From positions 46,817,327 through 46,881,326 of the forward strand of contig CM049308.1 of the NCBI GenBank assembly GCA_026874595.1: 64,000 bases of DNA, read 5' to 3'. Under the pieces are notes generated by a model. That model saw only the letters and a list, made by a program, of their open reading frames with translations, did no database searches and was not told the origin of the DNA. This DNA is from Sipunculus nudus. Its lineage: Eukaryota; Annelida; Sipuncula; Golfingiida; Sipunculidae. The translations under genes and the position numbers were made by a program. Below, in pieces: positions 1 through 64,000 of the stretch. Position 1 is the first letter of the stretch. Each line of letters opens with the position of its first letter.

Positions 1-1459
1 GGATTATGTTCGGGTCACATGTGAACTGCTGCGCCCCGATTTTGTTTTGACCTCTGACCTTTCCTTTGCGCTCTGCGTCCGTTTGTGCGTCTGTTTCCAC
101 ACATAAACCCACATATCTCGGGAACCGTTTGACCGATCAGGAAAATTTTTTTGCACAAATGTAGCCCTCGGAGAGCTTTATTACATACACCAAAAATGGT
201 GGCGCCACCTGCAACCATGTTTGCACAGTGTCCATCTGTTCGTCTGCCTTGGGTTAAAATCACTCATATCTCTGCAGTGACTTGACTAATTCACCTGAAA
301 TTGGGCATGCGTAAACATCCTGGATAGCTTTTCTGATTTTATGACAGGTGGCGCCACCTACATTCACGTTTACGCTGCAGACATCCAAGCTCATATCTTG
401 GGAACCGTTTGACCGATCAGGAAAATTCTTTTGCACAAATGTAGCCCTTGGACAGCTTTATAACATACACCAAAAATGGTGGCGCCACCTGCAACCATGT
501 TTGCACAGTGTCCATCTGTTCGTCTGCCTTGGGTTAAAATCACTCATATCTCTGCAGTGACTTGACTAATTCACCTGAAATTGGGCATGCGTATACATCC
601 TGGATAGCTTTTCTGATTTTATGACAGGTGGCGCCACCTACATTCACGTTTACGCTGCAGACATCAAAAGTCATATCTCAGGAACCGTTTGACCGATCAG
701 GAAAATTCTTTTGCACAAATGTAGCCCTTGGAGAGCTTTATAACATACACCAAAAATGGTGGCGCTACCTGCAACCATGTTTGCACAGTGTCCATCTGTT
801 TGTCTGCCTTGGGTTAAAATCACTCATATCTCTGCAGTGACTTGACTAATTCACCTGAAATTTAGCATGCGTATACATCCTGGATAGCTTTTCTGATTTT
901 ATGACAGGTGGCGCCACCTACATTCACGTTTACGCTGCAGACATCCAAGCTCATATCTCAGGAACTGTTGACCGATCAGGAAAATTTTTTTGCACAAATG
1001 TAGCCCTTGGAGAGCTTTATAACATACACCGAAAATGGTGGCACCACCTGCAACCATGTTTGCACAGTGTCTGTTCGTCTGCCTTGGGTTAAAATCACTC
1101 ATATTTCTGCAGTGGTTTGACTAATTCACCTGAAATTTGGCATGCTTATACATCCTGGATAGCTTTTCTGATTTTATGACAGGTGGCGCCACCTACAATC
1201 AAGTTTACGCTGCGACATCCAAGCTCATATCTAGGGAACCGTTTGACCGATTGGGCCAAAATTTTGCATGTGTATAAATCTCACATAGCTCTTTATCATA
1301 CGCAAAACTGGTGGCGCCACCTGCAGCCATGTTTGCACAGCTCCCATCTGTTTGTCTGCCATGGGATAAAATATCCATGCTAATATGCAACACTTCACCC
1401 GTTCCACTCTGATTTAGGCGGATACAAGTAGTCGCTTGTCGACTACCCGTATTCTAGTT
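1..1459 (+). mobile_element. H1 element, 3' part (Helitron2/HINE-like), with 280-bp tandem core
   Basis: The left end lies outside the window; the 3' end is CTAG at 1454-1457 followed by TT. Just before it are the subterminal inverted motif GGCGGATACA and the hairpin GTAGTCG-CTTGT-CGACTAC. The core repeats with starts at 341, 621, 901 and 1176, that is periods of 280, 280 and 275 bp. Each unit carries two GGTGGCGCCACC palindromes (one may be decayed) and the phrase GAACCGTTTGACCGATCAGG. The left part matches the complete H1 copy at 60751-61933. Several 60-100 aa ORFs here are chance ORFs in the repeat. Confidence 0.75.
346..359. promoter_or_regulatory. First of at least 17 GGTGGCGCCACC palindromes
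   Basis: AGGTGGCGCCACCT is a perfect 14-bp palindrome. Other perfect 12-14 bp copies start at 478, 626, 906, 1181, 1310, 1662, 2581, 5919, 16045, 20259, 44814, 48001, 59751, 61345, 61493, 61623 and 63962. They occur in H1, H2, H4 and H5-variant elements. One-base decays such as GGTGGTGCCACC and GGTGGCACCACC, at the central CpG, are common. The function is not known; see findings for the CTCF-like reading. Confidence 0.6.
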
Positions 1460-2310
1460 TGAGTATAAATTCAGTCAAGTCATTTTCAAGATGGTGTCTC
1501 TACGTAACTTCAGATTCTGTTGATCGCAAAATATGACAGCTTGATGTGTTTCTATACATGATGTATTGTCTGTTACCAAATATCTTAGGAACTGTTGCAG
1601 CCTTCAGTTTCAAATTTCACAGGAATATTGATCATGTGACTGCTAAATGATTTTGACCTCCAGGTGGCGCCACCTTTGTTGACCTACTTTCTGCGGGAAG
1701 AAATAATCTTTTCCACTTCTTTCAAGATAAGTCACAAAATATTAATAATTTGGCCTTCATATCATAGTCAGAAGTTCCTAAGAGGAAGGGGAATAATTTG
1801 TGTGTAAATTCAGTCAAATCATTTTCAAGATGGCATCTCTTCAGTACTTCAAATTGTGTGGGTTGCAAAATTTAGCAACTTGGTGTGTTTCCATAAAGGA
1901 TGTATTGTCTGTTACCAAATATTTTAGGAACTGCTGCAGCCTTCAGTTTCAAATTTCACAGGAATATTGATCATGTGACTTCCAGATGATTTTGACCTCC
2001 AGGTGGCGCCAGCTATGTTGACCTACTTTCTGTGGGACAAAATGTTACTTTCCACTTCTTTCAAGATAAGTCATAAAGTAATAAGAGGAAGAGTATAAAT
2101 TCAGTCAAGTGATTTTCAAGATGGCAAATCTACGGATGTTGATGTGTTTCTATACATGATGTATTGTCTGTTACCAAATATCTTAGGAACTGCTGCAGCC
2201 TTCAGTTTCAAATTACACAGGAATATTGATCATGTGACTGCTTAATGATTTTGACCTCCAGGTGGTGCCACCTGTTTAGCTACTTTCAGCAGGCTGTAAT
2301 GGTGTTTTCT
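1460..2310. repeat. Three diverged tandem units of about 260-340 bp
   Basis: The phrase GAATATTGATCATGTGACT recurs at about 1623, 1962 and 2221, each time within a longer homologous unit containing AGTATAAATTCAGTCAAGT-like and CTGTTACCAAATAT sequences. Each unit has GGTGGCGCCACCT or a decayed version after TTTTGACCTCC. No terminal structure was identified. It abuts the H1 3' end. Confidence 0.7.
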
Positions 2311-3002
2311 GCTTTTATCCAAAATATGTCATTAAGTATTTATTTGTTATAATCCACAAAAACAGAGTCTCCTCTAGGACCCTTGGACTGATCTTTCCAA
2401 AACCTGGCATACTTGTTCCCTCACCTATGAAGTTGTAGGTAACAATGATGGAGAACCTTTCTGTGCAGTACAAACCTGGGTTTCTTTTATATAACAACCC
2501 TCAATCTCAGGAGTGGTTCAATGTATTGATCTGAAATTTGTCATGTCTATCCATCTAGGAAAATTTTTCGTTAACCAGACAGGTGGCGCCACCTACAATA
2601 CTTTTTGCGGAGTGTCCAACTTTGCATTTGCCATTTGATTGTCTTAGTGTTTGTTCAGTGTATTGGGTTGAAATTGTGCATGTCCATAGATCTTCGTCAC
2701 CCCCATCTTGTAAACAAGACTGGTGGCGCCATCTGCAATAATTTTCCTGTGGTGTCCATTCATACATTTGCTTTCGGTGAAAATTGCTCATATCTCAGGA
2801 GTATTGGTCTGAAATTTGGCATGTGCAGTCATCTTGGAAAGTTTTCTCATAAACCAGATAGGTGGCACCACCTACCTTGTGCAATAGGACAGTGTCCACT
2901 TGGAAAGAAATGAATGGTATTTTCACATTCATTTTATTTTAATCACTTGCCAAATTGCACAGTAATTCACAGAGTGAACATTAGACCCCTGGGTCTCTTG
3001 TT
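2311..3002. repeat. Diverged units of about 145 bp bearing the GGTGGCGCCACC palindrome
   Basis: Related segments start near 2506, 2640 and 2790. Each has a GGAGTGGTTCAATG-like phrase, a CTGAAATTTGGCATG-like phrase, an ACAAGACTGGTGGCGCC-like phrase, and a TTTGC.GTGTCC stretch. This is the same vocabulary as the H1 core but more diverged. No gene is evident. Confidence 0.5.
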
Positions 3003-3003
3003 T

Positions 3004-3051
3004 ATTTAGATTTCATGGAGAAAAAGTGTAGATTATCCACAGGGGAAACAG
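3004..3051. mobile_element. Terminal fragment of the TA-flanked DNA transposon seen at 33081-37063
   Basis: The run from TTTCATGGAGAAAAAGTG through GATTATCCACAGGGGAAA, ending CAG before TA, matches the right end of the transposon at 37026-37063. It is a solo terminus; no matching left end was found nearby. From 3054 to 3362 nothing recognisable is present. Confidence 0.5.
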
Positions 3052-3362
3052 TATGCAAGTAATCTGTCTAAAGATCTGGATTGTTAGGTGTACTATATAT
3101 TGTGAGAGTTTGTGTGAAAAACAGGAAATCATGCCTAAATGTTTACTACTGTAAAATTTCTCTATTAATGCAGTATTACTGTTTGCTGTAGCAATTTGAC
3201 TGCTCCTTGCCACCAATTGTTCATGTGTTTGAGATGCTCATCACGCCAGAGATGGAATACCCAATGGTCTGTGTTGGAGTCAGGAAAGGGTAAGTGTGTA
3301 TGACAGGCCATGTGATGTGTTCGAAGAGCACACAAAGAGGAAGGAAGTGAATTCACATGTAT

Positions 3363-4664
3363 TATTGTGTGAGCAACATGCTGGATGGTGAAATACTGGT
3401 GTATGTGTAACATGCTGGATGGTGAAATACTGGTGTATGTGTAACATGCTGGATGGTGAAATACAGGTGTATGTGTAACATGCTGGATGGTGAAATACTG
3501 GTGTATGTGTAACATGCAGGATGGTGAAATACAGGTGTATGAGTAACATGCTGGATGGTGAAATACAGGTGTATGAGTAACATGCTGGATGGTGAAATAC
3601 AGGTGTATGAGTAACATGCTGGATGGTGAAATACAGGTGTATGTGTAACATGCTGGATGGTGAAATACTGGTGTGTGAGCAACATGCTGGATGGTGAAAT
3701 ACTGGTGTATGTGTAACATGCTGGATGGTGAAATACTGGTGTATGTGTAACATGCTGGATGGTGAAATACAGGTGTATGAGTAACATGCTGGATGGTGAA
3801 ATACTGGTGTATGAGTAACACGATGGATGGTGAAATACTGGTGTATGAGTAACATGCTGGATGGTGAAATACAGGTGTATGAGTAACATGCTGCATGGTG
3901 AAATACTGGTGTATGAGTAACATGCTGGATGGTGAAATACTGGTGTGTGAGTAACATGCTGGATGGTTATATACTGGTGTGTGAGTAACACGCTGGATGG
4001 TGAAATACTGGTGTATGAGTAACATGCTGGATGTTGAAATACTGGTGCATGTGTTAACATGCTGGATGGTGAAATAGTGGTGCATGCGTAACATGCTGGA
4101 TGGTGAAATAGTGGTGCATGTGTTACATGCTGGATGGTGAAATACAGGTGTATGAGTAACACGCTGGATGGTTAAATACTGGTGTATGAGTAACATGCTG
4201 GATGGTGAAATACTGGTGTATGAGTAACATGCTGGATGGTGAAATACAGGTGTATGAGTAACATGCTGGATGGTGAAATACTGGTGTATGAGTAACACGC
4301 TGGATGGTGAAATACTGGTGTATGAGTAACATGCTGGATGGTTATATACAGGTGTGTGAGTAACATGCTGGATGGTGAAATACTGGTGTGTGTGTGTAAC
4401 ATGCTGGAAAATGAAATACAGGTGCACGAGTAACACGCTGAAATGGTGAAATACTGGTGCATGTGTAATATGCTGGATGATGATATACTGGTGTATGTGT
4501 AACATGCTGGATGGTGAAATACAGATGTATGAGTAACATGCTGGATGGTGAAATAGTGGTGTATGTGTAACATGCTTGATGGTGAAATAGTGGTGTATGT
4601 GTAACATGTTTGATGGTTAAATATTGACTAGCGTATGAGTAACATGCTGGATGGTTAAATATTG
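3363..4664. repeat. 34-bp minisatellite, about 38 copies
   Basis: The unit AACATGCTGGATGGTGAAAT plus a variable 14 bp recurs at 3375, 3409, 3443 and onward with a 34-bp step. Variation is mostly single-base (GTATGAG/GTATGTG, ACTGG/ACAGG), with more diverged units toward 4380-4660. Because 34 is not a multiple of 3 and the unit lacks stops on the minus strand, long minus-strand ORFs run through in all three frames (the longest about 480 codons, 3165-4607). These are not credible genes. Confidence 0.92.
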
Positions 4665-7600
4665 ACTAGTTAGACATTGGTTTCAAACTTAATTATATAT
4701 TTATATATTACTTTATTAACCACTAAAGTAAGAACCCTGTCGATTTTAGGATCCAAAGGTCAAGGTCACAGGACCCATTTCTTTAAATGGGATGTGTATG
4801 CATTTTCAAGCCAAACTTTTCGTCACAAACCTTCCATCTTCAAGATATTACTCACCTTGCAAATAGGGGAAGATTCTTTTCAAATTGGGGTCATAGGGTC
4901 AAGGGTCAAGATCACAGGGCCCATCCATTAACAAACTAGTTTATGGATGATAATTCTGCTTTGGCTAGACAGATTGGCTTCAAACTTGATTTATTAATGA
5001 CCCACCACTTAAGTAAGAAACATTTTAATATTTCAGGGCCCAGAGGTCAAAGATGAAGGTCACAGGAGCCATATCTTTAAAATGATTGCGGATGCAATGT
5101 AAATCAAACTTTTCATCCCAAACTATTTAGCTTTTACACATGGCTTACTTGCCCAAAGTGGAAGAAATATGTAGATTTTTAGGTTATCTGGTCAGAGGTC
5201 AAGGTCACCTGACCCGCATTTTTAGTTAAGCTGACTATAAGTCATCTGAGCTATAGTCGTGGTCCTTTGTCCGTAGGTTGTCCGTCTGTCCGTTTGTTAA
5301 ACTGGCACATTTTGAAACCTTTGGACCTATGAATCTGAAATTCAGCAGCATACCTTTAGATGTCCCCAAAATCTCCTACCATACCGAAAATTGGGTCACT
5401 AGGACTTTGTTCCTTCGAATTATTAAGGAAAAACCTCCCTTTTTAGCGAACCTGTGAGCTTATGCGATGGTGTGGCGTCGTCCAGCGTCCGTCAGCCGTC
5501 GTCCGGGTCTGTACGTTAACCCATACTATCTTGAAAATGGCAAGAGTGAGCATCAAGAAATTTTCTGCAAAAAATTATTCATCTAAAAAACTCTATCGGA
5601 TTTTGCTTATATTTTGGCTAACTGCATTTTCTTAGATTTTATAGAGAAAAAGCTAAAAAAAACTTTGAAAATCTTCTTCTCCGAAACTGTTCAGCAAAAT
5701 TGTCCAATATTTCACAGAAATGATCCCTGGAACAATCTCTCTCAAGTTTGTTCGAATGGAATAAGTTCGGTGATTTTTGGCCGAGTTACAGCTAGTTGAA
5801 CTTAGTCATCTGTCCAAAAAAGTTTACTAAAATTACAATCTTAGAAACGGCTGGAGCTGTCATCACGAAATTTTATGCCAATGTTGGTCACATGAGTCAT
5901 GTCTGAAATTCAGGTATTGGTGGCGCCACCTGCATCGGCCTTTTTTGAACTGGGGTCATCAGTGCCCGTATCATACTGACAGCTACAAAAAACTTCTTCT
6001 CTGAAACCATTTGGCCAATTTGTTTAATATCGCACAGAAATGATCCTAAGGTAGTGCTTTCTGAAGTATGTTCAAATGGTCTCAGTTCAGTGACTTTTGG
6101 CTGAGTTATTGGAAGCTGAATTTAGTCATATGCCATAACAGCCCATTTTAGCTCAGCTGCTACAAAGATCTTCTTCTCAAAAACCACTGGGCCAAATTCT
6201 TAAATCTCACACATTATATATTCTTAGATGTTGATAATTCAAGTTTTTTCAAATGGTTTTGGTTCAGAGATATTTGGCTGAGTTATTCGAAGCTTAACAT
6301 AGCCATTTTGCTTTATTTTCCCATATGAGTTATAAACCTGCAAAACGTTTTTTGACTGACGCCACTGAGGCCAATTTGTTTAATATTTTACAAGAATAAT
6401 CCCCTGAATAATTCTTATAATAATTGTCTTTTGTGGTTCCAAAGAATGAATTTTGGCTGAATGATAAAGATTGAATTGAGTCATTTTACCATATATGTTA
6501 GCTGTGTGAAGCAGATACATCTAGCCTGGAACCAGTTTATCAGCATCCGTTACATCATGCCTCCAGACATTTAGATTTCAGGTTATCTTTGGTTAATATT
6601 GACAAGAATGTTTTTTAAAAATTTTAAAAAAATGTAGATTTATGATTTTAGATATTCCTCATGCCAGGTAATGTTTACAATCACAGGAATAAGTTAACCC
6701 ATACTATTTCGAAAACAACTAGAGCTAAAATCATGAAATTTAATGCAAAAAAATTAGCCATCTGAAAAAATCTGCATTTTCTTAGATTTTATAGAGAAAA
6801 AGCTAAAATACCTCTAAATATACTCTGAAACAGTCAAGCCAATTTGTTCAATATTTCACAGAAATAATCTTTATACCATCTCTCTCAAGTTTGTTCAAAT
6901 GGTTCAAGTTCTGTGAATTTTGGCCGAATTACAGGAAGTTAAACCTAGTCATCTGTCCAAAAAAGATTACTAAAATGACAATCTCAGAAACGGCCAGAGC
7001 TATCATCACTAAATTTTATGCCAGTGTTGGTCACATGAGTCATATATGAAATTCAGGTATTGGTGGCACCACCTGCCTTGACCTTTTTTTGTACAGGGGT
7101 CATTGGTCATCTGTATATCAACCCATAATTTCTCAGGAATTGCAGGAGCTACCATCCCCAGATTTTATGCAGTTATCTGTCATTTACTTAGATTTTATAG
7201 GGGAAAAGCTGAAAAACCTTTAATCTTCCTTTAAGCGGTCCAGCCAAATTGTTCAATATTTTACAGAAATGATACCAGAGGCAAGCACTCTCAAGTTTGT
7301 TCAAATAGTTTGCATTTAATGAATTTTAGTGGAGTTAAATGAATTTGAACGGTCATTTGGCCAAGTGAGCATACTGACATAGTTATCTCAGAATTGACAG
7401 AAGCTAGCATTACCAAGTATTGTGCAAATGTTGGTCACATGACTCATATTTGAAGTTGCAGATTTTGATGTGCCACCTACATTGACCTGTTTTTTATGGG
7501 CAAAAACCTCATAATTTTAGCCTCTTTCAGCTTAAAATGTTTATGATGAAACTGTCAAGTTGAATCGTTCATTTTTTCAAAAGAATTATCCTAGGACATG

Positions 7601-8047
7601 GTTCTTTCAATCATATCAGAAAAACTTAAGTTAGTCTTATGGCCATTATTATGTCTAACTGAGGACTGCAAAACTGTTCTTCTACAAAATTATTGTTTCA
7701 ATTATAACTTCTGTGACATTGAACAAAAATTATTCTTAGGTGGCCTTTGTTCAAGTTTACTTGAATGATTTTTGGCAGAATTATTTGACCTTTAACAATG
7801 AAAGAACTGAATCTTTTATTTTTCTAGATATTTTGATAAAAAGTTTATGAATATTTCAGCTTGAAAGAAAGCATTTTAGCCAAAGTCTTTCAGTATGTGT
7901 GATTTGCCATCAGGCCAAGATTGTGTCTGTATATTTACATAGGTTGAGAAACTGCCAACTGTTTCAGATTTGGCAATAGATCAAGAGTTCATTCAGTGCA
8001 GCCAGATATAGGTCAAGAGTTCAATCAGTGCAGCCAAGCACAAGGCA

Positions 8048-8125
8048 TGTGATCACCTCATGGGTGACATGTGAACACCTCATGGGCACCATGTGATCAC
8101 CTCATGGGTGTCATGCCCCTCAGGG
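8048..8125. repeat. Short tandem repeat around CACCTCATGGG
   Basis: CACCTCATGGGTGACATGTG is repeated about three times at roughly 25-30 bp spacing with base changes. The same block lies at 47129-47195 in copy B, so it is part of the H4 composite. Confidence 0.7.
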
Positions 8126-8733
8126 CTGCATGTGGAGCCAATCTATTTATAGCTTCGTCAGACTGCCAACTGTATCAGATTAAGCAACAGGTCAAGAGTT
8201 CACTCAGTACAGCCAGGTACAGGTCAAAAGTTCACCCAGTCTAGCCAGGTGCAGGTCATGAGTTCACTCAGTGCAGTAGCCTGAGCTAGCAAATTTGTCA
8301 CAGTTCACTCGGGGCAACTGCCTTTTTCACCTGAGCGTAGTCAGCCCCATGCATCAGACTTAAGGTAAGTTTGATGTATTTGCCTAATATTTTGACCTGT
8401 CTATGTGTCTTTGATGGATTTCTCGTTCACAAGACAGGTGTCACCACCTACAATGACATTTGCACAGTGTGTGACTTTTGTGCCTGCTTATTTCTATAGA
8501 GGAATTTGATATAGCATCCCGAAATTGGGCATATTTATACCTATCGTATTTTAATTATTGTATACTTGTCGTATACAAGACTGGTGGTGCCACCTACAAT
8601 AATTTTTTGCACAGTGTGTGTCCCTGCTTATTTCTCAGGAGGGGTTTGATATATCAGTCTGAACTTGGGCATATGTATATATCTCTGTAACCTTTTGTAT
8701 ACAAGACTGGTGGTACCAGCCACAATTATTTTT

Positions 8734-9940
8734 AGCTCAGCTGACTGTAAGTCAACTGAGGTATAGGAATGGCACTTTGTCCTTCGTCCGTCTGGACGAC
8801 CAGCCGTCCGTTAGCAAGGCATAAATCATAACAGCTGGTCCTAGAAACTTTTAAGTGAACATCCAGGGAAGTCAATTAAAAATTTCCTTGGAATCCTGAA
8901 ATTAGGTCACTGCGACCTTTTTCCTTCAAGCTATGGGGCTTGAAAGTACCCCCAAGAATAGTAAAAAATTTGATACAAAACCTCCAATATCTTGATAATT
9001 AAAGCATGGTTTGTCATGAATTTTGCCTTGATTATTGACCATGACTAGTTTTGTAAGTTCCTGAAATGTGGTGGTTTTCCTATTTTAACAAATATTTTTT
9101 TATTAATTTACCATAAAATGACAGCAATCATGTCGGTTTCTCAGCTGTCATTACATCTGGTGTCCCAAAACCTGGTGTGTTTATTGATCACAAGTGGATG
9201 CCCTATACTAATCACCCTGTCTGTCAGTCTGTCTGTTTGAACGTCTGTCTGTCAATCCGTCCATCCACACAAATTAGTTTCCAGATGTTAAGTCCAGTTA
9301 AGTTTGATATATTGGTTTCAAACTTAACTTATAAATGGCCCACCACTAAGGAATGTGTATGCATTTGAAGCCAAACTTTTCATCGCAAACCTTCCATCTT
9401 CATGATATTGCTAACCTGCCACTAGGGGAAGATTCTGTTTGATTTTTTGGGTCATAGGTCAAAGGTCAAGGTCACAGGCCCATCCATTCCCAAATTAGTT
9501 TATGGATGATAATTCTGCTTTGGATAGACAGACTGGCTTCAAACTTGATTTAATAATGACCAACCACATATGTAAATTCATTTTGATTTTCAGGGTCCAG
9601 CGATCTAAGTTGAAGGTCACAGAAGCCACATCTTTGAAAAGATTGTGGATGCACTGTAAATCAAACTTTTCATCCTGAACTTTTCAACGTTCACACATGG
9701 CTTACTTGCCCAAAGTGAGGAAACCTGTAGAATTTGAGGTTATCTGGTAAGAGGTCAAGGTCACTTTTTAAAAGATTGTTACAATAATCCTAATGCTGCA
9801 AGTTCAAGGATATTAAGTTCTAAGATTTTTTGGTTACAAGGTCATTGGTTAAGGTCACAGGACTGTCATTCTGTAAATTTCTTTCAAAATATCCTTATAG
9901 ACTAATTCAACAGAGTGTTGAGACCCATGGGTCCCTAGTT
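8734..9940 (+). mobile_element. H5-variant element inside H4 copy A
   Basis: It begins AGCTCAGCTGACTGTAAGTC after a T-run and ends with the palindrome GACCCATGGGTC and CTAG-TT (9935-9940). Internally, from about 9190, it resembles the H7 type (GATGCCCTAT, CTGTCYGTC, then GGTCAAGGTCACAGG phrases), so it looks like a mosaic of two families. The tail of the H4 element resumes at 9941 with GTGTTGTGTGC. The counterpart in copy B is 47672-49229. Confidence 0.6.
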
Positions 9941-12900
9941 GTGTTGTGTGCACCCATGCCAGAATTTCAGCAGTGATGTTTGTGTTATTTTTTCTTATTC
10001 AAAATGTTTAGTACCTGCATTGTTCATATATTTATGAGAAGTCATGGTCCAGCATTGAAGCATTATACCTGGTGTATTTCCCAATGCACAGGTTCGCATT
10101 AGGCCTGTAAGCCTTGTTCATTAAAAAACAATTGTTACACTTCAAGACTGCCTAATATCAAAACCACTTACCTGATATTGATCATTTTTTATATATTCAT
10201 TCCTCTATATATTTCCGATGTACATACCAGAAATTAGTTAAATATTTTTCAAATTCTTGAAATAATGGGCCCGAACATAATGCACTCTGTAAAAATTCAG
10301 GAAATATATTTACTCCCTTAACTTGAGAATTGCTGAAGCTAGAAACTTTTTTTTTCAGGTATACAACTATATTTAATCAAGATTTAATTGTATACCCAAA
10401 ATTAGATCTGAATTTTTCTAATTTTGTAAGTTTTTAGCATAAATATAAAATCAGTTCCTTAAATATTGCCAAGATTTGACCATGGCACATTTTTTTCCTG
10501 TAACTGCTGTGGATTTAAGTTTCACAGCATGTTACCATAAGCATTTCATCAGTTAACATCTGAAATTTGAAACCAATTGATCAAAAACTGTAGATTTTAT
10601 TCAGGTTTTCAAGCACATGTAAAATATTGTTTAGATCAAGCAAGTGTTATGCAGTTTGCTAGAGCTCAGCTCCCCAGCATCCCAGGCCAGCTCTCAGCTC
10701 CCAAAATTTGGCATCCAGTTAGATGTCCTCCAAACCCCCTACCATACCAAAAGTTTGGTCATTAGAACTTCATTCCTTTGAGATATTAAGAAAAAACTTC
10801 AGTTTTCAATTAAAAACCCATTGTTACACTTCAAGACTGCCTAATATCAAAACCACTGATCTGACTTTGATCATATCTAATATACATTTTCTTCTATTCA
10901 TACTCTATGCACATGCTAGAAATGATGTCAGTATTGTGAAATTGTTTTAGGTAATGGGCTCAAACATAATGCACTTTGTAAAAAATCAAGAAATATATTA
11001 ACTCCCTTAACATGAGAATTGCTGAAGCTAGAAGTTTTTTTGTCATGAATATAACATTATTTAAATCAAGATTCAATTGTATACCAAAAATTAGTTCTGA
11101 ATTTTTCAAATTTTACAAGTTATTAAAATAAATATAAAATCTGTACCTAAAAAGTTTTGCCTAACTTTGACCATGGCATGTTTGTTTTCTGTAAGGACTG
11201 TTGATATAACCTTCATATCATGCAGAATAAGGATATCTGCTTGTTGGTTTTGAAAGTTGAAAGAAATTTGCCAAAAACTGTAGCTTTTATTATAGTTTTT
11301 ATGAAACAATGTCAGACCCTAGGCTCTACCCAGTCCCTCTTCAGTCACCTGTATGTCCTCTAGTTGACCTCTCAGGTCAATTGTGCACGCTTGAGCAGGG
11401 CATATACAGGCCATAGCTTATGGCTGGCCTCAGTTGATTCAGGTGTCCAACCCAACTCATCTATTAGTTGTTTAGACCAACAGCATGACAATAAACAATT
11501 AATAAATAAATTATTATAGGTCTATAATAACAACTTTAAAAAAATCAGTAGAAAGGGAATTTGATAGTTGATGAGTAACAGGGAATTACCTTGCAATTAC
11601 TGATGTTTTATGGATTTTGTATGGATGGATGAAAATGTATTCCAAATAACACCATTAAGTCACCTATGGTGTTTTTCTTTTCAATCTTAATAATAAAAAA
11701 AAATAATTAAATTATATTGTTCTATACTATTACGGATAATATGAAGAAAATTAATGATAGACAAAGATGCAGTAGATAATATTAATCTAAATTTCATGGT
11801 CTTTTCCAAGTGTTTCAGCTTTTTAATTTATATTCATTTCAAAATTTTTAAAAAATTTAAATATGTCAAAATTTTTTAAATTTACTCAGACAAGTACTGA
11901 ATAAAGATGTCAATATGTTTCACTAATGACATTAAGACACATGACTGTAACAGCTGTCACAAGACTATGTAAATAATCACAATTTATATTACTGGTTCCC
12001 ATATATTTCAGTTAATAAAATTTAACTTGCTCATCTCTAGTTTTCTCCTTGTATAATTTATAGGGTGTTCTTATCCATGGATTATTTTTTACCCATATAA
12101 TGGTTTCATAGCTGAGATTACTTCAATTTATTTTCTGATACATTTTTTTTAAATAAAAAATTTGAATATGATAAAAAATCAGCTCTTAGACAAGTTCTCA
12201 TTATGATTTCTGTAATGTTAATAATTGTCATAAGACTCTTGCTATGTCTAGTGTGTAGATTGATGTTAAGATAGTCCAAAGTGAATAAATTAGTTTTATT
12301 TTTTTAATATAAATAAAATTCCTTAAACCAAGTACTTATGATCATTATTTGAATTTGTGATATTTGTTATTTTGGATTCTCAAGAACTTTTGTGTTGCTG
12401 AAACTGAATAAATACCAGACATGATGAAGTACTTTGCAAATGTATTTGAATGCAAATATGAATATGTACTCCATAATTTCATGCATAAGGATTGGAATAC
12501 AGGTTAAAATGAAAGTATTTGAATTAAAATGCATTCATGAATATATTCTATAATATTATTTTAATAAATATTTATTTCCATAATATTATTAAAAAATCTT
12601 TGATGAAAAAAAACATGATACTGTTATTATATTAAATTTTAAATTATATTTGACAAAATATTTATTATTAATTTTTAATAAATAGTTTAACTTTTCAAAT
12701 AATTCTGCTGCAATGTAGGTTAAGATTATGGCCAAGTCAAAACCTGTGTGATAATAGCACACCATTTCCAACTGTAAATAATATAAATGACATCAATCCT
12801 CTTCCCTGTCTCAAAGGGTATTATCAAAATCTTACATAACTTGAGTTAAACACTGTCAGCTCATAATAGAGCCTAAATTACCACGCAAAACCAGCCTTTG

Positions 12901-13139
12901 CCTACCTCCTCTCCCAAATCATATTTTGTAATCATATATAACAGCTGAGCGCCGTGACCCATGGGTCCCTTGTTTAGAATATTGTTATAATAATCTAAAT
13001 GCTGCAAGTTCAAGGATAATATTTTTTGGTCACAAGGGCATTGGTAAAGGTCACAGGACCATCATTCTGAAAAATTTCTTGACAAATATTCTTATAGACA
13101 AATACAACTGAGCGTCAAGACCCCACTGGGTCACTAGTT

Positions 13140-15122
13140 TGCCTTTCAGTTAATATGTCTTTTTTACCTTATTAATGATTTTACCTGGGACGCTTCTGGA
13201 AACAGATGACAGTTTGAAATGTAAATTTACAGAAGAAAAAACAGTTGTATAACATTAATCCATATTATCATCTGATAAATGTATCTCCCTCTTCAATCAG
13301 TCTTAAGCTTTCTTCTTAAATACAAAGTGATTTTAATACCATCTGTCCAGTCTGTAAGTGTCTAACTCTGAAGTGGGAGGAACTTATGATCCCAACTGTA
13401 AATAAAGGTCAATAAACAGGTCCATTAGTTATCAGGTTGCCTTGCTACCATGGCTTGACAAATTAATTATATACATTCCCATACTTTTACAAATTACTGT
13501 AATATTAAGAAAACGTTTGATAATTCAAAATTAGGAGTTTACGGTTTATGCTAAACGTAAAGATAAACTTTGCTCTCTGCTGGGTTTAGCAGCTTTATTC
13601 ACACAAGCCTATGGCCTTAAATTTGTCCTAAATCCTATTATATCCTAATTTGAGATCTTAAATTTGATAAACTAAGTTAAATGGAAGTTAAACATACAAA
13701 TAAGACTTTTTTTCAGTGGAATAATAACACTAAGTTCTGCTGTCATGTTGGACACAATACAAAACAAACACAAAATGCTAATCTATACATTAAATATAAA
13801 CATATTTTATAACTTTTCAAGATCAATTTGGAGATTAAAATGATTTACACGGTAACAGTTTACCTTTAGCCAGACATTTAACTAGAATTTCATGAAAGGG
13901 GTTTTAAAAAACTGAAACCAGAAAGAGAAGCTATATATTTATTTTTAAAATAAATCAAAATGTCCTTGCTGTCCTGCCGGGTCAAATAAAGACGTGTACC
14001 TCCATCATGTGCATGTTTTAAGTTCAAACGCAGTATGTTGTAGGTTGTAGATCCAAAATGTTATGACACAATTTTCTTGATTTTTGTCCATCAAATTTTA
14101 TGTTAATTTTGTAATTTTATTTTTTTGCAATATGACAGTAAAACTTGTCCTTGTCATTTGCATGGAAACATATTGCTATGCTGCCAGCTTCAATAATGAG
14201 GTTAATGTATATACACGTATTCAAAGAGTTTAAATTAGATAAAGAAAAGCTTAAATGCACTTTATTTTTGGCTATAAATAGGAAATGTGATTGTCCAGCT
14301 GTCTATGTTTAAGACTTACCTCATCAAAATACAAAACTTAAGCAAAATGTCATGACAACTGTATATTTCCATACTAATTTTCAATGTTTCAATTTCAAAT
14401 TAAAATTAAGGGTTTAAATAAAATATTTAAATTAAATAAGTTTTGATCAAATTAAGAAATATAAAAATGAATCTCTCATGCCTTTTCAATGGAATACACC
14501 CACCAGATTTCAGATGCGTTTCAGCCCAAAAAGCCAATTAATACTTGAAATATAAATGTTATTTATTTAATCCAATAAACTATCTTCAGATAGTGAATTT
14601 TAAAATGTAAAACAAGACTTTGCACTGAATTTTCAAAATAAATTGATCAAGTTGATGATTGGAACTAAATATGCCTGTAAATACCCAAAGCAAGAATAAT
14701 GTTTTAACATTATATGCCTTTTGATATTTATATTTATGTTTATATTTGAATTCATTTTAAAATTCAAATTAAAAGTAAAATTTTACATTTGTAACTTCAT
14801 TTTAGTTGCACTAAAGGAACACAAATTGCCACATGCTGTTCATATGGAAAGTATACATCAAGTTTTACTTGGCCGCAGAAGATGATGAATTACCCTTATT
14901 TTAAACAGATAATCACTTATTTTACTATTTTAAGTTGCTTAAAATTGTTAACTTGCAGGCTTGAAAAATGTTGCTTAAAATTGTAAATTTGTAGGCTTTA
15001 AATATGCTGAATGACAAAAATTACATTTTTGTTTCATTTGGTTCATCAAATTGATGATTTAGACTATTCCTGCCTCTTTATAACCAAAATAACAGTAAGG
15101 TTTTAAAATTATATGCCTTTTT
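13140..15122. other. AT-rich intron sequence, no feature recognised
   Basis: I see no ORF of interest, no splice-site-bounded coding segment, no RNA gene and no clear repeat ends. It is rich in A/T runs and contains no GGTGGCGCCACC palindrome. Confidence 0.6.
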
Positions 15123-15709
15123 AGCAAACCTGTGAGCTTATGCGATGTTGCAGCGTCATCCGTCGTGCGGTGTGCATCCTGCGTCGTCTGAACGTTAACC
15201 ATAGCTATCTCAAAAATGGCAGGAGCTAGCATCACCAAAATTTTTTTGCAAATAATCAAGTCATCTGAAAAACTCTATCAGATCTTGTTTATTTTTTTCT
15301 AACTGCATTTTCTGATATTTTACCAGGGAAAATGCCAAAAAAGCTTTAAAAATCTTCTTCTCCTAAACTGTCTAGCCAAAATGTCCAATATTTCACAGAA
15401 ATGATCCCTGGAACAATCTTTCTCAAGATTGTTCGAATGGTTCCAGTTCAGAGATTTTTTGCCGAGTTTCAGGAGGTTGAACTTAATCATCTGTCCAAAA
15501 AAGCACACTAAAATTAAAATCTCAGAAACGGCTAGAGCTATCATCACCAAATTTGATGCCAATGTTTGTCACATATGTCATATCTGAAATTGAGGTATTG
15601 GTGGAGCCACCTACATTGATCTGTTTTTTACAAGCAAAAATGTTATTTTAGACTCTTCTAGCTTATACACTGTTTTATGTTGATTCGTTTAAACTTTGCA
15701 AGAATTATT

Positions 15710-18700
15710 GTATCCCCAGACAATCGACAATAAGTCGGGGGATACTATGTTTTCATGACAGTCCGGCTGCCGTGGCTGCATATAAATCTTGTTGGCGCGA
15801 TAACTCAAAAAAATATTTCACAGATCTTTACCAAACTTGGTATATGTATAGATATAGGTGAGAGGACTACGCCTGTTTAAAATGAGGTCATGACCTTTAC
15901 TAGGATAGTGTCCTTGACCTTGAATAGGTCCAGTTTTGGGGAAAATCACACAAATTCTTGAATATCTAAAGAAATCTTGCATGGATTGATCCCAAAATCA
16001 AGTTGATCTAAGATCATGGATAGGGTTGTCATGTTCCAGAAACTGGTGGCGCCACCTATTATTCTTTACTTGTTCGTGCCTTTTAATACCCCCAAACTTG
16101 CCACTTGACAGTACTGTGAGCATTATAAGTAAAAAACTAATCCACAGATTTCTTTTATATTATGCATATACATAGATATGGGTTATGGGATGAAGTTTAT
16201 TAGCTCAGCTGACTATAAGTCATCTGAGCTATAGTCGTGGTCCATTGTCCGTCGTCCGTCCGTCTGTCCGTCCGTCCGTCCGTAGATGTGGCACGTTTTG
16301 AAACCGTAAGACCTAGGATTCCAAAATTCGGCATAATGTTAGATATGAAATGTGATGTGTGATAGATATGTGAAAAAAAAGTTCGTTAGCAAAACACGTT
16401 TTTTTATAATAGAGTTTTTAGCTCAGCTGACTATAAGTCGTCTGAGCTATAGTCGTGGTCCATTGTCCGTCGTCCGTCCATCCGTCCGTCCGTAGATGTG
16501 GCACGATTTGAAACTGTAAGACCTAGGAATCCGAAATTCGGCATAATGTTAGATGTCCCCAAGATCTCCTACCAAGCCGAAAACTGGGTCTTTGCGACTT
16601 CGTTCCTTTGAGAAATTAAGGAAAAACCTCAATTTTTTATTAAAAACCTATTTTCACACTTCAGGACTGCCTTATATCAAAACCACTCATCTGTTTTACC
16701 TCATATTTACCATAAATATTCCTCTATATAGTTCCTATGTACATGCCAGAAATTATGTCTGTATTATTTAATTTAAATAGTTATGGGCCCAAACATAATG
16801 CATTTTGTAAAAAATCAGAAAAGATATTTGATCACTTAACACAAAAAATGTTAATGCTATGGACCTTTTTTCCAGTAATATAACTTTAATTAATCAAAAT
16901 TAAATTGTATACCCAAAATTAGATGAAAATCTTTTAAATTTTTTAAAATATTAATAAAAATAAAAAATTGGTACCTTAAATTTTGCCCAACTTTGACCAT
17001 GGCACGTTTTTTTCCTGTAAGTACTGTGGATTTAATTTTCACAGCATGTTTTTGTTAGCATTTCAACTGTTAACACCAAAAATTTGAAACCAGTTGATCA
17101 AAAACTGTAGATTTTAATCAAGTTTTCAAGCACCATGTAACATATTGTTTACATCAAGCTAGTGTTATGCAGTTTGCAAGAGCTCAGCTCCCCAGCTTCA
17201 GCTCTAAGTTCCTTAAATTCGGCATACAGTTAGATGTCTCCAAAATGCCCTACCATGCCAAGAATTTGGTCACTAGGACTCAATACCTTCGAGATATTAA
17301 TGAAAAACTTCATTTTTCCATTAAAAACCCATTGTTACCCTTCAAGACTGCCTAATATCAAAACCACTGATCTGACTTTAATCATAAATAATATACATAT
17401 TTTTCATTCTCTATGCACATGCCAGAATGATGTCAGTATTGCGTAATTGTTTTAAGTTATGGGCCCAAACATAATGCACTTTGTAAAAAATCAAGAAATA
17501 TATTTACTCCCTTAACAAGAGCATTGCTGAAGCTAGAGATTTTTTGTCAGGGATGTAACATTATTTAATCAAGATTCAATTGAATACCCAAAATTAGTTC
17601 TGAATTTTTCAAATTTTATTTAGTATAAAAATAAAATTAGTACCTTAAATTTTGCCCAACTGTGACCATGGTACGTTTGTTTCCCGTAAGCACTGTTGAT
17701 ATAATTTTCATATCATGCACACATAAGCATTTCAGCTTTTTAGTTTAGAAAGCTGAAAGAAATTGGCCAAAAATTGTAGCTTTTATTAATGTTTTTTATG
17801 AGACCCTGTCAGACTTTGGCTCTCTCCAGCCCCTCTTGAGTCACATGTATGTTGACCTTGTTGACCTTTCATCAAATTATGCACGCTTGAGGCGAGGCAT
17901 ACATGGAATCCAGGCAGCTTATGGCATGCCACAGTTGATCCAGGTGTCCAACCCAACTCATCTAGTAGTTTTAACCAACAACATAACAATAAACAATAAA
18001 TTAATAAATTTTTATTGGTTTTTAATAACAAATTAAAGAAAAATAGAAAAGGAATTTGTTAGTTTATAATAACAGGAAATTAACTTGCAGTTACTGATGA
18101 TATAAGAATTTTGTATAGATGGGTAGAATGTCACATATTCCAAATAACACCATGCAGTCACCTATGGCATTTTTCAGTTCAATTTTAATGATAAAGAAGT
18201 AAATCATATTATTCATTACTAATCATTAGGGATCATATGAAGGAAATTAGACAAAGATGCAGTTGATAATATTAATCTAGATTCCTGCTGTGTCTAGTGT
18301 GTACATTGATGTGAAATTAGTCCAAAATGAATTTTTTACAGTTATTTTTAATATAAATAAAAGCCATAAAACCAGGTACTTATGATCTTTATTTAAATGT
18401 GTGAATTTTGTATATTCTGGATTCTCAACATCATTGTTTGGTGAAAACTGAATAAATTCCAGACATGGTGCAAATACTTTGTAATTGTATTTAAATATGA
18501 ATATGATTTTGTACTCCATTATAAAATTTCTTGCATAAAGAATGGGAATTCAGGTAAAAATGAAAATATATGAATACTCGTGCAAATACTTTCAAAATGT
18601 ATTCATGAATGCATTCATGAATATATTCTTTAATATTATTTTAATAATCATATCAGTTATATTTCATTTTAAAAAATCATATGATTCTCTTATTATTTTT

Positions 18701-19932
18701 AATAAAAATTATATTTGGGACAATATTTGTATTTTTTTTAATAAAAAGTTAAACTCTTATATTATATGTTCTGCTTATAAGTTATATGGCCAAGTCAAAA
18801 TCTGTGTGACAATAGTACTCCATTTGTTAATAAAATAAATGAAATCAATCCTCTTCCCTGTCTCCAAAGGTACTATCAAAATCATACATAAGCTAAACAA
18901 CAACAACTCATAATACAGCTTATATTTATTACCACACAAAACCAGCATGTGCCTCATTTCTAAATAATATTTTTTTATCATATATAACAGCTGAGCGTCG
19001 TGACCCATAGGTCCCTTGTTTAAATTGGGGTCATGACCTTTCCTATAAGAGTGGCCTTGACCTTGAATATTCCCATATTTGATGAAATTCACACAAAATC
19101 TTTAATATCTCAGTAAGGGATACATAGAATGATCCAAAAATCAAATTGACCGAAGATCTTGGATAGCTTTGTCTTTTGCAGAAGACTGGTAGCTCCACCT
19201 TGTATCGTTTTCTTGTTAAAATGATGTTACTGCAACAACTTTTTAAGAATTTGAGGTACAGCCACCAAACCCACATGTTTGATGCATCTTATCAACAACT
19301 AGTTCAAGTTCAAACATGGATGACCTTGATGCATTTTTTCAAAGTCACAGCAGTGATTATGCTTAAATGATATTAGGGCAATAACTCAAAAAGAATTTGT
19401 GGTACAGTCACCAAACCTACTGTTTAGATGCATCTAATCAAGGGCTAGGCCAAGTTCGAATATGGATGACCTTGATGCATTTATCAAGGTCACAGAGGCA
19501 ATAACGCTGAAATGATGTTAACTTTAATATCTCACTGAGGGATGCATGGATTGGTCCAAAAATCAAATTGACATAAGATCTTTGATAGCATTGTTTTCTG
19601 CAGAAGACAGGTTGGGCCACCTTATGTTGTTTTCTTGCTAAAATGATGTTTAAACAGAATAACTTTGTAAGAATATGAGGTACAGTCACCAAACCCACAA
19701 GTGTGATGCATCTTATCAACGGCTAGGTCAAATTTGAACATGGATGACCTTGATGCATTTTTTCAAGGTCACAGCAGCGATAATGTTAAAATGAAATTAC
19801 GGCAATTACTAAAAAAACATTGTTGGTACAGTTACCAAACTTAAGGTTACATGCATCTTATCAAGGGCTGGGGGGGGGGGTTAATTGTCTGGGGATACTA
19901 TGGCACCCGCAGGTGCCAAGAAATATCTAGTT
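15710..19932 (+). mobile_element. H2 element (Helitron2/HINE-like), carries an H5 insertion
   Basis: The 5' hairpin GTATCCCC...GGGGATAC begins at 15710. The 3' end has GTCTGGGGATAC, hairpin GGCACC-CGCA-GGTGCC and CTAG-TT at 19927-19932. Internal units of about 330 bp carry TTAATACCCC, GTCATGACCTTT and GGTGGCGCCACC (16045). A run of ten G precedes the 3' motif. It is directly followed by a second H2 copy with no intervening base. Confidence 0.75.
16202..19020 (+). mobile_element. H5 element inserted in H2
   Basis: The 5' hairpin AGCTCAG...CTGAGCT starts at 16202, and a second identical 5' start occurs at 16420, so the left 218 bp is a duplicated 5' fragment. The 3' end has CAGCTGAGCGTCGTGACCCA and CTTG-TT at 19015-19020. 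Flanks GTTTATT and TAAATTGGGGTCATGACC are contiguous at about 59909-59930 and 60559-60580, apart from the extra TT. 16420-19020 is nearly identical to 28099-30705. Confidence 0.82.
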
Positions 19933-21484
19933 GTATCCCTAGACAAAGTCGGGATACTATGGTTTCACGACGGTCCCGCCGCCACCGCCGCCGCAGAAAA
20001 ACCTTGTGAGCAGGATAACTGAAAAAATATTTCACTGCTCTTTTTCAAACTTTACATTTGTATAGATATAGGTAAGGGGACGAAGCCTATTTAAAATGGG
20101 GTCATGACCTATGCTAGGAGAGTGACCTTGACCTTGAATAGGTCCATTTTTGCTGAAAATAACACAAATTCTTAAATATCTCAAGTAAGCTTGCATGGAC
20201 TGGTCCAAAAATCAAGGTGACTGAAGATCTTGAATAGCCTTGTGATATACCGGAAACTGGTGGCGCCACCAAATATCCTTTTCTTGTTTTTACGCCTTTT
20301 AATACCCCAATAATTGCCACTTGACAGTACTGTAAGCATTATAGGTCAAAAACTAATGGACAGATTTCTTTCATATTATGCACATGTAGAGAGATGGGTT
20401 ATGGGATGAGGTTTATTTACATTTGGGTCATGACCTTTACCATGAGAGTGGCCTTGACCTTTAATGTGTCCATATTTGGTGAAAATCACACACCTCTTAT
20501 GATATCTCCAGTGTTGATAGCCATATGGATTTCAAACTTGACTTATGTATGGCCCACCACTAAAGAGTGAGAAAGAGAACGAGAAAAAGAGATTGCTTTT
20601 TCAATGGGACATATATAAGTCAGTTTGAAATCTATACATCAATAAAAGCAGGAATTATCATCCAGAAACAAATTTTTTGACAGATGGCTCCTGTGGCCTT
20701 GACCTTTGACCCCAAAATTGATATTGATTATCCACTTTTAGATATAAATCAATAGAGGTCTAGATTTATTGATGGGCCATATATAAGTCAGGTTTGAAAT
20801 GCATATATTAATTGAAAAAGCAATCTCTTTTTCTCGTTCTCTTTCTCTCTCTCTCTCTCTCTCTTTTTCTCTCTTTTTCTTTCTTTCTCTCTCTCTCTCT
20901 ACCTGTCTTTCTCTCTCTCTCCCTCTCTTTCTCATTTTCTCTCTCTTTCTCTCTCCTTCTTTCTTTCCCTCTTTCTCTCTTTTTCTCTTCCTCTCTCATT
21001 GTTTCCCCAGACAAAGTCGGGATACTATGGTTTCTGGATGGTCCCACCACAGAAAAATTTTGTGAGCAAGATAACTCAAAAAATGTCATTATCAAACTTT
21101 ACATATGTATAGATATAGGTAATAGGACGAAGCCTATTTATAATGGGGTCATGACCTTTGCTAAGAAAGTGACCTTGACCTTGAATAGGTCCATTTCTGC
21201 TGAAAATTACAAAAACTCTTAAATATCTCAAGATCGTTTGCATGGATTGTTCCCAAAATCAAGGTGTCAGAAGATCTTGGATAGCCTTGTGATGTGCCAA
21301 AAGGTCAAGGTCACAGGACCAACATCTTCAAAAAGATTGTGGAATGATAGATGGAAGAAACAGTAATTGCTTGCCAAGTGTCAGTATATGCTGCTAAAAA
21401 TGGGGGCCTATTCTTAAAGGGGGGGGGGGGGCATACTATGTCTGGGGATACTCTGGCACCTGCGGTGCCAAGAAATGTCTAGTT
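19933..21484 (+). mobile_element. Second H2 copy, head-to-tail with the first
   Basis: It begins GTATCCCTAGACAAAGTCGG immediately after the first copy's CTAGTT and ends with hairpin GGCACC-TGC-GGTGCC and CTAG-TT (21479-21484). Its core is disrupted by a 37-bp inverted repeat (20569-20605 versus 20811-20847) and a CT-rich microsatellite. A further 5'-like start occurs at about 21001. An 11-G run at about 21421 precedes the 3' motif. Confidence 0.72.
20821..20998. repeat. CT-rich microsatellite, (TC)n/(TTTC)n
   Basis: About 180 bp is almost pure C/T. Overlapping ORFs of Ser/Leu/Phe on one strand and Arg/Glu/Lys on the other are low-complexity artefacts. Confidence 0.95.
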
Positions 21485-21811
21485 CTTTGGTAGGGTTCTG
21501 CCAGTTTTATAAAAATATATTGGGTAAATGCAGCTTTAAAAAAGCAGTGTTACCAATTGAAAAAAGGCTTTCTGTGTTAGAAAACAGATTTGACAACATG
21601 CTGAGTTTCAGCAGCCAAGTCAAGAGGTCACTCAGTACAACCAGGTGGGGTCCAGAAATCACCATGGCAACTGACCTGGCTCTCTTTGGTGTCTAGACAC
21701 ATTCTAGACACAGTGTCTAGACGTCTAGAAACAGTGTCTAGATGCAGAATTCCCAGATTATTGGAACTATATTGGAACAACTGTTTGAAAAAACTTGATT
21801 TGCATTTTTAG

Positions 21812-22277
21812 CGAATCTGTGAGCTTATGCAATGGTGTGGCATCTTCCGTTGTCCTTGTCCGTCTTGCATCATAGCTATCTCAAAAGGGGCAGGAGCTAG
21901 CATCACCAAGTCTAAAAAATTCTTTCGATTTTTGCTTTTTTCTTGGCTTACTGCATTTTCTTAGATTTTTCAGGGAAGAAGCTAAAAAAACATTCAAAAA
22001 TGTTCTTATCCGAAACCATGCTGCCATATTGTCCGGGTGCTGTCCCAATTATCCTCCCTGGCAAAAAGATCATATCTGAAATATCCTGACTGATACATCC
22101 TAGTTTTAAAAAGTCCTAGTCCGAAACTTGCATATCCGAAACTTCCATTTTGCAGAAATCAAAATGACTAAGGTAGATATGCAGGACATTAGAGGATCAA
22201 TATTAAATTTTAAAAATAAACCTCCATTCATACTCCCAAACTTTGCATGGGTTTGCATTAGGCCTGTAGGCCTTGTT
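21812..22277 (+). mobile_element. Short H4 element
   Basis: The 5' end AGCGAATCTGTGAGCTTATG and the 3' end AGGCCT-GT-AGGCCTTGTT are only about 466 bp apart, so most of the core is missing. The central TACATCCTAGTTTT at about 22110 is the same sequence that carries an H1 insertion at 39561. Confidence 0.7.
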
Positions 22278-23360
22278 ATAGTTTAAAATTTTAAATTTAA
22301 AATTTGAAGGTTAAAATTTTTTAAATAGAGTTTCGAAATTAATTTTGATGGATTCAGCACATCAAAATTAGAAAAAGTGGTAGCTCTGATTGAATTTAGC
22401 AGTAAATATTTCTCTACATAACAATTTTGTAGAGTGAACCCTTGACATTAACCCACATATTTTCAAAAAGTTATATACCGAGGTTAGTTTATAAAATATG
22501 CCGATTTGGACACTTTTCTAGAGGTGTAATGTTTTTGAAATATGATCTCCATGATTCACTTTAACTGAAAATGGCATGAAACCTATTCAATAATGACAGG
22601 GGCTGCAGCAAACTCAAAATTTAGGGCCTGCTTGGGAATTGGCCCCAGGACTAAATCTCCTCTTTCTTCCTTATTCTATAATTGACAGGGGTTCAACCTT
22701 CCCTGAGGAGTGGTTATTTTATGCACATATTACTGTCACATAGCTGAAATAATTATACTTTTAGAAATACTTGATCATGAGAGGCTTCTGCATCTTTTAT
22801 ATAGACCAGTAAGTGCACAACATGAGTTCAGCAAACTTATGTTTAATGTTTGATTATCACCAGTAAGCAGGGCCATTTCTTCTTAGCTATTCAAATGCTG
22901 ATATACATAAAAAAAACAAAAGAAATAAGTAAATATTTGCTAAAATTGTCCAAAATTCACCTGAGTGACATGACCCATGGGTCCCTTGTTTAAGTAAGAT
23001 GTCAAAGAATCTGCTTTCTTGTATTAAATTTCAGTATAAATAATTTTTCATGTATTATTGAGCTATGAACATTTTATTTTGTATACCTACTAGCATTTGA
23101 TTATTTTATTTGATTGTTGAATTTATCTCCATGTATAGTAATAATCCCCACCTGCATCTGTTTATCTCTCACAAAGGTACACCTGCAATGTAGGAACACT
23201 TTGGCCATATTCCACAGGTGTCCCCTCACGACAGGTTCTGCTATATATTCTGTTGTAAGAGCAGTTCCCTTTCATTTGTTAATGTTATTTGTTATTGCAG
23301 TGTTTTGTCTTTGAAATCACATAATAAATATGTTCAGTATGATCTCTATTTTTCTAATAG
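22278..23360. other. Intron sequence upstream of the first exon
   Basis: Mostly unique AT-rich sequence. An H5-type 3' end (GACCCATGGGTC then CCTTG-TT) lies at about 22978-22993 with no matching 5' end close by. No second exon was recognised here. Confidence 0.5.
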
Positions 23361-23437
23361 GGCTGACAGAAATTACTTGAAGTTTGATATAGTGAACATG
23401 AACTCAGCTTCAAGTTGGTTCACAGAAATGGAAGCAG
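23361..23437 (+). CDS. MAP4K3/5-like: Internal exon of a MAP4K3/MAP4K5-like kinase, CNH domain
   Basis: Seen: a 77-bp segment bounded by a pyrimidine-rich acceptor ending TTTTTCTAATAG and a strong donor CAG|GTATGT. Reading from the second base it is open and encodes ADRNYLKFDIVNMNSASSW followed by FTEMEA, leaving one base (G) for the next codon. Family knowledge: the citron-homology domain near the C-terminus of MAP4K3 and MAP4K5 (STE20 germinal-centre kinases acting upstream of JNK/TOR/Hippo signalling) has a matching segment with SSWFTE after a VRFD-type strand. The CNH domain is a regulatory beta-propeller-like module in the cytoplasm. Inference: this is one exon of the host gene on the + strand. 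The kinase domain and other exons lie outside the window or were not recognised. The phase-1 end fits exactly with the exon at 62263. Nothing suggests a pseudogene: splice sites are intact and there is no stop in frame. Confidence 0.82.
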
Positions 23438-24241
23438 GTATGTCACACCTTGGTTATATAGGGCTAGATAATTCTTAAATGCTAGCTAACAGGTTCTTCC
23501 AAGAAATCTGTAAGAAAACAATTTATAGGATTATGAATTTTTTGCTCAGTCATATTAGCTATTAGGGCCATAATGATACATTAGGCCAGACTTATTTAAT
23601 TTTTCGTTTCTCAGACCCACCGACCGGAAGTTTTGGCATTTTGAAAAACAAATATAACAGTGTCCATGTCGTTTTTTTATTGTGTCCTTTACATATAAAA
23701 TGTGTCCATGAGTTGTAATATAAATCCCCTAAAAATGTAAACTCAGTTCCCTCCTACAAAACGCGACCTTCAGGGCCGAGTCTTTCATTTTTTAAGTCAC
23801 AACATTTGCCATGCCCATGATGAGTGAAATATTTCCCCTTCTCTTTCTCAAGACCATCTAAAATCTGAGGATCTGTAGAGATGAGGATTTTCGTCAGAGA
23901 TTTTCCTCAAGTCAGACCATTCAAATATTCTCCTTCCTACTGTCACGCTTCATCACTATCGACTATCGTACCCAATTTCAGTTTTATGTGTTAAACAGTT
24001 TTCTTCTTGTAATGATAGACCACTTACTTTCGAAAACATTCAAGGTGCAGGTTGTAATATATTATATCAGTGGAGTTTGTAATGTTTTCCACACAGTGTC
24101 TGAAAATATCCAGATTTTGAATGGTTTTTGATGCAGCCTCCACGCAGGGTCACAAACTATTGTGACATTCTAGACATCGCATGAAAAATCCTCGACTGGG
24201 ACTCCTTAGGCAAAAAGCTGAAAAAGCTAAGATATTTAATT

Positions 24242-25100
24242 AGGGCCCCGCTTGAAATAAGCGGGTGCCCTATAGTAATCGACCTGTCCGTCTGTCCGTC
24301 TATCTTGCCGTCCGTACGTCTGTTGTGCCGTCCGTCCGTCCACAAATTCTTTTCCGGATGATAACTCCAGTTAGGATTGACAGATTGAGTTCAAACCTGA
24401 AATATTTATTAACCATCAATTATGGAAGATCCCTATCGATTTTGGGGTCCGGAGGTCAAAGGTCAAAAAAGTTATTCACAGTTTGGTGTTAAATTTTAGG
24501 TCCCTCTTTCAGCAGGGCAGAAATCATAACTGTAACCATAATTATTGTTCCACCTTAACAGTAGGACAGGTCCTCATGTCAACAGCAACGAGGCATGATA
24601 TATAGTGTCATAGTCAGCCATTTTTCTGTAAGTTATGCGGTAAAAACCATTACTGAACACCTAGAAAGGTTGCACTCTCTTAGCAAATATGCATGCAAAA
24701 GGACACACATTGTTAACACAATAACTCGAAAAAGTATTTCATATAAGGTCCCTGAACTCACGGCAGTGATGGACCTTTTGATGAACTACATTATGTTTGA
24801 AGATGGGTGACCTTGATGGATTTTCAAGGTCACAGAGGTGATAATGCTAAAATGATGTTAACCAAATAGCTCACAAACAATTTGACTAACACTCACTGAA
24901 CTTGCACCAGTAATGTTTGTTATGAAGGGCTAGGTCAAGTTCGAAGATGGATGACCTTGACAGAGGCGATAATTCTCAAATGATGTTAATGCAAAAACCC
25001 GCAAAGAATTTGATGAACTATCAAATTTATTTTGCATAATAACTCCCCTAACATATGAAGGATAGGATTCAAACATAAGATGTATCACCCATGGCCTAAG
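24242..25100 (+). mobile_element. H7 element, 5' part
   Basis: It starts with a strong hairpin, AGGGC-CCCGCTT-GAAAT-AAGCGGG-T-GCCCT, followed by CTGTCCGTCTGTCCGTC. Inside are GATAACTCCAGTTAGGATTG and repeated AAGATGGATGACCTTGA phrases at about 24800 and 24950. The 3' end was not recognised. The preceding 23438-24241 shows no feature. Confidence 0.5.
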
Positions 25101-25971
25101 GGAGAAGATTATGGATATTTGGGGCAGAAGGAAAAAAAAAGTAATACACAGTTTGGTGTTCAGTTGCTGGTGTCTCCTTCAGCAGCCAGAAATGGGTGAA
25201 TCTTTTTCAAGTCACTCGTGTACAGCGGCATTACATTTTCACAGCATATTTTGTACAGACAATTTGAAGATTCCCCAGAAAAGGATACACTGGCCCAACG
25301 CACCACAGTGGCTCTCATTTAGACCATGTTTGGACAAATCTATCTCCACTTCCAACATCTCAAGGAATTTGGACCTTTTATAGTGATCATCAACAAATTT
25401 ACATTAATATTCATATGTAGTCATTCTACACAACACAGCGCATCTGTAGACCCAATCCCAAGAACAGCTGAATCTCAGTTCAAGAGAATGACCATTTTAT
25501 CACTACTAACCAACAGCTGACTCTCTCTAAATTAATACTACAAGGTTCATGTACAGACTCAAGCCTCACATATACTAAGGCCAATTCAACATACAAATGC
25601 TGGAAAATTATTTGACACAGCCCAGCCAAGACTTCAACCAAGAATAATTGGCACAGGTAATACAGAAATACAGAAACTAAAAATGCATGCAGTTCTTTTA
25701 TATCAATGATCATTATTTTGATAGCTTTGAACATTTTCACCTTACCATATATCTTTTCTTCTAGTTTATACATGTCAGGTGTTCTTTACAGGTTCTTTAA
25801 TTTTCGAATATCACTCTTTCAGCCCATGCTACCAAAGTACACCAAATTCACAGTTCTTCAGTTTATAATGACTGCATCTTTTGCGGGGCCCTTACTGACC
25901 TGTCAGTTTTCTAGTATTTTTGTTAAAATGGCTGTGAACACGTGACTTCAAGGTTGTGAATATGTGGTATA
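25101..25971. other. Unique intron sequence
   Basis: No repeat ends, splice-bounded coding segment or RNA gene is seen. It forms the left flank of the LTR retrotransposon. Confidence 0.5.
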
Positions 25972-25976
25972 CTATG

Positions 25977-26169
25977 CGTAATGATACGTCTATTTTAACA
26001 TGCTGACTAACATCGTCACTCTACCTCAGTACAAAACATGCGTAGTAATTTGGCATTAATTTAAAGTAGTTCTGTCGACATGGCTGCTCGGATCATGTAT
26101 TGAAGTTTACATTAAACGTGTGTAAAGTTACCCGGGTTGTGAACTCGCTTGCACACTAATATTATAGCA
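25977..26169 (+). repeat. 5' LTR
   Basis: It aligns along its whole length with 38602-38796, with substitutions and two 1-base indels. It ends GCA. The first base is C where the 3' LTR has T, so the canonical TG start is mutated. Confidence 0.9.
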
Positions 26170-26181
26170 TGGTGTCAGAAG
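26170..26181 (+). promoter_or_regulatory. Primer binding site, probably tRNA-Leu type
   Basis: TGGTGTCAGAAG begins directly after the 5' LTR. It is complementary to a tRNA 3' end in CTGACACCA, which is typical of several leucine tRNAs. Confidence 0.7.
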
Positions 26182-26311
26182 TCTTAACGAACTTATTAAA
26201 ATTGCTGTCGTTGGTGAGTACGCTATGAATTTCCGCGCTCGCTTCCTACAAGTTTTGTGTTCTCATGCCGTCAGATAACCAATAACTGCCAAGATCTGCC
26301 GCAGTCAAACC

Positions 26312-27130
26312 ATGGATGTATTACCACCGCCGGGCCCATTAGAACTCAACAGCAACGTAGCAGACAATTGAAAAAAAATCCAAACAATGGTTCTAGTTGT
26401 ATCTTGATGCGATGGGTGCATCTGCGAAGGATTATAAACAGCAAACTTCCATCCATCTACATATCATCAGTGAATCCGCCCTGGGGGTTTACAACACCTT
26501 TAAATTGGATGAGGAAGGCGATGCAATTGGTGATAATATGCGGCTCGCAAAAGTGATGATGAAATTTGAAAGGTATTGTACACCTAAGACAAACATGACT
26601 TTAGAACAATTTCACTTTAATAATTGTACACAGCAGGCTGGTGAAAGTATTGACGCCTACTTAACCAGGCTTAGAAAACAGAGCAAAACCTGCGAGTTTG
26701 GTCAGTTGGAAGCATCACTTGTTAAGGATAGACTTGTGTGTGGTATTACAGACAATATAACTGGTGAACGGTTGCTTAGAGAGGACGACCTTACTCTCGA
26801 CAAAGCTGTCAAAGTTTGTAAAGCAGCAGAGTTGGTGAAAGAAAGATCCCAAGAACTGAACCAGCCAGCACCTGTACACACAGTACAGAAAAACAGCCGT
26901 CAGAGAACAAATACCGTGGAATTCAGAAAAATCCTCAGGCTCAGAGTCAGTCTATCTTACACGCACAGTCGACCAGCAGAGATAAGAATAAAAGTCAAAG
27001 GCCTAGTCAGGATCAACACACTGACAGTTCAGGTGAAAAGCATCATTGTCAGCGTTGTGATAACTGGCACTTGTCTGACAGATGTCCTGCATATGGAGTA
27101 ACGTGTAATTATTGCAACAGAAAAAACACT
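26312..27130 (+). pseudogene. gag: gag remnant with zinc knuckle
   Basis: A likely ATG at 26312 starts a Pro-rich N-terminus (DVLPPPGPLELN), but a stop follows within about 20 codons. The main open stretch is 26397-27101. It includes QQAGESIDAYLTRLR, CEFG, KDRLVCGI and LREDDLTLDKA, the usual conserved run of Ty3/Gypsy capsids. The nucleocapsid knuckle CQRCDNWHLSDRC (a CX2CX3HX4C variant) lies at about 27049-27087 in a different frame, so at least two frame disruptions are present. Gag forms the particle and binds the element RNA. It is not functional here. Confidence 0.85.
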
Positions 27131-27204
27131 TCGCTTAGTGTTGCCTTCGCAAGCGTACAGCGAATCAAGTTCACACGGTTGAGGATGAACCTGCACTGTT
27201 TGTC

Positions 27205-27408
27205 TTGGGCAGTATCACAGTGGACTCGGTTAAAACAGAGAACAATGACTGCATTTACTCACTTGTGATAAATGATACAGTCACACCAGTAAAGTTAGAT
27301 ACAGGTGCACAAGTGAACATTTTGTCAGAGGTCAACTTCAATCAATTAAAGAATAAACCAGAGTTGTGTGATGCTTCAGAAACATTAAAGAATTTTCGAA
27401 GAATTTGA
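27205..27408 (+). pseudogene. Aspartic protease remnant, N-terminal part
   Basis: The frame contains VKLDTGAQVNILS, the DTGA active-site loop of retropepsins, about 30 residues in. It stops after LKNFRRI at 27408, where an insertion begins. The rest of the domain resumes after 31797. Retropepsin matures Gag-Pol; this copy is split and in a third frame relative to gag. Confidence 0.85.
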
Positions 27409-27409
27409 T

Positions 27410-30400
27410 ATGTTAAAAAAAAAATCATATTTATATGAAAATATATATTATGCTGAACATCGCCATTTAAAGTTGCCCTCCGCGCCTGTGAATCCGCCAG
27501 TAAAGAACCTGTTATCTTGCATGGTAGTACAGTACAGCGCTGAGACGTGATCTCGATAATTACATTCCGGTTATAACGCACAAAAACTGAGTACTCACAT
27601 GGTCGGGCAATCCCGCTGTGCAAAAGTTCGTGGTAGCATTATATTATGTGGTACATTTAATGGCTGTATATATTTTTAAATATCACGCACTCCCTTCTGT
27701 TTGAAAGCTGAGCAAATGTTTTCCAGTGAGGCAGTCACTGCGTTCAGGCAGTGTGTTAAACCCGGATCCCACTCCGGATCCCGGAACCCAAGAAAAATTT
27801 GTAATTCTTAAACTCTCATGGTAATTTGTCCAGATATTTTAGCATAATCGTATCTAAAGACATATTTTGTTTGGTTAAAACATAAAAAAATAGTCTATTT
27901 TGCAACAAAATTTGATAAAAAAAAAAAACACTTACGGACCCTGGGGCACGGACATCACGGATTACACGGACCCCGTTTTCTCGTTGTTTTACCATTTCTT
28001 TAGTACATACATATATTTGACATCACGTTTAGCCATGACACATTTGTGATTTTTTATTGTGTTTGTATCTTTATTTTTACATTTCTGTCTCAGTTTTTAG
28101 CTCAGCTGACTATAAGTCATCTGAGCTATAGTCGTGGTCCATTGTCCTTCGTCCGTCCGTCCGTCCGTCCATCCGTAGATGTGGCACGTTTTGAAACCGT
28201 AAGACCTAGGAATCCAAAATTCGGCATAATGTTAGATGTCCTCAAGATCTCCTACCAAGCCGAAAACTGGGTCTTTGCAACTTCGTTCCTTTGAGAAATT
28301 AAGGAAAAACCTCAATTTTTTATTAAAAACCTATTTTCACACTTCAGGACTGCCTAATATCAAAACCACTCATCTGTTTTTCCTCATATTTACCATAAAT
28401 ATTCCTCTATATTTCCTATGTACGTGCCAGAAATTATGTCTGTATTGTTTAATTTAAAAAAGTTATGGGCCCAAACATAATGCATTTTGTAAAAAATCAG
28501 GAAAGATATTTGATCACTTAACACAAAAAATGTTAAAGCTATCGACCTTTTTTCCAGTAATATAACTTTAATTAATCAAAATTAAATTGTATACCCAAAA
28601 TTAGATGAAAATCTTTTAAATTTTCTAAAATATTAATAAAAATAAAAAATTGGTACCTTAAATTTTGCCCAACTTTGACCACGGCACGTTGTTTTCCTGT
28701 AAGTACTGTGGATTTAATTTTCACAGCATGTTTTTGTTAGCATTTCAACTGTTAACACCAAAAATTTGAAACCAGTTGATCAAAAACTGTAGATTTTAAT
28801 AAGTTTTCAAGCACCATGTAACATATAGTTTACATCAAGCTAGTGTTATGCAGTTTGCAAGAGCTCAGCTCCCCAGCTTCAGCTCTTAGTTCCTTAAATT
28901 CGGCATACAGTTAGATGTCTCCAAAATCCCCTACCATGCCAAGAATTTGGTCACTAGGACTTAATACATTCGAGATATTAATGAAAAACTTCATTTTTCC
29001 ATTAAAAACCCATTGTTACACTTCAAGACTGCCTAATATCAAAACCACTGATCTGACTTTAATCATAAATAATATACATATTTTTCATTCTCTATGCACA
29101 TGCCAGAATGATGTCAGTATTGCGTAATTGTTTTAAGTTATGGGCCCAAACATAATGCACTTTGTAAAAAATCAAGAAATATATTTACTCCCTTAACAAG
29201 GGCATTGCTGAAGCTAGAGATTTTTTTGTCAGGGATGTAACATTATTTAATCAAGATTCAATTGAATACCCAAAATTAGTTCTGAATTTTATAAGTTATT
29301 AGTATAAATATAAAATTAGTACCTTAAATTTTGCCCAACTGTGACCATGGCACGTTTGTGTCCTGTGAGCACTGTTGATATAATTTTCATATCATGCACA
29401 CATTAGGATTTCAGCTTTTTAGTTTAGAAAGCTGAAAGAAATTGGCCAAAAATTGTTGCTTTTATTAATGTTTTTTATGAGACCCTGTCAGACTTTGGCT
29501 CTCTCCAGCCCCTCTTGAGTCACATGTATGTTGACCTTGTTGAACTTTCATCAAATTATGCACGCTTGAGGCGAGGCATACAGGAATCCAGGCAGCTTAT
29601 GGCCAGCCACAGTTGATCCAGGTGTCCAACCCAACTCATCTAGAAGTTTTAACCAACAACATAACAATAAACAATAAATTAATAAATTTTTATTGGTTTT
29701 TAATAACAAATTAAAGAAAAATAGAAAAGGAATTTGTTAGTTTATAATAACAGGAAATTAACTTGCAGTTACTGATGATATAAGAATCTTGTATCGATGG
29801 GTAGAATGTCACATATTCCAAATAACACCATGCAGTCACCTATGGCATTTTTCAGTTCAATTTTAATGATAAAGAAGTAAATCATATTATTCATTACTAA
29901 TCATTAGGGATCATATGAAGGAAATTAATGATAGACAAAGATGCAGTTGATAATATTAATCTAGATTCCTACTGTGTCTAGTGTGTACATTGATGTGAAA
30001 TTAGTCCAAAATGAATTTTTTACAGTTATTTTTTAATATAAATAAAAGCCATAAAACCAGGTACTTATGATCATTATTTAAATGTGTGAATTTTGTATAT
30101 TCTGGATTCTCAGCATCATTGGTTGGTGAAACTGAATAAATACCAGACATGGTGCAAATACTTTGTAATTGTATTTAAATACGAATATGATTATGTACTC
30201 CATTATAAAATTTCTTGCATAAAGAATAGGAATTCAGGTAAAAATGAAAGTATATGAATACTCGTGCAAATACTTTCAAAATGTATTCATGAATGCATTC
30301 ATGAATATATTCTTTAATATTATTTTAATAATCATATCAGTTATATTTCATTTTATAAAAATCATATGATTCTCTTATTATTTTTTATAAAAATTATATT

Positions 30401-31796
30401 TGGGACAATATTTGTAATTTTTTTTAATAAATAGTTAAACTCTTATATTATATGTTCTGCTTATAAGTTATATGGCCAAGTCAAAATCTGTGTGACAATA
30501 GTACTCCATTTGTTAATAAAATAAATGAAATCAATCCTCTTACCTGTCTCCAAAGGTACTATCAAAAGCATACATAAGCTAAACAGCAACAACTCATAAT
30601 ACAGCTTATATTTATTACCACACAAAACCAGCATGTGCCTCATTTCTAAATAATATTTTTTATCATATATAACAGCTGAGCGTCGTGACCCATAGGTCCC
30701 TTGTTATTCATAATTTTATATTTGCTATTTATTTCATTTGCGTAGCGTTTTAAAAAGTATTATAATTTAAAACATTTACAAAATCATTATTTTGGAACCT
30801 GTAGTTGCTTGAAATGCAAGTAATCAACAATTCCTTTCGGTATTATATTATTGCCAACTTTTAAATTGTATGGTTGTTATGAACGGAGCACGAAACCTGT
30901 TGTTATGTGGAAGTGCTCTGATATATCAGTCTCAGGTCCGCTCAACTGTTAGTGCACTTCAAATTAAATCTCCCCCACTGTGTCTGCACTATTATATTTT
31001 CATTTAAAATAACAAATATTATATTTAGTGTGTGACATGAGTGCTATTTTTGTCCTCTTTTAGTCATAAATAAAAATATGAGCTGTGGTTACTGGGGTCC
31101 GTCAAAATTGAACAGTCGGCAAATTCAAGTAAATGAGGTCCGTCTTCATCGAAATATTTTTGTAATTATAAATCTTTCAGTGAATCAGTCATTTACAAAT
31201 GTGCAATATTTAGGGACTTTGCTCTGTCCTTACATCAACAATAGTGGTGTTTTTATCGGTATAAATAATGGAAAATGAGGAAATAGGTTTATGAGGTCCG
31301 GGGACCGTGGGGTTCGGGTTTTACACACTACCCTGCTTTCACTATTGCTCGGAAAATTTTCATTCTTTGAAAGATCCCCCTTTTGAGCATTTTCCTCACG
31401 CGAGATCTCCTTGTGCACAATAGACCTTTTCGCTGTGCGGAGGTCGCCTTTTGAGAAGGGATCACCAATGGGGATTATTTCGGGCCGGTCACCGCAAATT
31501 TAAGAAAAGCCCAGATAGGGCCCCCGGAGAAAAACTCTGTCCAGCCATCAAACACTCTGTGGCCATTGTGTTACCAGGCCCGAAGACACAAAGAAAAGAG
31601 ACGCCCGCGGGGAAGCAAATATTAAAATTATTAATTATGCATGTAATACGCAAATATTGCAAATAAAAGTGGGTGGAATCTCTTTGGACAGACCCTGAGC
31701 ATATGTATGTCAGAAATCACGGCAAACCGTACAGTAGTATCAGAGGAGATACGGAAAATCACAAAAATCGCCTTACGCTATTAATATATAGATTAT
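27410..31796. mobile_element. Unclassified insertion in the Gypsy protease, itself carrying H5
   Basis: Sequence that does not belong to the retrotransposon spans about 27410-28098 and 30706-31796, on both sides of an H5 element. It has GC-richer patches, for example GGATCCC repeats at about 27770, GGACC-rich sequence at 27935-27975 and 31285-31320, and a gene-like composition at 31430-31620. No terminal inverted repeat, target duplication or protein similarity was recognised. The 71-codon ORF at 31451-31666 has no recognisable motif. Boundaries are approximate. Confidence 0.5.
28099..30705 (+). mobile_element. H5 element, nearly identical to 16420-19020
   Basis: 5' hairpin AGCTCAG...CTGAGCT after CAGTTTTT; 3' end CAGCTGAGCGTCGTGACCCA then CTTG-TT at 30700-30705. 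The body has two diverged units (each with GATGTCYYCAARAT and AAGCACCATGTAACATAT phrases), then a long AT-rich tail. Lengths of the two copies are about 2,607 and 2,601 bp. No coding capacity, so non-autonomous. Confidence 0.82.
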
Positions 31797-32739
31797 CAGA
31801 GTCCTATCCCAGTGAAAGGCAAATGTACATTAACTGTTCACCACAATGACCAGTATAGCAAATTGACATTCTTTGTTGTGCCAGGTGACACACAGTCGTT
31901 CAAGTTACTTGGCAGATTATCCTGTGAGCAGTTAGGATTGATTAAAGTGCTGTATTCTGTAGAGAACCAGAGACAACAGAGTTTACACAGTGATTCTGAT
32001 TACACACATCTCCTCAGAGAATATCATGATGTTTTTGAGGGACTAGGTTGTCTCCCAGGTACACATACGATAGTTGTGGATGACACAGTCCAACCAGTGA
32101 TACATCCTTGCAGAAAGGTACCGTTTCCTCTCAGGGAAAAGTTGAAAACTGAACTGGACCGTATGGAACAGTTAGGCATAATTACTAAAGTCAGTGACCC
32201 TACTGACTGGGTTAAATCCCTGGTGGTCACCAAGAAAAAGAATGGTGACATTAAAGTGTGTATGGACCCCAGAGACTTGAACCAGGCCATCAAACAAGAG
32301 CATTATTAAATGCTGATCCGTGAAGAGATAATGTCACAGTTCGCTGGGTGCAAGGTATTTCACAAAATTAGATGCATCTCAGGGATTTTGGCAGCTCAGC
32401 TTAGACGAACATAGTAGTCGCCTGTGTACCTTCAATACGCCGTTCGGGAGGTACAGATACCTTAGGCTCCCCTTCGGCATTTCGTCGGCACCGAAAGTGT
32501 GTGTCAGCACTATCGCCGATGACATCATAGTCTCAGGAGTCAGAAAAGAAGACCATGATCGTAACCTGTGCTCAACCCTTGAGACCACTAGGTGCTCTAA
32601 TCTGCATCTAAACAAAGCAAAATGTGAGAAGGGCATAAAACAGTTAACCTTTATAGGCGATCTCGTCCCATCACGTGGGCTGAAGCCAGATCCCAGTAAG
32701 GTGTCCGCGATTGATAACATGCCTAAACTGAACAACTAA
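31797..32739 (+). pseudogene. pol: Protease end and reverse transcriptase remnant
   Basis: The frame 31812-32309 covers the end of the protease (LLGRLSCEQLGLIK) and the start of RT: LREYHDVFEGLGCLPG, a Pro-rich loop, and VSDPTDWVKSLVVTKKKNG followed by VCMDPRDLNQAI. A stop and frame change follow. The next RT blocks, LDASQGFWQL and FNTPFGRYRYLRLPFGIS, are at about 32365-32490. The catalytic block appears as IADDIIVSG (from about 32509), directly after PFGISSAPK-like sequence, so about 20 residues normally between them are missing. It is followed by LNKAKCEKGIKQLTFIGDLV. Ty3/Gypsy RT copies the element RNA; this copy cannot be active. Confidence 0.9.
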
Positions 32740-32859
32740 ATGGAACTACAACGTTTCCTTGGGATGGTGACATTCCTAGCAAAATGGATCCCGGGAATAT
32801 TCCCAAAAGTCGGCACCACTCAGATCTCTTTTGAAACAAGATAATGAATGGCTTTGGGA

Positions 32860-33080
32860 ACATGAACATGATCAAGCCTTCATTGAACTGAAACAAGCTG
32901 TGACAACAACACCAGTGCTTCAGTACTACAAGCCTGGTAACCCAGTATGCATGTCGTCAGACACGAGTAAAGATGGGCTTGCTATTGAAGCTCCATGATG
33001 ACATTTGGAAACCAGTTTGCTATGCGTCCAGGACCATGACCAGTGCAGAAACTCATTACGCGCAGATCGAAAAGGAACTA
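32860..33080 (+). pseudogene. pol: RNase H remnant, N-terminal part
   Basis: Conceptual reading gives TPVLQYYKPGNPVCMSSDTSK (first catalytic Asp) and, in another frame, YASRTMTSAETHYAQIEKEL. It is cut at 33080 by a TA-flanked transposon. Confidence 0.8.
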
Positions 33081-34113
33081 CCATTTCCCCCCGTGGATAA
33101 TCCGCTACCTTAGATAATCTGCACCCCTATTTAGAGCAACAATTTCTGGGGAAAAACACATAACCCTGTGTATAATACGCAGCCTGCGTCTGGCCAAAAT
33201 CTTGAATGCTACAATTTGTATTTGCCGTAGTCATCAAATGTTCTCTGGCTCCGTGGGGGTAAACTTTGCTCAGACTGACAAGTCTCTTAGAAGAAGATAG
33301 TTACACTTAAAATAGCAAAAAGGTTATTCTTCTTTAGCTGTCGAGTGTAAAAAAAGGTGCTGTCAAGTGTGCAATACTGACACGTACCTGTTTTAAGTAA
33401 AATATAATTTAATGGACAACCACCTGTAAAATGCAGGCAAATTACGCCCACTTTATATTATATCAGTCCCTTTCCAAACTCCTTTATATTATCAATATAT
33501 AAATGCTGTGAAATACAACCACCTGGCTATTACAGATAATGAGTTTTTTTTCTAACCAAATTGTTATATTACTATTAAATTTACCTGCCTAATACTGGCA
33601 CTCGTGCTAATCAAGCGCTGACCCGGTTGATTGCCCATGGGTGAAGTCGCGGTCACCTGTATGGGCTCACCGTTTGTTGTGCGCATGTACTGACTACCAA
33701 ACCCTGGCTAGTGGTTTCAGCGGCACCTGGGGCCGACCCTAGATTTCCCTGACCACGTGACAGACTAACACAACCTGCTAATCCGCCTAAGTGGAGGTGC
33801 CCCTATATAGTATAGTATAGTTTATTTAGATCCAATTCAGTACAATATCAACTGGTACCAAAAAATAAAAAATATACATATGGTAATATGGAAATAAAAA
33901 TACACAATTTGATAAAACCTGTGATACAATACTGAATAAAATCGAGGATGACACAAAAAAGTTAAAAAACTTGTTTCCATCGTGGTCCTCTATGAAATGA
34001 TACAAGATACGGACGGAAAGAGAGTAAAAGAATTATGTGTAAACTATAAAATAATAAATATTGCGACATATAACAAATCTAAAAAACTTATTCCATAGCA
34101 CGAATATGAGATA

Positions 34114-34947
34114 CTAATAAAATACAAAGTCGTTTATTTCGAGATCATGAATCTGGTTAAATAATACTTTTTTTACTTTTTTCTTAAAAACTGAAATTGA
34201 TAGACTGTTGTTTGCTACATCTACCGGAAGATTATTCCATAATTTAGCACCTGTTACACTATAGCTATGTTTACCATGGATACCATGATGAGGGATGATA
34301 AGGCTATGATGACTAGATCTAGTAACATGAGTATGAACATTAGAGGTACATGTAAAACTATTACATAGATATGCAGGAGCCTGGCCATTGAGCGTTCTGT
34401 ACACATGGTTAAGTTTGAGCTGGTCGACTCTCTGTGCAACAGGTAGCCAGCCCAACTGATTAAAGTGTTCATAATACAAATGAGTTCTAGGATGCAAGTT
34501 GAGAACAAACCGAATTAATTTATTTTGGGATATTTGCAACTTACATTTGGTAGATTGAGTTAAAGATGAGAACCAAAATGAACTTGAGTAGTCGTAATGA
34601 CACTGAACTAGAGAAGATGATAACAATTTTCTGGTGTCTAGATCTAAGAATTTAGAATTTCGATATAAGAATTTTAACCTAGCATACACTTTGGCAAGAA
34701 CCTTTCTTGCCATACTTTCCCCATCCAGAGACTGATCTAGTTCTGCACCAAGATACTTTACAGATGTACATTGCTTAATCTTTGTACCGTTACAGACAAC
34801 ATTAAGTGAAGGATTAGCTTTGACTTTATGTTTTGAACCAAACAACAATGACTCTGTTTTACCTAAATGTAACGAAAGACGGTTATCTACAAGCCAATCA
34901 CTAACTGATGACAGCTCGTTACTCAGTTGATGTTCAAGTTCTGACAA
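34114..34947 (-). pseudogene. LINE ORF2: C-terminal part after RT palm
   Basis: It encodes ELEHQLSNELSSVSDWLVDN, LHLGKTESLLFG, CTSVKYLGAELD and SSLVQCHYDYSSSFWFSSL, the usual thumb and C-terminal segment of CR1/Jockey-type RT. Between 34948 and 35024 the conceptual reading gives LLLYADG, so the second Asp of the Y/FADD box is Gly, and a stop codon follows nine codons later. Both changes inactivate the enzyme. Confidence 0.88.
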
Positions 34948-35024
34948 GTTTTAACCTGACACTAATAGCACCGAACCATCTGCATATAATAATAAATTAC
35001 ACTTAACAGCGAGCTCCATATCAT

Positions 35025-36644
35025 TCACATAAACGAGGAATAATAGGGAATGGACCCCTGTGGTACACCACACGTAATACATTCAAGACTAGATTTTACA
35101 CCTGATAGCTCGACAAGTTGTTTACGATCTGATAAATATGATTTGAACCATCTAACAGAAACATGAGATACACCCATAGCATATAGTTTATTCAACAAGA
35201 TTTCATGATTTACCGTGTCAAACGCTTTTTGTAGGTCAAGTAACACCATACCAACATAGTTACCTTTATCAATTTCTAACCTTATGTAATCAGTTAAGTA
35301 TAATAAACAAGTGTCTGTCGAATAAGATTTACGAAAACCTGATTGAAAGGTGTACAACAAATTTGACGAATTTAAATATTCATACAACTGATCGTGTACA
35401 ATACGTTCATATACCTTAGAGATAACATTAAGAATAGACACAGGTCGATAATTTCCTACCTCCAATCTGCTACCTTTCTTATACAAAGGAGATACACGAG
35501 CCAATTTTAGGTCATCAGGTACTACACCCTGTGAAATAGATAGGTTAATCATATGAGTTACCGGGTTTGAGATTACACAAGCTGCATCAACGATAAAACG
35601 TGCCGGGATATTATCTAAACCTGTTGCCTTCGAGCTATTAATACCCTCCAGTAACTTACAGACCTGTTCCTGATTTACCGGTTTTAAATTAAAAGTGTTA
35701 TGAGATACTCCCCTGTCATTATAAAATTTTTCCACTATATTCATGGAAAATCTACCAGTAACACTTGGAAGTTTCTGTACAAGATCAGATGCCACAGTTG
35801 TAAAAAACTTATTGAACATACCAGCCACAGTTGAACTATCAAAAGTAGTTTGGCCATTTGAAGTGAGTCCAATATTAGAATTACACTTATTTACTTTAGA
35901 AGCACCAAGTTGTTTGAAAATGCTCCATAGTTTTTTAGGTTGATTCTGTACTTCCTTCATCATATTCTTGTAAAACTCAGATTTAGCACCATCGATTAAA
36001 CGTTTAGTGTAATTTCGAGCTTTCTTAAACTGTACAAACAACTCTGGGTCTTTAGATTTACGATAATCGGTTAGGAGTTTGTTCCTGTTAGCAATATTAC
36101 TCAAAATTGTATCATTTATCCAGGGTTCGGACCTTTGCTTAATACACACAGTTTTTATTGGGGCGACAGAATTAATAACACTTACAAAAATAGTTTTAAA
36201 ATTGTTCCAAGCTGTATTTACTTCAGTACAGTTTAAAACAGAAGACCATTGTACAGAATTTAATCGACGTACAAATTCAGATTTATCATAGCATTTCATG
36301 GATCGGATTGTCACATTATTATGCTTACCAATGAATTGTTTATTAACTTTCCTAGTACAATAAATGATACAGTGATCACTGATACCAGAATCAATAACAC
36401 CACTTTGAGATACTGTTTTATCATCAGAAGTAAATATAAGGTCAATTATCGACTCAGAATGATTTGTTACACGAGTACTTTTACCAATTAGTTGTGATAA
36501 GTGAAAAGTATTGATAAAGTTCATCAAGTGTCTTTTGAGGTTGTTTTTGGACGAGGACACGGCGACGTTGGTGTTAAAATCGCCCATAATGATCACTTCC
36601 ATGCCAACAAAGCGCTCACTGCTCATACAACACTGCTCGAGCAT
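35025..36644 (-). pseudogene. LINE ORF2: endonuclease C-terminus and RT fingers/palm
   Basis: Reading 36644 to 35025: GDFNTNV about 20 residues in and SGISDHCIIY about 65 residues later are the APE-type endonuclease motifs. Then comes a linker with FNKFF and KARNYTKRLIDGAKSEFY, and the RT blocks GNYRPVSILNVISKVYERI, QSGFRKSYSTDTCLLYLTDY, LLDLQKAFDTVNHE and CGVPQGS. The frame shifts right after VPQGS. This enzyme nicks DNA and primes reverse transcription in intact LINEs. The amino-acid pattern fits the CR1/Jockey assemblage; I cannot place the clade. Confidence 0.88.
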
Positions 36645-37065
36645 ATACTATACTATAGACCCGGCATAACAACCCCAGTGTTGGTGCCCACGGCGCCATC
36701 TACCAACTGACAATGACATTAAATGAGGTCAGCCAGACCATGCATCGTCATGCATATTTCAGTTCACAAATCATCAATGTTCTTCGGCTGTAAGCTACAT
36801 TATTGGTATATTTTAAGTATCTGAAATTATGACAGTAAATAAAACCTATTATTATGTTTTCTTATGCTTAATTTGATAAAGTTCAGTGTGTATACACTTC
36901 GTTTGCATAAAATCCTTTATTATCACTCACCGTCAGCCCACCAAACGATGTCCAATGTGATGGGGAAAATAGTTTGGAATCAAGCTTCCATGTATAATAC
37001 GCACCAATGTTTTTTATTTCTATTTCATGGAGAAAAGTGCAGATTATCCACAGGGGAAAACGGTA

Positions 37066-38161
37066 TTGGGGATAGTCTTTGCCACCGAGCATTTCCACCT
37101 GTATTTTTATGGTGTAACTGTAGCAGCCGAAACGGATCATAAACCGATTGTCAGTTTGTTCAGGAAACCACTGAATGAGTGCAACGCCTTTTGATGAGAC
37201 TACAACGGTACGACCTGAAAGTCACATATATGTCAGGAAAGTTATTCGCTGTAGCGGATGCATTATCCAGGGCACCAGACAGATTGGCACTGAGGCCAGA
37301 TAAGAGTCTCCATGATAACGTAGAAGCATATGTAGACTTGGTTTTCACAACCATGGCCGTATCAGATAAGCGGATGGAACAGATGCGTCAAGTAACCACG
37401 GCTGATGAGCATATGTCAAGTCTCAAAGATCTTATCTTGAGAGGTTGTCCAGAAACACTGAACCAGTGCCCAAGTAATTGCAGAGCATACTGGAACGTTC
37501 GCAATGAGCTCTCAGTTGTGAATGATTTAGTTTTAAAAGGTACAAAAATTGTGATACCGAGATCGATCGGCAAGAAAACTACTCCTCAAGGTCCATGAAG
37601 GTCATATGGGTATAGAGAACTGTCGCAGGAGGGCTCGAGATTTTATGTATTGGCCAGGACTTAATGCAGAAGTCAGAGACATGGTAGAGATTGGGTTTTT
37701 GAGCATAAAACATCCAGTCCCCATTACCCAAGGTCTAATGGCCTTGCTGAAAGTGCTGTCAAAATAGTTAAACAGATGATTAAGAAATGTCAGGAAACAA
37801 AACAAGATATCCATGAATCACTACTGGCTGATTGGTTACTCCCTTACAGGATGGATTATCTCCGAGCCAGAAATTGATGAACAGGCGCTTAAAGACCACA
37901 TTACCTGTTTACCCTAAGCGCCTGGAACCAGAATTGCAGATGAATGTGGTAACTGATCGTATTAATTACAAGAAGCAGCAAAAGCAGAAGCATGACAAAA
38001 CTACACATGCTTTAGAGCCTCTGCACCCTGATGATAGAGTAAGAGTTAAGGACCATCGTACAGGACTATGGACTGTTAGGGCTACAGTGCTTCGCCAAGT
38101 AGCACCTAGATCTTATGAGGTCAAAACTGATGCAAAACTGACCCTGATCTCTTTGAGATAG
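37066..38161 (+). pseudogene. pol: RNase H end and integrase remnant
   Basis: After the transposon, FATEHFHLYFYGVTVAAETDH continues RNase H. The frame 37179-37598 has LMRLQRYDLKVTYMSGK and ADALSRAP (end of RNase H) and runs into the integrase N-terminus. The zinc-binding block VHEGHMGIENCRRRARDFMY is at about 37588-37650 after a frame change. At about 37694 the text jumps directly to FEHKTSSPHYPRSNGLAE, so most of the DDE core, including both catalytic Asp regions, is deleted. The C-terminus (GLSPSQKLMNRRLKTTLPVY, LHPDDRVRVKDH) is at 37832-38161. It is non-functional. Confidence 0.88.
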
Positions 38162-38589
38162 AACTTAGCAAACAGCTGGCTATGCAGACGGCCATGGAGT
38201 CACCAGATTGTAGTGATGCATCAGGGCCTTGTGAGCAACAAGCGTCTCCAGATGACCAGCCACTGACCAGTCCATTAGTACGATGTTCCGGTCGACAGCG
38301 CAAGAAACCAAGTCGTTTAATAGAGACTATCTGAAATGTCATTTAGTCTCTTCTGTAATTCATAAATATTATAAGGTGGACTGCAAATAAGTAATAAGTG
38401 CCTTAAGGAACAGAGATTCAGTTATAATACTTACCTGTTCTAAATATACATGGACATTACAGGACTTTGTGACAGTAATTCATTAATTTTATTTGATGGT
38501 TAAATGTACTTAAGTGTTTATGGTATTGTGCTTAATAATCGGCAGCCAAGTTAAATCACATTGTATTTGAACTTTAGGAATAACTGTGT

Positions 38590-38601
38590 TAAGAGGGAAG
38601 A
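38590..38601 (+). promoter_or_regulatory. Polypurine tract of the Gypsy element
   Basis: AAGAGGGAAGA lies directly before the 3' LTR start TGTAGTGATACG, the expected position for plus-strand priming. Confidence 0.75.
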
Positions 38602-38796
38602 TGTAGTGATACGTCTATTTTATCATGTGGACTAACATTGTCACTCTACCTCAGTATCAAAACGTGCGTAGTAATTTGGCATTAGATATAAAGTAGTTCT
38701 GTCGACATGGCTGCTCGTATCCTGTATTGAAGTTGACATTAAATGTGTGTAAAGTTACCTGGGTTGTGAACTCGCTTGCACACTAATATTATAACA
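38602..38796 (+). repeat. 3' LTR
   Basis: Starts TG, ends ACA, followed by the CTATG target duplication. It keeps the canonical TG start lost in the 5' LTR. Confidence 0.9.
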
Positions 38797-38801
38797 CTAT
38801 G

Positions 38802-39244
38802 AATCTTTGATTGTCTCCCTATTTAGGGCTACTGGGTATTGTCTCTTTCTGCCTATCGTGCTGAAGCCCTGACAGGTTATCTTCTGCAAATAAACTCTTT
38901 TACTCTCAATCAAAAACTTGCACAATGAAAACGATAAAAATTGCACTAGGAACCTGTGTGTTGTTTGCAGAGTGGCAAATACGGTGTTTTACCGCTACTG
39001 AGTTATACCGCTATTTTAAGTGCTCCAAATCATTTATCAAGTGACAGATGCACAAACCTTGTTGTAAAACATTCTGAAACGATGTTCATTGGTATATACT
39101 TCATTTGATATATTTGTTTATATTAGCTTGATTTTTTCCCTTGCATTTGTTAACATTTTTTAGGGTAAACTTTTACTTCATATGATATATTTGATTAAAT
39201 TCTTAAGGGGTATATTTTTACCATATTTGATATATTGTGTTTTT
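38802..39244. other. Unique intron sequence
   Basis: Right flank of the retrotransposon; no repeat ends or coding segment recognised. Confidence 0.5.
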
Positions 39245-39560
39245 GGCAAACCTGTGAGCTTATGCCATGGTGTGGCATCGTCCGTCGTTGTGTAGTGCGT
39301 CCTCTCTACTTTAACCATACCTAACTCAAAAATGGCAAGGGCTAGCAGCACCAAATGTTTGCAAATAATCAATCATCACAAAAAATCTATCGGATTTTTT
39401 TCTAACTCCATTTTCTTAGATTTTAAAGGGAAGAAGCTAAAAAACATTAAAAAATGTTCTTCTCCGAAACCATGCTGCCAAATTGTCCGTTCATCTGTCC
39501 CAATAATCCTCCATGGCAAAAAGAACATATCCGAAAAATCCTGACTGATACATCCTAGTT

Positions 39561-40312
39561 GTATTCGCCAAAACGCCGCCGCCTCTGACCTTTCCTCTCT
39601 GCCCAGCATCCATTTGTGCGTCTGTTTCCACACATAAACCCACATATCTTGAGAACTGTTTGACTGATCAAGAAAAAATTTTGTACAAGTGTAGCCCTTG
39701 GATAGCTTTATAACATCAGAAATAATGGTGGCGCCATCTACATCCATGTTTGCACAGTGTCCATCTGTTCATGTGCCTTGGGTTAAAATCACTCATATCT
39801 CTGCAGTGGTTTGACTAATTCACCTGAAATTTGGCATGCATATACATCCTGGATAGCTTTCTTTAGATTTTATGACAGGTGGGGCCACCTACATTCACGT
39901 TCATGCTGCAGACATCCATGCTTATATCTCCGGACAAGTTTGATGTTTCTTCCTGAAAATTTTGCATGTGTATAGATCTCTCATAGCTCTTAATCATATA
40001 CAAAAGTGGTGGTGCCACCTGCCACCATTTTTGCACAGCGTCCGTCTGTTTGTCTGCCATTGGCTAAAATCACTCCTATCTCAGTAGTGGTTTGACTTGT
40101 CTGCTTAAAATTTTGCATGTTTATACATCTTGGACAGCTTTCTGGATTTTGTGGTAGGTGGCGCAACCTACATACACATTTCAGCTGCAGACATCCAGGC
40201 TATTATGCAACACACCTTACTCTATTTCCCCTTGCCACTTAATCCATGCACCCGTCCCACTCTGAATTTGGCGGATACACATAGTTGCTTGTTGACTATT
40301 TGTATTCTAGTT
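39561..40312 (+). mobile_element. H1 element
   Basis: It begins GTATTCGCCAAAACG directly after CTAGTT of the host and ends GGCGGATACA, hairpin ATAGTTG-CTTGT-TGACTAT (two G-T pairs) and CTAG-TT. It is shorter than 60751-61933 because it has fewer core units. Several palindromes are decayed to GGTGGTGCCACC or GGTGGGGCCACC. Confidence 0.75.
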
Positions 40313-40315
40313 TTT

Positions 40316-42029
40316 ATGCCCCCACCACAAAGTGGCCGGGGCATATAGTTTTACCCATGTCCGTCCTTCCGTCCTTCCGAAATCAAACAGGTGTACGGAC
40401 TTTTTTTCGCAATGCCTGCAGATATTGGCCTGATTTTTGGTGTATGGGCAGATATAGACCAGTTACAGATCGAGTTCGCTTTTCGTCCCGGTTGACCTAC
40501 TTTTGACCATTTTACGGCCCCTAAACTTAGAAAATTTCATGAAAAATAGAAATATTCATGACAGATACACATGTACAGACTTTTTTTCGCAATGCCTGCA
40601 GATATTGGCCTGATTTTTGGTGTGTGAACAGATATAGACCTGTTACAGATCGAGTTAGCGTTTCGTCCTGGTTGACCTACTTTTGACCGTTTTACGGCTC
40701 CTGAACATAGAAAATTTCATGAAAAATATGAAATTTCATGACAAATACACATGTACAGACTTTTATTCGCAGTGCCTGCAGATATTGGCCTGATTTTTGG
40801 TGTGTGGACAGATATAGACCAGTTACAGATCGAGTTCGCGTTTCGTCCCAGTTGACCTACTTTTGACCGTTTTACGGCTCCTAAACTAAGAAATTTTCAT
40901 GAAAAATAGAAATATTCATGACAGATACACATGTACAGACTTTTTTTCGCAATGCCTGCAGATATTGGCCTGATTTTTGGTGTGTGGGCAGATATAGAAC
41001 AGTTACAGATCGAGTTTACGTTTCATGCCAGTTGACCTACTTTTGACCGTTTTACAGCTCCTGAACTTAGAAAATTTCATGAAAAATAGAAATATTCATG
41101 ACAGATACACATGTACAGACTTTATTTCGCAATGCCTGCAGATATTGGCCTAATTTTTGGTGTGTGGATAGATATAGACCAGTTACAGATAGAGTTCACG
41201 TTTTGTCCTGGTTGACCCACTTTTGACCATTTTACGGCTCCTGAACATAGAAAATTTCATGAAAAATATGAAATTTCATGACAAATACACATGTACGGAT
41301 TTTTTTTTCGCAATGCCTGCAGATATTGGCCTGATTTTTGGTGTGTGGGCAGATAATGACCAGTTACAGATCGAGTTCTTGTTTTGTCTCAGTTGACTTA
41401 CTTTTGACCGTTTGACGGTGCTCTAACATAGAAAATTTCATAAAAAGGTGCACATGTATGGACTTTTTTTCGCAGTGCCTGCAGATACAGGCCTGATTTT
41501 TGGTGTGTAGGCAGATAATGACCAGTTACAGATTGAGTTCTTGTTTTGTCTCAGTTGACTTACTTTTGACCATTTGACTGCTCCTGAACATAGAAAGTTT
41601 CATGAAAAATATAAATTTTCATAACAAATGCATATGTACTGACTTTTTTTCCTCAATGCCTGCAGATACCACCCTGATTTTTTTTGTGTGGGCAGATAAT
41701 GACAGTTACAGATTGAGTTTGCGTTTCATCCCGGTTGACCTACTTTTGATTGTTTAACGGCTCCTAAACATAGAAAATTTCATGAAAGACAGAAATTTTT
41801 ATGGAAAATGCACATGTATGGACTTTTTTTCAAAATGCCTGCATATACTGGCATGATTTTTGGTGTGTTGCTTGATAATGACCCGTTACAGATCGAGTTT
41901 GCATTTTGCCCTTGTTGACCTACTTTTGACCATACGACACCTCCTGAACTTAAAAAATTTTCCAAATTTTACAAATGTTTCTAATTTGCCCAAGGCGGGG
42001 GCATTCGTGTCGTTCCGACACATCTAGTT
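40316..42029 (+). mobile_element. H3 element with nine 180-bp units
   Basis: The 5' hairpin ATGCCCC...CGGGGCAT is at 40316-40343. The 3' end has GCGGGGGCAT, hairpin GTGTCG-TTC-CGACAC and CTAG-TT (42024-42029). Core units start at 40398, 40578, 40758, 40938, 41118, 41298, 41461, 41641 and 41821: exactly 180 bp except one 163-bp step. Each has CAATGCCTGCAGATAT, GTTACAGATCGAGTT and GTTGACCTACTTTTGACC phrases. No GGTGGCGCCACC palindrome occurs in this family. Confidence 0.82.
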
Positions 42030-42215
42030 GTGTTGTGTGCACCCATGCTAGAATTTCAGCAGTGATGTTTGTTTGTTTCTTGTTCTGAGTGGTTAGTACT
42101 TGTATTATTCATATACATGTTTCACATGTTCTTGAAAAGTAATGGTCCAGCATTGAAGCATTATACCTGGTGTTATCTCATTGCACAGGTTCGCATTAGG
42201 CCTGTAGGCCTTTTT

Positions 42216-42548
42216 TTTCAAATTTTACGCATTTGTTTATCAATTTTTTTATACCTTCAAAGATGTGGTTGTCTGTTAACAGGGCACAAATCAAAACCAT
42301 TGGACCTCGAATCTTCTTACTTGACATCCAGGGAGGTCCATGAAGATTCTCCATGGAATCCTGAAATTAGGTCTCGGGTCTCTCCAAGCTAAGGGGCTCA
42401 GATGAACCATCCCAAAATAATTAAAAATTTGTTAGGAAAGCTCCTGTATCTGAACAGCTTATGCATTGATCACCATGATTCTTTTGCATGCATATTAATC
42501 ATGGAGTGTTTCATCAGTTCCTGCAGTTCTCAAATTTTACACATTTTT
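42216..42548. repeat. H5-like body fragment
   Basis: ACATCCAGGGAGGTCCATGA and GGAATCCTGAAATTAGGTC match the H5-variant bodies at about 8860-8930 and 47790-47850. No ends are visible. Confidence 0.5.
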
Positions 42549-44350
42549 AGGGCCCCACTTTACAAGCATTGCCCTATAGTGATCACCGTGTCAGTCCGTC
42601 CTTACATCCGTCCATCCGTGCTTCCGTCCTTCTGTCAGTGACACTTTCTTTCACGCTCGATAACTCAACAACGTCATACTGCAGCTTTCCCAAATTCACA
42701 GGGATGATTGGTACCTATGAGGGCTCCAGACCTATTGAATTACAGACATGTTGGAATTCCGATATGGCTGCCACACCCCAATCGCCAATTTTCTTTTGCG
42801 CAAGATAACTCAGTAACAACATACTGCAGCTTTCCCAAATTCACAGGGAAGATTGGTACCTGTGACGGCTCCAGACCTATCGAATTACAGACATGTCGGA
42901 ATTCCAATATGGCCCCGACAGCCCAATTGCTCATTTTCCTTTTCGCGCGAGATAACTCAACAACAACAGACTGCAGCTTTCCCCAATTCACAGGGATGAT
43001 TGGTACCTATGACGGCTCCAGACCTAACGAATTACAGACTTGTTGGAATCCCAATGTGGCCCCAACAGCCCCATCCCTGATTTTCTTTCTTGTGAGATAA
43101 CTCAACAACAACATACTGCAGCTTTCTCAAATTCACAGGGATGGTTTGTACTTATGAGGGCTCCAGACCTATTGATTTACAGACCTCGAAATTCTGATAT
43201 GGCCCCAAAAACCTGATCGCTGATTTTCTTTCGCGCACGATAACTCAACAACCACCGACTGCAGTTTTCCCAAATTCACAGGGATGATTGGTCCCTTTGA
43301 AGGCTTCAGATCAAGGCCTCGAATCTGACGACAGGCAACTGGCAGATGCCGGTTAAAATTGGCTGGCTGCGGTCAGCCAAGATCCTGACCGACAGCTGCC
43401 GGTCAAAAAAATTCCTCACTGCATCCTTCTTGTCTGTACACAATCACAATTGCAACCACTAAAAAAAACCTTAGTGTTGCTGGTACCCTGTTTACCAGGA
43501 AACTGGCCTTGGAAACCAACAAATGAGCCGATAATCTCTTCCAGTGAAACATGGTGTCGCTAAGCTAGCCACCATTCGGATCAACTCGGGGAAAATTCCG
43601 GGAACATTTCAAATAAAAATGGCTACCGGTCAGCCATCAGAAAAATGATCTTTTATGGCTGGCCGTTTTAGCCAATCATAGCTAAGCATAGCGGTTACTG
43701 CAGTGTGGGCTACACGTCTACATTATGTTATGCGTTATCCGATTGGTCCGCTGTATAAGGATATTGGTAATACAGTTTCACATGAAACTACATCGTATCC
43801 ACGCTGTGTTCAGTTGTAAAAACCTGCGTACCTCGTGTTTAACATATATAGTATATAAATAAATACTGATAAATATATCTAAAACAAGGTCTATCATCGT
43901 CCATAATTTAAAATTAGGCCTGTTTTTAAATTATTACCTGGTTAAAAAATTCCCATTTCTCAACCCCCGTCCGTTTCTCCATTTCACCCACCGTCATCAC
44001 TTGAGACTTGTATGCATGGCAGGTAAACACAGAGCACAGTACTCAGTTCACGTGCACCCAAAAATATTGCAAACAAATGAAAAAAAATGAAAACTGCCTG
44101 TCAAATTTCTTTGTTGCCTGTCAAGTTCAAATTTGAAAGGCAGATGTAGCTTGTTATTTCCAAAAATGAAATTAGAGGCCTGAGACCTATTGAATTAATG
44201 ACCTCTTGGAATTCCAATATGGCTAACAGACTACATCCAGTGATTTTCTATTGCACACATTATTTCAAACATATCTTCTTTAATATCATTTGATCCAGTA
44301 GGAATTTTTTCCTCATGCATATTGATAAAAACCTGTTTCTGTTTGTCATA
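42549..44350 (+). mobile_element. H7 element with 145-bp tandem units, split by a hAT-like element
   Basis: It begins AGGGCCCCACTTTACAAGCA and continues GCCCTATAG, a degraded form of the H7 hairpin at 24242, then CCGTCC-rich sequence. GATAACTCA-led units start at 42659, 42803, 42951, 43096 and 43239, each with CTGCAGCTTTCCC and ACAGGGATGATTGGTAC. The last unit is interrupted at about 43315 and resumes at about 44182 (GAGACCTATTGAATTA). The 3' end is not recognised. ORFs here are repeat artefacts. Confidence 0.6.
43316..44182. mobile_element. hAT-like non-autonomous DNA transposon
   Basis: Ends AAGGCCTCGAATCTGA and (reverse complement of the right end) AGGCCTCTAATTTCA are similar inverted repeats. 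GACAGGCAA-like motifs lie just inside both ends. It interrupts an H7 unit. Flanking TTCAGATC and TGAGACCT may be a degraded 8-bp duplication. No ORF of note. The classification is tentative. Confidence 0.45.
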
Positions 44351-45583
44351 TTTTTAAGGAACCTGTGAGCTTATGCGATGGTGTGGCGTCGTCTGGCTCA
44401 GGCGTCCGGCGTCTGTACATTAACCCATACTATCTTGAAAACGGCAAGAGTTAGCATCAAGAAATTTTATGCAAAAAGTTAGTCATCTAAAAAACATGGA
44501 TTTTGCTTATTTTTTGGCTAACTGCATTTTTTTGATTTTATAGGGAAAAAGCTAAAAAAGCTTTAAAAATCTTCTATGAAACTGTTCAGCCAAATTGTCC
44601 AATGTTTCACAGAAATGATCCCTGGAACAATCTCTCCCAAGTTTGTTCGAATGGTTTAAGTTCGGTGTTTTTTGGCCAAGTTACACCTAGTTGAACTTAG
44701 TCATCTGTCCAAAAAAGCATACTAAAATTACAATCTTAGAAATGGCCAGAGCTATCATCACCAAATTTTATGCCAGTGTTGGTCACATGAGTCATATATG
44801 AAATTCAGGTATTGGTGGCGCCACCTGCATCGACCTCCTTTTTTTGTAAGGGGGTCATTGGTTATCTGTATATTAACCCATAATTTCTCAGGAATAGCAG
44901 GAGCTACCATCCCCAGATTTTATGCAATAATCTGTCACATATCAAATGTTGTGGAATTCAGCTAATTTTTTTTGCTATCTGCTTCTTGTAAATGGATCAG
45001 CCATATTGTTCAATATTTTATAGAAATGATCCCAGAGGCAATAAAGCCCTCTCAGGTTTGTTTAAATGGTTTGCTTTTGATGAGTTTTAGTGCAGTTAAA
45101 CAAATTTGACCAGTCATCTTGCCAAGTAACCAGATTGACATAGTTATCTCAGAAATGACAGAAGCTAGCATTACCAAGTATTGTACAAATGTTGGTCACA
45201 TGACTCATATTTGAAGTTGCAGATTTTGTGGTGCCACCTATATTGACCTGTTTTTTATGGGCAAAAACCTCTTAATTTTAGCCTTTTTCAGCTTAATATG
45301 TTTATGATGAAAATGTTAAGTTGATTCGTTCAATTTTTCAAAAGAATTATCCTAGGACATGGTTCTTTCAGTCATATCAGAAAAGTTTAAGTTGGTCTTA
45401 TGGCCATTATCATGTCTAACTCAAATGTGAGGACTGCAAAACTGTTCTTCTACAAAATTATTGTTTCAATTATAACTTCTGTAACATGGCACAAAAATTA
45501 TTCTTAGGTGGCCTTTGTTCAAGTTTACTTGAATGATTTTGGCAGAATTATTGGACCTTTAACAATGAAAGAACTGCATTTTT

Positions 45584-46888
45584 AGTGAACCTGTGAGCTT
45601 ATGCGATGGTGCGGAATCGTCTGTCGTGCATCATTGGTCGTCTGTACATTAACCATAGCTATCTCAAAAACGGCAGAAGCTAGCATCACCAATTTTTTTG
45701 CAAATAATCAGTCATCTGAAAAACTCTATCTGATTTTGTTTAATTTTTTTCTAACTGCATTTTCTTCGATTTTATAGGGAAAAAGCTAAAAAAGCTTTAA
45801 AAATCTTCTTCTCCAAAACTGTCTAGCCAAATTGTCCAATATTTCACAGAAATGATCCCTGGAACAATCCTTCTCAAGTTTGTTCGAATGGTTCCAGTTC
45901 GGAGATTTCTGGCTGAGTTACAGGAGGTTTGACTATGTCATCTGTCTAAAAAAGCACACTAAAATTAAAATCTCAGAAATGGCTAGAGCTATAATCACCA
46001 AATTTTATACCAATGTTTGTCACACTTGCACCACCTACATTGATGTGTTTTTTACAAGCGGAAATGTAATTTTAAACTCTTCTAGCTTGTACACTGATTT
46101 ATGATGAAACTGTCAGGCTGATTGCTTTAAACTTTACAAGAATTATTCTATGGTAGGGTTCTGCCAGTTTTATAAGAATAGATTGGGTAAATGCAGCTTT
46201 AAAAAAACAGTGTAGCCAATTGAAAAAGGCTTTCTGTGTTTGAAAACATTTTTGACAACATGCTGAGTTTCAGCAGCCAAGTTAATAGCGTCCATTTGTG
46301 CGTCTGTTTCCACACATAAACCCACATATCTCAGGAACCGTTTGACCGATCAGGCTAAAAATTTTGCACAAATGTAGCCCTTTGATAGCTTTATAATATA
46401 CACTAAAAATGGTGGCACCACCTGCAACCACATATGCACAGCGTCCATCTTTTCATCTGCCTTGGGATAAAATCACTCATATCTTGGCAGTGGTTTAACT
46501 TTTCCACCTGAAATTTTGCAGGTTTATACATTCTGGACAGCTCTCTTGATTTTATGACAGGTGGCACCACCCAGGTTTACTCTGCAGACATCCATGCTAA
46601 TATGCAACACACCTCACTCTATTCCCCTTGCCACTTAATCCATGCCTCACTTCACCCCTCCCACTCTGATTTCTGGGGATACACATAGTCGCTTGTCGAC
46701 TACCCATATTCTAGTTTTAAAATGTCCTAGTCTGAAACTTGCAGGTCCGAAAAGTCCATTTTGCTGAAATCATAATGACTAAGGTAGATATGCAGGACTT
46801 AAGAGGATCAATATCAAATCTTAAAAATAAACCTCCATTCATACTCCCAAACTTTGCACAGGTTCACATTAGGCCTGTAGACCTTGTT
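45584..46888 (+). mobile_element. H4 element inside H4 copy B
   Basis: It starts AGTGAACCTGTGAGCTTATG after GAACTGCATTTTT and ends AGGCCT-GT-AGACCT-TGTT. The uninterrupted site is in copy A near 7800-7835. It contains a 5'-truncated H1. Confidence 0.72.
46288..46716 (+). mobile_element. H1 element, 5'-truncated
   Basis: It joins mid-unit at GCGTCCATTTGTGCGTCTG and ends at hairpin ATAGTCG-CTTGT-CGACTAC... and CTAG-TT (46711-46716). It lies within the H4 element at 45584-46888. Confidence 0.68.
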
Positions 46889-47671
46889 TATTAATCTAGA
46901 TATTTTGATTAAAAAGTTTATGAATATTTCAGCTAGAAAAAAAGCATTTTAGCCAAAGTCTTTCAGTATGTGTAAACAGATTTGCCAACAGGCCAAGATT
47001 GTGTCTGTATATTTAAATAGGTTAAGAAACTGCCAACTGTTTCAGATTTGACAATAGACAAAGAGTTCATTCAGTGCCGCCAGATATAGGTCAAGAGTTT
47101 GGTCAGTGCAGCCAAGCACAAGGCATGTGATCCCCTCATGGGTGACATGTGAACACCTATGGGCACCATGTGATCACCTCATGGGTGTCATGCCACTCAG
47201 GGCTAAATGTGGAGCCAATCTATTTATAGCTTTGGCAGACTGCCAACTGTATCTGATTAGGCAACAGGCTAAGAGTTCACTCAGTGCAGCCAGGTACAGG
47301 TCAAAAGTTCACCTAGTCTAGACAGGTGCAGGTTATGAGTTCACTCAGTGCAGTAGCCTGAGCCATCAAATTTGTCACAGTTCACTCGGGGCAACTACCT
47401 TTCTCACCTAAGCCTGGTCAGCCCCATGCATCAGACTCAAGGGTAGTTTGATGTATTGACCTGATATTATGACCTGTCTATGTGTCTTTGATGGCTTTCT
47501 CGTTCACAAGACAGGTGTAACCACCTACAATGACTTTTGCATACCGATGTGCCTGCTTATTTCTATAGAGGAATTAAACATATCATCCTGAAATTGGGCA
47601 TATTTATACCTATCGAGTAGTTTTGTCGTATACAAGACTGGTGGTGCCAGCTACAATCATTTTTAACTCAG

Positions 47672-49229
47672 CTGACTGTAAGTCAACTGAGGTGTAGGAA
47701 TGGCACCTGTCCATCCGGACGTCCGGGCGTCCGGCAGTCCGTTAGCAGGGCACAAATCCTAACAGCTGGTCCTGGAAACATCTAAGTTAAGATCCAGGGA
47801 GGTCAATAAAAAATCCAATCAGAAACCTGACATTAGGTCACTGCGACCTATATCCTTCGAACTATGGAGCTTGAAAGTACCCCTCAGAATAGTAAAAAAT
47901 TTGATACGAAACCTCCAATATCTTGATAATTAATGCATGGTTTGTCATAAATCTTGCCTTGATTATTGACCATGACTAGTTTTGTCAGTTCCTGAAACGT
48001 GGTGGCGCCACCTGTATTTTTCCTATTTTAACGAATATTTTTCTAATTATTTACTATAAAATGACAATAATCATGTCAGTTTCTCAGCTGTGTTTACGCC
48101 TGGTGTCCCAAAACCTGGTCTGTTTATTGATCACAAGTGGATGCCCTATCACCCTGTCTATCTGTCTGTTTGTATGTCTGTCTGTCTGTCAATCCGTCCA
48201 TCCACACAAATTTCCAGATGATAACTACAGGTTGGATTGGCACATGGATTTCAAACTTGACTTACACATGGCCCACCACTAAAGCAAGAACCTGTATGAT
48301 TTTAGGGTCGTGAGGTCAATGGTCAAGGTCACAGGACTCACTTAATTAAAAAGATTATGGCTGCATTTTAAGCCAAGCTTTTCATCCCAAACTTTCCATC
48401 TTGCGCATATAGCTGACTCGCCAGTATGGGGAGAGCATAAATTAATTTGGGGTCACAAGGTCAAAAGTCAAGGTCACAGGGGCCATCTGTTCACAAAATA
48501 GTTTCCAGATGATAACTCCAGTTCAGTTTGACATATTGGTTTCAATCTTAACTTATAGATGGCCAACCACTAAAGTAAGAACCATGTCAATTTTTGGGTC
48601 CAAAGGTCAAAGGTCAAGGTCACAGGACCCATTTCTTTAAAAGAAATGTGTATGCATTTGAAGCCAAACTTTTCATCGCAAACCTTCCATCTTCAAGATA
48701 TTGCTAACCTGCCTCAAGGGGAAGATTCTGTTTGATTTTTGGGTCATAGGTCAAGGTCACAGGGCCCATCCATTCACAAATTAGTTTATGGTGATTATTC
48801 TAATTTGGATAGACAGACTGGTTTCAAACTTGATTTAATATTGACCGACTACTTAAGTTAATTCGTTTTGATTTTTCAGGGTCCAGCGATCTAAGTTAAA
48901 GGTCACAGAAGCGACATCTTTGAAAAGATTGTGGATGTGCTGTAAATCAAACTTTTCATCCTGAACTTTCCAACATTCACACATGGCTTACTTGCCCAAA
49001 GTGAGGAAACCTTTAGAATTTGAGGTTATCTGGTCAGAGGTCAAGGTCACTTTTTAAAAGATTGTTATAATAATCCTAATGCTGCAAGTTCAAGGATATT
49101 AAGTTCTAAGATTTATTGGTCACAAGGTCATTGGTTAAGGTCACAGGACTGTCATTCTGAAATAAATTTCTTTAAAAAGATCCTTATAGACAAATTCAGC
49201 TGAGCAATTAGACCCATGGGTCCCTAGTT
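47672..49229 (+). mobile_element. H5-variant element inside H4 copy B
   Basis: It starts AACTCAGCTGACTGTAAGTC and ends CAGCTGAGC, palindrome GACCCATGGGTC, CTAG-TT (49224-49229). Internally it switches at about 48140 to H7-type text (GATGCCCTAT, CTGTCTGTCTGTC, GATAACTMCAG) with GGTCAAGGTCACAGG phrases. It carries a perfect GGTGGCGCCACC at 48001-48012. Confidence 0.65.
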
Positions 49230-49405
49230 GTGTTGTGTGCACCCATGCTAGAATTTCAGCAGTGATGTTTGTGTAATTGTTTCTTATTCAAAATGTTTAG
49301 TACCTGCATTGTTCATATACATGAGAAGTAATGGTCAAGCATTGAAGCATTATACCTGGTGTATTTCCCAATGCACAGGTTCGCATTAGGCCTTTAAGCC
49401 TTGTT

Positions 49406-49777
49406 CAAATTTAACTTAATTTTGTAACCCATATGTAAACGAGTCCAGCACTAGCAGAAATGCAGGGCCCTCTGAGGATCATTGTCTGACCACATCTAGT
49501 TTTCTCTATTTTTGACACCTTCAAAGAGGGGCATGGTTGTTTGTTAACAAGTCACAAATTGTAACAGTTGCAACTGGACTCTTCTTACTTAACATCCAGA
49601 GAGGTCCATGCAAAATCTCCTAAGAAACCATAAATTAGGTCTCTGTTACCCATATCCTCTGAGCTAAGCTTCAGTTGAATGGGGATACCATCTACAAAAT
49701 GTAGCATTCTGATGATGAAATTCCTTTTGTGAATGTCTTCTTAGTCAGCTGAGCGTCATGGCCCATGGGTCACTTGT
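49406..49777 (+). mobile_element. H5 3' fragment abutting the satellite
   Basis: Body text resembles 42240-42400. It ends CAGCTGAGCGTCATGGCCCA and CACTTG at 49772-49776. The satellite starts within two bases. Confidence 0.55.
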
Positions 49778-52700
49778 CATTATACACACACAGGATAGCC
49801 TGCCTAAACAAAATGAAGCGATCTTAACTTATCATTATATACACACAGGAGAGCCTGCCTAAACCAACCCAGGTGATCTTAACTTATCATTATATACACA
49901 CAGGAGAGCCTGCCTAAACCTTCCCAGGTGATCTCTGGTTATCATTATATACACACAGGAGAGCCTGCCTTAACAAGCCCAGGTGATCACTACTTATCAT
50001 TATACACACACAGGAGAGCCTGTCTAAACCAACCCAGGTGATCTTTACTTTTCATTATATACACACAGGAGATCTAGAGCCTGCCTAAACAAACCCAGGT
50101 GATCACTACTTATCATTCTAGACACACAGGAGAGCACTTAAACCAACTCAGGTGATCACTACTTATCATTATACATACACAGGGGAGCCTGCCTAAACCA
50201 ACCCATTTGATCTTTACTTATCATTATACACACACAGGCAAGCCTGCCTAAACCAATCCATGTGATCTTTACTTTTCATTATACACACACAGAAGAGCCT
50301 GCCTAAACCAACCCATGTGATCTTTACTTATGATTATACACAAACAGGATAGCCTGCCTAAATATCCCAGGTTATCTTTTCTTATCATTATATACAAACA
50401 GGAGAGCCTGCCTAAATATCCCAGGTTATCTTTTCTTATCATTATACACAAACAGGAGAGCCTGCCTAAACCAACCCAGGTGATGTTAACTTTTCATTAT
50501 ACACACACAGAAGAGCCTGCCTAAACCAACCCAGGTGATCTCTACTTATGAATATACACAAACAGGAGAGCCTGCCTAAACCAACCCAGGTGATCTCTAC
50601 TGTGTGTGTATAATGAAAAGTTAACATCACCTGGGTTGGTTTAGGCAGGCTCTCCTGTGTGTGCAGGCTCCTGGGTTTGTTTAGGCAGGCTCAGCTGTGT
50701 GTGTATAATGATAAGCAGTGATCACCAGGGTAGGTCTAGGCAGGCTCTCCTGTGTGTGTATAATGATCAGCAGTGATCACCTGGGTAGGTTTAGGCAGGC
50801 TCTCCTGTGTGTGTATAATGATAAGTAAAGATAACTTGGGTTATTTAGGCAGGCTCTTCTGTGTGTGTATAATGATAAGTAGAGATCGCCTTGGTTGGTT
50901 TAGGCAGGCTCAGCTGTGTGTGTATAATGATAAGCAGTGATCACCAGGGTAGGTTTAGGCAGGCTCTCCTGTGTGTGTATAATGATCAGCAGTGATCACC
51001 TGGGTAGGTTTAGGCAGGCTCTCCTGTGTGTGTATAATGACAAGTAAAGATAACCTGGGTTATTTAGGCAGGCTCTCCTGTGTGTGTATAATGATAAGTT
51101 GTGATCACCTAAGTAGGTTTAGGCAGGCTCTCCTGTGTGTGTATAATGATAAGTAAGGATAACCCTGGTGATCACTGCTTATCATTATACACACACAGGA
51201 GAGCCTGCCTAAACCAACCCTGGTGATCACTGCTTATCATCATACACACACAGGAGAGCCTGCCTTAACCAACCCAGGTTATCTTTACTTATCATTATAC
51301 ACACACCGGAGAGCCTGCCTAAACCTACCGAGATGATCACTGCTTATCATTATACCAAACAGGAGAGCCTGCCTAAATAACCAAGGTTATCTTTACATAT
51401 AATTATACACACACAGGAGAGCCTGCCTAAACCTACCCTGGTGATCACTGCTTATCATTATACACACACAGCTGAGCCTGCCTAAACCAACCCAGGTGAT
51501 CACTGCTTATCATTATACACACAGGAGAGCCTGCCTAAACCTACCCAGGTTATCTTTACTTATCATTATACACACACAGGAGAGCCTGTCTAAACCTACC
51601 CTGGTGATCACTGCTTATCATTATACACACACAGCTGAGCCTGCCTAAACCAACCCAGGTGATCACTGCTTATCATTATACACACACAGGAGAGCCTGCC
51701 TAAATAACCCAGGTTATCTTTACTTATCATTATACACACACAGGAGAGCCTGCCTAAACCTACTTAGGTGATCACTGCTGATCATTATACACACACAGGA
51801 GAGCCTGCCTAAATAACCCAGGTTATCTTTACTTATCATTATACACACACAGGAGAGCCTGCCTAAACCTACCCTGGTGATCACTGCTGATCATTATACA
51901 CACACAGGAGAGCCTGCCTAAACCTACCCTGGTGATCACTGCTTATCATTATACACACACAGCTGAGCCTGCCTAAACCAACCCAGGCGATCTCTACTTA
52001 TCATTATACACACACAGGAGAGCCTGCCTAAATAACCCAGGTTATCTTTACTTATCATTATACACACACAGGAGAGCCTGCCTAAACCTACCCAGGTGAT
52101 CACTGCTGATCATTATACACACACAGGAGAGCCTGCCTAAACCTACCCTGGTGATCACTGCTTATCATTATACACACACAGGAGAGCCTGTCTAAACCTA
52201 CCCTGGTGATCACTGCTTATCATTATACACACACAGCTGAGCCTGCCTAAACCAACCCAGGTGATCACTGCTTATCATTATACACACACAGGAGAGCCTG
52301 CCTAAATAACCCAGGTTATCTTTACTTATCATTATACACACACAGGAGAGCCTGCCTAAACCTACTTAGGTGATCACTGCTTATCATTATACACACACAG
52401 GAGAGCCTGCCTAAATAACCCAGGTTATCTTTACTTATCATTATACACACACAGGAGAGCCTGCCTAAACCTACCCAGGTGATCACTGCTGATCATTATA
52501 CACACACAGGAGAGCCTGCCTAAACCTACCCAGGTGATCACTGCTGATCATTATACACAAACAGGAGAGCCTGCCTAAACAAACCCAGGTGATCTCTACT
52601 TATCATTATACACACACAGGAGAGCCTGCCTAAACCAACCCAGGTGATGTTAACTTTTCATTATACACACACAGAAGAGCCTGCCTAAACCAACCCAGGC

Positions 52701-55700
52701 GATCTCTACTTATGATTATACACAAACAGGAGAGCCTGCCTAAACCAACCCAGGTGATCTCTACTTATGAATATACACAAACAGGAGAGCCTGCCTAAAT
52801 ATCCCAGGTTATCTTTACTTATCATTATACACACAGGAGAGCCTGCCTAAATATCCCAGGTTATCTTTACTTATCATTATACACACAGGAGAGCCTGCCT
52901 AAACCTACCCAGGTGATCACTGCTGATCATTATACACACACAGGAGAGCCTGCCTAAACAAACCCAGGTGATCTCTACTTATCATTATACACACACAGGA
53001 GAGCCTGCCTAAACCAACCCAGGTGATCACTGCTTATCATTATACACACACAGGAGAGCCTGCCTAAATAACCCAGGTTATCTTTACTTATCATTATACA
53101 CACACAGGAGAGCCTGCCTAAACCAACCCTGGTGATCACTGCTTATCATCATACACACACAGGAGAGCCTGCCTTAACCAACCCAGGTTATCTTTACTTA
53201 TCATTATACACACACCGGAGAGCCTGCCTAAACCTACCGAGATGATCACTGCTTATCATTATACCAAACAGGAGAGCCTGCCTAAATAACCAAGGTTATC
53301 TTTACATATAATTATACACACACAGGAGAGCCTGCCTAAACCTACCCTGGTGATCACTGCTTATCATTATACACACACAGCTGAGCCTGCCTAAACCAAC
53401 CCAGGTGATCACTGCTTATCATTATACACACAGGAGAGCCTGCCTAAACCTACCCAGGTTATCTTTACTTATCATTATACACACACAGGAGAGCCTGTCT
53501 AAACCTACCCTGGTGATCACTGCTTATCATTATACACACACAGCTGAGCCTGCCTAAACCAACCCAGGTGATCACTGCTTATCATTATACACACACAGGA
53601 GAGCCTGCCTAAATAACCCAGGTTATCTTTACTTATCATTATACACACACAGGAGAGCCTGCCTAAACCTACTTAGGTGATCACTGCTGATCATTATACA
53701 CACACAGGAGAGCCTGCCTAAATAACCCAGGTTATCTTTACTTATCATTATACACACACAGGAGAGCCTGCCTAAACCTACCCTGGTGATCACTGCTGAT
53801 CATTATACACACACAGGAGAGCCTGCCTAAACCTACCCTGGTGATCACTGCTTATCATTATACACACACAGCTGAGCCTGCCTAAACCAACCCAGGCGAT
53901 CTCTACTTATCATTATACACACACAGGAGAGCCTGCCTAAATAACCCAGGTTATCTTTACTTATCATTATACACACACAGGAGAGCCTGCCTAAACCTAC
54001 CCAGGTGATCACTGCTGATCATTATACACACACAGGAGAGCCTGCCTAAACCTACCCTGGTGATCACTGCTTATCATTATACACACACAGGAGAGCCTGT
54101 CTAAACCTACCCTGGTGATCACTGCTTATCATTATACACACACAGCTGAGCCTGCCTAAACCAACCCAGGTGATCACTGCTTATCATTATACACACACAG
54201 GAGAGCCTGCCTAAATAACCCAGGTTATCTTTACTTATCATTATACACACACAGGAGAGCCTGCCTAAACCTACTTAGGTGATCACTGCTTATCATTATA
54301 CACACACAGGAGAGCCTGCCTAAATAACCCAGGTTATCTTTACTTATCATTATACACACACAGGAGAGCCTGCCTAAACCTACCCAGGTGATCACTGCTG
54401 ATCATTATACACACACAGGAGAGCCTGCCTAAACCTACCCAGGTGATCACTGCTGATCATTATACACAAACAGGAGAGCCTGCCTAAACAAACCCAGGTG
54501 ATCTCTACTTATCATTATACACACACAGGAGAGCCTGCCTAAACCAACCCAGGTGATGTTAACTTTTCATTATACACACACAGAAGAGCCTGCCTAAACC
54601 AACCCAGGCGATCTCTACTTATGATTATACACAAACAGGAGAGCCTGCCTAAACCAACCCAGTTGATCTCTACTTATGAATATACACAAACAGGAGAGCC
54701 TGCCTAAATATCCCAGGTTATCTTTACTTATCATTATACACACAGGAGAGCCTGCCTAAATATCCCAGGTTATCTTTACTTATCATTATACACACAGGAG
54801 AGCCTGCCTAAACCTACCCAGGTGATCACTGCTGATCATTATACACACACAGGAGAGCCTGCCTAAACAAACCCAGGTGATCTCTACTTATCATTATACA
54901 CACACAGGAGAGCCTGCCTAAACCAACCCAGGTGATGTTAACTTTTCATTATACACACACAGAAGAGCCTGTCGAAACCAACCCAGGCGATCTCTACTTA
55001 TGATTATACACAAACAGGAGAGCCTGCCTAAATATCCCAGGTTATCTTTACTTATCATTATACACACAGGAGAGCCTGCCTTAACAATCCTAGGTGATCA
55101 CTGCTTATCATTATACACATACAGGAGAGCCTGCCTAAACCAACCCAGGTGATGTAAACTTTTTATTATACACACACAGAAGAGCCTGCCTAAACCAACC
55201 CAGGTTATCTCTACTTATGATTATAAACAAACAGGAGAGCCTGCCTAAACATCCCAGGTTATCTTTACTTATCATTATACACACAAGGAGCCTGCCTTAA
55301 CAATCCTAGGTGATCACTGCTTATCATTATACACACACAGGAGAGCCTGCCTAAATAACCCAGGTTATCTTTGTTAATAATTATACACATACAGGAGAGC
55401 CTGCCTAAACCTACCCTGGTGATCACTGCTTATCATTATACACACACAGCTGAGCCTGCCTAAACCAACCCAGGCGATCTCTACTTATCATTATACACAC
55501 ACAGGAGAGCCTGCCTAAATAACCCAGGTTATCTTTACTTATCATTATACACACACAGGAGAGCCTGCCTAAACCTACCCAGGTGATCACTGCTGATCAT
55601 TATACACACACAGGAGAGCCTGCCTAAACCTACCCTGGTGATCACTGCTTATCATTATACACACACAGGAGAGCCTGTCTAAACCTACCCTGGTGATCAC

Positions 55701-58700
55701 TGCTTATCATTATACACACACAGCTGAGCCTGCCTAAACCAACCCAGGTGATCACTGCTTATCATTATACACACACAGGAGAGCCTGCCTAAATAACCCA
55801 GGTTATCTTTACTTATCATTATACACACACAGGAGAGCCTGCCTAAACCTACTTAGGTGATCACTGCTTATCATTATACACACACAGGAGAGCCTGCCTA
55901 AATAACCCAGGTTATCTTTACTTATCATTATACACACACAGGAGAGCCTGCCTAAACCTACCCAGGTGATCACTGCTGATCATTATACACACACAGGAGA
56001 GCCTGCCTAAACCTACCCAGGTGATCACTGCTGATCATTATACACAAACAGGAGAGCCTGCCTAAACAAACCCAGGTGATCTCTACTTATCATTATACAC
56101 ACACAGGAGAGCCTGCCTAAACCAACCCAGGTGATGTTAACTTTTCATTATACACACACAGAAGAGCCTGCCTAAACCAACCCAGGCGATCTCTACTTAT
56201 GATTATACACAAACAGGAGAGCCTGCCTAAACCAACCCAGGTGATCTCTACTTATGAATATACACAAACAGGAGAGCCTGCCTAAATATCCCAGGTTATC
56301 TTTACTTATCATTATACACACAGGAGAGCCTGCCTAAATATCCCAGGTTATCTTTACTTATCATTATACACACAGGAGAGCCTGCCTAAACCTACCCAGG
56401 TGATCACTGCTGATCATTATACACACACAGGAGAGCCTGCCTAAACAAACCCAGGTGATCTCTACTTATCATTATACACACACAGGAGAGCCTGCCTAAA
56501 CCAACCCAGGTGATCACTGCTTATCATTATACACACACAGGAGAGCCTGCCTAAATAACCCAGGTTATCTTTACTTATCATTATACACACACAGGAGAGC
56601 CTGCCTAAACCAACCCTGGTGATCACTGCTTATCATCATACACACACAGGAGAGCCTGCCTTAACCAACCCAGGTTATCTTTACTTATCATTATACACAC
56701 ACCGGAGAGCCTGCCTAAACCTACCGAGATGATCACTGCTTATCATTATACCAAACAGGAGAGCCTGCCTAAATAACCAAGGTTATCTTTACATATAATT
56801 ATACACACACAGGAGAGCCTGCCTAAACCTACCCTGGTGATCACTGCTTATCATTATACACACACAGCTGAGCCTGCCTAAACCAACCCAGGTGATCACT
56901 GCTTATCATTATACACACAGGAGAGCCTGCCTAAACCTACCCAGGTTATCTTTACTTATCATTATACACACACAGGAGAGCCTGTCTAAACCTACCCTGG
57001 TGATCACTGCTTATCATTATACACACACAGCTGAGCCTGCCTAAACCAACCCAGGTGATCACTGCTTATCATTATACACACACAGGAGAGCCTGCCTAAA
57101 TAACCCAGGTTATCTTTACTTATCATTATACACACACAGGAGAGCCTGCCTAAACCTACTTAGGTGATCACTGCTGATCATTATACACACACAGGAGAGC
57201 CTGCCTAAATAACCCAGGTTATCTTTACTTATCATTATACACACACAGGAGAGCCTGCCTAAACCTACCCTGGTGATCACTGCTGATCATTATACACACA
57301 CAGGAGAGCCTGCCTAAACCTACCCTGGTGATCACTGCTTATCATTATACACACACAGCTGAGCCTGCCTAAACCAACCCAGGCGATCTCTACTTATCAT
57401 TATACACACACAGGAGAGCCTGCCTAAATAACCCAGGTTATCTTTACTTATCATTATACACACACAGGAGAGCCTGCCTAAACCTACCCAGGTGATCACT
57501 GCTGATCATTATACACACACAGGAGAGCCTGCCTAAACCTACCCTGGTGATCACTGCTTATCATTATACACACACAGGAGAGCCTGTCTAAACCTACCCT
57601 GGTGATCACTGCTTATCATTATACACACACAGCTGAGCCTGCCTAAACCAACCCAGGTGATCACTGCTTATCATTATACACACACAGGAGAGCCTGCCTA
57701 AATAACCCAGGTTATCTTTACTTATCATTATACACACACAGGAGAGCCTGCCTAAACCTACTTAGGTGATCACTGCTTATCATTATACACACACAGGAGA
57801 GCCTGCCTAAATAACCCAGGTTATCTTTACTTATCATTATACACACACAGGAGAGCCTGCCTAAACCTACCCAGGTGATCACTGCTGATCATTATACACA
57901 CACAGGAGAGCCTGCCTAAACCTACCCAGGTGATCACTGCTGATCATTATACACAAACAGGAGAGCCTGCCTAAACAAACCCAGGTGATCTCTACTTATC
58001 ATTATACACACACAGGAGAGCCTGCCTAAACCAACCCAGGTGATGTTAACTTTTCATTATACACACACAGAAGAGCCTGCCTAAACCAACCCAGGCGATC
58101 TCTACTTATGATTATACACAAACAGGAGAGCCTGCCTAAACCAACCCAGTTGATCTCTACTTATGAATATACACAAACAGGAGAGCCTGCCTAAATATCC
58201 CAGGTTATCTTTACTTATCATTATACACACAGGAGAGCCTGCCTAAATATCCCAGGTTATCTTTACTTATCATTATACACACAGGAGAGCCTGCCTAAAC
58301 CTACCCAGGTGATCACTGCTGATCATTATACACACACAGGAGAGCCTGCCTAAACAAACCCAGGTGATCTCTACTTATCATTATACACACACAGGAGAGC
58401 CTGCCTAAACCAACCCAGGTGATGTTAACTTTTCATTATACACACACAGAAGAGCCTGTCGAAACCAACCCAGGCGATCTCTACTTATGATTATACACAA
58501 ACAGGAGAGCCTGCCTAAATATCCCAGGTTATCTTTACTTATCATTATACACACAGGAGAGCCTGCCTTAACAATCCTAGGTGATCACTGCTTATCATTA
58601 TACACATACAGGAGAGCCTGCCTAAACCAACCCAGGTGATGTAAACTTTTTATTATACACACACAGAAGAGCCTGCCTAAACCAACCCAGGTTATCTCTA

Positions 58701-59190
58701 CTTATGATTATAAACAAACAGGAGAGCCTGCCTAAACATCCCAGGTTATCTTTACTTATCATTATACACACAAGGAGCCTGCCTTAACAATCCTAGGTGA
58801 TCACTGCTTATCATTATACACACACAGGAGAGCCTGCCTAAATAACCCAGGTTATCTTTGTTAATAATTATACACATACAGGAGAGCCTGCCTAAACCTA
58901 CCCTGGTGATCACTGCTTATCATTATACACACACAGGAGAGCCTGCCTAAACCTACCCAGGTTATCTTTACTTACCATTATACACACACAGGAGAGCCTG
59001 CCGAAACCTACCCAGGTGATCATTGCTTATCATTATACACACACAGGAGATCCTGCCTAGACCAACCCTGGTGATCACTGCTTATCATTATACACACACA
59101 GGAGAGCCTGCCTAAACCAACCCAGGTGATCATTGCTTATCATCATACACACACAGCTGAGCTGTCTAAACCTACCCAAGTAAAATACAG
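49778..59190. repeat. 9.4-kb satellite of about 54-bp units with higher-order repeats
   Basis: The core CAGGAGAGCCTGCCTAAA is followed by either CCWACCCWGGTGATCACT or TAACCCAGGTTATCTTTAC, then TATCATTATACACACA, with steps of about 52-56 bp. From about 51180 on, marker variants recur at exact offsets: ACACACCGGA at 51301, 53210 and 56697 (1,909 and 3,487 bp); GCCTGTCGAAACC near 54968 and 58455 (3,487 bp). The stretch 56697-58910 is nearly identical to 53210-55423. Edge units are more diverged. There are no spacers or genes. Confidence 0.95.
50598..51168 (-). repeat. Inverted block inside the satellite
   Basis: For about 570 bp the unit runs in reverse complement (GTTTAGGCAGGCTCTCCTGT, TGTGTGTATAATGATAAG) and then returns to the forward orientation at about 51168. 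The left junction is a close palindrome: forward GGTGATGTTAACTTTTCATT at about 50481 reappears inverted just after 50600. Confidence 0.93.
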
Positions 59191-59419
59191 TCGTAAACTT
59201 ACACATGATAATCTCATATATTTCTATTTAAAATTTTTTTTTATGGATTTTTGCATTTGACATGGACTTGAGTTCCCAATGACTTAGACTCAAAGGTGGT
59301 GGACTCAATGACATAGACTCGTACTAAGTTTGTAGTTTGATTGAAAGTTTTAGACAATCTACAAATTGACTGATTTTACAGATTGACTGCATAATAACTG
59401 CTAGTAAACTCACATTTTT
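59191..59419. other. Unique intron sequence between satellite and H2
   Basis: About 230 bp; no feature recognised. Confidence 0.5.
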
Positions 59420-62231
59420 GTATCCCCAGACAAAGTCAGGGGATATTATGTTTTCATACCGGTCCCCCCGCCGCGGCCACCGCCGCATATAAATCTTGTT
59501 GGCGCGATAACTCAAAAAATATTTCACGGATCTTTACCAAACTTGGTATATCCATAGATATGGGTGAGAGGATGAAGCCTATTTAAAATGAGGTCATGAC
59601 CTTGACTTGGAGAGTGTCCTTGGCCTTGAATAGGTCCAATTTTGGGGAAAATCACACAAATTCTTAAATATCTCAAGAAATCTTGCATGGATTGATCCCA
59701 AAATCAAGTTGATGGAAGATCATGGATAGGGTTGTCATGTTCCAGAAACTGGTGGCGCCACCTATTATTCTTTACTTGTTTTTGTGCCGTTTAATACCCC
59801 CAAAATTGCTGCTTGACAGAACTGTGAGCATTTTAAGTCAAAAACTAATGGACAGATTTCTTTTATATTATGCTTATACATAGATCTATATGGGTTATGG
59901 GATGATGTTTATTTAAATTGGGGTCATGACCTTTCCTATGAGAGTGGCCTTGACCTTGAATATTGCCATATATGGTGAAAATCACACAAAATCATTTATA
60001 TCTCAATAAGGGATGCATGGATTGGTCCAAAAATCAACTTGACCGAAGATCTTGAATAGTAATGTCATGTACCGGAAACAGGTGGCACCACCTGTTATTA
60101 TTTTACTTGTTCTATGCCGTTTAATACCCCATCATTGCCACTTAACAGTACTGTGAGCATTATAAGTCAAAAACTAATGGACAGATTTCTTTCATATTGT
60201 GCATATACATAGACATGGGTTATGGGATGATGTATATGTAAATTGGGGTCATGACCTTTCCTATTAGAGTGGCCTTGCCCTTGAATATTGCCATATATGG
60301 TGAAAATCACACAAAATCATTAATATCTCAATAAGGGATGCATTGATTGGTCTAAAAATCAACTTGACCAAAGATCTTGGATAGTGTTGTCATGTACCGG
60401 AAACTGGTAGCGCCACTTGTTATTCTTTTACTTGTTTTCGTGCCGTTTAATACCCCATCATTGCCACTTAACAGTACTGTGAGCATTATAAGTCAAAAAC
60501 TAATGGACAGATTTCTTTCATATAATGCATAAACATAGATATGGGTTATGGGATGATGTTTATTTAAATTGGGGTCATGACCTTTCCTATGAGAGTGGCC
60601 TTGCCCTTGAATATTGCCATATATGGTGAAAATCACACAAAATCATTAATATCTCAATAAGGGATGCATTGATTGGTCCAAAAATCAACTTGACTGAAGA
60701 TCTCGGATAGTGTTGTCATGTACCAGAAACTTGTAGCGCCACCTGTTATTGTATCCGCCAAAACAGTTTTGCGGATACTATCTTTTCAGCTGCATGCTGC
60801 TGCCGTCGCCGCGGCATAGGTGTCTGGAGAACTCCTCCGTTACCACTGGGCAGAATTTTACGAAACCCAGGATTATGTTCGGGTCACATGTGAACTGCTG
60901 CGCCCCGATTTTGTTTTGACCTCTGACCTTTCCTCTGCGCTCTGCGTCCGTTTGTGCGTCTGTTTCCACACATAAACCCACATATCTCGGGAACCATTTG
61001 ACGGATCAGGAAAATTTTTTTGCACAAATGTAGCCCTTGGAGAGCTTTATAACATACACAAAAAATGGTGGTGCCACCTGCAACCATGTTTGCACAGTGT
61101 CCATCTGTTCGTCTGCCTTTGGTTAAAATCACTCATATCTCTGCAGTGATTTGACTAATTCACCTGAAATTCGGCATGCGTATACATCCTGGATAGCTTT
61201 TCTGATTTTATGACAGGTGGTGCCACCTACATTCACGTTTACGCTGCAGACATCCAAGCTCATATCTCGGGAACCGTTTGACCAATTGGACCAAAATTTT
61301 GCATGTGTATTGATCTCACATAGCTCTTTATCATATGCAAAACTGGTGGCGCCACCTGCAGCCATTTTTGCACAGCTCCCTTCTGTTTGTCTGCCATGGG
61401 ATAAAAGCTCTCATATCTCGGCAGTGGTTTGACATATCTGCCTAAAATTTTGCAGGTTTATACATCCCCGACAGCTCTCTTGATTTTATGACAGGTGGCG
61501 CCACCTGCATTCTAGTTTATGCAGCAGACATCCAAGTTCATATCTTGGGAACCGTTTGACCGATTGGGTCAATGTTTTGCATGTGTATAGTTCTCACATA
61601 GCTCTTTATCATACGCAAAACTGGTGGCGCCACCTTGAACCATTTTTGCACAGTGTCCATCTGTTTGTCTGCCACGGGCTAAAATCACTCATAAACATAT
61701 AGTGGTTTGACTTATCTGGCTCAAATTTTGCATATGTATACAACTTGGACGGCTTTCTGGATTTTGTGGTAGGTGGCGCAACCTACATACACCATTTGGC
61801 TGCAGACATCCATGCTAATATGCAACACTTCACTCTATTTCCCCTTGCCACTCAATCCATGCCTCACTTCACCCGTTCCACTCTGATTTAGGCGGATACA
61901 CGTAGTTGCTTGTCAACTACCCGTATTCTAGTTCTTTTACTTGTTTTCGTGCCGTATAATACCCCATCATTGCCACTTAACAGTACTGTGAGTAATATAA
62001 GTCAAAAACTAATGGACAGATTTCTTTCATATTATGCATATACATAAACATGGGTCAGGGGATGATGTATATTGAAATCGGGGTCATGACCTTTTCCATG
62101 AGAGTGACCTTTTATATCAGTGTGGTCTGATATTAATTGTTGCTGAAGATGGGGGGCCTATTCTTAAAGGGGGGGGGGGATTAATTGTCTGGGGATACTA
62201 TGGCACCTGCGGTGCAAAGAAATATCTAGTT
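59420..62231 (+). mobile_element. H2 element carrying a complete H1
   Basis: 5' hairpin GTATCCCC...GGGGATA at 59420; 3' GTCTGGGGATAC, hairpin GGCACC-TGC-GGTGC, CTAG-TT at 62226-62231. Core units are marked by TTAATACCCC at 59791, 60121 and 60447, and by the diverged ATAATACCCC at 61956 after the H1 insertion. Periods are 330, 326 and (after subtracting the 1,183-bp insertion) 326. A run of nine or ten G near 62169 precedes the 3' motif. It ends 31 bp before the second exon. Confidence 0.82.
60751..61933 (+). mobile_element. Complete H1 element (1,183 bp)
   Basis: 5' hairpin GTATCCGC-N12-GCGGATAC (60751-60778); 3' subterminal GGCGGATACA (61891-61900), hairpin GTAGTTG-CTTGT-CAACTAC (61902-61920), CTAG (61928-61931), TT. 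Inserted in an H2 core unit: left CTGTTATT, right CTTTTACTTG, which are contiguous at 60417-60432. The core is made of units of about 280 bp with GGTGGCGCCACC. ORFs of up to 82 codons are repeat artefacts. Confidence 0.88.
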
Positions 62232-62262
62232 ACATTTGTTTCACATTTTCTTCATATCTTAG

Positions 62263-62331
62263 GTGATGAACAGCTGAAGGTGATCAACATCACTCAGTTG
62301 GAGAGAGATAGCATTCTGGTTTGTTATGACA
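62263..62331 (+). CDS. MAP4K3/5-like: Next internal exon of the MAP4K3/MAP4K5-like kinase, CNH domain
   Basis: Seen: 69 bp between acceptor TTTTCTTCATATCTTAG and donor ACA|GTAAGT. The first two bases (GT) complete the G left by the 23361-23437 exon to give Gly. The frame then reads DEQLKVIN, ITQLERDSILVCYD and leaves one base (A). Family knowledge: TQLERDTVLVC, following SSWFTE by about 15 residues, is a characteristic stretch of MAP4K3/5 CNH domains, so order and spacing match the exon upstream. Inference: the two exons are consecutive and separated by a 38.8-kb intron full of transposable elements. An H2 element ends at 62231, only 31 bp before the exon, so the branch-point region is immediately next to transposon sequence. 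The next exon, expected to encode a KIVNLQG-like stretch, was not found before 64000. Confidence 0.85.
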
Positions 62332-62431
62332 GTAAGTAATTTTTATTTATTTACCAGCAGCAAATCAGTTTAAAGACTTGACACTGTTTCCACCAGTTCC
62401 ATCCCATGTGCAGTGAGTCTGCCTTGCTAGC

Positions 62432-64000
62432 TCAGCTGACTAGAAGTCATCTGAGCTATAGTCGTGGTCCTTTGTCTGTCAGCTGTCTGTCTGCCTGTCC
62501 ATTTAACTGGCACATCTTGAAACAATTGGACTTATGAATCTGAAATTCAGCATACAGTTAGATGTCCCAAAAATCTCCTACCCTTCGGGAGATTGGGTCA
62601 CTAGGACTTTGTTCCATCGAGATACAGTGAAACCTTGTTGTGAACTCGCTTAAGTGGAATACCCCGCTTATGTTGAAGTTACAGGCTCGATATTCTGGAC
62701 AACTCTAGTTAAATTATAACCATATAAATACCTCTTTTGTCGAACCTGGGATGTGTCCAAGTTTTCTTGGGGTCCCTCCGACTTCGGCACAACGAGGTTT
62801 CACTGTATTAAGGAAAAACCTATGTTTTCCATTAAAACCCCATTGTTACACTTCAGGACTGCCTAATTTCAAAATCACTGCTTTGAATTTGATCATATTT
62901 CATATGCATATTTGTCAATACATTATCTATGTACTTGCCAAATATTAGGTCAGTATTGCATTATTTGTTGAAGTTATGGGCCCGAACATAATGCACCTTG
63001 TGAAAAATCAGGAAAATTATTTACTCACTCAACATAAAATTGCTGAATCTAGAGACTTTTTTTCAGGGTTATAATTTCATTAAAACGAGAATCAATTGTA
63101 TACCAAAAATAGATCTAAATTTTTCAAATTTTAAAAGTTATTTGCATAAATGCAAACAGTAACTTAAATTTTGCCCAAGTTTGGCCTTGGCACGTTTTTC
63201 CCTGTAAGCACTGTTGATTTAATTGTATCCACCAAAATGATGTTTTGCAGATATTATGTTTTTGACCTGGTTCTGCCGCTGCATCGTTCGTTTCCAGAGA
63301 ACTCCTCTGAGACTACTGGACGGATTTTTCCCAAACTTACACCAATTATCGGGTCACATGTGAACTGGTGCCTAACCAATTTGCGTTGACCTCTGACCTT
63401 TTCTCTCTGCCCAGCGTCCATTTGTGCGTCTGTTTCCGTACATAAACCCACATATCTAGGAAACTGTTTGACTGATCAGGAAAAAAATTTGTACAAATGT
63501 AGCCCTTGGATAGTGTTATAACATACATAAAAAATGGTGATGCCACCTGCAACCATGTTTGCACAGTGTCCATCTGTTCATCTGCCTTGGGTTAAAATCA
63601 CTCATATCTCTGCAGTTGTTTGACTTGTTCACCTGAAATTCGGCATGCATATACATCCTGAATAGCTTTCTTGATTTTATGACAGATGGCACCACCTACA
63701 TTCATGTTCATGCTGCAGACATCCAAGCTCATATCTTGGGAACTGTTTGAACAATTGGGCTAAAATTTTGCATGTATTTTGATCTGACATAGCTCTTTAT
63801 CATACACAAAACTGGAGGGGCCACCTGCAACCATTTTTGCACAGCATCTATCTGTTTGTCTGATGTGGGCTAAAATCACTCATATCTCTGTAGTGATTTG
63901 ACATAACTGCTTAAAATTTTGCAGATTTATACATCCTGGATAGCTTTCTTGATTTTATGACAGGTGGCGCCACCTACATTCAGGTTTACGCTGCAGACAT
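62432..64000 (+). mobile_element. H5 element, 5' part, carrying H1
   Basis: AGCTCAGCTGACTAGAAGTC begins at about 62432, with the CTGAGCT arm shortly after. The body matches 16500-17050. It is interrupted at 63224 by H1. A segment at about 62620-62815 (AAACCTTGTTGTGAACTCGC to ACGAGGTTTCACTGTATTA) is absent from other H5 copies and has inverted GAAACCT/AGGTTTC edges, so it is probably a small separate insertion. The 3' end lies outside the window. Confidence 0.65.
63225..64000 (+). mobile_element. H1 element, 5' part
   Basis: GTATCCACCAAAATGATG starts after TTTAATT of the H5 host (TT site). The 280-bp core follows, with a perfect AGGTGGCGCCACCT at 63962-63975. It continues past the window edge. 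Confidence 0.72.

Follow-up and report, generated by a model that had tools for sequence, protein, structure and literature searches.

Probable HINE families with private end pairs and a shared regional orientation in Sipunculus nudus

The window studied here, a 64,000-nt stretch of the Sipunculus nudus genome (GCA_026874595.1, CM049308.1:46,817,327-46,881,326, forward strand), carries five repeat families, H1 to H5, with one layout: a 5′ motif at the border, its inverse near the 3′ end, then CTAG or CTTG, then TT. To what kind of element do such ends belong, and what sets the direction in which the copies lie? An initial annotation had read the families as Helitron2/Helentron or HINE elements, and this reading was borne out. 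The HINE features that can be tested on non-coding copies were found, the exceptions being a convincing 3′ stem-loop in H4-H6 and the TT after the 3′ end of H6, a sixth family found here (Table 1). H1-H6 are thus very probably HINEs, which encode no protein and are mobilised by rolling-circle (Rep-helicase) enzymes of the Helentron type. The HINE kind is itself known, because the same layout has been published for 11 oyster elements; H1-H6 are new families of it, and the new element of our analysis is their regional polarity.

Table 1. Positions of H1-H6 copies in the window.
Feature	Positions	Strand	Details
H1, complete	60751..61931	+	5′ GTATCCGCC hairpin; 3′ GGCGGATAC, hairpin, CTAG/TT; nested in H2; core repeats ~278 bp; empty paralogous sites include 60275-60572
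H1, 3′ part	1..1457	+	5′ end ~155 nt upstream of window start
H1 inside H4	39561..40310	+	target is H4's own CTAG/TT (comparison with H4 copy at 22100)
H1, 5′-truncated, inside H4	46287..46714	+	
H1, 5′ part	63225..64000	+	
H2 with nested H1	59420..62229	+	5′ GTATCCCCAGACAA; ~326-bp core repeats; 3′ CTAG/TT
H2a with nested H5; H2a itself in H4	15710..19930	+	
H2b	19933..21482	+	directly 3′ of H2a, one TT in common; second 5′ end at 21001, one 3′ end
H3	40316..42027	+	5′ ATGCCCCC hairpin; 3′ GGGGGCAT, hairpin, CTAG/TT; abuts preceding H1; core repeats 180 bp
H4, nested in H5	5445..10116	+	5′ AGCGAACCTGTG; 3′ CACAGGTTCGC..CTTG/TT
H4 composite with nested H2	15123..22275	+	5′ ends 15123, 21810; one 3′ end
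H4 fragment set, broken by H1 and H3	39245..42212	+	3′ end without CTTG tetramer (lost)
H4 with nested H4 (45584-46886) and H5-type copy (47665-49227)	44356..49403	+	empty paralogue of nested H4 near 7815
H5 with nested H4	5224..12972	+	
H5 inside H2	16202..19018	+	5′ ends 16202, 16420; one 3′ end, CTTG/TT
H5, complete	28099..30703	+	5′ AGCTCAGCTG hairpin; GTCC microsatellite; 3′ CAGCTGAGC..CTTG/TT
H5, 5′ part	62429..63222	+	border CT, not TT
H6	24242..25914	+	5′ AGGGCCCCGC hairpin (z −5.5); GTCC microsatellite inside; 3′ GCGGGGCCCT..CTAG/TA
H6, second 5′ end	42549..43310	+	weak hairpin (z −0.9); precedes 145-bp tandem array; no 3′ end seen

Paired ends and hairpins

The five 5′ motifs and inverses claimed for H1-H5 were all found in place, and the longest exact inverted match between the two ends measured 9 (H1), 14-15 (H2), 8 (H3), 11 (H4), and 9 nt (H5). 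With H6 included, a subterminal inverted repeat (subTIR) at the 5′ border and its inverse inside the 3′ end were present in 6/6 families, with 8-15 nt exact; the 3′ copy starts 30-47 nt (30-32 nt in H3-H6) and ends 19-32 nt before the element end. When all ends of H1-H6 were compared in a 6 × 6 matrix, matches of 8-14 stood on the diagonal and of 3-6 off it, while among 1000 random pairs 1.8% reached 8 and 0.4% reached 9. In this matrix the 5′ end of each family pairs only with its own 3′ end. Such private pairs help in delimiting families and, given end-to-end alignments of Helentrons, would reveal the partners.

A 5′ hairpin had been assigned to H1, H2, H3, and H5 and not to H4, and shuffle tests confirmed this. 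Compared with 200 shuffles each, the fold was better than 200 for H1 (z −6.6), 200 for H2 (z −4.3), 198 for H3 (z −3.3), and 199 for H5 (z −3.7); the H4 5′ end gave no hairpin better than its shuffles (z +1.1). Of the two H6 copies, one has a clear 5′ hairpin and the other a weak one. A palindromic 5′ subTIR or an accompanying inverted repeat (IR) is present in five of the six families, H4 being the one without. The short 3′ hairpin claimed for all five families stood for H1 (z −2.9), H2 (z −2.6), and H3 (z −3.5), and was less certain for H4 (z −1.6 and −1.5 in two copies) and H5 (z −0.3 and +0.6), where there was no clear gain over shuffles. That of H6 was not clearly above shuffles (z −0.2). 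The 3′ stems of H4, H5, and H6 are 4-5 bp long.

We also scanned the window for 5′-border hairpins, defined, after four of the folds had been seen, by TT, a stem of at least 7 bp, a small internal loop, a 3-5-bp apical stem, and a triloop. Seven places were returned, all of them 5′ ends of H1, H2, H3, or H5, and none on the minus strand; 60 third-order Markov sequences gave a mean of 0.3 and a maximum of 3. A two-ended scan with the 5′ IR, whose hairpin threshold passes over the ends of H1 and H4 and most of those of H5, found four places on the plus strand (H2 and H3 ends) and none on the minus strand (200 controls, mean 0.005, maximum 1). Without the 5′ IR it found eight on the plus strand, several of them not true ends, and none on the minus strand (controls, mean 0.6, maximum 5). 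A motif match at 59154 lies within a 55-bp satellite monomer and is not an element end.

The families had been called unrelated. This holds for all ten pairs of 3′ ends among H1-H5 (z < 2), and not for some of the 5′ ends (H1-H2, z 8.3; H2-H3, z 3.7; H4-H5, z 4.3; H3-H5, z 4.9) and cores (H1-H2, z 5.0; H1-H4, z 16.9; H1-H5, z 3.9, in one of two H5 stretches).

Borders, targets, and coding capacity

Copies of a family diverge from one another beyond the borders. Identity inside and outside the 5′ border was.89/.38 for H4,.93/.30 for H5,.78/.28 for H2, and.68/.20 for H1; at the 3′ border it was.86/.24 for H1,.77/.26 for H2,.64/.31 for H4, and.65/.29 for H5. Over a 264-kb block the 5′ border was TT in 88 of 91 scored cases. 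The 91 3′ ends scored in the block carried CTTG (61), CTAG (26), or another or no tetramer (4), and TT followed directly in 77/88. H6 terminates in CTAG/TA, not TT, and in the window a single H5 5′ border reads CT. The family-wide ends hold over the 264 kb, with no sign of true ends elsewhere. Nor was there a target duplication of fixed length: five nested insertions with empty paralogues (H1 in H2, H5 in H2, H2 in H4, H4 in H5, and H4 in H4) leave only TT or a T-run ambiguous, and the duplication length is inexact for the last two, whose empty sites fall within T-runs. At three loci two 5′ ends go with a single 3′ end, so some copies are not simple elements.

The 5′ hairpins look like foldback ends, and a 2-bp duplication of TT would look the same as insertion between the two Ts. 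Nevertheless, foldback or cut-and-paste transposons that duplicate TT are highly improbable here, as the layout is asymmetric (the 5′ motif abuts the border, and the 3′ motif starts 30-47 nt inside and is never terminal in our alignments), CTAG/CTTG stands at the 3′ ends, and the genome has Helentron-type Rep genes. A canonical Helitron (Helitron1, with 5′ TC, 3′ CTRR, A/T insertion, and no subTIR) was rejected, given the subTIRs and the TT target. The 5′ ends are GTATCC, ATGCC, AGC, or AGGGC vs. the expected TC; CTAG is compatible with CTRR and CTTG is not.

As the initial annotation had stated, no family carries a protein. The longest stop-free frame in twelve H copies is 136 aa and spans a microsatellite, that of H6 is about 105 aa, and six frames of the window held neither a Rep motif nor a Pif1-type Walker A. 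Pfam matches were obtained in 2/10 frames, both retroelement (reverse transcriptase, endonuclease). The genome, in turn, yielded at least 143 Helitron_like_N matches above cut-off (150/195 candidates scored; a single gene may yield several matches), seven of them in open frames above 2200 aa, and none of 14 control genomes yielded any. Both Rep motifs that we read, IEFQARGSPHAH and VEFQQRGSPHIH, have the GSP residues that the consulted part of PMC4067079 gives as Helentron-specific.

A search for Rep/helicase elements with the same ends had been proposed. Its first half succeeded with these Helentron-type Rep genes; at three loci sampled, no H1-H6 end pair flanked a Helitron_like_N match on both sides. 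That the partner or partners must recognise several motif/hairpin pairs was not supported. Several HINEs of mite, Culex, and Drosophila match their own Helentrons at 84-99.9%, over 95%, and 98% identity, respectively, in the same part of PMC4067079, which makes one partner per family the simpler default.

From the ends, the targets, and the same-genome Rep genes, we infer the enzyme, nick, circle, and strand of HINE movement. The enzyme would nick at the TT adjoining the 5′ subTIR, which may form a hairpin in H1, H2, H3, H5, and H6, and one strand would then be peeled off. The inverted motif copy and CTAG/CTTG, plus a clear small hairpin in three families, would mark the 3′ terminus, where the enzyme would stop, and the single strand would be inserted into TT.

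The closest known systems share most of this layout; the following likenesses are drawn from the consulted parts of the reports. Cg_HINE of Crassostrea gigas (PMC7492417), compared by description and not by sequence, likewise has a 5′ subTIR with a complementary IR, a GTCC-type microsatellite, central satellite-like repeats, a 3′ subTIR plus palindrome, and TT or T-rich targets with no target duplication. Some of its 11 elements lack any common module, and no partner could be linked to them. Its core periods, however, are mostly 140-180 bp vs. 145, 180, 278-280, and 326 bp here, and that part states integration in both orientations and does not describe regional polarity. HINE/Helentron and DINE-1 elements (PMC4067079) resemble H1-H6 in having one subTIR close to the 5′ border and another within the 3′ end, a palindrome near the 3′ end, a TT target, optional tandem repeats, and, in the same genome, a Rep motif of Helentron type with GSP. 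They differ in that copies here end in CTAG/CTTG and had no partner linked at the three loci; the 3′ subTIR of mite HINEs lies 38-60 bp inside vs. 30-47 nt here, those of H3-H6 (30-32 nt) being closer to the end than in any of the mite elements, and the subTIRs of H1, H3, H5, and H6 do not reach the 11 bp by which families are defined there. Helitron2/FoHeli of Fusarium (PMC5148889) has asymmetric terminal inverted repeats, a 5′ hairpin, clustered copies, and two-5′-end copies, explained there by self-insertion, but consists of coding elements with other termini and targets. The bivalve pearl elements (named in PMC7492417; CvA, CvE, and CvG in PMC11136912), likened by description, have short central-repeat arrays between HINE-like ends.

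Orientation of neighbouring copies

In the regions examined, neighbouring copies, even across families, mostly lie in the same direction. Over the 264 kb, 110/111 5′ ends and 91/92 3′ ends are on one strand, and the 97 ends with usable flank group into 60 distinct-flank clusters, of which 59 are plus and 1 is minus. Genome-wide the scored 5′-end patterns are balanced (H1 3341/3322, H5 10031/10243, H4 2793/2663). On contig C1, among the matches listed, the first 57 H1, H4, and H5 copies (96 kb-1.146 Mb, ~1.05 Mb) have one orientation, and merged neighbours agree in 141 of 164 cases (shuffles, mean 92.7, maximum 114). Pooled cross-family pairs, again among the matches listed, agree in 28/28 cases below 10 kb, 89/95 at 10-30 kb, 163/202 at 30-100 kb, and 1682/3163 (53%) at 1-3 Mb. 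A non-exhaustive literature survey of titles and abstract openings, with most subscription papers outside it, held no report of orientation domains of such elements.

Families with different ends share the polarity, which suggests that the insertion strand is set by the target chromosome and not by the element. Polarity domains would arise if a single strand were inserted and a local chromosomal process chose the target strand; replication-fork or transcription direction could explain them.

Growth of blocks by nesting, in which an element already in place would direct new copies into itself with its own orientation, is improbable. Self-similar repeats make up about 78-81% of the 264 kb, and the nested or abutting pairs in the window agree in 8/8 cases, but insertions with unique flanks share the polarity (12/13 5′ ends and 16/17 3′ ends on plus), and nesting alone is therefore no explanation. 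H5 neighbours 20-100 kb apart also agree in 29/34 cases, though other repeats may lie between them.

Tentatively, orientation may follow germ-line replication-fork direction and flip at origins and termination zones. If the element enters single-stranded DNA at forks, e.g., on the lagging-strand template, a stretch replicated one way would have one polarity. The near-uniform strand over the 264 kb, in unique-flank ends as well, fits this, as do the genome-wide balance and, among the matches listed, the one-strand run on C1 and the cross-family agreement that falls with distance. The orientation of bacterial IS200/IS605 tracks replication direction, according to the consulted part of PMC5371812. 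Some domains, however, are no longer than about 15-60 kb or consist of one copy, and beyond 6.4 Mb the domains are short; H4-H1 pairs 30-100 kb apart on C1 agree in only 23/43 cases among the matches listed, H1 neighbours 50-100 kb apart in only 10/25, and the sample covers one 264-kb block, the first part of a single contig, and a handful of small loci. It is rather doubtful that HINE orientation is a fossil record of germ-line fork direction, with Helentron intermediates integrating strand-specifically into fork single-stranded DNA. If true, tens of thousands of copies would mark replication direction genome-wide, as a eukaryotic counterpart of IS200/IS605.

Orientation might also follow transcription, by entry into the displaced strand of transcribed genes or by selection that removes one orientation from introns, an explanation that we likewise hold as tentative. 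The 1.05-Mb stretch of one polarity would then have to be covered by a single huge gene or by consecutive genes on the same strand. In favour of transcription, the window is intronic sequence of a MAP4K-like gene on the plus strand, and its elements lie in the sense direction. Exon-like stretches of the gene are at about 3.19-3.29, 23.36-23.44, and 62.26-62.33 kb of the window; joined, they match a CNH domain at E 2.9e-5 (24.5 bits, below the Pfam cut-off of 26), and their only PDB match is MAP4K1 (E 6.3e-7). A plus-strand frame 94 kb upstream looks like a further exon of this gene.

Terminal structure and insertion sites

Families H1–H5, the non-coding repeats of the initial annotation, were rebuilt from the window, and each carries a 5′ motif beside TT and a 3′ end of CTAG or CTTG followed by TT. 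The inverse of the motif (subTIR) begins 30–47 nt before the 3′ end, so the common layout proposed for these families was largely right. The exact inverted match between the two ends is 9 nt in H1, 14–15 nt in H2, 8 nt in H3, 11 nt in H4, 9 nt in H5, and 10 nt in H6, a sixth family spotted by reading the window sequence with the layout already in mind; a 5′ end matches the 3′ end of another family by at most 6 nt in every pairing of H1–H6. In H6 the CTAG is followed by TA, not TT. Alignment of copies showed agreement inside the proposed borders and divergence outside them. For five nested insertions the window also holds a paralogue without the insert. Comparison with these empty paralogues left an ambiguity of no more than TT for H1 in H2, H5 in H2, and H2 in H4; the other two insertions, of H4 into H5 and of H4 into H4, fall within T-runs.

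Profiles built from the window copies recognised 111 5′ ends and 92 3′ ends in the 264 kb around the window. The 5′ border was TT in 88 of the 91 scored, the 3′ tetramer was CTTG in 61/91, CTAG in 26/91, and another or none in 4/91, and the two following bases were TT in 77 of 88 cases. We left out of the counts a 5′ motif at 6150 that has no hairpin, and rejected an H5 end at 59154, a position that is a satellite monomer. Canonical Helitron identity was rejected on account of the subTIRs and the TT target, and foldback or cut-and-paste elements on account of the asymmetric ends.

The 5′ ends of H1, H2, H3, and H5 fold into a structure in which a small internal loop or bulge separates a 7–8-bp basal stem from a short apical stem capped by a triloop; the hairpin expected of the 5′ motif was thus seen in all four. 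A scan for this shape, designed after the folds had been seen, gave seven matches in the window, each at a 5′ end of the H1/H2/H3/H5 type; the opposite strand had no match, and the mean over 60 Markov controls was 0.3 (maximum 3). Several copies of H1, H2, and H5 whose stems or loops are altered escape the scan, as do the 5′ ends of H6. TAT or ATAG follows the hairpin by no more than one base in 7/7 matches, and ATAG also follows both H6 5′ ends. The 3′ GC hairpin, ascribed to every family, was convincing in H1–H3 but not beyond these.

Features of the window by position
Feature	Position	Strand	Details
GGTGGCGCCACC boxes	1–2900, 5919, 8437–8583, 15600–16045, 39727–40157, 44814–48001, 59751–61772, 63536–63963		
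MAP4K-like CNH-domain gene, exon-like stretches	~3190–3290, 23362–23438, 62262–62330	plus	Elements between them
34-bp tandem array	3366–4661		38 copies
Paired H5-type 3′ ends	12972–13137		165 nt apart
H4, two 5′ ends, one 3′ end	15123/21810–22275		
H5, two 5′ ends, one 3′ end	16202/16420–19018		
H2, two 5′ ends, one 3′ end	19933/21001–21482		
H6	24242–25914	plus	5′ AGGGCCCCGC hairpin at 24242; GTCC microsatellite; 3′ GCGGGGCCCT; CTAG at 25914
LTR-type retroelement (gypsy-like by eye)	25978–38793		Two similar ~190-bp stretches; plus-strand reverse-transcriptase frame; broken up by an H5 copy and, on minus, by a non-LTR endonuclease/RT element (34117–36647)
Satellite	49772–59178		9.4 kb; 55-bp unit; abuts H5-type 3′ end at 49776; oppositely oriented block at about 50600–51160

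Relation to known elements and among families

The initial interpretation was right as to the class of element (HINE/Helentron, HINEs being non-autonomous Helentron relatives). As far as the available parts of the two papers go, the layout is that of the HINEs defined in mites, mosquitoes, and flies (PMC4067079) and also that of 11 oyster elements, some of which have no module in common (PMC7492417). The three copies with two 5′ ends match the self-insertion model for Fusarium, as outlined in the available part of PMC5148889. Such copies would be expected if transposition began at the outer 5′ end and, within a nested pair, ended on reaching the first 3′ end. The second of the paired H5-type 3′ ends resembles the tail of the copy at 8734–9938, and read-through to a downstream terminator is a possible origin of the pair. 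No match was found in Rfam, nor in most searches of viral and prokaryotic collections; one search gave six loci, five of them at 60–72% GC, and none has an H3 hairpin with CTAG and TT after it. A literature search for the terminal strings returned one unrelated paper; in another, nothing among the matches listed was recognisable as bivalve or transposon work.

To call the families unrelated was too strong: the 3′ ends of H1–H5 are unrelated in all ten pairings, but 5′ ends are related in H1–H2, H2–H3, and H4–H5, and cores in H1–H2 and H1–H4. H3 and H5 also have a GTCC microsatellite in common. H1, H2, and a neighbouring repeat (1460–3005) follow a common core rule, with the palindrome GGTGGCGCCACC placed 81–85 nt after [AG]TATCT. 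The palindrome occurs in the window 19 times exactly and 48 times within two mismatches, and families whose ends differ carry it in their cores; 33 anchor-box pairs were found among these 48 boxes and none on the other strand. It is perhaps a candidate protein-binding site. A possible reading of it as a CTCF site was set aside; part of the string occurs in an oligonucleotide published for a CTCF site, in the part of that source available.

Search for an autonomous partner

No Rep or Pif1-type motif was present in the six frames of the window, in keeping with the initial annotation, by which no element carries a protein. Pfam analysis of ten window frames gave two matches, a reverse transcriptase and an endonuclease. 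Genome-wide, the Helitron_like_N profile, used to find Helentron-type genes, gave 143 matches (150 of 195 candidates scored), and none in 14 control genomes. Seven of them sit in open frames above 2200 aa, which points to potentially active Helentrons in the genome. The GSP residues, a Helentron-specific rule (PMC4067079), were present in both Rep motifs read.

Flanking DNA of three Helitron_like_N loci was examined. At one of them an H5-type 3′ end lies about 1 kb past the frame, and an H1 3′ end lies on the 5′ side. The former probably belongs to a separate HINE, because a related locus has no H5-type 3′ end in the 2 kb seen after its frame. No ends were found at loci L039 and L040, in the switch region of contig C1. 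No partner was linked among the three loci. The initial claim on a shared enzyme, that one or more partners must recognise several motif/hairpin pairs, was too strong; the oyster HINEs have no linked partner either, according to the available part of PMC7492417. In the canonical Helitron Helraiser, the stem of the 3′ hairpin is exchangeable with ~90% activity, and CTTG is an alternative end in constructs from which the hairpin or all of the right end is missing (available part of PMC4778049). Judging from this portion of the Helraiser work, differing hairpins therefore need not mean differing enzymes.

Orientation of neighbouring copies

The kind of element is already known; what would surprise a specialist is that several families share polarity domains. 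Every HINE end recognised in the window is on the plus strand, as are 110/111 5′ ends and 91/92 3′ ends in the 264 kb; before counting, echoes of H5 on the minus strand were removed wherever they overlapped a better plus match. The minus exceptions in the block are one H1 copy and a core-like fragment near 20.6 kb. Growth of the block by nesting is weakened as an explanation because insertions with unique flanks carry the same polarity: such ends were plus in 12/13 (5′) and 16/17 (3′) cases, the exception being one H1 copy. Clusters with distinct flanks, which rest on 97 of the 111 ends (late profile starts or cut flanks left out), numbered 59 plus vs. 1 minus. Asymmetry of the target T-runs was rejected as a cause, since the block holds 1205 T-runs vs. 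1181 A-runs of at least 5. Two two-copy repeats of the block, unlike HINEs by appearance, each occur in opposite orientations; one of them served as the control repeat.

Genome-wide, plus and minus copies were balanced (H1 hairpin 3341/3322, with a few palindromic hairpins read twice; H5 10031/10243; H4 2793/2663), which agrees with the integration of oyster HINEs in both orientations stated in the available part of PMC7492417. For tests on C1, using the start of this contig, we took the matches listed: 98 H1 places (100 before removal of two second readings of palindromic hairpins), 100 H5, and 34 of 100 listed H4, those below 14.2 Mb. Among these, orientation domains were common to H1, H4, and H5: the first 57 copies were minus (96 kb–1.146 Mb), followed by plus, minus, and so on in alternation. 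With the three families merged, neighbours agreed in 141/164 cases up to 7.42 Mb, the end of the H5 listing (shuffles: mean 92.7, maximum 114). Pooled cross-family pairs among the matches listed agreed in 28/28 cases below 10 kb, 89/95 at 10–30 kb, 163/202 at 30–100 kb, 359/475 at 100–300 kb, 969/1512 at 0.3–1 Mb, and 1682/3163 at 1–3 Mb. Eight small loci at 157–670 kb of C1 and one at 1.07 Mb carry H1, H3, H4, or H5 ends, all minus. Against polarity, H4–H1 pairs at 30–100 kb had the same orientation in 23/43 and H1 neighbours 50–100 kb apart in 10/25 cases (matches listed), several domains are broken by single copies, and domains are short beyond 6.4 Mb. For the control repeat (497+461 places), neighbours within 100 kb agreed in 1/5 vs. 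68/77 for H5 among the matches listed (Fisher p 0.002), five pairs being too few to rest on; the LTR control pattern had 8 copies.

No report of regional HINE polarity was found in the titles and abstract beginnings among the literature matches listed. The direction of replication forks could account for domains this large that flip sharply, and in bacteria the orientation of IS200/IS605 follows replication direction, according to the available part of PMC5371812. Transcription could also be the source of polarity; the window lies within introns of the plus-strand MAP4K-like gene, which, judging from one reading frame, may extend further upstream. The 34-bp array lies just downstream of an exon, and its minus strand is open for 483 codons from stop to stop.
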